A stretch of DNA of 64,000 nucleotides from Odiellus spinosus. Its lineage: Eukaryota; Arthropoda; Arachnida; Opiliones; Phalangiidae. The position numbers were made by a program, and so were the translations under genes. Location of the stretch: NCBI GenBank assembly GCA_963920705.1, contig OY987230.1, positions 1,364,001 to 1,428,000 on the forward strand, given 5' to 3'. The notes below the pieces were generated by a model. That model was not told the origin of the DNA. It searched no databases and worked only from the letters and a program-made list of their open reading frames with translations. Below, piece after piece: positions 1 to 64,000 of this stretch (the first letter of the stretch is position 1; every line of letters begins with the position of its first letter).

Positions 1-48
1 TTTCGAATGACTTTGGTTTTGTCTAAATTGCAAAATTGTGACAAATAT

Positions 49-83
49 AAAATTGGTTAAAATTAAGCAAAAACGCTTAAAAA
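49..83 (+). other. Four A-tracts phased at exactly 10 bp
   Basis: Runs of A begin at 49 (A4), 59 (A4), 69 (A5) and 79 (A5), each 10 bp after the last, within the outer segment. A-tracts in phase with the helix are a known cause of intrinsic DNA curvature. The pattern recurs in essentially every unit, on the other strand in minus copies. One unit (about 18415-18430) has lost 17 bp here. Curvature itself is predicted, not seen. Confidence 0.8.
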
Positions 84-119
84 TCCAAGATTGTTGGATT
101 CAAATGGACACAAAACTTT

Positions 120-215
120 TGAATTTTAAGCGATTTAGACAAAATTAAGACCACTCGAAAGAGCAAATATTGGTCTATCTAAAAAACAAGAGTTTTGGAA
201 AATCCGTCGAAAAAC
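120..215 (+). repeat. Arm subtypes A1 and A2 of the outer segment
   Basis: Two linked versions of this arm recur. A1 has GAGCAAATATTGGTC followed by AAACAAGAG, as here. A2 has GACCAAATTTTGGTC followed by AAACAATAG, for example at 2073-2110. The A2 core is a 15-bp odd palindrome. A1 often follows GATTTTTAAGCG and A2 GAATTTTAAGCG, but mixed units exist (this one, and 541-580), so recombination between the subtypes has occurred. Confidence 0.75.
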
Positions 216-389
216 ATGGAAAATATGGACAATTCAAAAAACATCTAATATCAAAAAGCGAATTTTGAAAATCTGAAATTTGACTATTTTGATATTCTAT
301 GATTTCTTGAATTGGCCATATTTTTCTTGTTTTTCAACGGATTTTTGAAAACTCTTATTATTTAGACTGTCCATTAATTGCTCTTTCGA
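142..389. repeat. Imperfect palindrome spanning the inner segment and flanks
   Basis: The left arm (from ACTCGAAAGAG near 142) and the reverse complement of the right arm (ending near CTCTTTCGAAT at 381-391) align over about 105 positions. I count about 16 mismatches and one single-base gap, so about 84% identity, around a loop of about 30 bp rich in AAATCTGAAATTT. Single strands or transcripts could fold into a long hairpin. The same palindrome occurs in nearly every unit of the window. Confidence 0.8.
199..345. repeat. Inner segment bounded by inverted 17-bp boxes (first example)
   Basis: A copy of the 17-bp box at 199-215 (one change, GTC for GTT) faces its reverse complement GTTTTTCAACGGATTTT at 329-345. 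The 113 bp between them form the inner segment. In this orientation, called I plus here, it starts ATGGAAAATATGG and ends GGCCATATTTTTCTT. In the other orientation it starts AAGAAAAATATGG and ends GTCCATATTTTCCAT. The box is the longest stretch identical in both palindrome arms, and most orientation changes in the array fall at or beside it. Confidence 0.85.
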
Positions 390-728
390 ATGACATTGGT
401 TTTGTCTAAATTGCAAAATTGTGACAAATATAAAATTGGTTAAAATTAAGCAAAAACGCTTAAAAATCCAAGAATATTGGATTCAAATGGACACAAAACT
501 TTTAAATTTTAAGCGATTTAGACAAAATTAAGACCACTCGAAAGACCAAATATTGGTCTATCTAAAAAACAATATTTTTGGAAAATCCGTTGAAAAACAA
601 GAAAAATATGGCCAATTCAAGAAATCATACAATATCAAAATAGTCAAATTTCAGATTTTCAAAATTCGCTTTTTGATATTAGATGTTTTTTGAATTGTCC
701 ATATTTTCCATGTTTTTCAACGGATTTT
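346..728 (+). repeat. Reference satellite unit, box-delimited: outer segment, box, inner segment, inverted box
   Basis: This is one complete unit laid out by its own internal marks. The outer segment O is 346-581 (236 bp). Box AAAATCCGTTGAAAAAC is 582-598. The inner segment I is 599-711 (113 bp). The box in reverse complement is 712-728. The four parts sum to 383 bp. In this unit O is plus while I is reversed relative to the unit before it (I at 216-328). The split is my reading of where sequences change orientation between units and is not a published annotation. Confidence 0.85.
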
Positions 729-1605
729 TGAAAACTCTTATTATTTAAACTGTCCATTAATTGCTCTTTCGAATGACTTTGGTTTTGTCGAAATTGCAAA
801 ATTGTGACAAATATAAAATTGGTTAAAATAAAGCAAAAACGCTTAAAAATCCAAGATTATTGGATTCAAATGGACACAAAACTTTTGATTTTCAAGCGAT
901 TTAGACAAAATTAAGACCACTCGAAAGAGCAAATATTGGTCTATCTAAAAAACAAGAGTTTTGGAAAATCCGTTGAAAAACATGGAAAATATGGACAATT
1001 CAAAAAACATCTAATATCAAAAAGCGAATTTTTAAAACCAAAAATTTGACTATTTTGATATTGTATGATTTCTTGAATTGGCCATATTTTTCTTGTTTTT
1101 CAACGGATTTTCCAAAACTCTTGTTTTTTAGATAGACCAATATTTGCTCTTTCGAGTGGTCTTAATTTTGTCTAAATCGCTTAAAAATCAAATGTTTTGT
1201 GTCCATTTGAATCCAATAATCTTGGATTTTTAAGCGTTTTTGCTTAATTTTAACCAATTTTATATTTGTCGCAATTTTGCAATTTAGACAAAACCAAAGT
1301 CATTCGAAAGAGCATTTAATGGACAGTTTAAATAATAAGAGTTTTCAAAAATCCATTGAAAAACATGGAAAATATGGATAATTCAAAAAACATCTAATAT
1401 CAAAAAGCGAATTTTTAAAATCTGAAATTTGACTATTTTGATATTCTATGATTTCTTGAATTGGCCATATTTTTCTTGTTTTTCAACGGATTTTTGAAAA
1501 CTCTTATTATTCAGACTGTCCATTAATTGCTCTTTCGAATGACTTTGGTTTTGTCTAAATTGCAAAATTGTGACAAATATAAAATTGGTTAAAATTAAGC
1601 AAAAA

Positions 1606-1664
1606 CGCTTAAAAATCCAAGATTATTGGATTCAAATGGACACAAAACTTTTGATTTTTAAGCG
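1606..1664. repeat. 12-bp inverted repeat with nested 7-bp hairpin in the outer segment
   Basis: CGCTTAAAAATC at 1606-1617 is matched by its exact reverse complement GATTTTTAAGCG at 1653-1664, 35 bp apart. Partly overlapping the left arm is a perfect 7-bp hairpin, AATCCAA at 1614-1620, a five-base loop, then TTGGATT at 1626-1632. A common second subtype reads GAATTTTAAGCG in the right arm and so has one mismatch. The outer segment is thus a second, weaker dyad in each unit. Confidence 0.8.
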
Positions 1665-4600
1665 ATTTAGACAAAATTAAGACCACTCGAAAGAGCAAAT
1701 ATTGGTCTATCTAAAAAACAAGAGTTTTGGAAAATCCGTTGAAAAACATGGAAAATATGGACAATTCAAAAAACATCTAATATCAAAAAGCGAATTTTGA
1801 AAATCTGAAATTTGACTATTTTGATATTCTATGATTTCTTGAATTGGCCATATTTTTCTTGTTTTTCAACGGATTTTTGAAAACTCTTATTATTTAGACT
1901 GTCCATTAATTGCTCTTTCGAATACCTTTGGTTTTGTCTAAATTGCCAAAACGTGACAAATATAAAATTGGTTAAAATTAAGCAAAAACGCTTAAAAATC
2001 AAGATTATTGGATTCAAATGGACACAAAACTTTTGAATTTTAAGCGATTTAGACAAAATTAAGACCACTCGAAAGACCAAATTTTGGTCTATCTAAAAAA
2101 CAATAGTTTTGGAAAATCCGTTGAAAAACAAGAAAAATATGGCCAATTCAAGAAATCATACAATATCAAAATAGTCAAATTTCAGATTTTAAAAATTCGC
2201 TTTTTGATATTAGATGTTTTTTGAATTGTCCATATTTTCCATGTTTTTCAACGGATTTTCTAAAACTCTTGTTTTTTAGATAGACCAATATTTGCTCTTT
2301 CGAGTGGTCTTAATTTTGTCTAAATCGCTTAAAAATCAAAAGTTTTGTGTCCATTTGAATCCAATAATCTTGGATTTTTAAGCGTTTTTGCTTAATTTTA
2401 ACCAATTTTATATTTGTCACAATTTTGCAATTTAGACAAAACCAAAGTCATTCGAAAGAGCAATTAATGGACAGTCTAAATAATAAGAGTTTTCAAAAAT
2501 CCGTTGAAAAACAAGAAAAATACGGCCAATTCAAGAAATCATAGAATATCAAAATAGTCAGATTTCAGATTTTCAAAATTCGCTTTTTGATATTAGATGT
2601 TTTTTGAATTGTCCATATTTTCCATGTTTTTCAACGGATTTTCCAAAACTCTTGTTTTTTAGATAGACGAATATTTGCTCTTTCGAGTGGTCTTAATTTT
2701 GTCTAAATCGCTTAAAAATCAAAAGTTTTGTGTCCATTTGAATCCAATAATCTTGGATTTTTAAGCGTTTTTGCTTAATTTTAACCAATTTTATATTTGT
2801 CACAATTTTGCAATTTAGACAAAACCAAAGTCATTCGAAAGAGCAATTAATGGACAGTCTAAATAATAAGAGTTTTCAAAAATCCGTTGAAAAACAAGAA
2901 AAATATGGCCAATTCAAGAAATCATAGAATATCAAAATAGTCAAATTTCAGATTTTCAAAATTCGCTTTTTGATATTAGATGTTTTTTGAATTGTCCATA
3001 TTTTCATGTTTTTCAACGGATTTTTGAAAACCCTTATTATTTAAACTCTCCATTAATTGCTCTTTCGAATGACTTTGGTTTTGTCTAAATTGTAAAATTG
3101 TGACAAATATAAAATTGGTTAAAATAAAGCAAAAACGCTTAAAAATCCTAGATTATTGGATTCAAATGGACACAAAACTTTTGAATTTTAAGCGATTTAG
3201 ACAAAATTAAGACCATTCGAAAGAGCAAATATTGGTCTATCTAAAAAACAAGAGTTTTGGAAAATCCGTTGAAAAACATGGAAAATATGGACAATTCAAA
3301 AAACATCTAATATCAAAAAGCGAATTTTGAAAATCTGAAATTTGACTATTTTGATATTCTATGATTTCTTGAATTGGCCATATTTTTCTTGTTTTTCAAC
3401 GGATTTTTGAAAACTCTTATTATTTAGACTGTCCATTAATTGCTCTTTCGAATGACTTTATTTTGTCTAAATTGCAAAATTGTGACAAATATAAAATTGG
3501 TTAAAATTAAGCAAAAACGCTTAAAAATCCAAGATTATTGGATTCAAATGGACACAAAACTTTTGAATTTTAAGCGATTTAGACAAAAAAAAGACCACTC
3601 GAAAGACCAAATTTTGGTCTATCTAAAAAACAATAGTTTTGGAAAATCCGTTGAAAAACAAGAAAAATTTGACCAATTCAAGAAATCATACAATATCAAA
3701 ATAGTCAAATTTCAGATTTTCAAAATTCGCTTTTTGATATTAGATGTTTTTTGAATTGTCCATATTTTCCATGTTTTTCAACGGATTTTTGAAAACTCTT
3801 ATTATTTAAACTGTCCATTAATTGCTCTTTCGAATGACTTTGGTTTTGTCTAAATTGCAAAATTGTGACAAATATAAAATTGGTTAAAATTAAGCAAAAA
3901 CGCTTAAAAATCCAAGATTATTGGATTCAAATAAACACAAAACTTTTGAATTTTAAGCGATTTAGACAAAATTAAGACCACTCGAAAGAGCAAATATTGG
4001 TCTATCTAAAAAACAAGAGTTTTGGAAAATCCGCCGAAAAACATGGAAAATATGGACAATTCAAAAAACATCTAATATCAAAAAGCGAATTTTGAAAATC
4101 TGAAATTTGACTATTTTGATATTCTATGATTTCTTGAATTTATCCATATTTTTCTTGTTTTTCAACGGATTTTTGAAAACTCTTATTATTTAGACTGTCC
4201 ATTTATTGCTCTTTCGAATGACTTTGGTTTTGTCTAAATTGCAAAATTGTGACAAATATAAAATTGGTTAAAATTAAGCAAAAACGCTTAAAAATCCAAG
4301 ATTATTGGATTCAAATGGACACAAAACTTTTGAATTTTAAGCGATTTAGACAAAATTAAGACCACTCGAAAGACCAAATTTTGGTCTATCTAAAAAACAA
4401 TAGTTTTCAAAAATCCGTTGAAAAACAAGAAAAATATGGCCAATTCAAGAAATCATACAATATCAAAATAGTCAAATTTCAGATTTTCAAAATTCGCTTT
4501 TTGATATTAGATGTTTTTTGAATTGTCCATATTTTCCATGTTTTTCAGCGGATTTTCCAAAACTCTTATTATTTAGACTGTCCATTAATTGCTCTTTCGA

Positions 4601-6399
4601 ATGACTTTGGTTTTGTCTAAATTGCAAAATTGTGACTAATATAAAATTGGTTAAAATTAAGCAAAAACGCTTAAAAATCCAAGATTATTGGATTCAAATG
4701 GACACAAAACTTTTGAATTTTAAGCGATTTAGACAAAATTAAGACCACTCGAAAGAGCAAATATTGGTCTATCGAAAAAACAAGAGTTTTGGAAAATCCG
4801 TTGAAAAACATGGAAAATATGGACAATTCAAAAAACATCTAATATCAAAAAGCGAATTTTGAAAATCTGAAATTTGACTATTTTGATATTGTATGATTTC
4901 TTGAATTGGCCATATTTTTCTTGTTTTTCAACGGATTTTTGAAAACTCTTATTATTTAGACTGTCCATTAATTGCTCTTTCGAATGACTTTGGTTTTGTC
5001 TAAATTGCAAAATTGTGACAAATATAAAATTGGTTAAAATTAAGCAAAAACGCTTAAAAATCCAAGATTATTGGATTCAAATGGACACAAAACTTTTGAA
5101 TTTTAAGCGATTTAGACAAAATTAAGACCACTCGAAAGACCAAATTTTGGTCTATCTAAAAAACAATAGTTTTGGAAAATCCGTTGAAAAACAAGAAAAA
5201 TATGGCCAATTCAAGAAATCATACAATATCAAAATAGTCAAATTTCAGATTTTCAAAATTCGCGTTTTGATATTAGATGTTTTTTGAATTGTCCATATTT
5301 TCCATGTTTTTCAACGGATTTTTGAAAACTCTTATTATTTAAACTGTCCATTAATTGCTCTTTCGAATGACTTTGGTTTTGTCTAAATTGCAAAATTGTG
5401 ACAAATATAAAATTGGTTAAAATAAAGCAAAAACGCTTAAAAATCCAAGATTATTGGATTCAAATGGACACAAAACTTTTGAATTTTAAGCGATTTAGAC
5501 AAAATTAAGACCACTCGAAAGACCAAATTTTGGTCTATCTAAAAAACAATAGTTTTCAAAAATCCGTTGAAAAACAAGAAAAATATGGCCAATTCAAGAA
5601 ATCATACAATATCAAAATAGTCAAATTTCAGATTTTCAAAATTCGCTTTTTGATATTAGATGTTTTTTGAATTGTCCATATTTTCCATGTTTTTCAGCGG
5701 ATTTTCCAAAACTCTTATTATTTAGACTGTCCATTAATTGCTCTTTCGAATGACTTTGGTTTTGTCTAAATTGCAAAATTGTGACTAATATAAAATTGGT
5801 TAAAATTAAGCAAAAACGCTTAAAAATCCAAGATTATTGGATTCAAATGGACACAAAACTTTTGAATTTTAAGCGATTTAGACAAAATTAAGACCACTCG
5901 AAAGAGCAAATATTGGTCTATCTAAAAAACAAGAGTTTTGGAAAATCCGTTGAAAAACATGGAAAATATGGACAATTCAAAAAACATCTAATATCAAAAA
6001 GCGAATTTTGAAAATCTGAAATTTGACTATTTTGATATTGTATGATTTCTTGAATTGGCCATATTTTTCTTGTTTTTCAACGGATTTTTGAAAACCCTTA
6101 TTATTTAGACTGTCCATTAATTGCTCTTTCGAATGACTTTGGTTTTGTCTAAATTGCAAAATTGTGACAAATATAAAATTGGTTAAAATTAAGCAAAAAC
6201 GCTTAAAAATCCAAGATTATTGGATTCAAATGGACACAAAACTTTTGAATTTTAAGCGATTTAGACAAAATTAAGACCACTCGAAGGACCAAATTTTGGT
6301 CTATCTAAAAAACAATAGTTTTGGAAAATCCGTTGAAACACAAGAAAAATATGGCCAATTCAAGAAATCATACAATATCAAAATAGTTAAATTTCAGAT

Positions 6400-9300
6400 T
6401 TTCAAAATTCGCTTTTTGATATTAGATGTTTTTTGAATTGTCCATATTTTCCATGTTTTTCAACGGATTTTCCAAAACTCTTGTTTTTTAGATAGACCAA
6501 TATTTGCTCTTTCGAGTGGTCTTAATTTTGTCTAAATCGCTTAAAATTCAAAAGTTTTGTGTCCATTTGAATCCAATAATCTTGGATTTTTAAGCGTTTT
6601 TGTTTAATTTTAACCAATTTTATATTTGTCACAATTTTGCAATTTAGACAAAACCAAAGTCATTCGAAAGAGCAATTAATGGACAGTCTAAATAATAAGA
6701 GTTTTCAAAAATCCGTTGAAAAACAAGAAAAATATGGCCAATTCAAGAAATCATAGAATATCAAAATAGTCAAATTTCAGATTTTCAAAATTCGCTTTTT
6801 GATATTAGATGTTTTTTGAATTGTCCATATTTTCCATGTTTTTCAATGGATTTTTGAAAACTCTTATTATTTAAACTGTCCATTAATTGCTCTTTCGAAT
6901 GACTTTGGTTTTGTCTAAATTGCAAAATTGTGACAAATATAAAATTGGTTAAAATAAAGCAAAAACGCTTAAAAATCCAAGATTATTGGATTCAAATGGA
7001 CACAAAACTTTTGAATTTTAAGCGATTTTATTAGACAAAATTAAGACCACTCGAAAGACCAAATTTTGGTCTATCTAAAAAACAATAGTTTTCAAAAATC
7101 CGTTGAAAAACAAGAAAAATATGGCCAATTCAATAAATCATACAATATCAAAATAGTCAAATTTCAGATTTTCAAAATTCGCTTTTTGATATTAGATGTT
7201 TTTTGAATTGTCCATATTTTCCATGTTTTTCAACGGATTTTCCAAAACTCTTGTTTTTTAGATAGACCAATATTTGCTCTTTCGAGTGGTCTTAATTTTG
7301 TCTAAATCGCTTAAAATTCAAAAGTTTTGTGTCCATTTGAATCCAATAATCTTGGATTTTTAAGCGTTTTTGCTTAATTTTAACCAATTTTATATTTGTC
7401 ACAATTTTGCAATTTAGACAAAACCAAAGTCATTCGAAAGAGCAATTAATGGACAGTCTAAATAATAAGAGTTTTCAAAGATCCGTTGAAAAACAAGAAA
7501 AATATGACCAATTCAAGAAATCATACAATATCAAAATAGTCAAATTTCAGATTTTAAAAATTCGCTTTTTGATATTAGATGTTTTTTGAATTGGCCATAT
7601 TTTTCTGGTTTTTCAACGGATTTTTGAAAACTCTTATTATTTAGACTGTCCATTAATTGCTCTTTCGAATGACTTTGGTTTTGTCTAATTTGCAAAATTG
7701 TGACAAATATAAAATTGGTTAAAATTAAGCAAAAACGCTTAAAAATCCAAGATTATTGGATTCAAATATACACAAAACTTTTGAATTTTGAGCGATTTAG
7801 ACAAAATAAAGACCACTCGAAAGACCAAATTTTGGTCTATCTAAAAAACAATAGTTTTGGAAAATCCGTTGAAAAACAAGAAAAATATGGCCAATTCAAG
7901 AAATCATACAATATCAAAATAGTCAAATTTCAGATTTTCAAAATTCGCTTTTTGATATTAGATGTTTTTTGAATTGTCCATATTTTCCATGTTTTTCAAC
8001 GGATTTTCCAAAACTCTTGTTTTTTAGATAGACAAATATTTGCTCTTTCGAGTGGTCTTAATTTTGTCTAAATCGCTTAAAATTCAAAAGTTTTGTGTCC
8101 ATTTGAATCCAATAATCTTGGATTTTTAAGCGTTTTTGCTTAATTTTAACCAATTTTATATTTGTCACAATTTTGCAATTTAGACAAAACCAAAGTCATT
8201 CGAAAGAGCAATTAATGGACAGTCTAAATAATAAGAGTTTTCAAAAATCCGTTTAAAAACAAGAAAAATATGGCCAATTCAAGAAATCATAGAAAATCAA
8301 AATAGTCAAATTTCAGATTTTCAAAATTCGCTTTTTGATATTAGTTGTTTTTTGAATTGTCCATATTTTTCTTGTTTTTCAACGGATTTTTGAAAACTCT
8401 TATTATTTAGACTGTCCATTAATAGCTCTTTCGAATGACTTTGGTTTTGTTTAAATGGCAAAATTGTGACAAATATAAAATTGGTTAAAATTAAGCAAAA
8501 ACGCTTAAAAATCCAAGATTATTGGATTCAAATGGAAACAAAACTTTTGAATTTTAAGCGATTTAGACAAAATTAAGACCACTCGAAAGACCAAATTTTG
8601 GTCTATCTAAATAACAATAGTTTTGGAAAATCCGTTGAAAAACATGGAAAATATGGACAATTAAAAAAACATCTAATATCAAAAAGCGAATTTTGAAAAT
8701 CTGAAATTTGACTATTTTGATATTCTACGATTTCTTGAATTGGCCATATTTTTCTTGTTTTTCAACGGATTTTTGAAAACTTATTATTTAGACTGTCCAT
8801 TAATTGCTCTTTCAAATGACTTTGGTTTTGTCTAAATTGCAAAATTGTGATAAATATAAAATTGGTTAAAATTAAGCAAAAACGCTTAAAAATCCAAGAT
8901 TATTGGATTCAAATGGACACAAAACTTTTGATTTTTAAGCGATTTAGACAAAATTAAGACCACTCGAAAGAGCAAATATTGGTCTATCTAAAAAACAAGA
9001 GTTTTGGAAAATCGGTTGAAAAACATGGAAAATATGGACAATTCAAAAAACATCTAATATCAAAAAGCGAATTTTGAAAATCTGAAATTTGACTATTTTG
9101 ATATTGTATGATTTCTTGAATTGGCCATATTTTTCTTGTTTTTCAACGGATTTTTGAAAACTATTGTTTTTTAGATAGACCAAAATTTGTTCTTTCGAGT
9201 GGTCTTAATTTTGTCTAAATCGCTTAAAATTCAAAAGTTTTATGTCCATTTGAATCCAATAATCTTGGATTTTTAAGCGTTTTTGCTTAATTTTAACCAA

Positions 9301-12300
9301 TTTTATATTTGTCACAATTTTGCAATTTAGACAAAACCAAAGTCATTCGAAAGAGCAATTAATGGACAGTCTAAATAATAAGAGTTTTCAAAAATCCGTT
9401 GAAAAACAAGAAAAATATGGCCAATTCAAGAAATCATAGAATATCAAAATAGTCAAATTTCAGATTTTCAAAATTCGCTTTTTGATATTAGATGTTTTTT
9501 GAATTGTCCATATTTTCCATGTTTTTCAACGGATTTTCCAAAACTCTTGTTTTTTATATAGACCAATATTTGCTCTTTCGAGTGGTCTTAATTTTGTCTA
9601 AATCGCTTAAAAATCAAAAGTTTTGTGTCCATTTGAATCCAATAATCTTGGATTTTTAAGCGTTTTTGCTTTATTTTAACCAATTTTATATTTGTCACAA
9701 TTTTGCAATTTAGACAAAACCAAAGTCATTCGAAAGAGCAATTAATGGACAGTCTAGTAATAAGAGTTTTCAAAAATCCGTTGAAAAACAAGAAAAATAT
9801 GGCCAATTCAAGAAATCATACAATATCAAAATAGTCAAATTTCAGATTTTAAAAATTCGCTTTTTGATATTAGATGTTTTTTGAATTGGCCATATTTTTC
9901 TTGTTTTTCAACGGATTTTTGAAAACTCTTATTATTTAGACTGTCCATTAATTGCTCTTTCGAATGACTTTGGTTTTGTCTAATTTGCAAAATTGTGACA
10001 AATATAAAATTGGTTAAAATTAAGCAAAAACGCTTAAAAATCCAAGATTATTGGATTCAAATATACACAAAACTTTTGAATTTTGAGCGATTTAGACAAA
10101 ATAAAGACCACTCGAAAGACCAAATTTTGGTCTATCTAAAAAACAATAGTTTTGGAAAATCCGTTGAAAAACAAGAAAAATATGGCCAATTCAAGAAATC
10201 ATACAATATCAAAATAGTCAAATTTCAGATTTTCAAAATTCGCTTTTTGATATTAGATGTTTTTTGAATTGTCCATATTTTCCATGTTTTTCAACGGATT
10301 TTCCAAAACTCTTGTTTTTTAGATAGACAAATATTTGCTCTTTCGAGTGGTCTTAATTTTGTCTAAATCGCTTAAAATTCAAAAGTTTTGTGTCCATTTG
10401 AATCCAATAATCTTGGATTTTTAAGCGTTTTTGCTTAATTTTAACCAATTTTATATTTGTCACAATTTTGCAATTTAGACAAAACCAAAGTCATTCGAAA
10501 GAGCAATTAATGGACAGTCTAAATAATAAGAGTTTTCAAAAATCCGTTTAAAAACAAGAAAAATATGGCCAATTCAAGAAATCATAGAAAATCAAAATAG
10601 TCAAATTTTAGATTTTCAAAATTCGCTTTTTGATATTAGTTGTTTTTTGAATTGTCCATATTTTTCTTGTTTTTCAACGGATTTTTGAAAACTCTTATTA
10701 TTTAGACTGTCCATTAATAGCTCTTTCGAATGACTTTGGTTTTGTTTAAATGGCAAAATTGTGACAAATATAAAATTGGTTAAAATTAAGCAAAAACGCT
10801 TAAAAATCCAAGATTATTGGATTCAAATGGAAACAAAACTTTTGAATTTTAAGCGATTTAGACAAAATTAAGACCACTCGAAAGACCAAATTTTGGTCTA
10901 TCTAAATAACAATAGTTTTGGAAAATCCGTTGAAAAACATGGAAAATATGGACAATTCAAAAAACATCTAATATCAAAAAGCGAATTTTGAAAATCTGAA
11001 ATTTGACTATTTTGATATTCTACGATTTCTTGAATTGGCCATATTTTTCTTGTTTTTCAACGGATTTTTGAAAACTATTGTTTTTTAGATAGACCAAAAT
11101 TTGTTCTTTCGAGTGGTCTTAATTTTGTCTAAATCGCTTAAAATTCAAAAGTTTTATGTCCATTTGAATCCAATAATCTTGGATGTTTAAGCGTTTTGGC
11201 TTAATTTTAACCAATTTTATATTTGTCACAATTTTGCAATTTAGACAAAACCAAAGTCATTCGAAAGAGCAATTAATGGACAGTCTAAATAATAAGAGTT
11301 TTCAAAAATCCGTTGAAAAACAAGAAAAATATGGCCAATTCAAGAAATCATAGAATATCAAAATAGTCAAATTTCAGATTTTCAAAATTCGCTTTTTGAT
11401 ATTAGATGTTTTTTGAATTGTCCATATTTTCCATGTTTTTCAACGGATTTTCCAAAACTCTTGTTTTTTATATAGACCAATATTTGCTCTTTCGAGTGGT
11501 CTTAATTTTGTCTAAATCGCTTAAAAATCAAAAGTTTTGTGTCCATTTGAATCCAATAATCTTGGATTTTTAAGCGTTTTTGCTTTATTTTAACCAATTT
11601 TATATTTGTCACAATTTTGCAATTTAGACAAAACCAAAGTCATTCGAAAGAGCAATTAATGGACAGTCTAGTAATAAGAGTTTTCAAAAATCCGTTGAAA
11701 AACAAGAAAAATATGGCCAATTCAAGAAATCATAGAATATCAAAATAGTCAAATTTCAGATTTTCAAAATTCGCTTTTTGATATTAGATGTTTTTTGAAT
11801 TGTCCATATTTTCCATGTTTTTCAACGGATTTTCCAAAACTCTTGTTTTTTAGATAGACCAATATTTGCTCTTTCGAGTGGTCTTAATTTTGTCTAAATC
11901 TCTTAAAAATCAAAAGTTTTGTGTCCATTTGAATCCAATAATCTTGGATTTTTAAGCGTTTTTGCATAATTTTAACCAATTTTATATTTGTCACAATTTT
12001 GCAATTTAGACAAAACCAAAGTCATTCGAAAGAGCAATTAATGGACAGTCTAAATAATAAGAGTTTTCAAAAATCCGTTGAAAAACAAGAAAAATATGGC
12101 CAATTCAAGAAATCATAGAATATCAAAATAGTCAAATTTCAGATTTTAAAAATTCGCTTTTTGATATTAGATGTTTTTTGAATTGGCCATATTTTTCTTG
12201 TTTTTCAACGGATTTTCCAAAACTATTGTTTTTTAGATAGACCAAAATTTGGTCTTTCAAGTGGTCTGAATTTTGTCAAAATCGCTTAAAATTCAAAAGT

Positions 12301-13680
12301 TTTGTGTCCATTTGAATCCAATAATCTTGGATTTTTAAGCGTTTTTGCTTAATTTTAACCAATTTTATATTTGTCACAATTTTGCAATTTAGACAAAACC
12401 AAAGTCATTCGAAAGAGCAATTAATGGACAGTCTAAATAATAAGAGTTTTCAAAAATCCGTTGAAAAACAAGAAAAATATGGCCAATTCAAGAAATCATA
12501 GAATATCAAAATAGTCAAATTTCAGATTTTCAAAATTCGCTTTTTGATATTAGATGTTTTTTGAATTGTCCATATTTTCCATGTTTTTCAACGGATTTTC
12601 CAAAACTCTTGTTTTTTATATAGACCAATATTTGCTCTTTCGAGTGGTCTTAATTTTGTCTAAATCGCTTAAAAATCAAAAGTTTTGTGTCCATTTGAAT
12701 CCAATAATCTTGGATTTTTAAGCGTTTTTGCTTTATTTTAACCAATTTTATATTTGTCACAATTTTGCAATTTAGACAAAACCAAAGTCATTCGAAAGAG
12801 CAATTAATGGACAGTCTAAATAATAAGAGTTTTCAAAAATCCGTTGAAAAACAAGAAAAATATGGCCAATTCAAGAAATCATACAATATCAAAATAGTCA
12901 AATTTCAGATTTTAAAAATTCGCTTTTTGATATTAGATGATTTTTGAATTGTCCATATTTTCCATGTTTTTCAACGGATTTTCCAAAACTCTTGTTTTTT
13001 AGATAGACCAATATTTGCTCTTTCGAGTGGTCTTAATTTTGTCTAAATCGCTTAAAAATCAAAAGTTTTGTGTACATTTGAATCCAATAATCTTGGATTT
13101 TTAAGCGTTTTTGCTTAATTTTAACCAATTTTATATTTGTCACAATTTTGCAATTTAGACAAAACCAAAGTCATTCGAAAGAGCAATTAATGGACAGTCT
13201 AAATAATAAGAGTTTTCAAAAATCCGTTGAAAAACAAGAAAAATATGGCCAATTCAAGAAATCATAGAATATCAAAATAGTCAAATTTCAGATTTTCAAA
13301 ATTCGCTTTTTGATATTAGATGTTTTTTGAATTGTCCATATTTTCCATGTTTTTCAACGGATTTTCCAAAACTCTTGTTTTTTAGATAGACCAATATTTG
13401 CTCTTTCGATTGGTCTTAATTTTGTCTAAATCTCTTAAAAATCAAAAGTTTTGTGTCCATTTGAATCCAATAATCTTGGATTTTTAAGCGTTTTTGCTTA
13501 ATTTTAACCAATTTTATATTTGTCACAATTTTGCAATTTAGACAAAACCAAAGTCACTCGAAAGAGCAATTAATGGACAGTCTAAATAATAAGAGTTTTC
13601 AAAAATCCGTTGAAAAACAAGAAAAATATGGCCAATTCAAGAAATCATAGAATATCAAAATAGTCAAATTTCAGATTTTC
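6400..13680. repeat. Satellite tile 2: rapid alternation, then seven minus units
   Basis: Blocks: minus to 6780, plus to 7170, minus to 7550, plus to 7935, minus to 8320, plus to 9085, minus to 9845, plus to 10230, minus to 10610, plus to 10995, minus to 13680. A unit near 7028 has a private 4-bp insertion (GATTTTATTAGAC). The alternation repeats because the block at 7508-9802 was duplicated. Confidence 0.85.
7508..11716 (+). repeat. Six-unit tandem duplication, second copy missing one unit
   Basis: 7508-9802 is repeated from 9803 at an offset of 2,295 bp. The copies share private markers: TCAAATATACAC, TTTTGAGCGATT, CCGTTTAAAAAC, GTTTAAATGGC and ATGGAAACAAAAC. After about 11060 the offset falls to 1,914 bp, so exactly 381 bp (one unit, about 8778-9160 in the first copy) is absent from the second. 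Later markers (GTTTTATGTCC at 9236 and 11150, TTTTATATAGACC, AGTCTAGTAATAAG) keep the new offset. I find about five differences. Confidence 0.88.
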
Positions 13681-16317
13681 AAAATTCGCTTTTTGATATT
13701 AGATGTTTTTTGAATTGTCCATATTTTCCATGTTTTTCAACGGATTTTTGAAAACTCTTATTATTTAAACTGTCCATTAATTGCTCTTTCGAATGACTTT
13801 GGTTTTGTCTAAATTGCAAAATTGTGACAAATATAAAATTGGTTAAAATTAAGCAAAAACGCTTAAAAATCCAAGATTATTGGATTCAAATGGACACAAA
13901 ACTTTTGATTTTTAAGCGATTTAGACAAAATTAAGACCGCTCGAAAGAGCAAATATTGGTCTATCTAAAAAACAAGAGTTTTGGAAAATCCGTTGAAAAA
14001 CATGGAAAATATGGACAATTCAAAAAAATCTAATATCAGAAAGCGAATTTTTAAAATCTGAAATTTGACTATTTTGATATTCTATGATTTCTTGTATTGG
14101 CCATATTTTTCTTGTTTTTCAACGGATTTTTGAAAACTCTTATTATTTAAACTGTCCATTAATTGCTCTTTCGAATGACTTTGGTTTTGTCTAAATTGCA
14201 GAATTGTGACAAATATAAAATTGGTTAAAATTAAGCAAAAACGCTTAAAAATGCAAGATTATTGGATTCAAATGGACACAAAACTTTTGAATTTTAAGCG
14301 ATTTAGACAAAATTAAGACCACTCGAAAGAGCAAATATTGGTCTATCTAAAAAACAAGAGTTTTGGAAAATCCGTTGAAAAACATGGAAAATATGGACAA
14401 TTCAAAAAACATCTAATATCAAAAATCTAATTTTGAAAATCTGAAATTTGACTATTTTGATATTGTATGATTTCTTGAATTGGCCATATTTTTCTTGTTT
14501 TTCAACGGATTTTTGAAAACTATTGTTTTTTAGATAGACCAAAATTTGGTCTTTCGAGTGGTCTTAATTTTGTCTAAATCGCTTAAAATTCAAAAGTTTT
14601 GTGTCCATTTGAATCCAATAATCTTGGATTTTTAAGCGTTTTTGCTTAATTTTAACCAATTTTATATTTGTCACAATTTTGCAATTTAGACAAAACCAAA
14701 GTCATTCGAAAGAGCAATTAATGGACAGTCTAAATAATAAGAGTTTTCAAAAATCCGTTGAAAAACAAGAAAAATATGGCCAATTCAAGAAATCATAGAA
14801 TATCAAAATAGTCAAATTTCAGATTTTCAAAATTCGCTTTTTGATATTAGATGTTTTTTGAATTGTCCATATTTTCCATGTTTTTCAACGGATTTTCCAA
14901 AACTCTTGTTTTTTAGATAGACCAATATTTGCTCTTTCGATTGGTCTTAATTTTGTCTAAATCTCTTAAAAATCAAAAGTTTTGTGTCCATTTGAATCCA
15001 ATAATCTTGGATTTTTAAGCGTTTTTGCTTAATTTTAACCAATTTTATATTTGTCACAATTTTGCAATTTAGACAAAACCAAAGTCACTCGAAAGAGCAA
15101 TTAATGGACAGTCTAAATAATAAGAGTTTTCAAAAATCCGTTGAAAAACAAGAAAAATATGGCCAATTCAAGAAATCATAGAATATCAAAATAGTCAAAT
15201 TTCAGATTTTCAAAATTCGCTTTTTGATATTAGATGTTTTTTGAATTGTCCATATTTTCCATGTTTTTCAACGGATTTTTGAAAACTCTTATTATTTAAA
15301 CTGTCCATTAATTGCTCTTTCGAATGACTTTGGTTTTGTCTAAATTGCAAAATTGTGACAAATATAAAATTGGTTAAAATTAAGCAAAAACTCTTAAAAA
15401 TCCAAGATTATTGGATTCAAATGGACACAAAACTTTTGATTTTTAAGCGATTTAGACAAAATTAAGACCGCTCGAAAGAGCAAATATTGGTCTATCTAAA
15501 AAACAAGAGTTTTGGAAAATCCGTTGAAAAACATGGAAAATATGGACAATTCAAAAAAATCTAATATCAGAAAGCGAATTTTTAAAATCTGAAATTTGAC
15601 TATTTTGATATTCTATGATTTCTTGTATTGGCCATATTTTTCTTGTTTTTCAACGGATTTTTGAAAACTCTTATTATTTAAACTGTCCATTAATTGCTCT
15701 TTCGAATGACTTTGGTTTTGTCTAAATTGCAGAATTGTGACAAATATAAAATTGGTTAAAATTAAGCAAAAACGCTTAAAAATGCAAGATTATTGGATTC
15801 AAATGGACACAAAACTTTTGAATTTTAAGCGATTTAGACAAAATTAAGACCACTCGAAAGAGCAAATATTGGTCTATCTAAAAAACAAGAGTTTTGGAAA
15901 ATCCGTTGAAAAACATGGAAAATATGGACAATTCAAAAAACATCTAATATCAAAAATCTAATTTTGAAAATCTGAAATTTGACTATTTTGATATTGTATG
16001 ATTTCTTGAATTGGCCATATTTTTCTTGTTTTTCAACGGATTTTTGAAAACTATTGTTTTTTAGATAGACCAAAATTTGGTCTTTCGAGTGGTCTTAATT
16101 TTGTCTAAATCGCTTAAAATTCAAAAGTTTTGTGTCCATTTGAATCCAATAATCTTGGATTTTTAAGCGTTTTTGCTTAATTTTAACCAATTTTATATTT
16201 GTCACAATTTTGCAATTTAGACAAAACCAAAGTCATTCGAAAGAGCAATTAATGGACAGTCTAAATAATAAGAGTTTTCAAAAATCCGTTGAAAAACAAG
16301 AAAAATATGGCCAATTC
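13075..16317 (+). repeat. Four-unit tandem duplication, offset 1,531 bp
   Basis: 13075-14786 matches 14606-16317. Shared private variants include CGATTGGTC, AAATCTCTTAAAAATC, AGTCACTCG, ACCGCTCG, CTTGTATTGG, TTGCAGAATTG and AAATGCAAG. Only one difference was noticed (CGCTTAAA against CTCTTAAA at about 15391). The orientation pattern is copied with it, so the inversions predate the duplication. Confidence 0.9.
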
Positions 16318-17115
16318 AAAAAACATCTAATATCAAAAAGCGAATTTTTAAAATCTGAAATTTGACTATTTTGATATTGTATGATTTCTTGAATTGGCCA
16401 TATTTTTCTTGTTTTTCAACGGATTTTTGAAAACTCTTATTATTTAGACTGTCCATTAATTGCTCTTTTGAATGACTTTGGTTTTGTCTAAATTGCAAAA
16501 TTGTGACAAATATAAAATTGGTTAAAATTAAGCAAAAACGCTTAAAAATCCAAGATTATTGGATTCAAATGGACACAAAACTTTTGATTTTTAAACTATT
16601 TAGACAAAATTAAGACCACTCGAAAGACCAAATTTTGGTCTATCTAAAAAACAATAGTTTTGGAAAATCCGTTGAAATACAAGAAAAATATGGCCAATTC
16701 AAGAAATCATACAATATCAAAATAGTCAAATTTCAGATTTTAAAAATTCGCTTTTTGATATTAGATGTTTTTTGAATTGTCCATATTTTCCATGTTTTTC
16801 AACGGATTTTCCAAAACTATTGTTATTTAGATAGACCAAAATTTGGTCTTTCGAGTGGTCTTAATTTTGTCTAAATCGCTTAAAATTCAAAAGTTTTGTT
16901 TCCATTTGAATCCAATAATCTTGGATTTTTAAGCGTTTTTGCTTAATTTTAACCAATTTTATATTTGTCACAATTTTGAAATTTAGACAAAACCAAAGTC
17001 ATTCGAAAGAGCAATTAATGGACAGTCTAAATAATAAGAGTTTTCAAAAATCCGTTGAAAAACAAGAAAAATATGGCCAATTCAAAAAACATCTAATATC
17101 AAAAAGCGAATTTGG

Positions 17116-18359
17116 AAAATCTGAAATTTGACTATTTTGATATTCTATGATTTCTTGAATTGGCCATATTTTTCTTGTTTTTCAACGGATTTTTGAAAAC
17201 TCTTATTATTTAGACTGTCCATTAATTGCTCTTTCGAATACCTTTGGTTTTGTCAAAATTGCCAAAACGTGACAAATATAAAATTGGTTAAAATTAAGCA
17301 AAAACGCTTAAAAATCAAGATTATTGGATTCAAATGGACACAAAACTTTTGAATTTTAAGCGATTTAGACAAAAATAAGACCACTCGAAAGACCAAATTT
17401 TGGTCTATCTAAAAAACAATAGTTTTGGAAAATCCGTTGAAAAACAAGAAAAATATGGCCAATTCAAGAAATCATACAATATCAAAATAGTCAAATTTCA
17501 GATTTTCAAAATTCGCTTTTTGATATTAGATGTTTTTTGAATTGGCCATATTTTTCTTGTTTTTCAACGGATTTTTGAAAACTCTTATTATTTAGATTGT
17601 CCATTAATTGCTCTTTCGAATGACTTTGGTTTTGTCTAAATTGCAAAATTGTGACAAATATAAAATTGGTTAAAATTAAGCAAAAACGCTTAAAAATCCA
17701 AGATTATTGGATTCAAATGGACACAAAACTTTTGATTTTTAAGAGATTTAGACAAAATTAAGACCACTCGAAAGAGCAAATATTGGTCTATCTAAAAAAC
17801 AAGAGTTTTGGAAAATCCGTTGAAAAACATGGAAAATATGGACAATTCAAAAAACATCTAATATCAAAAAGCGAATTTTTAAAATCTGAAATTTGACTAT
17901 TTTGATATTCTATGATTTCTTGAATTGGCCATATTTTTCTTGTTTTTCAACGGATTTTTGAAAACTCTTATTATTTAGACTGTCCATTAATTGCTCTTTC
18001 GAATACCTTTGGTTTTGTCAAAATTGCCAAAACGTGACAAATATAAAATTGGTTAAAATTAAGCAAAAACGCTTAAAAATCAAGATTATTGGATTCAAAT
18101 GGACACAAAACTTTTGAATTTTAAGCGATTTAGACAAAAATAAGACCACTCGAAAGACCAAATTTTGGTCTATCTAAAAAACAATAGTTTTGGAAAATCC
18201 GTTGAAAAACAAGAAAAATATGGCCAATTCAAGAAATCATACAATATCAAAATAGTCAAATTTCAGATTTTCAAAATTCGCTTTTTGATATTAGATGTTT
18301 TTTGAATTGGCCATATTTTTCTTGTTTTTCAACGGATTTTTGAAAACTCTTATTATTTA
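17116..18359 (+). repeat. Two-unit tandem duplication, offset 765 bp
   Basis: 17116-17594 matches 17881-18359. The copies share CGAATACCTTTGG, TTGTCAAAATTGCC, CCAAAACGTGAC, AAATCAAGATTATT and GACAAAAATAAGACC. Confidence 0.85.
17241..17275 (+). repeat. CCAAAACGTGAC subtype patch (example)
   Basis: Most units read GCAAAATTGTGAC at this place. A minority read GCCAAAACGTGAC, here and near 1946, 18026, 55688 on the plus strand, and as the complement near 38165, 38551, 43141, 43527, 59989, 60221, 61602 and 62602. Related forms (TTTTGGAAA, TTTTCGCAA) occur at 50420, 51569 and 53101. The patch appears in both orientations, which suggests conversion between opposite-strand copies. Confidence 0.7.
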
Positions 18360-18510
18360 GACTGTCCATTAATTGCTCTTTCGAATACCTTTGGTTTTGT
18401 CTAAATTGCAAAATTGTGACAAATTAAGCAAAAACGCTTAAAAATCCAAGATTATTGGATTCAAATGGACACAAAACTTTTGAATTTTAAGCGATTTAGA
18501 CAAAATTAAG

Positions 18511-18533
18511 ACCACTCGAAAAAAAACAATAGT
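18511..18533 (+). other. 21-bp deletion variant (also at 19464 inverted and 22300)
   Basis: CCACTCG is followed directly by eight A and CAATAG. The usual unit has a 21-bp longer sequence containing the small palindrome GACCAAATTTTGGTC. The same joint is on the other strand near 19461-19477 and again at 22300-22320. A-runs at both breakpoints suggest slippage or microhomology. Confidence 0.82.
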
Positions 18534-19228
18534 TTTGGAAAATCCGTTGAAAAACATGGAAAATATGGACAATTCAAAAAACATCTAATATCAAAAAGCG
18601 AATTTTGAAAATCTGAAATTTGACTATTTTGATATTGTATGATTTCTTGAATTGGCCATATTTTTCTTGTTTTTCAACGGATTTTCCAAAACTATATTTT
18701 TTTAGATAGACCAAAATTTGGTCTTTCGAGTGGTCTTAATTTTGTCTAAATCGCTTAAAATTCAAAAGTTTTGTGTCCATTTGAATCCAATAATCTTGGA
18801 TTTTTAAGCGTTTTTGCTTAATTTTAACCAATTTTATATTTGTCACAATTTTGCAATTTAGACAAAACCAAAGTCATTCGAAAGAGCAATTAATGGACAG
18901 TCTAAATAATAAGAGTTTTCAAAAATCCGTTGAAAAACAAGAAAAATATGGCCAATTCAAAAAACATCTAATATCAAAAAGCGAATTTTTAAAATCTGAA
19001 ATTTGACTATTTTGATATTGTATGATTTCTTGAATTGGCCATATTTTTCTTGTTTTTCAACGGATTTTTGAAAACTCTTATTATTTAGACTGTCCATTAA
19101 TTGCTCTTTCGAATGACTTTGGTTTTGTCTAAATTGCAAAATTGTGACAAATATAAAATTGGTTAAAATTAAGCAAAAACGCTTAAAAATCCAAGATTAT
19201 TGGATTCAAATGGACACAAAACTTTTGG

Positions 19229-22200
19229 ATTTTAAGCGATTTAGACAAAATTAAGACCACTCGAAAGACCAAATTTTGGTCTATCTAAAAAACAATAGTT
19301 TTGGAAAATCCGTTGAAAAACAAGAAAAATATGGCCAATTCAAGAAATCATACAATATCAAAATAGTCAAATTTCAGATTTTCAAAATTCGCTTTTTGAT
19401 ATTAGATGTTTTTTGAATTGTCCATATTTTCCTTGTTTTTCAACGGATTTTCCAAAACTATTGTTTTTTTTCGAGTGGTCTTAATTTTGTCTAAATCGCT
19501 TAAAATTTAAAAGTTTTGTGTCCATTTGAATCCAATAATCTTGGATTTTTAAGCGTTTTTGCTTAATTTTAACCAATTTTATATTTGTCACAATTTTGCA
19601 ATTTAGACAAAACCAAAGTCATTCGAAAGAGCAATTAATGGACAGTTTAAATAATAAGAGTTTTCAAAAATCCGTTGAAAAACATGGAAAATATGGACAA
19701 TTCAAAAAACATCTAATATCAAAAAGCGAATTTTTAAAATCTGAAATTTGACTATTTTGATATTGTATGATTTCTTGAATTGGCCATATTTTTCTTGTTT
19801 TTCAACGGATTTTTGAAAACTCTTATTATTTAGACTGTCCATTAATTGCTCTTTCGAATGACTTTGGTTTTGTCTAAATTGCAAAATTGTGACAAATATA
19901 AAATTGGTTAAAATTAAGCAAAAACGCTTAAAAATCCAAGATTATTGGATTCAAATGGACACAAAACTTTTGATTTTTAAACGATTTAGACAAAATTAAG
20001 ACCAATCGAAAGAGAAAATATTGGTCTATCTAAAAAACAAGAGTTTTGGAAAATCCGTTGAAAAACATGGAAAATATGGACAATTCAAAAAACATCTAAT
20101 ATCAAAAAGCGAATTTTGAAAATCTGAAATTTGACTATTTTGATATTCTATGATTTCTTGAATTGGCCATATTTTTCTTGTTTTTCAACGGATTTTTGAA
20201 AACTCTTATTATTTAGACTGTCCATTAAATGCTCTTTCGAATGACTTTGGTTTTGTCTAAATTGCAAAATTGTGACAAATATAAAATTGGTTAAAATTAA
20301 GCAAAAACGCTTAAAAATCCAAGATTATTGGATTCAAATGGACACAAAACTTTTGATTTTTAAGCGATTTAGACAAAATTAAGACCACTCGAAAGAGCAA
20401 ATATTGGTCTATCTGAAAATCAAGAGTTTTGGAAAATCCGTTGAAAAACATGGAAAATATGGACAATTCAAAAAACATCTAATATCAAAAAGCGAATTTT
20501 TAAAATCTGAAATTTGACTATTTTGATATTGTATGATTTCTTGAATTGGCCATATTTTTCTTGTTTTTCAACGGATTTTTGAAAACTCTAATTATTTAGA
20601 CTGTCCATTAATTGCTCTTTCGAATGACTTTGGTTTTGTCTAAATTGCAAAATTGTGACAAATATAAAATTGGTTAAAATTAAGCAAAAACGCTTAAAAA
20701 TCCAAGATTATTGGATTCAAATGGACACAAAACTTTTGAATTTTAAGCGATTTAGACAAAATTAAGACCACTCGAAAGACCAAATTTTGGTCTATCTAAA
20801 AAACAATAGTTTTGGAAAATCCGTTGAAAAACAAGAAAAATGTGGATAATTCAAGAAATCATACAATATCAAAATAGTCAAATTTCAGATTTTCAAAATT
20901 CGCTTTTTGATATTAGATGTTTTTTGAATTGTCCATATTTTCCATGTTTTTCAATGGATTTTTGAAAACTCTTATTATTTAAACTGTCCATTAATTGCTC
21001 TTTCGAATGACTTTGGTTTTGTCTAAATTGCAAAATTGTGACAAATATAAAATTGGTTAAAATTAAGCAAAAACGCTTAAAAATCCAAGATTATTGCATT
21101 CAAATGGACACAAAACTTTTGAATTTTAAGCGACTTAGACAAAATTAAGACCACTCGAAAGACCAAATTTTGGTCTATCTAAAAAACAATAGTTTTAAAC
21201 AATCCGTTGAAAAACAAGAAAAATATGGCCAATTTAAGAAATCATACAATATCAAAATAGTCAAATTTCAGATTTTCAAAATTCGCTTTTTGATATTAGA
21301 TGTTTTTTGAATTGTCCATATTTTCCATGTTTTTCAACGGATTTTCCAAAACTCTTGTTTTTTAGATAGACCAAAATTTGGTCTTTCGAGTGGTCTTAAT
21401 TTTGTCTAAATCGCTTAAAAATCAAAAGTTTTGTGTCCATTTGAATCCAATAATCTTGGATTTTTAAGCGTTTTTGCTTAATTTTAACCAATTTTATATT
21501 TGTCACAATTTTGCAATTTAGACAAAACCCAAGTCATTCGAAAGAGCAATTAATGGACAGTCTAAATAATAAGAGTTTTCAAAAATCCGTAGAAAAACAA
21601 GAAAAATATGGCCAATTCAAGAAATCATAGAATATCAAAATAGTCAAATTTCAGATTTTAAAAATTCGCTTTTTGATATTAGATGTTTTTTGATTTGTCC
21701 ATATTTTCCATGTTTTTCAACGGATTTTTGAAAACTCTTATTATTTAGACTGTCCATTAATTGCTCTTTCGAATGACTTTGGTTTTGTCTAAATTGCAAA
21801 ATTGTGACAAATATAAAATTGGTTAAAATTAAGCAAAAACGCTTAAAAATCCAAGATTATTGGATTCAAATGGACACAAAACTTTTGAATTTTAAGCGAT
21901 TTAGACAAAATTAACACCACTCGAAAGACCAAATTTTGGTCTATCTAAAAAACAATAGTTTTGGAAAATCCGTTGAAAAACAAGAAAAATATGGATAATT
22001 CAAGAAATCATACAATATCAAAATAGTCAAATTTCAGATTTTCAAAATTCGCTTTTTGATATTAGATGTTTTTTGAATTGTCCATATTTTCCATGTTTTT
22101 CAACGGATTTTTGAAAACTCTTATTATTTAAACTGTCCATTAATTGCTCTTTCGAATGACTTTGGTTTTGTCTAAATTGCAAAATTGTGACAAATATAAA

Positions 22201-22549
22201 ATTGGTTAAAATTAAGCAAAAACGCTTAAAAATCCAAGATTATTGGATTCAAATGGACACAAAACTTTTAAATTTTAAGCGATTTAGACAAAATTAAGAC
22301 CACTCGAAAAAAAACAATAGTTTTGGAAAATCCGTTGAAAAACAAGGAAAATATGGACAATTCAAAAAACATCTAATATCAAAAAGCGAATTTTGAAAAT
22401 CTGAAATTTGACTATTTTGATATTGTATGATTTCTTGAATTGGCCATATTTTTCTTGTTTTTCAACGGATTTTCCAAAACTATTGTTTTTTAGATAGACC
22501 AAAATTTGGTCTTTCGAGTGGTCTTAATTTTGTCTAAATCGCTTAAAAT
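19229..22549. repeat. Inverted duplication: 19229-19734 against 22044-22549
   Basis: The reverse complement of 19229-19734 matches 22044-22549 (coordinates sum to 41778 throughout, no indel seen, about 506 bp). Three private markers are shared: the 21-bp deletion giving CTCG followed by eight A (22301-22310; eight T at 19464-19471), ACTTTTAAATTTTAAG, and GAAAAACAAGGAAAATATGG. Background units do not carry this combination, so the two segments share recent ancestry on opposite strands. Confidence 0.85.
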
Positions 22550-25500
22550 TCAAAAGTTTTGTGTCCATTTGAATCCAATAATCTTGGATTTTTAAGCGTT
22601 TTTGCTTAATTTTAACCAATTTTATATTTGTCACAATTTTGCAATTTAGACAAAACCAAAGTCATTCGAAAGAGCAATTAATGGACAGTCTAAATAATAA
22701 GAGTTTTCAAAAATCCGTTGAAAAACAAGAAAAATATGGCCAATTCAAAAAACATCTAATATCAAAAAGCGAATTTTTAAAATCTGAAATTTGACTATTT
22801 TGATATTGTATGATTTCTTGAATTGGCCAGATTTTTCTTGTTTTTCAACGGATTTTTGAAAACTCTTATTATTTAGACTGTCCATTAATTGCTCTTTCGA
22901 ATGACTTTGGTTTTGTCTAAATTGCAAAATTGTGACAAATATAAAATTGGTTAAAATTAAGCAAAAACGCTTAAAAATCCAAGATTATTGGATTCAAATG
23001 GACACAAAACTTTTGAATTTTAAGCGATTTAGACAAAATTAAGACCACTCGAAAGACCAAATTTTGGTCTATCTAAAAAACAATAGTTTTGGAAAATCCG
23101 TTGAAAAACAAGAAAAATATGGCCAATTCAAGAAATCATACAATATCAAAATACTCAAATTTCAGATTTTCAAAATTCGCTTTTTGATATTAGATGTTTT
23201 TTGAATTGTCCATATTTTCCATGTTTTTCAACGGATTTTCCAAAACTCTTGTTTTTTAGATAGAACAATATTTGCTCTTTCGAGTGGTCTTAATTTTGTC
23301 TAAATCGCTTAAAAATCAAAAGTTTTGTGTCCATTTGAATACAATAATCTTGGATTTTTAAGCGTTTTTGCTTTATTTTAACCAATTTTATATTTGTCAC
23401 AATTTTGCAATTTAGACAAAACCAAAGTCATTCGAAAGAGCAATAAATGGACAGTTTAAGTAATAAGAGTTTTGGAAAATCCGTTGAAAAACATGGAAAA
23501 TATGGACAATTCAAAAAACATCTAATATCAAAAAGCGAATTTTTAAAATCTGAAATTTGACTATTTTGATATTGTATGATTTCTTGAATTGGCCATATTT
23601 TTCTTGTTTTTCAACGGATTTTTGAAAACTCTTATTATTTAGACTGTCCATTAATTGCTCTTTCGAATGACTTTGGTTTTGTCTAAATTGCAAAATTGTG
23701 ACAAATATAAAATTGGTTAAAATTAAGCAAAAACGCTTAAAAATCCAAGATTATTGGATTCAAATGGACACAAAACTTTTGAATTTTAAGCGATTTAGAC
23801 AAAATTAAGACCACTCGAAAGACCAAATTTTGGTCTATCTAAAAAACCATAGTTTTGGAAAATCCGTTGAAAAACAAGAAAAATGTGGATAATTCAAGAA
23901 ATCATACAATATCAAAATAGTCAAATTTCAGATTTTCAAAATTCGCTTTTTGATATTAGATGTTTTTTGAATTGTCCATATTTTCCATGTTTTTCAACGG
24001 ATTTTTGAAAACTCTTATTATTTAAACTGTCCATTAATTGCTCTTTCGAATGACTTTGGTTTTGTCTAAATTGCAAAATTGTGACAAATATAAAATTGGT
24101 TAAAATTAAGCAAAAACGCTTAAAAATCCAAGATTATTGCATTCAAATGGACACAAAACTTTTGAATTTTAAGCGATTTAGACAAAATTAAGACCACTCG
24201 AAAGACCAAATTTTGGTCTATCTAAAAAACAATAGTTTTCAAAAATCCGTTGAAAAACAAGAAAAATATGGCCAATTCAAGAAATCATACAATATCAAAA
24301 TAGTCAAATTTCAGATTTTCAAAATTCGCTTTTTGATATTAGATGTTTTTTGAATTGTCCATATTTTCCATGTTTTTCAACGGATTTTCCAAAACTCTTG
24401 TTTTTTAGATAGACCAAAATTTGGTCTTTCGAGTGGTCTTAATTTTGTCTAAATCGCTTAAAAATCAAAAGTTTTGTGTCCATTTGAATCAAATAATCTT
24501 GGATTTTTAAGCGTTTTTGCTTAATTTTAACCAATTTTATATTTGTCACAATTTTGCAATTTAGACAAAACCCAAGTCATTCGAAAGAGCATTTAATGGA
24601 CAGTCTAAATAATAAGAGTTTTCAAAAATCCGTAGAAAAACAAGAAAAATATGGCCAATTCAAGAAATCATAGAATATCAAAATAGTCAAATTTCAGATT
24701 TTAAAAATTCGCTTATTGATATTAGATGTTTTTTGATTTGTCCATATTTTCCATGTTTTTCAACGGATTTTTGAAAACTCTTATTATTTAGACTGTCCAT
24801 TAATTGCTCTTTCGAATGACTTTGGTTTTGTCTAAATTGCAAAATTGTGACAAATATAAAATTGGTTAAAATTAAGCAAAAACGCTTAAAAATCCAAGAT
24901 TATTGGATTCAAATGGACACAAAACTTTTGAATTTTAAGCGATTTAGACAAAATTAAGACCACTCGAAAGACCAAATTTTGGTCTATCTAAAAAACAATA
25001 GTTTTGGAAAATCCGTTGAAAAACAAGAAAAATATGGATAATTCAAGAAATCATACAATATCAAAATAGTCAAATTTCAGATTTTAAAAATTCGCTTATT
25101 GATATTAGATGTTTTTTGATTTGTCCATATTTTCCATGTTTTTCAACGGATTTTTGAAAACTCTTATTATTTAGACTGTCCATTAATTGCTCTTTCGAAT
25201 GACTTTGGTTTTGTCTAAATTGCAAAATTGTGACAAATATAAAATTGGTTAAAATTAAGCAAAAACGCTTAAAAATCCAAGATTATTGGATTCAAATGGA
25301 CACAAAACTTTTGAATTTTAAGCGATTTAGACAAAATTAAGACCACTCGAAAGACCAAATTTTGGTCTATCTAAAAAACAATAGTTTTGGAAAATCCGTT
25401 GAAAAACAAGAAAAATATGGATAATTCAAGAAATCATACAATATCAAAATAGTCAAATTTCAGATTTTCAAAATTCGCTTTTTGATATTAGATGTTTTTT

Positions 25501-27375
25501 GAATTGTCCATATTTTCCATGTTTTTCAACGGATTTTTGAAAACTCTTATTATTTAAACTGTCCATTAATTGCTCTTTCGAATGACTTTGGTTTTGTCTA
25601 AATTGCAAAATTGTGACAAATATAAAATTGGTTAAAATTAAGCAAAAACGCTTAAAAATCCAAGATTATTGGATTCAAATGGACACAAAACTTTTGATTT
25701 TTAAGCGATTTAGACAAAATTAAGACCACTCGAAAGAGCAAATATTGGTCTATCTAAAAAACAAGAGTTTTGGAAAATCCGTTGAAAAACATGGAAAATA
25801 TGGACAATTCAAAAAACATCTAATATCAAAAAGCGAATTTTTAAAATCTGAAATTTGACTATTTTGATATTCTATGATTTCTTGAATTGGCCATAGTTTT
25901 CTTGTTTTTCAACGGATTTTCCAAAACTATTGTTTTTTAGATAGACCAAAATTTGGTCTTTCGAGTGGTCTTAATTTTGTCTAAATCGCTTAAAATTCAA
26001 AAGTTTTGTGTCCATTTGAATCCAATAATCTTGGATTTTTAAGCGTTTTTGCTTAATTTTAACCAATTTTATATTTGTCACAATTTTTCAATTTAGACAA
26101 AACCAAAGTCATTCGAAAGAGCAATTAATGGACAGTCTAAATAATAAGAGTTTTCAAAAATCCGTTGAAAAACAAGAAAAATATGGCCAATTCAAGAAAT
26201 CATAGAATATCAAAATAGTCAAATTTCAGATTTTCAAAATTCGCTTTTTGATATTAGATGTTTTTTGAATTGTCCATATTTTTCTTGTTTTTCAACGGAT
26301 TTTCCAAAACTATTGTTTTTTAGATAGACCAATATTTGCTCTTTCGAGTGGTCTTAATTTTGTCTAAATGGCTTAAAAATCAAAAGTTTTGTGTCCATTT
26401 GAATCCAATAATCTTGGATTTTTAAGCGTTTTTGCTTAATTTTAACCAATTTTATATTTGTCACAATTTTGCAATTTAGACAAAACCAAAGTCATTCGAA
26501 AGAGCAATTAATGGACAGTCTAAATAATAAGAGTTTTCAAAAATCCGTTGAAAAACAAGAAAAATATGGCCAATTCAAGAAATCATACAATATCAAAATA
26601 GTCAAATTTCAGATTTTAAAAATTCGCTTTTTGATATTAGATGTTTTTTGAATTGGCCATATTTTTCTTGTTTTTCAACGGATTTTTGAAAACTCTTATT
26701 ATTTAGTCTGTCCATTAATTGCTCTTTCGAATGACTTTGGTTTTGTCTAAATTGCAAAATTGTGACAAATATAAAATTGGTTAAATTTAAGCAAAAACGC
26801 TTAAAAATCCAAGATTATTGGATTCAAATGGACACAAAACTTTTGATTTTTAAGCGATTTAGACAAAATTAAGACCACTCGAAAGAGCAAATATTGGTCT
26901 ATCTAAAAAACAAGAGTTTTGGAAAATCCGTTGAAAAACATGGAAAATATGGACAATTCAAAAAACATCTAATATCAAAAAGCGAATTTTTAAAATCTGA
27001 AATTTGACTATTTTGATATTGTATGATTTCTTGAATTGTCCATATTTTTCTTGTTTTTCAACGGATTTTCCAAAACTATTGTTTTTTAGATAGACCAAAA
27101 TTTGGTCTTTCGAGTGGTCTTAATTTTGTCTAAATCGCTTAAAATTCAAAAGTTTTGTGTCCATTTGAATCCAATAATCTTGGATTTTTAAGCGTTTTTG
27201 CTTAATTTTTACCAATTTTATATTTGTCACAATTTTGCAATTTAGACAAAACCAAAGTCATTCGAAAGAGCAATTAATGGACAGTCTAAATAATAAGAGT
27301 TTTCAAAAATCCGTTGAAAAACAAGAAAAATATGGCCAATTCAAGAAATCATACAATATCAAAATAGTCAAATTT
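19740..27375. repeat. Satellite tile 4: alternating, plus-rich
   Basis: Blocks: plus to 21270, minus to 21650, plus to 22400, minus to 22780, plus to 23160, minus to 23550, plus to 24315, minus to 24700, plus to 25850, minus to 26610, plus to 26995, minus to 27375. One inner-segment-centred unit (about 24690-25072) is repeated immediately at about 25073-25455, marked by the shared private CGCTTATTGATATT. Confidence 0.82.
20590..25680 (+). repeat. Direct duplication at offset 3,043 bp with one extra unit
   Basis: 20590-22255 matches 23633-25680. Markers are AAATGTGGATAATTC (20838, 23881), TTATTGCATTC (21091, 24134), AAAACCCAAGTC, CCGTAGAAAAAC and TTTTTTGATTTGTCC. The second copy has one additional 383-bp unit inserted at about 25073-25455. 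About nine further differences make this older than the other duplications. The offset equals 8 x 383 minus 21, and a 21-bp deletion lies between the copies. Confidence 0.82.
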
Positions 27376-28140
27376 CAGATTTTCAAAATTCGCTTTGATA
27401 TTAGATGTTTTTTGAATTGTCCATATTTTCCATGTTTTTCAACGGATTTTTGAAAACTCTTATTATTTAAACTGTCCATTAATTGCTCTTTCGAATGACT
27501 TTGGTTTTGTCTAAATTGCAAAATTGTGACAAATATAAAATTGGTTAAAATTAAGCAAAAACGCTTAAAAATCCAAGATTATTGGATTCAAATGGACACA
27601 AAACTTTTGAATTTTAAGCGATTTAGACAAAATTAAGACCACTCGAAAGACCAAATTTTGGTCTATCTAAAAAACAATAGTTTTGGTAAATCCGTTGAAA
27701 AACATGGAAAATATGGACAATTCAAAAAACATCTAATATCAAAAAGCGAATTTTTAAAATCTGAAATTTGACTATTTTGATATTGTATGATTTCTTGAAT
27801 TGGCCATATTTTTCTTGCTTTTCAACGGATTTTTGAAAACTCTTATTATTTAGACTGTCCATTAATTGCTCTTTCGAATGACTTTGGTTTTGTCTAAATT
27901 GCAAAATTGTGACAAATATAAAATTGGTTAAAATTAAGCAAAAACGCTTAAAAATCCAAGATTATTGGATTCAAATGGACACAAAACTTTTGATTTTTAA
28001 GCGATTTAGACAAAATTAAGACCACTCGAAAGAGCAAATATTGGTCTATTTAAAAAACAAGAGTTTTGGAAAATCCGTTGAAAAACATGGAAAATATGGT
28101 CAATTCAAAAAACATCTAATATCAAAAAGCGAATTTTTAA

Positions 28141-28165
28141 AATCTGAAATTAATTAATTAATGGA
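28141..28165 (+). other. Deletion joint with AATT repeats (first of three)
   Basis: The inner segment stops at CTGAAATT and runs straight into AATTAATGGACAG of a minus unit, with an extra AATT between. About 285 bp of the expected array is missing, judged from the spacing of the central hairpins. The same joint is at 29801 and 30932, so it arose once and was copied. Confidence 0.8.
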
Positions 28166-30599
28166 CAGTCTAAATAATAAGAGTTTTCAAAAATCCGTTG
28201 AAAAACAAGAAAAATATGGCCAATTCAAGAAATCATACAATATCAAAATAGTCAAATTTCAGATTTTCAAAATTCGCTTTTTGATATTAGATGTTTTTTG
28301 AATTGTCCATATTTTCCATGTTTTTCAACGGATTTTCCAAAACTCTTGTTTTTTAGATAGACCAATATTTGCTCTTTCGAGTGGTCTTAATTTTGTCTAA
28401 ATCGCTTAAAATTCAAAAGTTTTGTGTCCATTTGAATCCAATTTTCTTGGATTTTTAAGCGTTTTTGCTTAATTTTAACCAATTTTATATTTGTCACAAT
28501 TTTGCAATTTAGACAAAACCAAAGTCATTCGAAAGAGCAATTAATGGACAGTCTAAATAATAAGAGTTTTCAAAAATCCGTTGAAAAACAAGAAAAATAT
28601 GGCCAATTCAAGAAATCATACAATATCAAAATAGTCAAATTTCAGATTTTCAAAATTCGCTTTTTGATATTAGATGTTTTTTGAATTGTCCAAATTTTCC
28701 ATGTTTTTCAACGGATTTTCCAAAACTCTTGTTTTTTAGATAGACCAATATTTGCTCTTTCGAGTGGTCTTAATTTTGACTAAATCGCTTAAAAATCAAA
28801 AGTTTTGTGTCCATTTGAATCCAATAATCTTGGATTTTTAAGCGTTTTTGCTTTATTTTAACCAATTTTATATTTGTCACAATTTTGCAATTTAGACAAA
28901 ACCAAAGTCATTCGAAAGAGCAAATATTGGTCTATCTAAAAAACAAGAGTTTTGGAAAATCCGTTGAAAAACATGGAAAATATGGACAATTCAAAAAACA
29001 TCTAATATCAAAAAGCGAATTTTGAAAATCTGAAATTTGACTATTTTGATATTCTATGATTTCTTGAATTGGCCATATTTTTCTTGTTTTTCAACGGATT
29101 TTTGAAAACTCTTATTATTTAGACTGTCCATTAATTGCTCTTTCGAATGACTTTGGTTTTGTCTAAATTGCAAAATTGTGACAAATATAAAATTGGTTAA
29201 AATTTAGCAAAAACGCTTAAAAATCCAAGATTATTGGATTCAAATGGACACAAAACTTTTGAATTTTAAGCGATTTAGACAAAATTAAGACCACTCGAAA
29301 GACCAAATTTTGGTCTATCTAAAAAACAATAGTTTTGGTAAATCCGTTGAAAAACATGGAAAATATGGACAATTCAAAAAACATCTAATATCAAAAAGCG
29401 AATTTTTAAAATCTGAAATTTGACTATTTTGATATTGTATGATTTCTTGAATTGGCCATATTTTTCTTGCTTTTCAACGGATTTTTGAAAACTCTTATTA
29501 TTTAGACTGTCCATTAATTGCTCTTTCGAATGACTTTGGTTTTGTCTAAATTGCAAAATTGTGACAAATATAAAATTGGTTAAAATTAAGGAAAAACGCT
29601 TAAAAATCCAAGATTATTGGATTCAAATGGACACAAAACTTTTGATTTTTAAGCGATTTAGACAAAATTAAGACCACTCGAAAGAGCAAATATTGGTCTA
29701 TTTAAAAAACAAGAGTTTTGGAAAATCCGTTGAAAAACATGGAAAATATGGTCAATTCAAAAAACATCTAATATCAAAAAGCGAATTTTTAAAATCTGAA
29801 ATTAATTAATTAATGGACAGTCTAAATAATAAGAGTTTTCAAAAATCCGTTGAAAAACAAGAAAAATATGGCCAATTCAAGAAATCATACAATATCAAAA
29901 TAGTCAAATTTCAGATTTTCAAAATTCGCTTTTTGATATTAGATGTTTTTTGAATTGTCCATATTTTCCATGTTTTTCAACGGATTTTCCAAAACTCTTG
30001 TTTTTTAGATAGACCAATATTTGCTCTTTCGAGTGGTCTTAATTTTGTCTAAATCGCTTAAAATTCAAAAGTTTTGTGTCCATTTGAATCCAATTTTCTT
30101 GGATTTTTAAGCGTTTTTGCTTAATTTTAACCAATTTTATATTTGTCACAATTTTGCAATTTAGACAAAACCAAAGTCATTCGAAAGAGCAATTAATGGA
30201 CAGTCTAAATAATAAGAGTTTTCAAAAATCCGTTGAAAAACAAGAAAAATATGGCCAATTCAAGAAATCATACAATATCAAAATAGTCAAATTTCAGATT
30301 TTCAAAATTCGCTTTTTGATATTAGATGTTTTTTGAATTGTCCAAATTTTCCATGTTTTTCAACGGATTTTCCAAAACTCTTGTTTTTTAGATAGACCAA
30401 TATTTGCTCTTTCGAGTGGTCTTAATTTTGACTAAATCGCTTAAAAATCAAAAGTTTTGTGTCCATTTGAATCCAATAATCTTGGATTTTTAAGCGTTTT
30501 TGCTTTATTTTAACCAATTTTATATTTGTCACAATTTTGCAATTTAGACAAAACCAAAGTCATTCGAAAGAGCAAATATTGGTCTATCTAAAAAACAAG

Positions 30600-30640
30600 A
30601 GTTTTGGAAAATCCGTTGAAAACTCTTATTATTTAGACTG
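30600..30640 (+). other. 138-bp deletion removing an inner segment and one box
   Basis: The sequence reads AAATCCGTTGAAAACTCTT: the left box joins directly to the flank that normally follows the right box. The inner segment, one box and 8 bp are gone (138 bp from hairpin spacing, 266 bp instead of the usual 404 bp for a minus-to-plus step). TGAAAA is shared at both breakpoints, so a microhomology event is likely. Confidence 0.8.
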
Positions 30641-31511
30641 TCCATTAATTGCTCTTTCGAATGACTTTGGTTTTGTCTAAATTGCAAAATTGTGACAAAT
30701 ATAAAATTGGTTAAAATTAAGCAAAAACGCTTAAAAATCCAAGATTATTGGATTCAAATGGACACAAAACTTTTGATTTTTAAGCGATTTAGACAAAATT
30801 AAGACCACTCGAAAGAGCAAATATTGGTCTATTTAAAAAACAAGAGTTTTGGAAAATCCGTTGAAAAACATGGAAAATATGGTCAATTCAAAAAACATCT
30901 AATATCAAAAAGCGAATTTTTAAAATCTGAAATTAATTAATTAATGGACAGTCTAAATAATAAGAGTTTTCAAAAATCCGTTGAAAAACAAGAAAAATAT
31001 GGCCAATTCAAGAAATCATACAATATCAAAATAGTCAAATTTCAGATTTTCAAAATTCGCTTTTTGATATTAGATGTTTTTTGAATTGTCCATATTTTCC
31101 ATGTTTTTCAACGGATTTTCCAAAACTCTTGTTTTTTAGATAGACCAATATTTGCTCTTTCGAGTGGTCTTAATTTTGTCTAAATCGCTTAAAATTCAAA
31201 AGTTTTGTGTCCATTTGAATCCAATTTTCTTGGATTTTTAAGCGTTTTTGCTTAATTTTAACCAATTTTATATTTGTCACAATTTTGCAATTTAGACAAA
31301 ACCAAAGTCATTCGAAAGAGCAATTAATGGACAGTCTAAATAATAAGAGTTTTCAAAAATCCGTTGAAAAACAAGAAAAATATGGCCAATTCAAGAAATC
31401 ATACAATATCAAAATAGTCAAATTTCAGATTTTCAAAATTCGCTTTTTGATATTAGATGTTTTTTGAATTGTCCAAATTTTCCATGTTTTTCAACGGATT
31501 TTCCAAAACTC

Positions 31512-34500
31512 TTGTTTTTTAGATAGACCAATATTTGCTCTTTCGAGTGGTCTTAATTTTGACTAAATCGCTTAAAAATCAAAAGTTTTGTGTCCATTTG
31601 AATCCAATAATCTTGGATTTTTAAGCGTTTTTGCTTTATTTTAACCAATTTTATATTTGTCACAATTTTGCAATTTAGACAAAACCAAAGTCATTCGAAA
31701 GAGCAAATATTGGTCTATCTAAAAAACAAGAGTTTTGGAAAATCCGTTGAAAAACATGGAAAATATGGACAATTCAAAAAACATCTAATATCAAAAAGCG
31801 AATTTTGAAAATCTGAAATTTGACTATTTTGATATTCTATGATTTCTTGAATTGGCCATATTTTTCTTGTTTTTCAACGGATTTTTGAAAACTCTTATTA
31901 TTTAGACTGTCCATTAATTGCTCTTTCGAATGACTTTGGTTTTGTCTAAATTGCAAAATTGTGACAAATATAAAATTGGTTAAAATTAAGCAAAAACGCT
32001 TAAAAATCCAAGATTATTGGATTCAAATGGACCCAAATTTTTGAATTTTAAGCGATTTAGACAAAATTAAGACCACTCGAAAGAGCAAATATTGGTCTAT
32101 CTAAAAAACAAGAGTTTTGGAAAATCCGTTGAAAAACATGGAAAATATGGACAATTCAAAAAACATCTAATATCAAAAGCGAATTTTGAAAATCTGAAAT
32201 TTGACTATTTTGATATTCTATGATTTCTTGAATTGGCCATATTTTTCTTGTTTTTCAACGGATTTTTGAAAACTCTTATTATTTAGACTGTCCATTAATT
32301 GCTCTTTCGAATGACTTTGGTTTTGTCTAAATTGCAAAATTGTGACAAATATAAAATTGGTTAAAATTAAGCAAAAACGCTTAAAAATCCAAGATTATTG
32401 GATTCAAATGGACACAAAACTTTTGAATTTTAAGCGATTTAGACAAAATTAAGACCACTCGAAAGACCAAATTTTGGTCTATCTAAAAAACAATAGTTTT
32501 GGAAAATCCGTTGAAAAACAAGAAAAATATGGCCAATTCAAGAAATCATACAATATCAAAATAGTCAAATTTCAGATTTTCAAAATTCGCTTTTTGATAT
32601 TAGATGTTTTTTGAATTGTCCATATTTTCCATGTTTTTCAACGGATTTTTGAAAACTCTTATTATTTAAACTGTCCATTAATTGCTATTTCGAATGACTT
32701 TGGTTTTGTCTAAATTGCAAAATTGTGACAAATATAAAATTGGTTAAAATAAAGCAAAAACGCTTAAAAATCCAAGATTATTGGATTCAAATGGACACAA
32801 AACTTTTGATTTTTAAGCGATTTAGACAAAATTAACACCACTCGAAAGAGCAAATATTGGTCTATCTGAAAATCAAGAGTTTTGGAAAATGCGTTGAAAA
32901 ACATGGAAAATATGGACAATTCAAAAAACATCTAATATCAAAAAGCGAATTTTGAAAATCTGAAATTTGACTATTTTGATATTCTATGATTTCTTGAATT
33001 GGCCATAATTTTCTTGTTTTTCAACGGATTTTTGAAAACTCTTATTATTTAGACTGTCCATTAATTGCTCTTTCGAATGACTTTGGTTTTGTCTAAATTG
33101 CAAAATTGTGACAAATATAAAATTGGTTAAAATTAAGCAAAAACGCTTAAAAATCCAAGATTATTGGATTCAAATGGACACAAAACTTTTGATTTTTAAG
33201 CGATTTAGACAAAATTAAGATCACTCGAAAGAGCAAATATTGGTCTATCTAAAAAACAAGAGTTTTGGAAAATCCGTTGAAAAACAGAAAATATGGACAA
33301 TTCAAAAAACCTCTAATATCAAAAAGCGAATTTTGAAAATCTGAAATTTGACTATTTTGATATTCTATGATTTCTTAAATTGGCCATATTTTTCTTGTTT
33401 TTCAACGGATTTTTGAAAACTATTGTTTTTTAGATAGACCAAAATTTGATCTTTCGAGTGGTCTTAATTTTGTCTAAATCGCTTAAAATTCAAAAGTTTT
33501 GTGTCCATTTGAATCCAATAATCTTGGATTTTTAAGCGTTTTTGCTTAATTTTAACCAATTTTATATTTGTCACAATTTTGCAATTTAGACAAAACGAAA
33601 GTCATTCGAAAGAGCAATTAATGGACAGTCTAAATAATAAGAGTTTTCAAAAATCCGTTGAAAAACAAGAAAAATATGGCCAATTCAAGAAATCATAGAA
33701 TATCAAAATAGTCAAATTTCAGATTTTAAAAATTCGCTTTTTGATATTATATGTTTTTTGAATTGTCCATATTTTCCATGTTTTTCAACGGATTTTTGAA
33801 AACTCTTATTATTTAAACTGTCCATTAATTGCTCTTTCGAATGACTTTGGTTTTGTCTAAATTGCAAAATTGTGACAAATATAAAATTGGTTAAAATTAA
33901 GCAAAAACGCTTAAAAATCCAAGATTATTGGATTCAAATGGACACAAAACTTTTGATTTTTAAGCGATTTAGACAAAATTAAGACCACTCGAAAGAGCAA
34001 ATATTGGTCTATCTAAAAAAACAAGAGTTTTGGAAAATCCGTTGAAAAACATGGAAAATATGGGCAATTCAAAAAACATCTAATATCAAAAAGCGAATTT
34101 TGAAAATCTGAAATTTGACTATTTTGATATTCTATGATTTCTTGAATTGGCCATATTTTTCTTGTTTTTCAACGGATTTTTGAAAACTCTTATTATTTAG
34201 ACTGTCCATTAATTGCTCTTTCGAATGACTTTGGTTTTGTCTAAATTGCAAAATTGTGACAAATATAAAATTGGTTAAAATTAAGCAAAAACGCTTAAAA
34301 ATCCAAGATTATTGGATTCAAATGGACACAAAACTTTTGATTTTTAAGCGATTTAGACAAAATAAAGACCACTCGAAAGACCAAATATTGGTCTATCTAA
34401 AAAACAAGAGTTTTGGAAAATCCGTTGAAAAACATGGAAAATATGGCCAATTCAAAAAACATCTAATATCAAAAAGCGAATTTTGAAAATCTGAAATTTG

Positions 34501-35141
34501 ACTATTTTGATATTGTATGATTTCTTGAATTGGCCATATTTTTCTTGTTTTTCAACGGATTTTCCAAAACTATTGTTTTTTAGATAGACCAATATTTGCT
34601 CTTTCGAGTGGTCTTAATTTTGACTAAATCGCTTAAAAATCAAAAGTTTTGTGTCCATTTGAATCCAATAATCTTGGATTTTTAAGCGTTTTTGCTTCAT
34701 TTTAACCAATTTTATATTTGTCACAATTTTGCAATTTAGACAAAACCAAAGTCATTCGAAAGAGCAAATATTGGTCTATCTAAAAAACAAGAGTTTTGGA
34801 AAATCCGTTGAAAAACATGGAAAATATGGACAATTCAAAAAACATCTAATATCAAAAAGCGAATTTTGAAAATCTGAAATTTGACTATTTTGATATTCTA
34901 TGATTTCTTGAATTGGCCATATTTTTCTTGTTTTTCAACGGATTTTTGAAAACTCTTATTATTTAGACTGTCCATTAATTGCTCTTTCGAATGACTTTGG
35001 TTTTGTCTAAATTGCAAAATTGTGACAAATATAAAATTGGTTAAAATTAAGCAAAAACGCTTAAAAATCCAAGATTATTGGATTCAAATGGACCCAAATT
35101 TTTGAATTTTAAGCGATTTAGACAAAATTAAGACCACTCGA
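31512..35141 (+). repeat. Direct repeat, offset 3,061 bp (8 units)
   Basis: 31512-32080 matches 34573-35141. Shared private variants are TTTTGACTAAATCG (31557, 34618) and GGACCCAAATTTTTG (32029, 35090). One difference was noted (TTTGCTTTATTT against TTTGCTTCATTT). Confidence 0.82.
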
Positions 35142-35255
35142 AACACCAAATTTTGGTCTATCTAAAAAACAATAGTTTTGGAAAATCCGTTGAAAAACAA
35201 GAAAAATATGGCCAATTCAAGAAATCATACAATATCAAAATAGTCAAATTTCAGA
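31700..35255. repeat. Satellite tile 6: plus-rich stretch before the 13-unit duplication
   Basis: Blocks: plus to 33340, minus to 33720, plus to 34490, minus to 34755, plus to 35255. It contains the second copy of a 3,061-bp-offset repeat (31512-32080 and 34573-35141), marked by the private GACCCAAATTTTTG. At 34756 a minus outer segment joins a plus-type arm. Confidence 0.82.
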
Positions 35256-37300
35256 TTTTCAAAATTCGCTTTTTGATATTAGATGTTTTTTGAATTGTCC
35301 ATATTTTCCATGTTTTTCAACGGATTTTCCAAAACTCTTGTTTTTTAGATAGACCAATATTTGCTCTTTCGATTGGTCTTAATTTTGTCTAAATCGCTTT
35401 AAAATCAAAAGTTTTGTGTCCATTTGAATCCAATAATCTTGGATTTTTAAGCGTTTTTGCTTTATTTTAACCAATTTTATATTTGTCACAATTTTGCTAT
35501 TTAGACAAAACCAAAGTCATTCGAAAGAGCAATTAATGGACAGTCTAAATAATAAGAGTTTTCAAAAATCCGTTGAAAAACAAGAAAAATATGGCCAATT
35601 CAAGAAATCATAGAATATCAAAATAGTCAAATTTCAGATTTTCAAAATTCGCTTTTTGATATTAGATGTTTTTTGAATTGTCCATATTTTCCATGTTTTT
35701 CAACGGATTTTCCAAAACTCTTGTTTTTTAGATAGACCAATATTTGCTCTTTCGAGTGGTCTTAATTTTGTCTAAATCGCTTTAAAATCAAAAGTTTTGT
35801 GTCCATTTGAATCCAATAATCTTGAATTTTTAAGCGTTTTTGCTTAATTTTAACCAATTTTATATTTGTCACAATTTTGCAATTTAGACAAAACCAAAGT
35901 CATTCGAAAGAGCAATTAATGGACAGTCTAAATAATAAGAGTTTTCAAAAATCCGTTCAAAAACAAGAAAAATATGGCCAATTCAAAAAACATCTAATAT
36001 CAAAAAGCGAATTTTTAAAATCTGAAATTTGACTATTTTGATATTGTATGATTTCTTGAATTGGCCATATTTTTCTTGTTTTTCAACGGATTTTCCAAAC
36101 TATTTTTTTTAGATAGACCAAAATTTGGTCTTTCGAGTGGTTTTAATTTTGTCTAAATCGCTTAAAATTCAAAAGTTTTGTGTCCATTTGAATCCAATAA
36201 TCTTGGATTTTTAAGCGTTTTTGCTTAATTTTAACAAATTTTATATTTGTCACAATTTTGCAATTTAGACAAAACGAAAGTCATTCGAAAGAGCAATTAA
36301 TGGAGTCTAAATAATAAGAGTTTTCAAAAATCCGTTGAAAAACAAGAAAAATATGGCCAATTCAAGAAATCATAGAATATCAAAATAGTCAAATTTCAGA
36401 TTTTCAAAATTCGCTTTTTGATATTAGATGTTTTTTGAATTGTCCATATTTTCCATGTTTTTCAACGGATTTTCCAAAGCTCTTGTTTTTTAGATAGACC
36501 AATATTTGCTCTTTCGATTGGTCTTAATTTTGTCTAAATCGCTTTAAAATCAAAAGTTTTGTGTCCATTTGAATCCAATAATCTTGGATTTTTAAGCGTT
36601 TTTGCTTTATTTTAACCAATTTTATATTTGTCACAATTTTGCAATTTAGACAAAACCAAAGTCATTCGAAAGAGCAATTAATGGACAGTCTAAATAATAA
36701 GAGTTTTCAAAAATCCGTTGAAAAACAAGAAAAATATGGCCAATTCAAGAAATCATAGAATATCAAAATAGTCAAATTTCAGATTTTCAAAATTCGCTTT
36801 TTGATATTAGATGTTTTTTGAATTGTCCATATTTTCCATGTTTTTCAACGGATTTTTGAAAACTCTTATTATTTAAACTGTCCATTAATTGCTCTTTCGA
36901 ATGACTTTGGTTTTGTCTAAATTGCAAAATTGTGACAAATATAAAATTGGTTAAAATTAAGCAAAAACGCTTAAAAATCCAAGATTTTTGGATTCAAATG
37001 GACACAAAACTTTTGATTTTTAAGCGATTTAGACAAAATTAAGACCACTCGAAAGAGCAAATATTGGTCTATCTAAAAAAACAAGAGTTTTGGAAAATCC
37101 GTTGAAAAACATGGAAAATATGGGCAATTCAAAAAACATCTAATATCAAAAAGCGAATTTTGAAAATCTGAAATTTGACTATTTTGATATTCTATGATTT
37201 CTTGAATTGGCCATATTTTTCTTGTTTTTCAACGGATTTTTGAAAACTCTTATTATTTAGACTGTCCATTAATTGCTCTTTCGAATGACTTTGGTTTTGT
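33800..37300 (+). repeat. Direct repeat, offset about 3,060 bp, around 33.8-34.2 and 36.9-37.3 kb
   Basis: Both places carry a run of seven A in CTAAAAAAACAAGAG (34013, 37073) and ATATGGGCAATTC (34061, 37121), which are rare elsewhere apart from the 13-unit copy at 42.1 kb. The borders were not traced precisely. Confidence 0.65.
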
Positions 37301-40300
37301 CTAAATTGCAAAATTTTGACAAATATAAAATTGGTTAAAATTAAGCAAAAACGCTTAAAAATCCAAGATTATTGGATTCAAATGGACACAAAACCTTTGA
37401 ATTTTAAGCGATTTAGACAAAATTAAGACCACTCGAATGACCAAATTTTGGTCTATCTAAAAAACAATAGTTTTGGAAAATCCGTTGAAAAATAAGAAAA
37501 ATATGGCCAATTCAAGAAATCATAGAATATCAAAATAGTCAAATTTCAGATTTTCAAAATTCGCTTTTTGATATTAGATGTTTTTTGAATTGTCCATATT
37601 TTCCATGTTTTTCAACGGATTTTTGAAAACTCTTATTATTTAAACTGTCCATTAATTGCTCTTTCGAATGACTTTGGTTTTGTCTAAATTGCAAAATTGT
37701 GACAAATATAAAATTGGTTAAAATTAAGCAAAAACGCTTAAAAATCCAAGATTATTGGATTCAAATGGACACAAAACTTTTGATTTTTAAGCGATTTAGA
37801 CAAAATAAAGACCACTCGAAAGACCAAATATTGGTCTATCTAAAAAACAAGAGTTTTGGAAAATCCGTTGAAAAACATGGAAAATATGGCCAATTCAAAA
37901 AACATCTAATATCAAAAAGCGAATTTTTAAAATCTGAAATTTGACTATTTTGATATTGTATGATTTCTTGAATTGGCCATATTTTTCTTGTTTTTCAACG
38001 GATTTTCCAAAACTATTGTTTTTTAGATAGACCAAAATTTGGTCTTTCGAGTGGTCTAAATTTTGTCTAAATCGCTTAAAATTCAAAAGTTTTGTGTCCA
38101 TTTGAATCCAATAATCTTGGATTTTTAAGCGTTTTTGCTTAATTTTAACCAATTTTATATTTGTCACGTTTTGGCAATTTAGACAAAACCAAAGTCATTC
38201 GAAAGAGCAATTAATGGATAGTCTAAATAATAAGAGTTTTCAAAAATCCGTTGAAAAACAAGAAAAATATGGCCAATTCAAGAAATCATACAATATCAAA
38301 ATAGTCAAATTTCAGATTTTCAAAATTCGCTTTTTGATATTAGATGTTTTTTGAATTGTCCATATTTTCCATGTTTGTCAACGGATTTTCCAAAACTCTT
38401 GTTTTTTAGATAGAAAAATATTTGCTCTTTCGAGTGGTCTTAATTTTGTCTAAATCGCTTAAAAATCAAAAGTTTTGTGTCCATTTGAATCCAATAATCT
38501 TGGATTTTTAAGCCGTTTTGCTTAATTTTAACCAATTTTATATTTGTCACGTTTTGGCAATTTAGACAAAACCAAAGTCATTCGAAAGAGCAATTAATGG
38601 ACAGTCTAAATAATAAGAGTTTTCAAAAATCCGTTGAAAAACAAGAAAAATATGGCCAATTCAAGAAATCATAGAATATCAAAATAGTCAAATTTCAGAT
38701 TTTAAAAATTCGCTTTTTGATATTAGATGTTTTTTGAATTGTCCATATTTTCCATGTTTTTCAACGGATTTTTGAAAACTCTTATTATTTAAACTGTCCA
38801 TTAATTGCTCTTTCGAATGACTTTGGTTTTGTCTAAATTGCAAAATTGTGACAAATATAAAATTGGTTAAAATTAAGCAAAAACGCTTAAAAATCCAAGA
38901 TTATTGGATTCAAATGGACACAAAACTTTTGATTTTTAAGCGATTTAGACAAAATTAAGACCACTCGAAAGACCAAATATTGGTCTATCTAAAAAACAAG
39001 AGTTTTGGAAAATCCTTTGAAAAACATGGAAAATATGGCCAATTCAAAAAACATCTAATATCAAAAAGCGAATTTTTAAAATCTGAAATTTGACTATTTT
39101 GATATTCTATGATTTCTTGAATTGGCCATATTTTTCTTGTTTTTCAACGGATTTTTGAAAACTCTTATTATTTAGACTGTCCATTAATTGCTCTTTCGAA
39201 TGACTTTGGTTTTGTCTAAATTGCAAAATTTTGACAAATATAAAATTGGTTAAAATTAAGCAAAAACGCTTAAAAATCCAAGATTATTGGATTCAAATGG
39301 ACACAAAACTTTTGAATTTTAAGCGATTTAGACAAAATTAAGACCACTCGAAAGACCAAATTTTGGTCTATCTAAAAAACAATAGTTTTGGAAAATCCGT
39401 TGAAAAACAAGAAAAATATGGCCAATTCAAGAAATCATAGAATATCAAAATAGTCAAATTTCAGATTTTCAAAATTCGCTTTTTGATATTAGATGTTTTT
39501 TGAATTGTCCATATTTTCCATGTTTTTCAACGGATTTTTGAAAACTCTTATTATTTAAACTGTCCATTAATTGCTCTTTCGAATGACTTTGGTTTTGTCT
39601 AAATTGCAAAATTGTGACAAATATAAAATTGGTTAAAATTAAGCAAAAACGCTTAAAAATCCAAGATTATTGGATTCAAATGGACACAAAACTTTTGATT
39701 TTTAAGCGATTTAGACAAAATTAAGACCACTCGAAAGAGCAAATATTGGTCTATCTAAAAAACAAGAGTTTTGGAAAATCCTTTGAAAAACATGGAAAAT
39801 ATGGACAATTCAAAAAACATCTAATATCAAAAAGCGAATTTTGAAAATCTGAAATTTGACTATTTTGATATTGTATGATTTCTTGAATTGGCCATATTTT
39901 TCTTGTTTTTCAACGGATTTTTGAAAACTCTTATTATTTAGACTGTCCATTAATTGCTCTTTCGAATGACTTTGGTTTTGTCTAAATTGCAAAATTGTGA
40001 CAAATATAAAATTGGTTAAAATTAAGCAAAAACGCTTAAAAATCCAAGATTATTGGATTCAAATGGACACAAAACTTTTGATTTTAAAGCGATTTAGACA
40101 AAATTAAGACCAATCGAAAGAGCAAATATTGGTCTATCTAAAAAACAAGAGTTTTGGAAAATCCGTTGAAAAACATGGAAAATATGGACAATTCAAAAAA
40201 CATCTAATATCAAAAAGCGAATTTTGAAAATCTGAAATTTGACTATTTTGATATTGTATGATTTCTTGAATTGGCCATATTTTTCTTGTTTTTCAACGGA

Positions 40301-40730
40301 TTTTCCAAAACTATTGTTTTTTAGATAGACCAAAATTTGGTGTTTCGAGTGGTCTTAATTTTGTCTAAATCGCTTAAAATTCAAAAATTTGGGTCCATTT
40401 GAATCCAATAATCTTGGATTTTTAAGCGTTTTTGCTTAATTTTAACCAATTTTATATTTGTCACAATTTTGCAATTTAGACAAAACCAAAGTCATTCGAA
40501 AGAGCAATTAATGGACAGTCTAAATAATAAGAGTTTTCAAAAATCCGTTGAAAAACAAGAAAAATATGGCCAATTCAAGAAATCATAGAATATCAAAATA
40601 GTCAAATTTCAGATTTTCAAAATTCGCTTTTTGATATTAGATGTTTTTTGAATTGTCCATATTTTCCATGTTTTTCAACGGATTTTCCAAAACTCTTGTT
40701 TTTTAGATAGACCAATATTTGCTCTTTCGA
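34756..40730. repeat. Inverted duplication: 34756-35462 against 40024-40730
   Basis: The reverse complement of 34756-35462 matches 40024-40730 with a constant coordinate sum of 75486, so there is no indel over 707 bp. Private markers on opposite strands are CTCGAAACACC (35138) and GGTGTTTCGAG (40339), GGACCCAAATTTTTG and its complement, and CGATTGGTC with CGCTTTAAAATC (35370-35410) against their complements near 40080-40115. The inverted copy covers the border between the two 13-unit copies. Confidence 0.9.
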
Positions 40731-43700
40731 GTGGTCTTAATTTTGTCTAAATCGCTTTAAAATCAAAAGTTTTGTGTCCATTTGAATCCAATAATCTTGA
40801 ATTTTTAAGCGTTTTTGCTTAATTTTAACCAATTTTATATTTGTCACAATTTTGCAATTTAGACAAAACCAAAGTCATTCGAAAGAGCAATTAATGGACA
40901 GTCTAAATAATAAGAGTTTTCAAAAATCCGTTCAAAAACAAGAAAAATATGGCCAATTCAAAAAACATCTAATATCAAAAAGCGAATTTTTAAAATCTGA
41001 AATTTGACTATTTTGATATTGTATGATTTCTTGAATTGGCCATATTTTTCTTGTTTTTCAACGGATTTTCCAAACTATTTTTTTTTAGATAGACCAAAAT
41101 TTGGTCTTTCGAGTGGTTTTAATTTTGTCTAAATCGCTTAAAATTCAAAAGTTTTGTGTCCATTTGAATCCAATAATCTTGGATTTTTAAGCGTTTTTGC
41201 TTAATTTTAACAAATTTTATATTTGTCACAATTTTGCAATTTAGACAAAACGAAAGTCATTCGAAAGAGCAATTAATGGAGTCTAAATAATAAGAGTTTT
41301 CAAAAATCCGTTGAAAAACAAGAAAAATATGGCCAATTCAAGAAATCATAGAATATCAAAATAGTCAAATTTCAGATTTTCAAAATTCGCTTTTTGATAT
41401 TAGATGTTTTTTGAATTGTCCATATTTTCCATGTTTTTCAACGGATTTTCCAAAGCTCTTGTTTTTTAGATAGACCAATATTTGCTCTTTCGATTGGTCT
41501 TAATTTTGTCTAAATCGCTTTAAAATCAAAAGTTTTGTGTCCATTTGAATCCAATAATCTTGGATTTTTAAGCGTTTTTGCTTTATTTTAACCAATTTTA
41601 TATTTGTCACAATTTTGCAATTTAGACAAAACCAAAGTCATTCGAAAGAGCAATTAATGGACAGTCTAAATAATAAGAGTTTTCAAAAATCCGTTGAAAA
41701 ACAAGAAAAATATGGCCAATTCAAGAAATCATAGAATATCAAAATAGTCAAATTTCAGATTTTCAAAATTCGCTTTTTGATATTAGATGTTTTTTGAATT
41801 GTCCATATTTTCCATGTTTTTCAACGGATTTTTGAAAACTCTTATTATTTAAACTGTCCATTAATTGCTCTTTCGAATGACTTTGGTTTTGTCTAAATTG
41901 CAAAATTGTGACAAATATAAAATTGGTTAAAATTAAGCAAAAACGCTTAAAAATCCAAGATTATTGGATTCAAATGGACACAAAACTTTTGATTTTTAAG
42001 CGATTTAGACAAAATTAAGACCACTCGAAAGAGCAAATATTGGTCTATCTAAAAAAACAAGAGTTTTGGAAAATCCGTTGAAAAACATGGAAAATATGGG
42101 CAATTCAAAAAACATCTAATATCAAAAAGCGAATTTTGAAAATCTGAAATTTGACTATTTTGATATTCTATGATTTCTTGAATTGGCCATATTTTTCTTG
42201 TTTTTCAACGGATTTTTGAAAACTCTTATTATTTAGACTGTCCATTAATTGCTCTTTCGAATGACTTTGGTTTTGTCTAAATTGCAAAATTTTGACAAAT
42301 ATAAAATTGGTTAAAATTAAGCAAAAACGCTTAAAAATCCAAGATTATTGGATTCAAATGGACACAAAACCTTTGAATTTTAAGCGATTTAGACAAAATT
42401 AAGACCACTCGAATGACCAAATTTTGGTCTATCTAAAAAACAATAGTTTTGGAAAATCCGTTGAAAAATAAGAAAAATATGGCCAATTCAAGAAATCATA
42501 GAATATCAAAATAGTCAAATTTCAGATTTTCAAAATTCGCTTTTTGATATTAGATGTTTTTTGAATTGTCCATATTTTCCATGTTTTTCAACGGATTTTT
42601 GAAAACTCTTATTATTTAAACTGTCCATTAATTGCTCTTTCGAATGACTTTGGTTTTGTCTAAATTGCAAAATTGTGACAAATATAAAATTGGTTAAAAT
42701 TAAGCAAAAACGCTTAAAAATCCAAGATTATTGGATTCAAATGGACACAAAACTTTTGATTTTTAAGCGATTTAGACAAAATAAAGACCACTCGAAAGAC
42801 CAAATATTGGTCTATCTAAAAAACAAGAGTTTTGGAAAATCCGTTGAAAAACATGGAAAATATGGCCAATTCAAAAAACATCTAATATCAAAAAGCGAAT
42901 TTTTAAAATCTGAAATTTGACTATTTTGATATTGTATGATTTCTTGAATTGGCCATATTTTTCTTGTTTTTCAACGGATTTTCCAAAACTATTGTTTTTT
43001 AGATAGACCAAAATTTGGTCTTTCGAGTGGTCTAAATTTTGTCTAAATCGCTTAAAATTCAAAAGTTTTGTGTCCATTTGAATCCAATAATCTTGGATTT
43101 TTAAGCGTTTTTGCTTAATTTTAACCAATTTTATATTTGTCACGTTTTGGCAATTTAGACAAAACCAAAGTCATTCGAAAGAGCAATTAATGGATAGTCT
43201 AAATAATAAGAGTTTTCAAAAATCCGTTGAAAAACAAGAAAAATATGGCCAATTCAAGAAATCATACAATATCAAAATAGTCAAATTTCAGATTTTCAAA
43301 ATTCGCTTTTTGATATTAGATGTTTTTTGAATTGTCCATATTTTCCATGTTTGTCAACGGATTTTCCAAAACTCTTGTTTTTTAGATAGAAAAATATTTG
43401 CTCTTTCGAGTGGTCTTAATTTTGTCTAAATCGCTTAAAAATCAAAAGTTTTGTGTCCATTTGAATCCAATAATCTTGGATTTTTAAGCCGTTTTGCTTA
43501 ATTTTAACCAATTTTATATTTGTCACGTTTTGGCAATTTAGACAAAACCAAAGTCATTCGAAAGAGCAATTAATGGACAGTCTAAATAATAAGAGTTTTC
43601 AAAAATCCGTTGAAAAACAAGAAAAATATGGCCAATTCAAGAAATCATAGAATATCAAAATAGTCAAATTTCAGATTTTAAAAATTCGCTTTTTGATATT

Positions 43701-45205
43701 AGATGTTTTTTGAATTGTCCATATTTTCCATGTTTTTCAACGGATTTTTGAAAACTCTTATTATTTAAACTGTCCATTAATTGCTCTTTCGAATGACTTT
43801 GGTTTTGTCTAAATTGCAAAATTGTGACAAATATAAAATTGGTTAAAATTAAGCAAAAACGCTTAAAAATCCAAGATTATTGGATTCAAATGGACACAAA
43901 ACTTTTGATTTTTAAGCGATTTAGACAAAATTAAGACCACTCGAAAGACCAAATATTGGTCTATCTAAAAAACAAGAGTTTTGGAAAATCCTTTGAAAAA
44001 CATGGAAAATATGGCCAATTCAAAAAACATCTAATATCAAAAAGCGAATTTTTAAAATCTGAAATTTGACTATTTTGATATTCTATGATTTCTTGAATTG
44101 GCCATATTTTTCTTGTTTTTCAACGGATTTTTGAAAACTCTTATTATTTAGACTGTCCATTAATTGCTCTTTCGAATGACTTTGGTTTTGTCTAAATTGC
44201 AAAATTTTGACAAATATAAAATTGGTTAAAATTAAGCAAAAACGCTTAAAAATCCAAGATTATTGGATTCAAATGGACACAAAACTTTTGAATTTTAAGC
44301 GATTTAGACAAAATTAAGACCACTCGAAAGACCAAATTTTGGTCTATCTAAAAAACAATAGTTTTGGAAAATCCGTTGAAAAACAAGAAAAATATGGCCA
44401 ATTCAAGAAATCATAGAATATCAAAATAGTCAAATTTCAGATTTTCAAAATTCGCTTTTTGATATTAGATGTTTTTTGAATTGTCCATATTTTCCATGTT
44501 TTTCAACGGATTTTTGAAAACTCTTATTATTTAAACTGTCCATTAATTGCTCTTTCGAATGACTTTGGTTTTGTCTAAATTGCAAAATTGTGACAAATAT
44601 AAAATTGGTTAAAATTAAGCAAAAACGCTTAAAAATCCAAGATTATTGGATTCAAATGGACACAAAACTTTTGATTTTTAAGCGATTTAGACAAAATTAA
44701 GACCACTCGAAAGAGCAAATATTGGTCTATCTAAAAAACAAGAGTTTTGGAAAATCCTTTGAAAAACATGGAAAATATGGACAATTCAAAAAACATCTAA
44801 TATCAAAAAGCGAATTTTGAAAATCTGAAATTTGACTATTTTGATATTGTATGATTTCTTGAATTGGCCATATTTTTCTTGTTTTTCAACGGATTTTTGA
44901 AAACTCTTATTATTTAGACTGTCCATTAATTGCTCTTTCGAATGACTTTGGTTTTGTCTAAATTGCAAAATTGTGACAAATATAAAATTGGTTAAAATTA
45001 AGCAAAAACGCTTAAAAATCCAAGATTATTGGATTCAAATGGACACAAAACTTTTGAATTTTAAGTGATTTAGACAAAATTAAGACCACTCGAAAGACCA
45101 AATTTTGGTCTATCTAAAAAACAATAGTTTTCAAAAATCCGTTTAAAAACAAGAAAAATATGGCCAATTCAAGAAATCATACAATATCAAAATAGTCAAA
45201 TTTCA
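35255..45205. repeat. Satellite tile 7: two copies of a 13-unit block
   Basis: Blocks: minus to 36785, plus to 37930, minus to 38700, plus to 40225, minus to 41760, plus to 42910, minus to 43675, plus to 45205. The pattern repeats itself after 40.2 kb because 35498-40080 and about 40473-45056 are copies of each other. Confidence 0.85.
35498..45056 (+). repeat. 13-unit (4,976-bp) tandem duplication
   Basis: 35498-40080 matches about 40473-45056. Shared private variants run the whole length: ATCTTGAATTTTTAAG, CCGTTCAAAAAC, AATGGAGTCTAAAT, CCAAAGCTCTTG, AAAACCTTTGAA, CTCGAATGACC, AATGGATAGTC, CATGTTTGTCAACGG, GATAGAAAAATA, TTAAGCCGTTTTG and AATCCTTTGAAAAAC. I noticed two differences: a T-run length (8 at 36103, 9 at 41078) and AGATTTTTGG against AGATTATTGG. 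This is the largest and one of the youngest events in the window. Confidence 0.92.
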
Positions 45206-48200
45206 GATTTTCAAAATTCGCTTTTTGAAATTAGATGTTTTTTGAATTGTCCATATTTTATATGTTTTTCAACGGATTTTCCAAAGCTCTTGTTTTTTAG
45301 ATAGACCAATATTTGCTCTTTCGAGTGGTCTTAATTTTGTCTAAATCGCTTAAAAATCAAAAGTTTTGTGCCCATTTGAATCCAACAATCTTGGATTTTT
45401 AAGCGTTTTTGCTTTATTTTAACCTATTTTATATTTGTTACAATTTTGCAATTTAGACAAAAACAAAGTCATTCGAAAGAGCAATTAATGGACAGTCTAA
45501 ATAATAAGAGTTTTCAAAAATCCGTTGAAAAACAAGAAAAATATGGCCAATTCAAAAAACATCTAATATCAAAAAGCGAATTTTTAAAATCTGAAATTTG
45601 ACTATTTTGATATTCTATGATTTCTTGAATTGGCCATATTTTTCTTGTTTTTCAACGGATTTTTGAAAACTCTTATTATTTAGACTGTCCATTAATTGCT
45701 CTTTCGAATGACTTTGGTTATGTCTAAATTGCAAAATTGTGACAAATATAAAATTGGTTAAAATAAAGCAAAAACGCTTAAAAATCCAAGATTATTGGAT
45801 TCAAATGGACACAAAGCTTTTGATTTTTAAGCGATTTAGACAAAATTAAGACCACTCGAAAGAGCAAATATTGGTCTATCTAAAAAACAAGAGTTTTGGA
45901 AAATCCGTTGAAAAACATGGAAAATATGGACAATTCAAAAAACATCTAATATCAAAAAGCGAATTTTGAAAATCTGAAATTTGACTATTTTGATATTGTA
46001 TGATTTCTTGAATTGGCCATATTTTTCTTGTTTTTCAACGGATTTTTGAAAACTCTTGTTTTTTAGATAGACCAAAATTTGGTCTTTCGAGTGGTCTTAA
46101 TTTTGTCTAAATCGCTTAAAATTCAAAAGTTTTGTGTCCATTTGAATCCAATAATCTTGGATTTTTAAGCGTTTTTGCTTAATTTTAACCAATTTTAGAT
46201 TTGTCACAATTTTGCAATTTAGACAAAACCAAAGTCATTCGAAAGAGCAATTAATGGACAGTCTAAATAATAAGAGTTTTCAAAAATCCGTTGAAAAACA
46301 AGAAAAAAATGGCCAATTCAAGAAATCATAGAATATCAAAATAGTCAAATTTCAGATTTTCAAAATTCGCTTTTTGATATTAGATGTTTTTTGAATTGTC
46401 CATATTTTCCATGTTTTTCAACGGATTTTCCAAAACTCTTGTTTTTTAGATAGACCAATATTTGCTCTTTCGAGTGGTCTTAATTTTGTCTAAATCGCTT
46501 AAAAATCAAAAGTTTTGTGTCCATTTGAATCCAATAATCTTGGATTTTTAAGCGTTTTTGCTTAATTTTAACCAATTTTATATTTGTCACATTTTTGCAA
46601 TTTAGACAAAACCAAAGTCATTCGAAAGAGCAATTAATGGACAGTTTAAATAATAAGAGTTTTCAAAAATCCGTTGAAAAACATGGAAAATATGGACAAT
46701 TCAAAAAACATCTAATATCAAAAAGCGAATTTTGAAAATCTGAAATTTGACTATTTTGATATTGTATGATTTCTTGAATTGGCCATATTTTTCTTGTTTT
46801 TCAACGGATTTTCGAAATTTATTGTTTTTTAGATAGACCAAAATTTGGTCTTTCGAGTGGTCTTAATTTTGTCTAAATCGCTTAAAATTCAAAAGTTTTG
46901 GGTCCATTTGAATCCAATAATCTTGGATTTTTAAGCGTTTTTGCTTAATTTTAACCAATTTTATATTTGTCACAATTTTGCAATTTAGACAAAACCAAAG
47001 TCATTCGAAAGAGCAATTAATGGACAGTTTAAATAATAAGAGTTTTCAAAAATCCGTTGAAAAACATGGAAAATATGGACAATTCAAAAAACATCTAATA
47101 TCAAAAAGCGAATTTTGGAAATCTGAAATTTGACTATTTTGATATTCTATGATTTCTTGAATTGGCCATATTTTTCTTGTTTTTCAACGGATTTTTGAAA
47201 ACTCTTATTATTTAGACTGTCCATTAATTGCTCTTTCGAATGACTTTGGTTTTGTCTAAATTGCAAAATTGTGACAAATATAAAATTGGTTAAAATTAAG
47301 CAAAAACGCTTAAAAATCCAAGATTATTGGATTCAAATGGACACAAAACTTTTGAATTTTAAGCGATTTAGACAAAATTAAGACCACTCGAAAGAGCAAA
47401 TATTGGTCTATCTAAAAAACAAGAGTTTTGGAAAATCCGTTGAAAAACATGGAAAATATGGACAATTCAAAAAACATCTAATATCAAAAAGCGAATTTTT
47501 AAAATCTGAAATTTGACTATTTTGATATTGTATGATTTCTTGAATTGGCCATAATTTTCTTGTTTTTCAACGGATTTTTGAAAACTCTTATTATTTAGAC
47601 TGTCCATTAATTGCTCTTTCGAATGACTTTGGTTATGTCTAAATTGCAAAATTGTGACAAATATAAAATTGGTTAAAATAAAGCAAAAACGCTTAAAAAT
47701 CCAAGATTATTGGATTCAAATGGACACAAAGCTTTTGATTTTTAAGCGATTTAGACAAAATTAAGACCACTCGAAAGAGCAAATATTGGTCTATCTAAAA
47801 AACAAGAGTTTTGGAAAATCCGTTGAAAAACATGGAAAATATGGACAATTCAAAAAACATCTAATATCAAAAAGCGAATTTTGAAAATCTGAAATTTGAC
47901 TATTTTGATATTGTATGATTTCTTGAATTGGCCATATTTTTCTTGTTTTTCAACGGATTTTTGAAAACTCTTGTTTTTTAGATAGACCAAAATTTGGTCT
48001 TTCGAGTGGTCTTAATTTTGTCTAAATCGCTTAAAATTCAAAAGTTTTGTGTCCATTTGAATCCAATAATCTTGGATTTTTAAGCGTTTTTGCTTAATTT
48101 TAACCAATTTTAGATTTGTCACAATTTTGCAATTTAGACAAAACCAAAGTCATTCGAAAGAGCAATTAATGGACAGTCTAAATAATAAGAGTTTTCAAAA

Positions 48201-49800
48201 ATCCGTTGAAAAACAAGAAAAAAATGGCCAATTCAAGAAATCATAGAATATCAAAATAGTCAAATTTCAGATTTTCAAAATTCGCTTTTTGATATTAGAT
48301 GTTTTTTGAATTGTCCATATTTTCCATGTTTTTCAACGGATTTTCCAAAACTCTTGTTTTTTAGATAGACCAATATTTGCTCTTTCGAGTGGTCTTAATT
48401 TTGTCTAAATCGCTTAAAAATCAAAAGTTTTGTGTCCATTTGAATCCAATAATCTTGGATTTTTAAGCGTTTTTGCTTAATTTTAACCAATTTAATATTT
48501 GTCACAATTTTGCAATTTAGACAAAACCAAAGTCATTCGAAAGAGCAATTAATGGACAGTTTAAATAATAAGAGTTTTCAAAAATCCGTTGAAAAACATG
48601 GAAAATATGGACAATTCAAAAAACATCTAATATCAAAAAGCGAATTTTGAAAATCTGAAATTTGACTATTTTGATATTGTATGATTTCTTGAATTGGCCA
48701 TATTTTTCTTGTTTTTCAACGGATTTTCGAAATTTATTGTTTTTTAGATAGACCAAAATTTGGTCTTTCGAGTGGTCTTAATTTTGTCTAAATCGCTTAA
48801 AATTCAAAAGTTTTGTGTCCATTTGAATCCAATAATCTTGGATTTTTAAGCGTTTTTGCTTAATTTTAACCAATTTTATATTTGTCACAATTTTGCAATT
48901 TAGACAAAACCAAAGTCATTCGAAAGAGCAATTAATGGACAGTTTAAATAATAAGAGTTTTCAAAAATCCGTTGAAAAACAAGAAAAATATGGCCAATTC
49001 AAAAAACATCTAATATCAAAAAGCGAATTTTTAAAATCTGAAATTTGACTATTTTGATATTGTATGATTTCTTGAATTGGCCATATTTTTCTTGTTTTTC
49101 AACGGATTTTCCAAAACTATTGTTTTTTAGATAGACCAAAATTTGGTCTTTCGAGTGGTCTTAATTTTGTCAAAATCGCTTAAAATTCAAAAGTTTTGTG
49201 TCCATTTGAATCCAATAATCTTGGATTTTTAAGCGTTTTTGCTTTATTTTAACCAATTTTATATTTGTCACAATTTTGCAATTAAGACAAAACCAAAGTC
49301 ATTCGAAAGAGCAATTAATGGACAGTCTAAATAATAAGAGTTTTCAAAAATCCGTTGAAAAACAAGAAAAATATGGCCAATTCAAGAAATCATAGAATAT
49401 CAAAATAGTCAAATTTCAGATTTTCAAAATTCGCTTTTTGATATTAGATGTTTTTTGAATTGTCCATATTTTCCATGTTTTTCAACGGATTTTCCAAAAC
49501 TCTTGTTTTTTAGATAGACCAAAATTTGGTCTTTCGAGTGGTCTTAATTTTGTCAAAATCGCTTAAAATTCAAAAGTTTTGTGTCCATTTGAATCCAATA
49601 ATCTTGGATTTTTAAGCGTTTTTGCTTAATTTTAACCAATTTTATATTTGTCACAATTTTGCAATTTAGACAAAACCAAAGTCATTCGAAAGAGCAATTA
49701 ATGGACAGTCTAAATAATAAGAGTTTTCAAAAATCCGTTGAAAAACATGGAAAATATGGACAATTCAAAAAACATCTAATATCAAAAAGCGAATTTTGAA
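45205..49800. repeat. Satellite tile 8: minus-rich with a 5-unit duplication
   Basis: Blocks: minus to 45585, plus to 45975, minus to 47115, plus to 47885, minus to 49800. An inner segment in plus orientation lies between two minus outer segments at 46683-46795, which shows that the two segments flip separately. Confidence 0.83.
45636..48979 (+). repeat. Five-unit tandem duplication, offset 1,915 bp
   Basis: 45636-47064 matches 47551-48979. Markers are GGTTATGTC (45716, 47631), ACAAAGCTTTTG, ACCAATTTTAGATTTG, AGAAAAAAATGGCC and TTTTCGAAATTTATTG. About three differences were seen (for example TTTTGGGTCC against TTTTGTGTCC). The offset is exactly 5 x 383. Confidence 0.88.
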
Positions 49801-51686
49801 AATCTGAAATTTGACTATTTTGATATTTTATGATTTCTTGAATTGGCCATATTTTTCTTGTTTTTCAGCGGATTTTTGAAAACTCTTATTATTTAGACTG
49901 TCCATTAATTGCTCTTTCGAATGACTTTGGTTTTGTCTAAATTGCAAAATTGTGACAAATATAAAATTGGTTAAAATTAAGCAAAAACGCTTAAAAATCC
50001 AAGATTATTGGATTCAAATGGACACAAAACTTTTGAATTTTAAGCGAATTAGACAAAATTAAGACCACTCGAAAGAGCAAATATTGGTCTATCTAAAAAA
50101 CAAGAGTTTTGGAAAATCCGTTGAAAAACATAGAAAATATGGACAATTCAATAAACATCTAATATCAAAAAGCGAATTTTTAAAATCTGAAATTTGACTA
50201 TTTTGATATTCTATGATTTCTTGAATTGGCCATATTTTTCTTGTTTTTCAACGGATTTTCCAAAACTATTGTTTTTTAGATAGACCAAAATTTGGTCTTT
50301 CGAGTGGTCTTAATTTTGTCTAAATCGCTTAAAATTCAAAAGTTTTGTGTCCATTTGAATCCAATAATCTTGGATTTTTAAGCGTTTTTGCTTAATTTTA
50401 ACCAATTTTATATTTGTCACGTTTTGGAAATTTAGACAAAACCAAATTCATTCGAAAGAGCAATTAATGGACAGTCTAAATAATAAGAGTTTTCAAAAAT
50501 CCGTTGAAAAACAAGAAAAATATGGCCAATTCAAGAAATCATAGAATATCAAAATAGTCAAATTTCAGATTTTAAAAATTCGCTTTTTGATATTAGATGT
50601 TTTTTGAATTGTCCATATTTTCCATGTTTTTCAACGGATTTTCCAAAACTCTTGTTTTTTAGATAGACCAATATTTGCTCTTTCGAGTGGTCTTAATTTT
50701 GTCTAAATCGCTTAAAAATCAAAAGTTTTGTGTCCATTTGAATCCAATAATCTTGGATTTTTAAGCGTTTTTGCTTAATTTTAACCAATTTTATATTTGT
50801 CACAATTTTGCAATTTAGACAAAACCAAAGTCATTCGAAAGAGCAATTAATGGACAGTTTAAATAATAAGAGTTTTCAAAAATCCGTTGAAAAACATGGA
50901 AAATATGGACAATTCAAAAAACATCTAATATCAAAAAGCGAATTTTGAAAATCTGAAATGTGACTATTTTGATATTTTATGATTTCTTGAATTGGCCATA
51001 TTTTTCTTGTTTTTCAGCGGATTTTTGAAAACTCTTATTATTTAGACTGTCCATTAATTGCTCTTTCGAATGACTTTGGTTTTGTCTAAATTGCAAAATT
51101 GTGACAAATATAAAATTGGTTAAAATTAAGCAAAAACGCTTAAAAATCCAAGATTATTGGATTCAAATGGACACAAAACTTTTGAATTTTAAGCGAATTA
51201 GACAAAATTAAGACCACTCGAAAGAGCAAATATTGGTCTATCTAAAAAACAAGAGTTTTGGAAAATCCGTTGAAAAACATAGAAAATATGGACAATTCAA
51301 TAAACATCTAATATCAAAAAGCGAATTTTTAAAATCTGAAATTTGACTATTTTGATATTCTATGATTTCTTGAATTGGCCATATTTTTCTTGTTTTTCAA
51401 CGGATTTTCCAAAACTATTGTTTTTTAGATAGACCAAAATTTGGTCTTTCGAGTGGTCTTAATTTTGTCTAAATCGCTTAAAATTCAAAAGTTTTGTGTC
51501 CATTTGAATCCAATAATCTTGGATTTTTAAGCGTTTTTGCTTAATTTTAACCAATTTTATATTTGTCACGTTTTGGAAATTTAGACAAAACCAAATTCAT
51601 TCGAAAGAGCAATTAATGGACAGTCTAAATAATAAGAGTTTTCAAAAATCCGTTGAAAAACAAGAAAAATATGGCCAATTCAAGAA
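49711..51686 (+). repeat. Three-unit tandem duplication, offset 1,149 bp
   Basis: 49711-50537 matches 50860-51686. Markers are GATATTTTATG, TTCAGCGGATTT, AAGCGAATTAGAC, AACATAGAAAATATGG, TTCAATAAACATC, CACGTTTTGGAAATTT and CCAAATTCATTCG. One difference was noted (GAAATTTGAC against GAAATGTGAC). The offset is exactly 3 x 383. Confidence 0.88.
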
Positions 51687-54600
51687 ATCATACAATATCA
51701 AAATAGTCAAATTTCAGATTTTAAAAATTCGCTTTTTGATATTAGATGTTTTTTGAATTGTCCATATTTTCCATGTTTTTCAACGGATTTTCCAAAACTC
51801 TTGTTTTTTAGATAGACCAATATTTGCTCTTTCGAGTGGTCTTAATTTTGTCTAAATCGCTAAAAAATCAAAAGTTTTGTGTCCATTTGAATCCAATAAT
51901 CTTGGATTTTTAAGCGTTTTTGCTTTATTTTAACCAATTTTATATTTGTCACAATTTTGCAATTTAGACAAAACCAAAGTCATTCGAAAGAGCATTTAAT
52001 GGACAGTCTAAATAATAAGAGTTTTCAAAAATCCGTTGAAAAACAAGAAAAATATGGCCAATTCAAGAAATCATAGAATATCAAAATAGTCAAATTTCAG
52101 ATTTTCAAAATTCGCTTTTTGATATTAGATGTTTTTTGAATTGTCCATATTTTCCATGTTTTTCAACGGATTTTCCAAAACTCTTGTTTTTTAGATAGAC
52201 CAATATTTGCTCTTTCGAGTGGTCTTAATTTTGTCTAAATCGCTTAAAAATTAAAAGTTTTGTGTCCATTTGAATCCAATAATCTTGGATTTTTAAGCGT
52301 TTTTGCTTAATTTTAACCAATTTTATATTTGTCACAATTTTGCAATTTAGACAAAACGAAAGTCATTCGAAAGAGCAATTAATGGACAGTCTAAATAATA
52401 AGAGTTTTCAAAAATCCGTTGAAAAACATGGAAAATATGGACAATTCAAAAAACATCTAATATCAAAAAGCGAATTTTGAAAATCTGAAATTTGACTATT
52501 TTGATATTCTATGATTTCTTGAATTGGCCATATTTTTCTTGTTTTTCAACGGATTTTTGAAAACTCTTATTATTTAGACTGTCCATTAATTGCTCTTTCG
52601 AATGACTTTGGTTATGTCTAAATTGCAAAATTGTGACAAATATAAAATTGGTTAAAATAAAGCAAAAACGCTTAAAAATCCAAGATTATTGGATTCAAAT
52701 GGACACAAAGCTTTTGATTTTTAAGCGATTTAGACAAAATTAAGACCACTCGAAAGAGCAAATATTGGTCTATCTAAAAAACAATAGTTTTCAAAAATCC
52801 GTTGAAAAACAAGAAAAATATGGCCAATTCAAGAAATCATACAACATCAAAATGGTCAAATTTCAGATTTTCAAAATTCGCTTTTTGATATTAGATGTTT
52901 TTTGAATTGTCCATATTTTTCTTGTTTTTCAACGGATTTTCCAAAACTATTGTTTTTTAGATAGACCAATATTTGCTCTTTCGAGTGGTCTTAATTTTGT
53001 CTAAATCGCTTAAAAATCAAAAGTTTTGTGTCCATTTGAATCCAATAATCTTGGATTTTTAAGCGTTTTTGCTTAATTTTAACCAATTTTATATTTGTCA
53101 CGTTTTCGCAATTTAGACAAAACCAAATTCATTCGAAAGAGCAATTAATGGACAGTCTAAATAATAAGAGTTTTCAAAAATCCGTTGAAAAACAAGAAAA
53201 ATATGGCCAATTCAAGAAATCATACAATATCAAAATAGTCAAATTTCAGATTTTAAAAATTCGCTTTTTGATATTAGATGTTTTTTGAATTGTCCATATT
53301 TTCCATGTTTTTCAACGGATTTTCCAAAACTCTTGTTTTTTAGATAGACCAATATTTGCTCTTTCGAGTGGTCTTAATTTTGTCTAAATCGCTAAAAAAT
53401 CAAAAGTTTTGTGTCCATTTGAATCCAATAATCTTGGATTTTTAAGCGTTTTTGCTTTATTTTAACCAATTTTATATTTGTCACAATTTTGCAATTTAGA
53501 CAAAACCAAAGTCATTCGAAAGAGCAATTAATGGACAGTCTAAATAATAAGAGTTTTCAAAAATCCGTTGAAAATCAAGAAAAATATGGCCAATTCAAGA
53601 AATCATAGAATATCAAAATAGTCAAATTTCAGATTTTCAAAATTCGCTTTTTGATATTAGATGTTTTTGAATTGTCCATATTTTCTATGTTTTCAACGGA
53701 TTTTCCAAAACTCTTGTTTTTTAGATAGACCAATATTTGCTCTTTCGAGTGGTCTTAATTTTGTCTAAATCGCTTAAAAATCAAAAGTTTTGTGTCCATT
53801 TGAATCCAATAATCTTGGATTTTTAAGCGTTTTTGCTTTATTTTAACCAATTTTATATTTGTCACAATTTTGCAATTTAGACAAAACCAAAGTCATTCGA
53901 AAGAGCAATTAATGGACAGTTTAAATAATAAGAGTTTTCAAAAATCCGTTGAAAAACATGGAAAATATGGACAATTCAAAAAACATCTAATATCAAAAAG
54001 CGAATTTTGAAAATCTGAAATTTGACAATTTTGATATTGTATGATTTCTTGAATTGGCCATATTTTTCTTGTTTTTCAACGGATTTTCCAAAACTATGGT
54101 TTTTTAGATAGACCAAAATTTGGTCTTTCGAGTGGTCTTAATTTTGTCTAAATCGCTTAAAATTCAAAAGTTTTGTGTCCATTTGAATCCAATAATCTTG
54201 GATTTTTAAGCGTTTTTGCTTAATTTTAACCAATTTTATATTTGTCACAATTTTGCAATTTAGACAAAACCAAAGTCATTCGAAAGAGCAATTAATGGAC
54301 AGTCTAAATAATAAGAGTTTTCAAAAATCCGTTGAAAAACAAGAAAAATATGGCCAATTCAAGAAATCATAGAATATCAAAATAGTCAAATTTCAGATTT
54401 TCAAAATTCGCTTTTTGATATTAGATGTTTTTTGAATTGTCCATATTTTCCATGTTTTTCAACGGATTTTTGAAAACTCTTATTATTTAAACTGTCCATT
54501 AATTGCTCTTTCGAATGACTTTGGTTTTGTCTAAATTGCAAAATTGTGACAAATATAAAATTGGTTAAAATTAAGCAAAAGTGCTTAAAAATCCAAGATT

Positions 54601-55925
54601 ATTGGATTCAAATGGACACAAAACTTTTGAATTTTAAGCGATTTAGACAAAATTAAGACCACTCGAAAGACCAAATTTTGGTCTATCTAAAAAACAATAG
54701 TTTTGGAAAATCCGTTGAAAAACAAGAAAAATATGGCCAATTCAAGAAATCATACAATATCAAAATAGTCAAATTTCAGATTTTCAAAATTCGCTTTTTG
54801 ATATTAGATGTTTTTTGAATTGTCCATATTTTCCATGTTTTTCAACGGATTTTTGAAAACTCTTATTATTTAAACTGTCCATTAATTGCTCTTTCGAATG
54901 ACTTTGGTTTTGTCTAAATTGCAAAATTGTGACAAATATAAAATTGGTTACAATTAAGCAAAAACGCTTAAAAATCCAAGATTATTGGTTTCAAATGGAC
55001 ACAAAACTTTTGATTTTTAAGCGATTTAGACAAAATTAAGACCACTCGAAAGAGCAAATATTGGTCTATCTAAAAAACAAGAGTTTTGGAAAATCCGTTG
55101 AAAAACATGGAAAATATGGACAATTCAAAAAACATCTAATATCAAAAAGCGAATTTTGAAAATCTGAAATTTGACTATTTTGATATTGTATGATTTCTTG
55201 AATTGGCCATATTTTTCTTGTTTTTCAACGGATTTTTTAAAATCTATTGTTTTTTAGATAGACCAAAATTTGGTCTTTCGAGTGGTCTTAATTTTGTCTA
55301 AATCGCTTAAAATTCAAAAGTTTTGTGTCGATTTGAATCCAATAATCTTGGATTTTTAAGCGTTTTTGCTTAATTTTAACCAATTTTATATTTGTCACAA
55401 TTTTGCAATTTAGACAAAACCAAAGTCCTTCGAAAGAGCAATTAATGGACAGTCTAAATAATAAGAGTTTTCAAAAATCCGTTGAAAAACAAGAAAAATA
55501 TGGCCAATTCAAAAAACATCTAATATCAAAAAGCGAATTTTTAAAATCTGAAATTTGACTATTTTGATATTGTATGATTTCTTGAATTGGCCATATTTTT
55601 CTTGTTTTTCAACGGATTTTTGAAAACTCTTATTATTTAGTCTGTCCATTAATTGCTCTTTCGAATGACTTTGGTTTTGTCTAAATTGCCAAAACGTGAC
55701 AGATATAAAATTGTTTAAAATTAAGCAAAAACGCTTAAAAATCCAAGATTATTGGATTCAAATGGACACAAAACTTTTGAATTTTAAGCGATTTCGACAA
55801 AATTAAGACCACTCGAAAGACCAAATTTTGGTCTATCTAAAAAACAATAGTTTTGGAAAATCCGTTGAAAAACAAGAAAAATATGGCCAATTCAAGAAAT
55901 CATAGAATATCAAAATAGTCAAATT
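49800..55925. repeat. Satellite tile 9: single plus units scattered in minus units
   Basis: Blocks: plus to 50175, minus to 50945, plus to 51325, minus to 52480, plus to 52865, minus to 54400, plus to 55160, minus to 55545, plus to 55925. The plus unit at about 52590 shares GGTTATGTC and ACAAAGCTTTTG with units at 45716 and 47631; the 47631-52610 spacing is 4,979 bp, which is 13 x 383. Confidence 0.82.
51575..53526 (+). repeat. Direct repeat, offset 1,532 bp (4 units)
   Basis: 51575-51994 matches 53107-53526, sharing CCAAATTCATTCG and AAATCGCTAAAAAATC. It ends where AGCATTTAATGG (first copy) differs from AGCAATTAATGG (second). Confidence 0.78.
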
Positions 55926-56879
55926 TCAGATTTTAAAAATTCGCTTTTTGATATTAGATGTTTTTTGAATGGTCCATATTTTCTGTTTTTCAACGGATTT
56001 TCCAAAACTCTTGTTTTTTAGATAGACCAATATTTGCTCTTTCGAGTGGTCTTAATTTTGTCTAAATCGCTTAAAAAGCAAAAGTTTTGTGTCCATTTGA
56101 ATCCAATAATCTTGGATTTTTAAGCGTTTTTGCTTAATTTTAACCAATTTTATATTTGTCACAATTTTGCAATTTAGACAAAACCAAAGTCATTCGAAAG
56201 AGCAATTAACGAACAGTCTAAATAATAAGAGTTTTCAAAAATCCGTTGAAAAACAAGAAAAATATGGCCAATTCAAGAAATCATAGAATATCAAAATAGT
56301 CAAATTTCAGATTTTCAAAATCGCTTTTTGATATTAGATGTTTTTTGAATTGTCCATATTTTCCATGTTTTTCAACGGATTTTCCAAAACTCTTGTTTTT
56401 TAGATAGGCCAATATTTGCTCTTTCGAGTGGTCTTTATTTTGTCTAAATCGCTTAAAAATCAAAAGTTTTGTGTCCATTTGAATCCAATAATCTTGGATT
56501 TTTAAGCGTTTTTGCTTAATTTTAACCAATTTTATATTTGTCACAATTTTGCAATTTAGACAAAACCAAAGTCATTCGAAAGAGCAATTAATGGACAGTC
56601 TAAATAATAAGAGTTTTCAAAAATCCGTTGAAAAACAAGAAAAATATGGCCAATTCAAAAAAATCATAGAATTTCAAAATAGTCAAATTTCAGATTTTCA
56701 AAATTCGCTTTTTGATATTAGATGTTTTTTGAATTGTCCATATTTTCCATGTTTTTCAACGGATTTTCCAAAACTCTTGTTTTTTAGATAGACCAATATT
56801 TGCTCTTTCGAGTGGTCTTAATTTTGTCTAAATCGCTTAAAAATCAAAAGTTTTGTGTCCATTTGAATCCAATAATCTT

Positions 56880-57300
56880 TGATTTTTAAGCTTTTTTGCT
56901 TTATTTTAACCAATTTTATATTTGTCACAATTTTGCAATTTAGACAAAACCAAAGTCATTCGAAAGAGCAATTAATGGACAGTCTAAATAATAAGAGTTT
57001 TCAAAAATCCGTTGAAAAACAAGAAAAATATGGCCAATTCAAGAAATCATACAATATCAAAATAGTCAAATTTCAGATTTTCAAAATTCGCTTTTTGATA
57101 TTAGATGTTTTTTGAATTGTCCATATTTTCCATGTTTTTCAACGGATTTTCCAAAACTCTTGTTTTTTAGATAGACCAATATTTGCTCTTTCGAGTGGTC
57201 TTAATTTTGTCTAAATCGCTCAAAAATCAAAAGTTTTGTGTCCATTTGAATCCAATAATCTTGGATTTTTAAGCTTTTTTGCTTTATTTTAACCAATTTT
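56880..57300 (+). repeat. Single-unit duplication marked by AAGCTTTTTTGC
   Basis: The rare AAGCTTTTTTGC (instead of AAGCGTTTTTGC) occurs at 56888 and 57271, exactly 383 bp apart, in adjacent minus units. This indicates a simple one-unit duplication or a conversion tract. Confidence 0.65.
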
Positions 57301-60194
57301 ATATTTGTCACAATTTTGCAATTTAGACAAAACCAAAGTCATTCGAAAGAGCAATTAATGGACAGTCTAAATAATAAGAGTTTTCAAAAATCCGTTGAAA
57401 AACAAGAAAAATATGGCCAATTCAAGAAATCATACAATATCAAAATAGTCAAATTTCAGATTTTCAAAATTCGCTTTTTGATATTAGATGTTTTTTGAAT
57501 TGTCCATATTTTCCATGTTTTTCAACGGATTTTCCAAAACTCTTGTTTTTTAGATAGACCAATATTTGCTCTTTCGAGTGGTCTTAATTTTGTCTAAATC
57601 GCTTAAAAATCAAAAGTTTTGTGTCCATTTGAATCCAATAATCTTGGATTTTTAAGCGTTTTTGCTTTATTTTAACCAATTTTATATTTGTCACAATTTT
57701 GCAATTTAGACAAAACCAAGGTCATTCGAAAAAGCAATTAATGGACAGTCTAAATAATAAGAGTTTTCAAAAATCCGTTGAAAAACAAGAAAAATATGGC
57801 CAATTCAAGAAATCTTAGAATATCAAAATAGTCAAATTTCAGATTTTCAAAATTCGCTTTTTGATATTAGATGTTTTTTGAATTGTCCATATTTTCCATG
57901 TTTTTCAACGGATTTTCCAAATCTCTTGTTTTTTAGATAGAGCAATATTTGCTCTTTCGAGTGGTTTTAATTTTGTCTAAATCGCTTAAAAATCAAAAGT
58001 TTTGGGTCCATTTGAATCCAATAATCTTGGATTTTTAAGCGTTTTTGCTTTATTTTAACCAATTTTATATTTGTCACAATTTTGCAATTTAGACAAAACC
58101 AAAGTCATTCGAAAGAGCAATTAATGGACAGTCTAAATAATAAGAGTTTTCAAAAATCCGTTGAAAAACAAGAAAAATATGGCCAATTCAAGAAATCATA
58201 CAATATCAAAATAGTCAAATTTCAGATTTTCAAAATTTGCTTTTTGATATTAGATGTTTTTTGAATTGTCCATATTTTCCATGTTTTTCAACGGATTTTC
58301 CAAAACTCTTGTTTTTTAGATAGACCAATATTTGCTCTTTCGAGTGGTCTTAATTTTGTCTAAATCGCTTAAAAATCAAAAGTTTTGTGTCCATTTGAAT
58401 CCAATAATCTTGGATTTTTAAGCGTTTTTGCTTTATTTTAACCAATTTTATATTTGTCACAATTTTGCAATTTAGACAAAACCAAAGTCATTCGAAAGAG
58501 CAATTAATGGACAGTCTAAATAATAAGAGTTTTCAAAAATCCGTTGAAAAACAAAAAAAATATGGCCAAGTCAAGAAATCATAGAATATCAAAATAGTCA
58601 AATTTCAGATTTTAAAAATTCGCTTTTTGATATTAGATGTTTTTTGAATTGTCCATATTTTCTATGTTTTTCAACGGATTTTCCAAAACTCTTGTTTTTT
58701 AGATAGACCAATATTTGCTCTTTCGAGTGGTCTTAAGTTTTGTCTAAATCGCTTAAAAATCAAAAGTTTTGTGTCCATTTGAATCCAATAATCTTGGATT
58801 TTTAAGCGTTTTTGCTTAATTTTAACCAATTTTATATTTGTCACAATTTTGCAATTTAGACAAAACCAAAGTCATTCGAAAGAGCAATTAATGGACAGTT
58901 TAAATAATAAGAGTTTTCAAAAATCCGTTGAAAAACATGGAAAATATGGACAATTCAAAAAACATCTAATATCAAAAAGCGAATTTTGAAAATCTGAAAT
59001 TTGACTATTTTGATATTCTATGATTTCTTGAATTGGCCATATTTTTCTTGTTTTTCAACGGTTTTTTGAAAACTCTTATTATTTAGACTGTCCATTAATT
59101 GCTCTTTCGAATGACTTTGGTTTTGTCTAAATTGCAAAATTGTGACAAATATAAAATTGGTTAAAATTAAGCAAAAACGCTTAAAAATCCAAGATTATTG
59201 GATTCAAATGGACACAAAACTTTTGCATTTTAAGCGATTTAGACAAAATTAAGACCACTCGAAAGACCAAATTTTGGTCTATCTAAAAAACAATAGTTTT
59301 GGAAAATCCGTTGAAAAACAAGAAAACTATGGCCAATTCAAGAAATCATACAATATCAAAAGTCAAATTTCAGATTTTCAAAATTCGCTTTTTGATATTA
59401 GATGTTTTTTGAATTGTCCATATTTTCCATGTTTTTCAACGGATTTTTGAAAACTCTTATTATTTAAACTGTCCATTAATTGCTCTTTCGAATAACTTTG
59501 GTTTTGTCTAAATTGCAAAATTGTGACAAATATAAAATTGGTTAAAATAAAGCAAAAACGCTTAAAAATCCAAGATTATTGGATTCAAATGGACACAAAA
59601 CTTTTGATTTTTAAGCGATTTAGACAAAATTAAGACCACTCGAAAGACCAAATTTTGGTCTATCTAAAAAACAAGAGTTTTGGAAAATCCGTTGAAAAAC
59701 ATCGAAAATATGGACAACACAAAAAACATCTAATATCAAAAAGCGAATTTTGAAAATCTGAAATTTGACTATTTTGATATTGTATGATTTCTTGAATTGG
59801 CCATATTTTTCTTGTTTTTCAACGGATTTTCCAAAACTATTGTTTTTTAGATAGACCAAAATTTGGTCTTTCGAGTGGTCTTAATTTTGTCTAAATCGCT
59901 TAAAATTCAAAAGTTTTGTGTCCATTTGAATCCAATAATCTTGGATTTTTAAGCGTTTTTGCTTAATTTTAACCAATTTTATATTTGTCACGTTTTGGCA
60001 ATTTAGACAAAACCAAAGTCATTCGAAAGAGCAATTAATGGACAGTCTAAATAATAAGAGTTTTCAAAAATCCGTTGAAAAACAAGAAAAATATGGCCAA
60101 TTCAAAAAACATCTAATATCAAAAAGCGAATTTTTAAAATCTGAAATTTGCGTTTTTGATATTGTATGATTTCTTGAATTGGCCATATTTTTCT

Positions 60195-60235
60195 TGTTTT
60201 TCAACCAATTTTATATTTGTCACGTTTTGGCAATT
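60195..60235 (-). other. 150-bp deletion joint (first of three)
   Basis: TTTTTCAA is followed by CCAATTTTATATTTG, so the box runs into the far side of the outer segment. In intact neighbours the two sides are 150 bp apart (59821 to 59971), with AAC shared at both breakpoints. The deletion removes the hairpin and the 12-bp inverted repeat. The same joint is at 61583 and 62582. Confidence 0.85.
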
Positions 60236-60649
60236 TAGACAAAACCAAAGTCATTCGAAAGAGCAATTAATGGACAGTCTAAATAATAAGAGTTTTCAAA
60301 AATCCGTTGAAAAACAAGAAAAATATGGCCAATTCAAGAAATCATAGAATATCAAAATAGTCAAATTTCAGATTTTCAAAATTCGCTTTTTGATATTAGA
60401 TGTTTTTTGAATTGTCCATATTTTCCATGTTTTTCAACGGATTTTCCAAAACTCTTGTTTTTTAGATAGACCAAAATTTGGTCTTTCGAGTGGTCTTAAT
60501 TTTGTCTAAATCGCTTAAAAATCAAAAGTTTTGTGTCCATTTGAATCCAATAATCTTGGATTTTTAAGCGTTTTTGCTTTATTTTAACCAATTTTATATT
60601 TGTCACAATTTTGCAATTTAGACAAAACCAAAGTCATTCGAAAGAGCAA

Positions 60650-63600
60650 TTAATGGACAGTCTAAATAATAAGAGTTTTCAAAAATCCGTTCAAAAACAA
60701 GAAAAATATGGCCAATTCAAAAAACATCTAATATCAAAAAGCGAATTTTTAAAATCTGAAATTTGACTATTTTGATATTGTATGATTTCTTGAATTGGCC
60801 ATATTTTTCTTGTTTTTCAACGGATTTTCCAAAACTAATGTTTTTTAAATATACCAAAATTTGGTCTTTCGAGTGGTCTTATTTTTGTCTAAATCGCTTA
60901 AAATTCAAAAGTTTTGTGTCCATTTGAATCCAATAATCTTGGATTTTTAAGCGTTTTTGCTTAATTTTAACCAATTTTATATTTGTCACAATTTTGCAAT
61001 TTAGACAAAACCAAAGTCATTCGAAAGAGCAATTAATGGAGAGTCTAAATAATAAGAGTTTTCAAAAATCCGTTGAAAAACAAGAAAAATATGGCCAATT
61101 CAAGAAATCATAGAATATCAAAATAGTCAAATTTCAGATTTTCAAAATTCGCTTTTTGATATTAGATGTTTTTTGAATTGTCCATATTTTCCATGTTTTT
61201 CAACGGATTTTCCAAAACTCTTGTTTTTTAGATAGACCAATATTTGCTCTTTCGAGTGGTCTTAATTTTGTCTAAATCGCTTAAAAATCAAAAGTTTTGT
61301 GTCCATTTGAATCCAATAATCTTGGATTTTTAAGCGTTTTTGCTTAATTTTAACCAATTTTATATTTGTCACAATTTTGCAATTTAGACAAAACCAAAGT
61401 CATTCGAAAGAGCAATTAATGGACAGTCTAAATAATAAGAGTTTTCAAAAATCCGTTGAAAAACAAGAAAAATATGGCCAATTCAAAAAACATCTAATAT
61501 CAAAAAGCGAATTTTTAAAATCTGAAATTTGACTATTTTGATATTGTATGATTTCTTGAATTGGCCATATTTTTCTTGTTTTTCAACCAATTTTATATTT
61601 GTCACGTTTTGGCAATTTAGACAAAACCAAAGTCATTCGAAAGAGCAATTAATGGACAGTCTAAATAATAAGAGTTTTCAAAAATCCGTTGAAAAACAAG
61701 AAAAATATGGCCAATTCAAGAAATCATAGAATATCAAAATAGTCAAATTTCAGATTTTCAAAATTCGCTTTTTGATATTAGATGTTTTTTGAATTGTCCA
61801 TATTTTCCATGTTTTTCAACGGATTTTCCAAAACTCTTGTTTTTTAGATAGACCAATATTTGCTCTTTCGAGTGGTCTTAATTTTGTCTAAATCGCTTAA
61901 AAATCAAAAGTTTTGTGTCCATTTGAATCCAATATTCTTGGATTTTTAAGCGTTTTTGCTTTATTTTAACCAATTTTATATTTGTCACAATTTTGCAATT
62001 TAGACAAAACCAAAGTCATTCGAAAGAGCAATTAATGGACAGTCTAAATAATAAGAGTTTTCAAAAATTCGTTGAAAAACAAGAAAAATATGGCCAATTC
62101 AAGAAATCATAGAATATCAAAATAGTCAAATTTCAGATTTTCAAAATTCGCTTTTTGATATTAGATGTTTTTTGAATTGTCCATATTTTCTATGTTTTTC
62201 AACGGATTTTCCAAAACTCTTGTTTTTTAGATAGACCAATATTTGTTCTTTCGAGTGGTCTTAATTTTGTCTAAATCTCTTAAAAATCAAAAGTTTTGTG
62301 TCCATTTGAATCCAATAATCTTGGATTTTTAAGCGTTTTTGCTTAATTTTAACCAATTTTATATTTGTCACAATTTTGCAATTTAGACAAAACCAAAGTC
62401 ATTCGAAAGAGCAATTAATGGACAGTCTAAATAATAAGAGTTTTCAAAAATCCGTTCAAAAACAAGAAAAATATGGCCAATTCAAAAAACATCTAATATC
62501 AAAAAGCGAATTTTTAAAATCTGAAATTTGACTATTTTGATATTGTATGATTTCTTGAATTGGCCATATTTTTCTTGTTTTTCAACCAATTTTATATTTG
62601 TCACGTTTTGGCAATTTAGACAAAACCAAAGTCATTCGAAAGAGCAATTAATGGACAGTCTAAATAATAAGAGTTTTCAAAAATCCGTTGAAAAACAAGA
62701 AAAATATGGCCAATTCAAGAAATCATAGAATATCAAAATAGTCAAATTTCAGATTTTCAAAATTCGCTTTTTGATATTAGATGTTTTTTGAATTGTCCAT
62801 ATTTTCCATGTTTTTCAACGGATTTTCCAAAACTCTTGTTTTTTAGATAGACCAATATTTGCTCTTTCGAAAGGTCTTAATTTTGTCTAAATCGCTTAAA
62901 AATCAAAAGTTTTGTGTCCATTTGAATCCAATAATCTTGGATTTTTAAGCGTTTTTGCTTTATTTTAACCAATTTTATATTTGTCACAATTTTGCAATTT
63001 AGACAAAACCAAAGTCATTCGAAAGAGCAATTAATGGACAGTCTAAATAATAAGAGTTTTCAAAAATTCGTTGAAAAACAAGAAAAATATGGCCAATTCA
63101 AGAAATCATAGAATATCAAAATAGTCAAATTTCAGATTTTCAAAATTCGCTTTTTGATATTAGATGTTTTTTGAATTGTCCATATTTTCCATGTTTTTCA
63201 ACGGATTTTCCAAAACTCTTGTTTTTTAGATAGACCAATATTTGTTCTTTCGAGTGGTCTTAATTTTGTCTAAATCTCTTAAAAATCAAAAGTTTTGTGT
63301 CCATTTGAATCCAATAATCTTGGATTTTTAAGCGTTTTTGCTTAATTATAACCAATTTTATATTTGTCACAATTTTGCAATTTAGACAAAACCAAAGTCA
63401 TTCGAAAGAGCAATTAATGGACAGTCTAAATAATAAGAGTTTTCAAAAATCCGTTGAAAAACAAGAAAAATATGGCCAATTCAAAAAACATCTAATATCA
63501 AAAAGCGAATTTTTAAAATCTGAAATTTGACTATTTTGATATTGTATGATTTCTTGAATTGGCCATATTTTTCTTGTTTTTCAACGGATTTTCCAAAACT

Positions 63601-64000
63601 ATTGTTTTTTAAATATACCAAAATTTGGTCTTTCTAGTGGTCTTATTTTTGTCTAAATCGCTTAAAATTCAAAAGTTTTGTGTCCATTTGAATCCAATAA
63701 TCTTGGATTTTTAAGCGTTTTTGCTTAATTTTAACCAATTTTATATTTGTCACAATTTTGCAATTTAGACAAAACCAAAGTCATTCGAAAGAGCAATTAA
63801 TGGAGAGTCTAAATAATAAGAGTTTTCAAAAATCCGTTGAAAAACAAGAAAAATATGGCCAATTCAAGAAATCATAGAATATCAAAATAGTCAAATTTCA
63901 GATTTTCAAAATTCGCTTTTTGATATTAGATGTTTTTTGAATTGTCCATATTTTCCATGTTTTTCAACGGATTTTCCAAAACTCTTGTTTTTTAGATAGA
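60650..64000 (+). repeat. Direct repeat, offset 2,764 bp, running off the window end
   Basis: 60650-61236 matches 63414-64000, sharing TTTTTTAAATATACC (60841, 63605), GGTCTTATTTTTGTC and AATGGAGAGTC. About three differences. The offset is twice 1,382 (4 x 383 minus 150), so a block with one deletion unit was probably copied more than once. Confidence 0.75.
61279..63584 (+). repeat. Tandem duplication, offset 999 bp, carrying the 150-bp deletion
   Basis: 61279-62585 matches 62278-63584. Markers are the deletion joint (61583, 62582), CAAAAATTCGTTG (62062, 63061), TATTTGTTCTTTCG and AAATCTCTTAAAAATC. The offset is 3 x 383 minus 150. A few differences occur (TTCTATG against TTCCATG; CGAGTGG against CGAAAGG). 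Confidence 0.82.

Follow-up and report, generated by a model that had tools for sequence, protein, structure and literature searches.

In higher-order repeats of the alpha-satellite style, monomers run head-to-tail over long distances and orientation is unmixed at the monomer scale; the Hin (bacterial) and FLP (yeast) sites, for their part, belong to site-specific inversion systems. Among described satellites, the nearest known case to the array reported here is provided, at a coarser scale, by the inversion sites of the beetle Tribolium madens. Its macro-dyad satellites TmSat1 and TmSat2, putatively (peri)centromeric, carry inverted subarrays several kilobases long, mostly two per array, with inversion sites INV_1a (2,044 copies, 98.9% alike) and INV_1b (3,486 copies, 98.2% alike) (PMC13081366). 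The authors suppose that TmSat2 was rearranged through ectopic recombination between similar subunits, and they state that such symmetries are so far documented in Tribolium only (PMC13081366). A further case is Tetris of Drosophila virilis, described as a non-autonomous foldback element with target duplications of 8-10 bp, whose arm tandem repeats are shared with the TIR-220 satellite (PMC4079207). Within the limited collection of literature searched, we found neither an earlier description of the 383-bp unit presented below nor a case closer than T. madens and Tetris.

The window, meaning the whole stretch of 64,000 nucleotides that was analysed, is C6:1364001-1428000 in the 443-Mb genome of Odiellus spinosus. 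As in TmSat1 and TmSat2 (PMC13081366), orientation changes within arrays at conserved classes of inversion site that have variants of their own; unlike in the beetle, it changes here every 2.46 modules on average, and, on a lattice that stays fixed, two parts of the monomer act as units in their own right. Kilobase inverted subarrays, mostly two per array, are not what the window contains, a long run of 190 modules lying outside it. The array shares with alpha-satellite style repeats the duplication of many-monomer blocks into near-identical copies and differs from them in having orientation mixed at the monomer scale.

Structure and extent of the array

The entire window (1-64000, no strand assigned) is one satellite array, laid out on a 383-bp lattice that consists of a reverse-complemented 17-bp box, the segment O (236 bp), a 17-bp box and the segment I (113 bp). 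There are 157 such units across the first 60 kb, and they continue to the window end. Searched on both strands, the box AAAATCCGTTGAAAAAC gives 339 matches at a cut-off of four mismatches, 293 of them exact (three mismatches were allowed for module scoring), and its orientation alternates with few exceptions: only 5 of 338 neighbouring pairs lie on the same strand, one of which is an artefact of a false 4-mismatch match within the O module at 729-964. Neighbouring boxes are most often spaced by 130 (154 pairs) or 253 (141 pairs). A 184-kb stretch of C6 is likewise all array, except for one insert of ~2.1 kb.

Four exact 41-letter junction words occur at 87,646 places genome-wide, and the same words account for 903 of the 1,528 boxes in the satellite contig samples (~264 kb read, beside the 64-kb window), so that the family would, as a very rough estimate, comprise ~74,000 units, equal to 28 Mb. 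The satellite is non-coding and is probably pericentromeric in location.

Orientation of the modules

The sequence-only reading held that both segments occur in either orientation while the lattice stays intact, and our scoring of 160 O and 167 I modules bears this out: O is plus in 76 and minus in 84 cases, I plus in 72 and minus in 95, and the lattice is kept whichever way the modules point. Identity to the consensus in a module's own orientation averages 0.979 for O (minimum 0.945) and 0.983 for I (minimum 0.938), against maxima of 0.725 and 0.814 in the opposite orientation, and the calls therefore never overlap. The three examples that had been singled out are correct. The I module at 216-328 is plus, with plus O modules on both sides; to its left stands a plus-strand box with one substitution (199-215) at a concordant O-right/I-left junction, and to its right an inverted, minus-strand box (329-345) at a concordant O-left/I-right junction. 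After the plus O module at 346-581 follows the plus-strand box at 582-598, assigned by class analysis to a discordant O-right/I-right (R-R) junction, and then the minus I module at 599-711, again with O plus on both sides, whose inverted box at 712-728 (minus strand) marks a discordant O-left/I-left (L-L) junction. Conversely, the plus I module at 46683-46795 lies between two minus O modules (46430-46665 and 46813-47048).

Each module forms an imperfect palindrome that matches its reverse complement at 69% (O) or 78% (I) of positions, and a module with its boxes folds better than shuffles (z -7.4 for one O, -10.5 for one I; a fold was computed for the O at 346-581). Ten intervals were set aside from scoring, namely six deleted O and four intervals between same-strand boxes. 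The former include an 86-bp deleted O at 60213-60298, with others of equal length at 61595-61680 and 62594-62679; at 28087-28189, an odd 103-bp interval between same-strand boxes joins a truncated I to a reversed, truncated O, and further 103-bp intervals lie at 29739-29841 and 30870-30972 (no strand assigned to any of these).

The same reading had the two segments flipping independently. They are indeed not fully linked, but independence is too strong a word, since neighbours agree at 194 of 317 junctions and differ at 123 (O->I, Fisher p 0.006; I->O, p 0.011; 0.012 and 0.008 without the second copies of duplicated blocks). Head-to-tail order, which is usual and not required in satellite DNA, is thus not the state of the window; the array may still be called a satellite, given its intact tandem lattice. 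The repeat is also abundant. Orientation falls into 133 runs with a mean of 2.46 modules, and run lengths are not geometric, showing an excess at 3-4 and two long runs. The left and right junction types of a single module are near-independent in the window (Fisher p 0.10 for O, 0.30 for I); over C6 1304001-1433000 those of O are not quite so (p 0.016), doubly discordant modules being too few.

A head-to-tail array, named beforehand as the observation that would speak against freely flipping segments, is absent at this locus and present in others. The C107 sample is wholly head-to-tail (147 O and 156 I, all plus, with 9 deleted O unscored), as is the C65 sample (52 O and 51 I, all minus), and to the right of the window a single run of 190 minus modules occupies C6:1433591-1469923. 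Mixed stretches are found also at the start of C6 and on C112 and C157. Mixed orientation therefore characterises only part of the family, whose majority state, as exact junction counts show, is head-to-tail O-I-O-I.

Shared descent of discordant junctions

Discordant junctions share descent, as shown by the private linked variants that they carry. In the window, the haplotype CTT at O sites 200, 206 and 227 is present at 52 of 61 R-R junctions versus 6 of 97 R-L junctions (Fisher p 2e-25). The association persists without duplicated blocks (42/50 versus 5/78, p 4e-20), when each O sequence is in addition used once (34/42 versus 5/71, p 5e-16), and beyond the 184-kb C6 stretch, where CTT occurs at 17 of 21 R-R and 1 of 58 R-L junctions (sets L005, L031, L032 and L033; L002, which lies inside L032, was omitted). 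The variant 19A marks 33 of 62 L-L junctions and 2 of 97 L-R junctions in the window. Genome-wide, exact R-R words number 8,076 for the founder form and 1,311 for the other, and exact L-L words 5,801 for class A and 2,698 for class B; a few of the founder-word matches may be converted tips, because the words cover the tips and the box alone. Some R-R junctions depart from the founder. Nine of the 61 in the window are without CTT, and the one R-R found in the C261 sample shows the haplotype TGAG and no founder allele; together with the 1,311 other-word matches, this suggests that some may have arisen independently or through later exchange at the box. Among L-L junctions of the window, 12 of 62 fit neither main class.

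Founder junctions occur on both strands. The R-R junctions of the window read O>I in 33 cases and I>O in 28, with CTT in 31 and 21 of them, respectively, while the L-L classes are unevenly split (13 O>I against 4 I>O for the class-B tip, 8 against 24 for class A). Finding one and the same founder junction on either strand means that inversions must have occurred, and these need to have left the junctions intact. An apparent strand bias of the C6 junctions, mostly plus among the matches listed, was discarded as a product of that shortened list, which seems to put the forward matches of a contig ahead; C6:1-10000 read directly shows both strands.

Exchange beside the box and within modules

The sequence-only reading explained the mixed orientation by a flip-flop satellite, in which the inverted boxes around one module recombine repeatedly and flip it without change of length. 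Modules are indeed flanked by inverted boxes, the two orientations are near-equal in number, and some exchange does take place at the bases that touch the box. Tip markers within ~14 bp of it have been converted in 22 O modules (of 160) and in 24-32 I modules (of 167), and O sites 234 and 227, seven bases apart, are hardly linked (r2 0.03, D' 0.33), so that exchange at the box edge must be common, if short. Recurrent flipping would, however, be expected to erase private haplotypes, and this it has not done: CTT remains at 52 of 61 R-R junctions, and the bodies of the modules remain linked across the box. The r2 of O sites with junction type is 0.69 at site 227, 0.64 at 206, 0.60 at 200, 0.29 at 160 and 0.04 at 101, and the linkage of site 227 to I beyond the box (0.69) equals that within O over a similar distance (0.69 for sites 200 and 227, 0.74 for 206 and 227).

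Recent duplications tell against flipping as well. The block at 35582-39904, with 23 modules of mixed orientation, recurs at 40557-44880 with 0 of 23 module pairs discordant and 2 base differences overall (neither copy is assigned a strand). In the 184-kb stretch, 16 blocks of mixed orientation, which overlap, so that pairs are not all independent, contain 254 module pairs; 2 of these are discordant, both involving the same module at a block edge, and none shows an internal flip. Inverted duplicate blocks of mixed orientation number zero in the 184 kb; the four inverted blocks listed there are all one-way and hence uninformative. Partial flips, which would arise if the two arms of a single module recombined, can be ruled out: across the 160 O and 167 I modules scored, none of the 41 diagnostic site pairs is swapped. 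Finally, the same boxes are present in C107 and C65, whose samples show no reversal. Ongoing flipping of single modules through the box is thus mostly unsupported, and we consider it an improbable source of the present pattern, the parts of the proposal that stand being the occurrence of inversions and short exchange at the box.

Origin of the mixed orientation

We propose instead that a few founder inversions were copied genome-wide and then reshuffled by ordinary recombination within modules, an interpretation to which we give a probability of roughly 0.72. The 383-bp unit is a pair of box-bounded imperfect palindromes, O and I, in which one main inversion, or very few, would have ended in the box or its flanks and produced R-R and L-L junctions. 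That these discordant junctions were then amplified and spread across the genome is shown by thousands of matches. Direct unequal exchange between modules of the same orientation duplicates and deletes blocks, as the duplicated blocks and the decay of linkage within O show, and exchange within oppositely oriented modules would invert stretches and leave their junctions untouched, as the founder junction on both strands suggests. Short conversion beside the box occurs too, without carrying modules along. Because exchange would be in register inside modules, the lattice would be kept while orientation becomes near-random, and no site-specific flipping is needed.

These steps were also simulated. 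Under direct exchange alone, R-R junctions were confined to one strand in 36 of 36 high-discordance runs, these being the 9, 8, 7 and 12 such runs per 400 of the settings without inversion. One founder inversion followed by direct unequal exchange alone is ruled out by the founder junction on both strands. With junction-preserving inversion added, O and I were each about half plus, and the lattice remained intact in all runs of the set that scored it. The high-discordance state was rare throughout (5 to 12 of 400 runs per setting), which makes drift alone a possible and not a probable path.

More tentatively, orientation could perhaps behave like a recombining allele, with four junction types segregating from few founders and reassorting module by module as the palindrome lattice is kept. 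If so, and if a kinetochore or heterochromatin factor reads the palindromic lattice, orientation would be free to drift, making this a very clean case of selection on structure and not on sequence in a centromeric satellite, and a foldback transposon bearing the same units would give the array a means of moving. Orientation junctions are natural markers of unequal exchange, inversion and conversion that can be read from one assembly and used much like linked variants in population genetics; with them, it becomes testable whether inverted satellite structure is selected or drifting.

Foldback elements and other sources

The arms of a dispersed foldback transposon, which has long terminal inverted repeats and target-site duplications, are likewise built of satellite units. 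In the 6 of 13 paired copies that were read, the first-listed inverted match spans 872-1,933 bp at 98.2-99.3% identity; identical 9-bp flanks are present in four of the six, and no target duplication was found at the exact edge of the C4 copy and one C16 copy. As described for Tetris (PMC4079207), the foldback arms share satellite repeats and the duplications, in 4/6 copies, are of 9 bp; unlike the Tetris/TIR-220 pair, exact centre and end words occur here at dispersed loci only. Satellite monomers in foldback copies thus add a further foldback-satellite link beside Tetris (PMC4079207). The MULE transposase domain PF10551 has 72 matches in the genome, none tied to the foldback family.

That such elements, present in the same genome with inverted satellite monomers, directly seeded the scrambled orientation is very unlikely. 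The exact centre word occurs at 13 places, 12 within paired elements and the last on C13, at a distance of 6.1 kb from an unpaired end; neither this word nor the end words (27 places) occur on C6, so that, by exact words, the window array is not itself part of a foldback element and seeding by the foldback centre is unsupported. Moreover, the founder R-R and L-L junctions lie at boxes, which sets them apart from the foldback centre.

Satellite arrays are difficult to assemble from long reads, and an assembly error could account for a block of 33 modules that recurs with no difference. Reads joined in the wrong orientation would, however, be expected to leave scattered breakpoints, whereas orientation changes at boxes (with the exception of four odd intervals of the window that lie between same-strand boxes), in few recurrent haplotypes and thousands of times, and mixed stretches recur at the C6 start, C112 and C157; we therefore regard misassembly as a highly unlikely cause. 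A recombinase acting on the box, as in Hin and FLP systems, is hardly credible, for although segments between short, strongly conserved inverted sites (293/339 matches exact) are found both ways, frequent exchange is seen at the box-touching bases only, body linkage across the site is kept, the same boxes are present in one-way arrays, and the other objections to recurrent flipping apply equally.

As a separate observation on the contigs, TCAGG repeats, of a kind that would suit tenebrionid-like beetles, lie close to contig ends.

Mixed orientation of the satellite modules

The mixed-orientation arrangement of the satellite in the window is real and unusual. Each 383 bp unit consists of a reverse-complemented box (17 bp), an outer module (O, 236 bp), a box (17 bp) and an inner module (I, 113 bp). 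Both modules are imperfect palindromes, with self-complement identities of 69% for O and 78% for I and fold z-scores against shuffles of -7.4 and -10.5, respectively (one copy each, boxes included). Leaving out 10 odd intervals, we scored 160 O modules, of which 76 are plus, and 167 I modules, of which 72 are plus, and the scores of the two orientations never overlapped, confirming the mixing noticed in the sequence-only reading. That reading also had the two modules turning independently, which holds only approximately: adjoining O and I agree at 194 of 317 junctions, and their orientations are therefore close to, but not fully, independent. Discordant junctions (123/317) join either two right arms (R-R) or two left arms (L-L), while concordant ones are R-L or L-R. 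Along the array, every plus run is closed by an R-R junction and every minus run by an L-L junction. The two types therefore have to take turns, with counts that differ by at most one; the window holds 61 and 62. Modules facing the same way differ on average about as much as modules facing opposite ways (7.6 against 7.7 mean differences for O, 2.9 against 3.1 for I), so plus and minus modules form a single pool over longer times.

Origin of the discordant junctions

A flip-flop satellite, in which exchange at the inverted boxes repeatedly turns single modules round at fixed length, was the mechanism first proposed, and it is mostly not supported. Alleles CTT at O sites 200/206/227 are nearly private to R-R junctions, occurring in 52/61 of them versus 6/97 R-L in the window, an association that persists after duplicates are removed. 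With site 160 included, ACTT is found in 104/128 R-R versus 13/335 R-L over a larger 184 kb stretch of C6, the contig holding the window; beyond that stretch, CTT occurs in 17/21 R-R versus 1/58 R-L at four sampled loci (L005, L031, L032 and L033), the sole R-R of L033 being without it. Of the 62 L-L junctions in the window, 32 belong to class A (19A) and 18 to class B, whose I tip is that of the other arm and changes over to the expected arm inside or past the CAATTCAA patch; 12 belong to neither class. These private haplotypes show common descent of most discordant junctions, not repeated flipping. The r2 between an O site and junction type declines inward from 0.69 (site 227) to 0.04 (site 101), about the rate at which linkage decays among O sites; linkage to the junction is thus no weaker than inside O, and flank exchange across the box is no more frequent than within the module. 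Finally, 16 direct duplicated blocks of mixed orientation in the 184 kb disagreed at 2 of 254 module pairs, both the same I at a block edge, and duplication is therefore commoner than flipping.

What speaks for exchange at the boxes is found at their very edge. The two box-adjoining bases are homogenised in 22/160 O modules, site 234 is nearly unlinked to site 227 (r2 0.03), and I tip sites are homogenised in 24 to 32 of 167 modules, falling to 1/167 at the next two site pairs inward; swapped pairs numbered 0 at 41 site pairs in the scored modules. We interpret this pattern, the strongest trace of exchange at the expected site, as conversion of short tracts beside the box, with no module turned round.

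The better reading is a founder inversion followed by in-register exchange. Direct exchange cannot reverse a junction; exchange between opposite-facing copies of O (or of I) inverts the intervening stretch with its junctions unchanged. Read by strand, R-R junctions of the window run from O to I in 33 cases (31 with CTT) and from I to O in 28 (21 with CTT); over the 184 kb the counts are 63 (59 with CTT) and 66 (49 with CTT). In a small model we simulated arrays with and without inversion from four founder lengths (400 runs per setting). Few runs, 5 to 12 per setting, reached a discordance of at least 0.2. In these, the R-R strand fraction was always 1.0 without inversion and averaged 0.44 to 0.52 with it, O and I then being about half plus. 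In a further simulation the lattice stayed intact in every run. The model shows that the proposed process would suffice, not its rates. At a minimum, a stretch containing R-R must have been inverted once and later mixed in. Conserved inversion sites are reported for satellites of Tribolium madens (PMC13081366), and the arrangement in the window is a finer-grained variant of them.

Distribution in the genome

The window spans C6:1364001-1428000. The 443 Mb genome is in 286 contigs, several large ones carrying TCAGG repeats near their ends among the matches listed, a motif that would fit a tenebrionid-like beetle. The window array is probably pericentromeric, because the satellite begins within the first kilobases of C6, an exact junction word extends to 2.99 Mb among the matches listed, and telomere repeats lie at the opposite end.

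Head-to-tail arrays, the arrangement weighed against mixing at this locus, do exist elsewhere: two stretches of contig C107 totalling 60 kb, where 147 O and 156 I were scored after 9 deleted O had been set aside, and 20 kb of C65, with 52 O and 51 I, each keep one orientation from end to end; the window itself is mixed. A 10 kb sample of C261 is one-way except for a short reversed stretch close to its start, and samples of C6:1-10000, C112 and C157 are mixed. On C6, 190 minus modules form a single run (1433591-1469923), to the right of which mixed orientation resumes. Two adjoining 6.4 kb copies at C6:1465092-1471455 and 1471603-1477966, of 33 modules with zero module differences, arose by duplication very recently, or may have been duplicated in the assembly.

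Exact 41-letter junction words, which read module tips only, occur genome-wide at 33,896 (R-L), 45,533 (L-R), 1,311 (R-R) and 6,906 (L-L) places. Founder R-R has a further 8,076 matches missed by the R-R word, and L-L class B has 2,698, most of which also match the L-R word, giving combined totals of 9,387 R-R and 9,604 L-L. About 1 in 5 exact junctions genome-wide is discordant, a smaller share than in the window.

Foldback elements and odd intervals

Satellite monomers also lie inverted in the arms of a dispersed foldback transposon, whose exact end occurs at 27 places genome-wide, 26 of them forming 13 facing pairs. Six copies of 3.6-5.8 kb with long inverted arms (sampled loci L029:596-5457, L030:194-6002, L034:487-6007, L035:220-4563, L036:280-3871 and L037:247-5767) carry modules that face opposite ways in the two arms, which flank a centre interval of 227 bp shared by the copies, and 4/6 have 9 bp target duplications. 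The centre word occurs at 13 places, 12 within paired elements. Array and foldback consensuses differ at 7 to 13 of 236 sites for O and 1 to 3 of 113 for I. Tandem repeats of ~150 bp lie within the arms of L029 and L030, the two copies checked. A short hairpin-like insert interrupts an O module at L029:2340-2460 (sequence from this copy only), and the O intervals of 359-361 bp in 5/6 copies may contain the same insert.

Other irregularities lie within C6. An I module at C6:1357113-1359352 bears a ~2.1 kb insert with 14-bp-period repeats and no match to the satellite unit. Intervals of 103 bp separate same-strand boxes at window positions 28087-28189, 29739-29841 and 30870-30972; in the two examined, a truncated I is fused to a reversed O arm away from any box. 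The 10 kb of C6:1-10000 contain four occurrences of a deleted O of 193-194 bp, which points to a higher-order repeat at that place.
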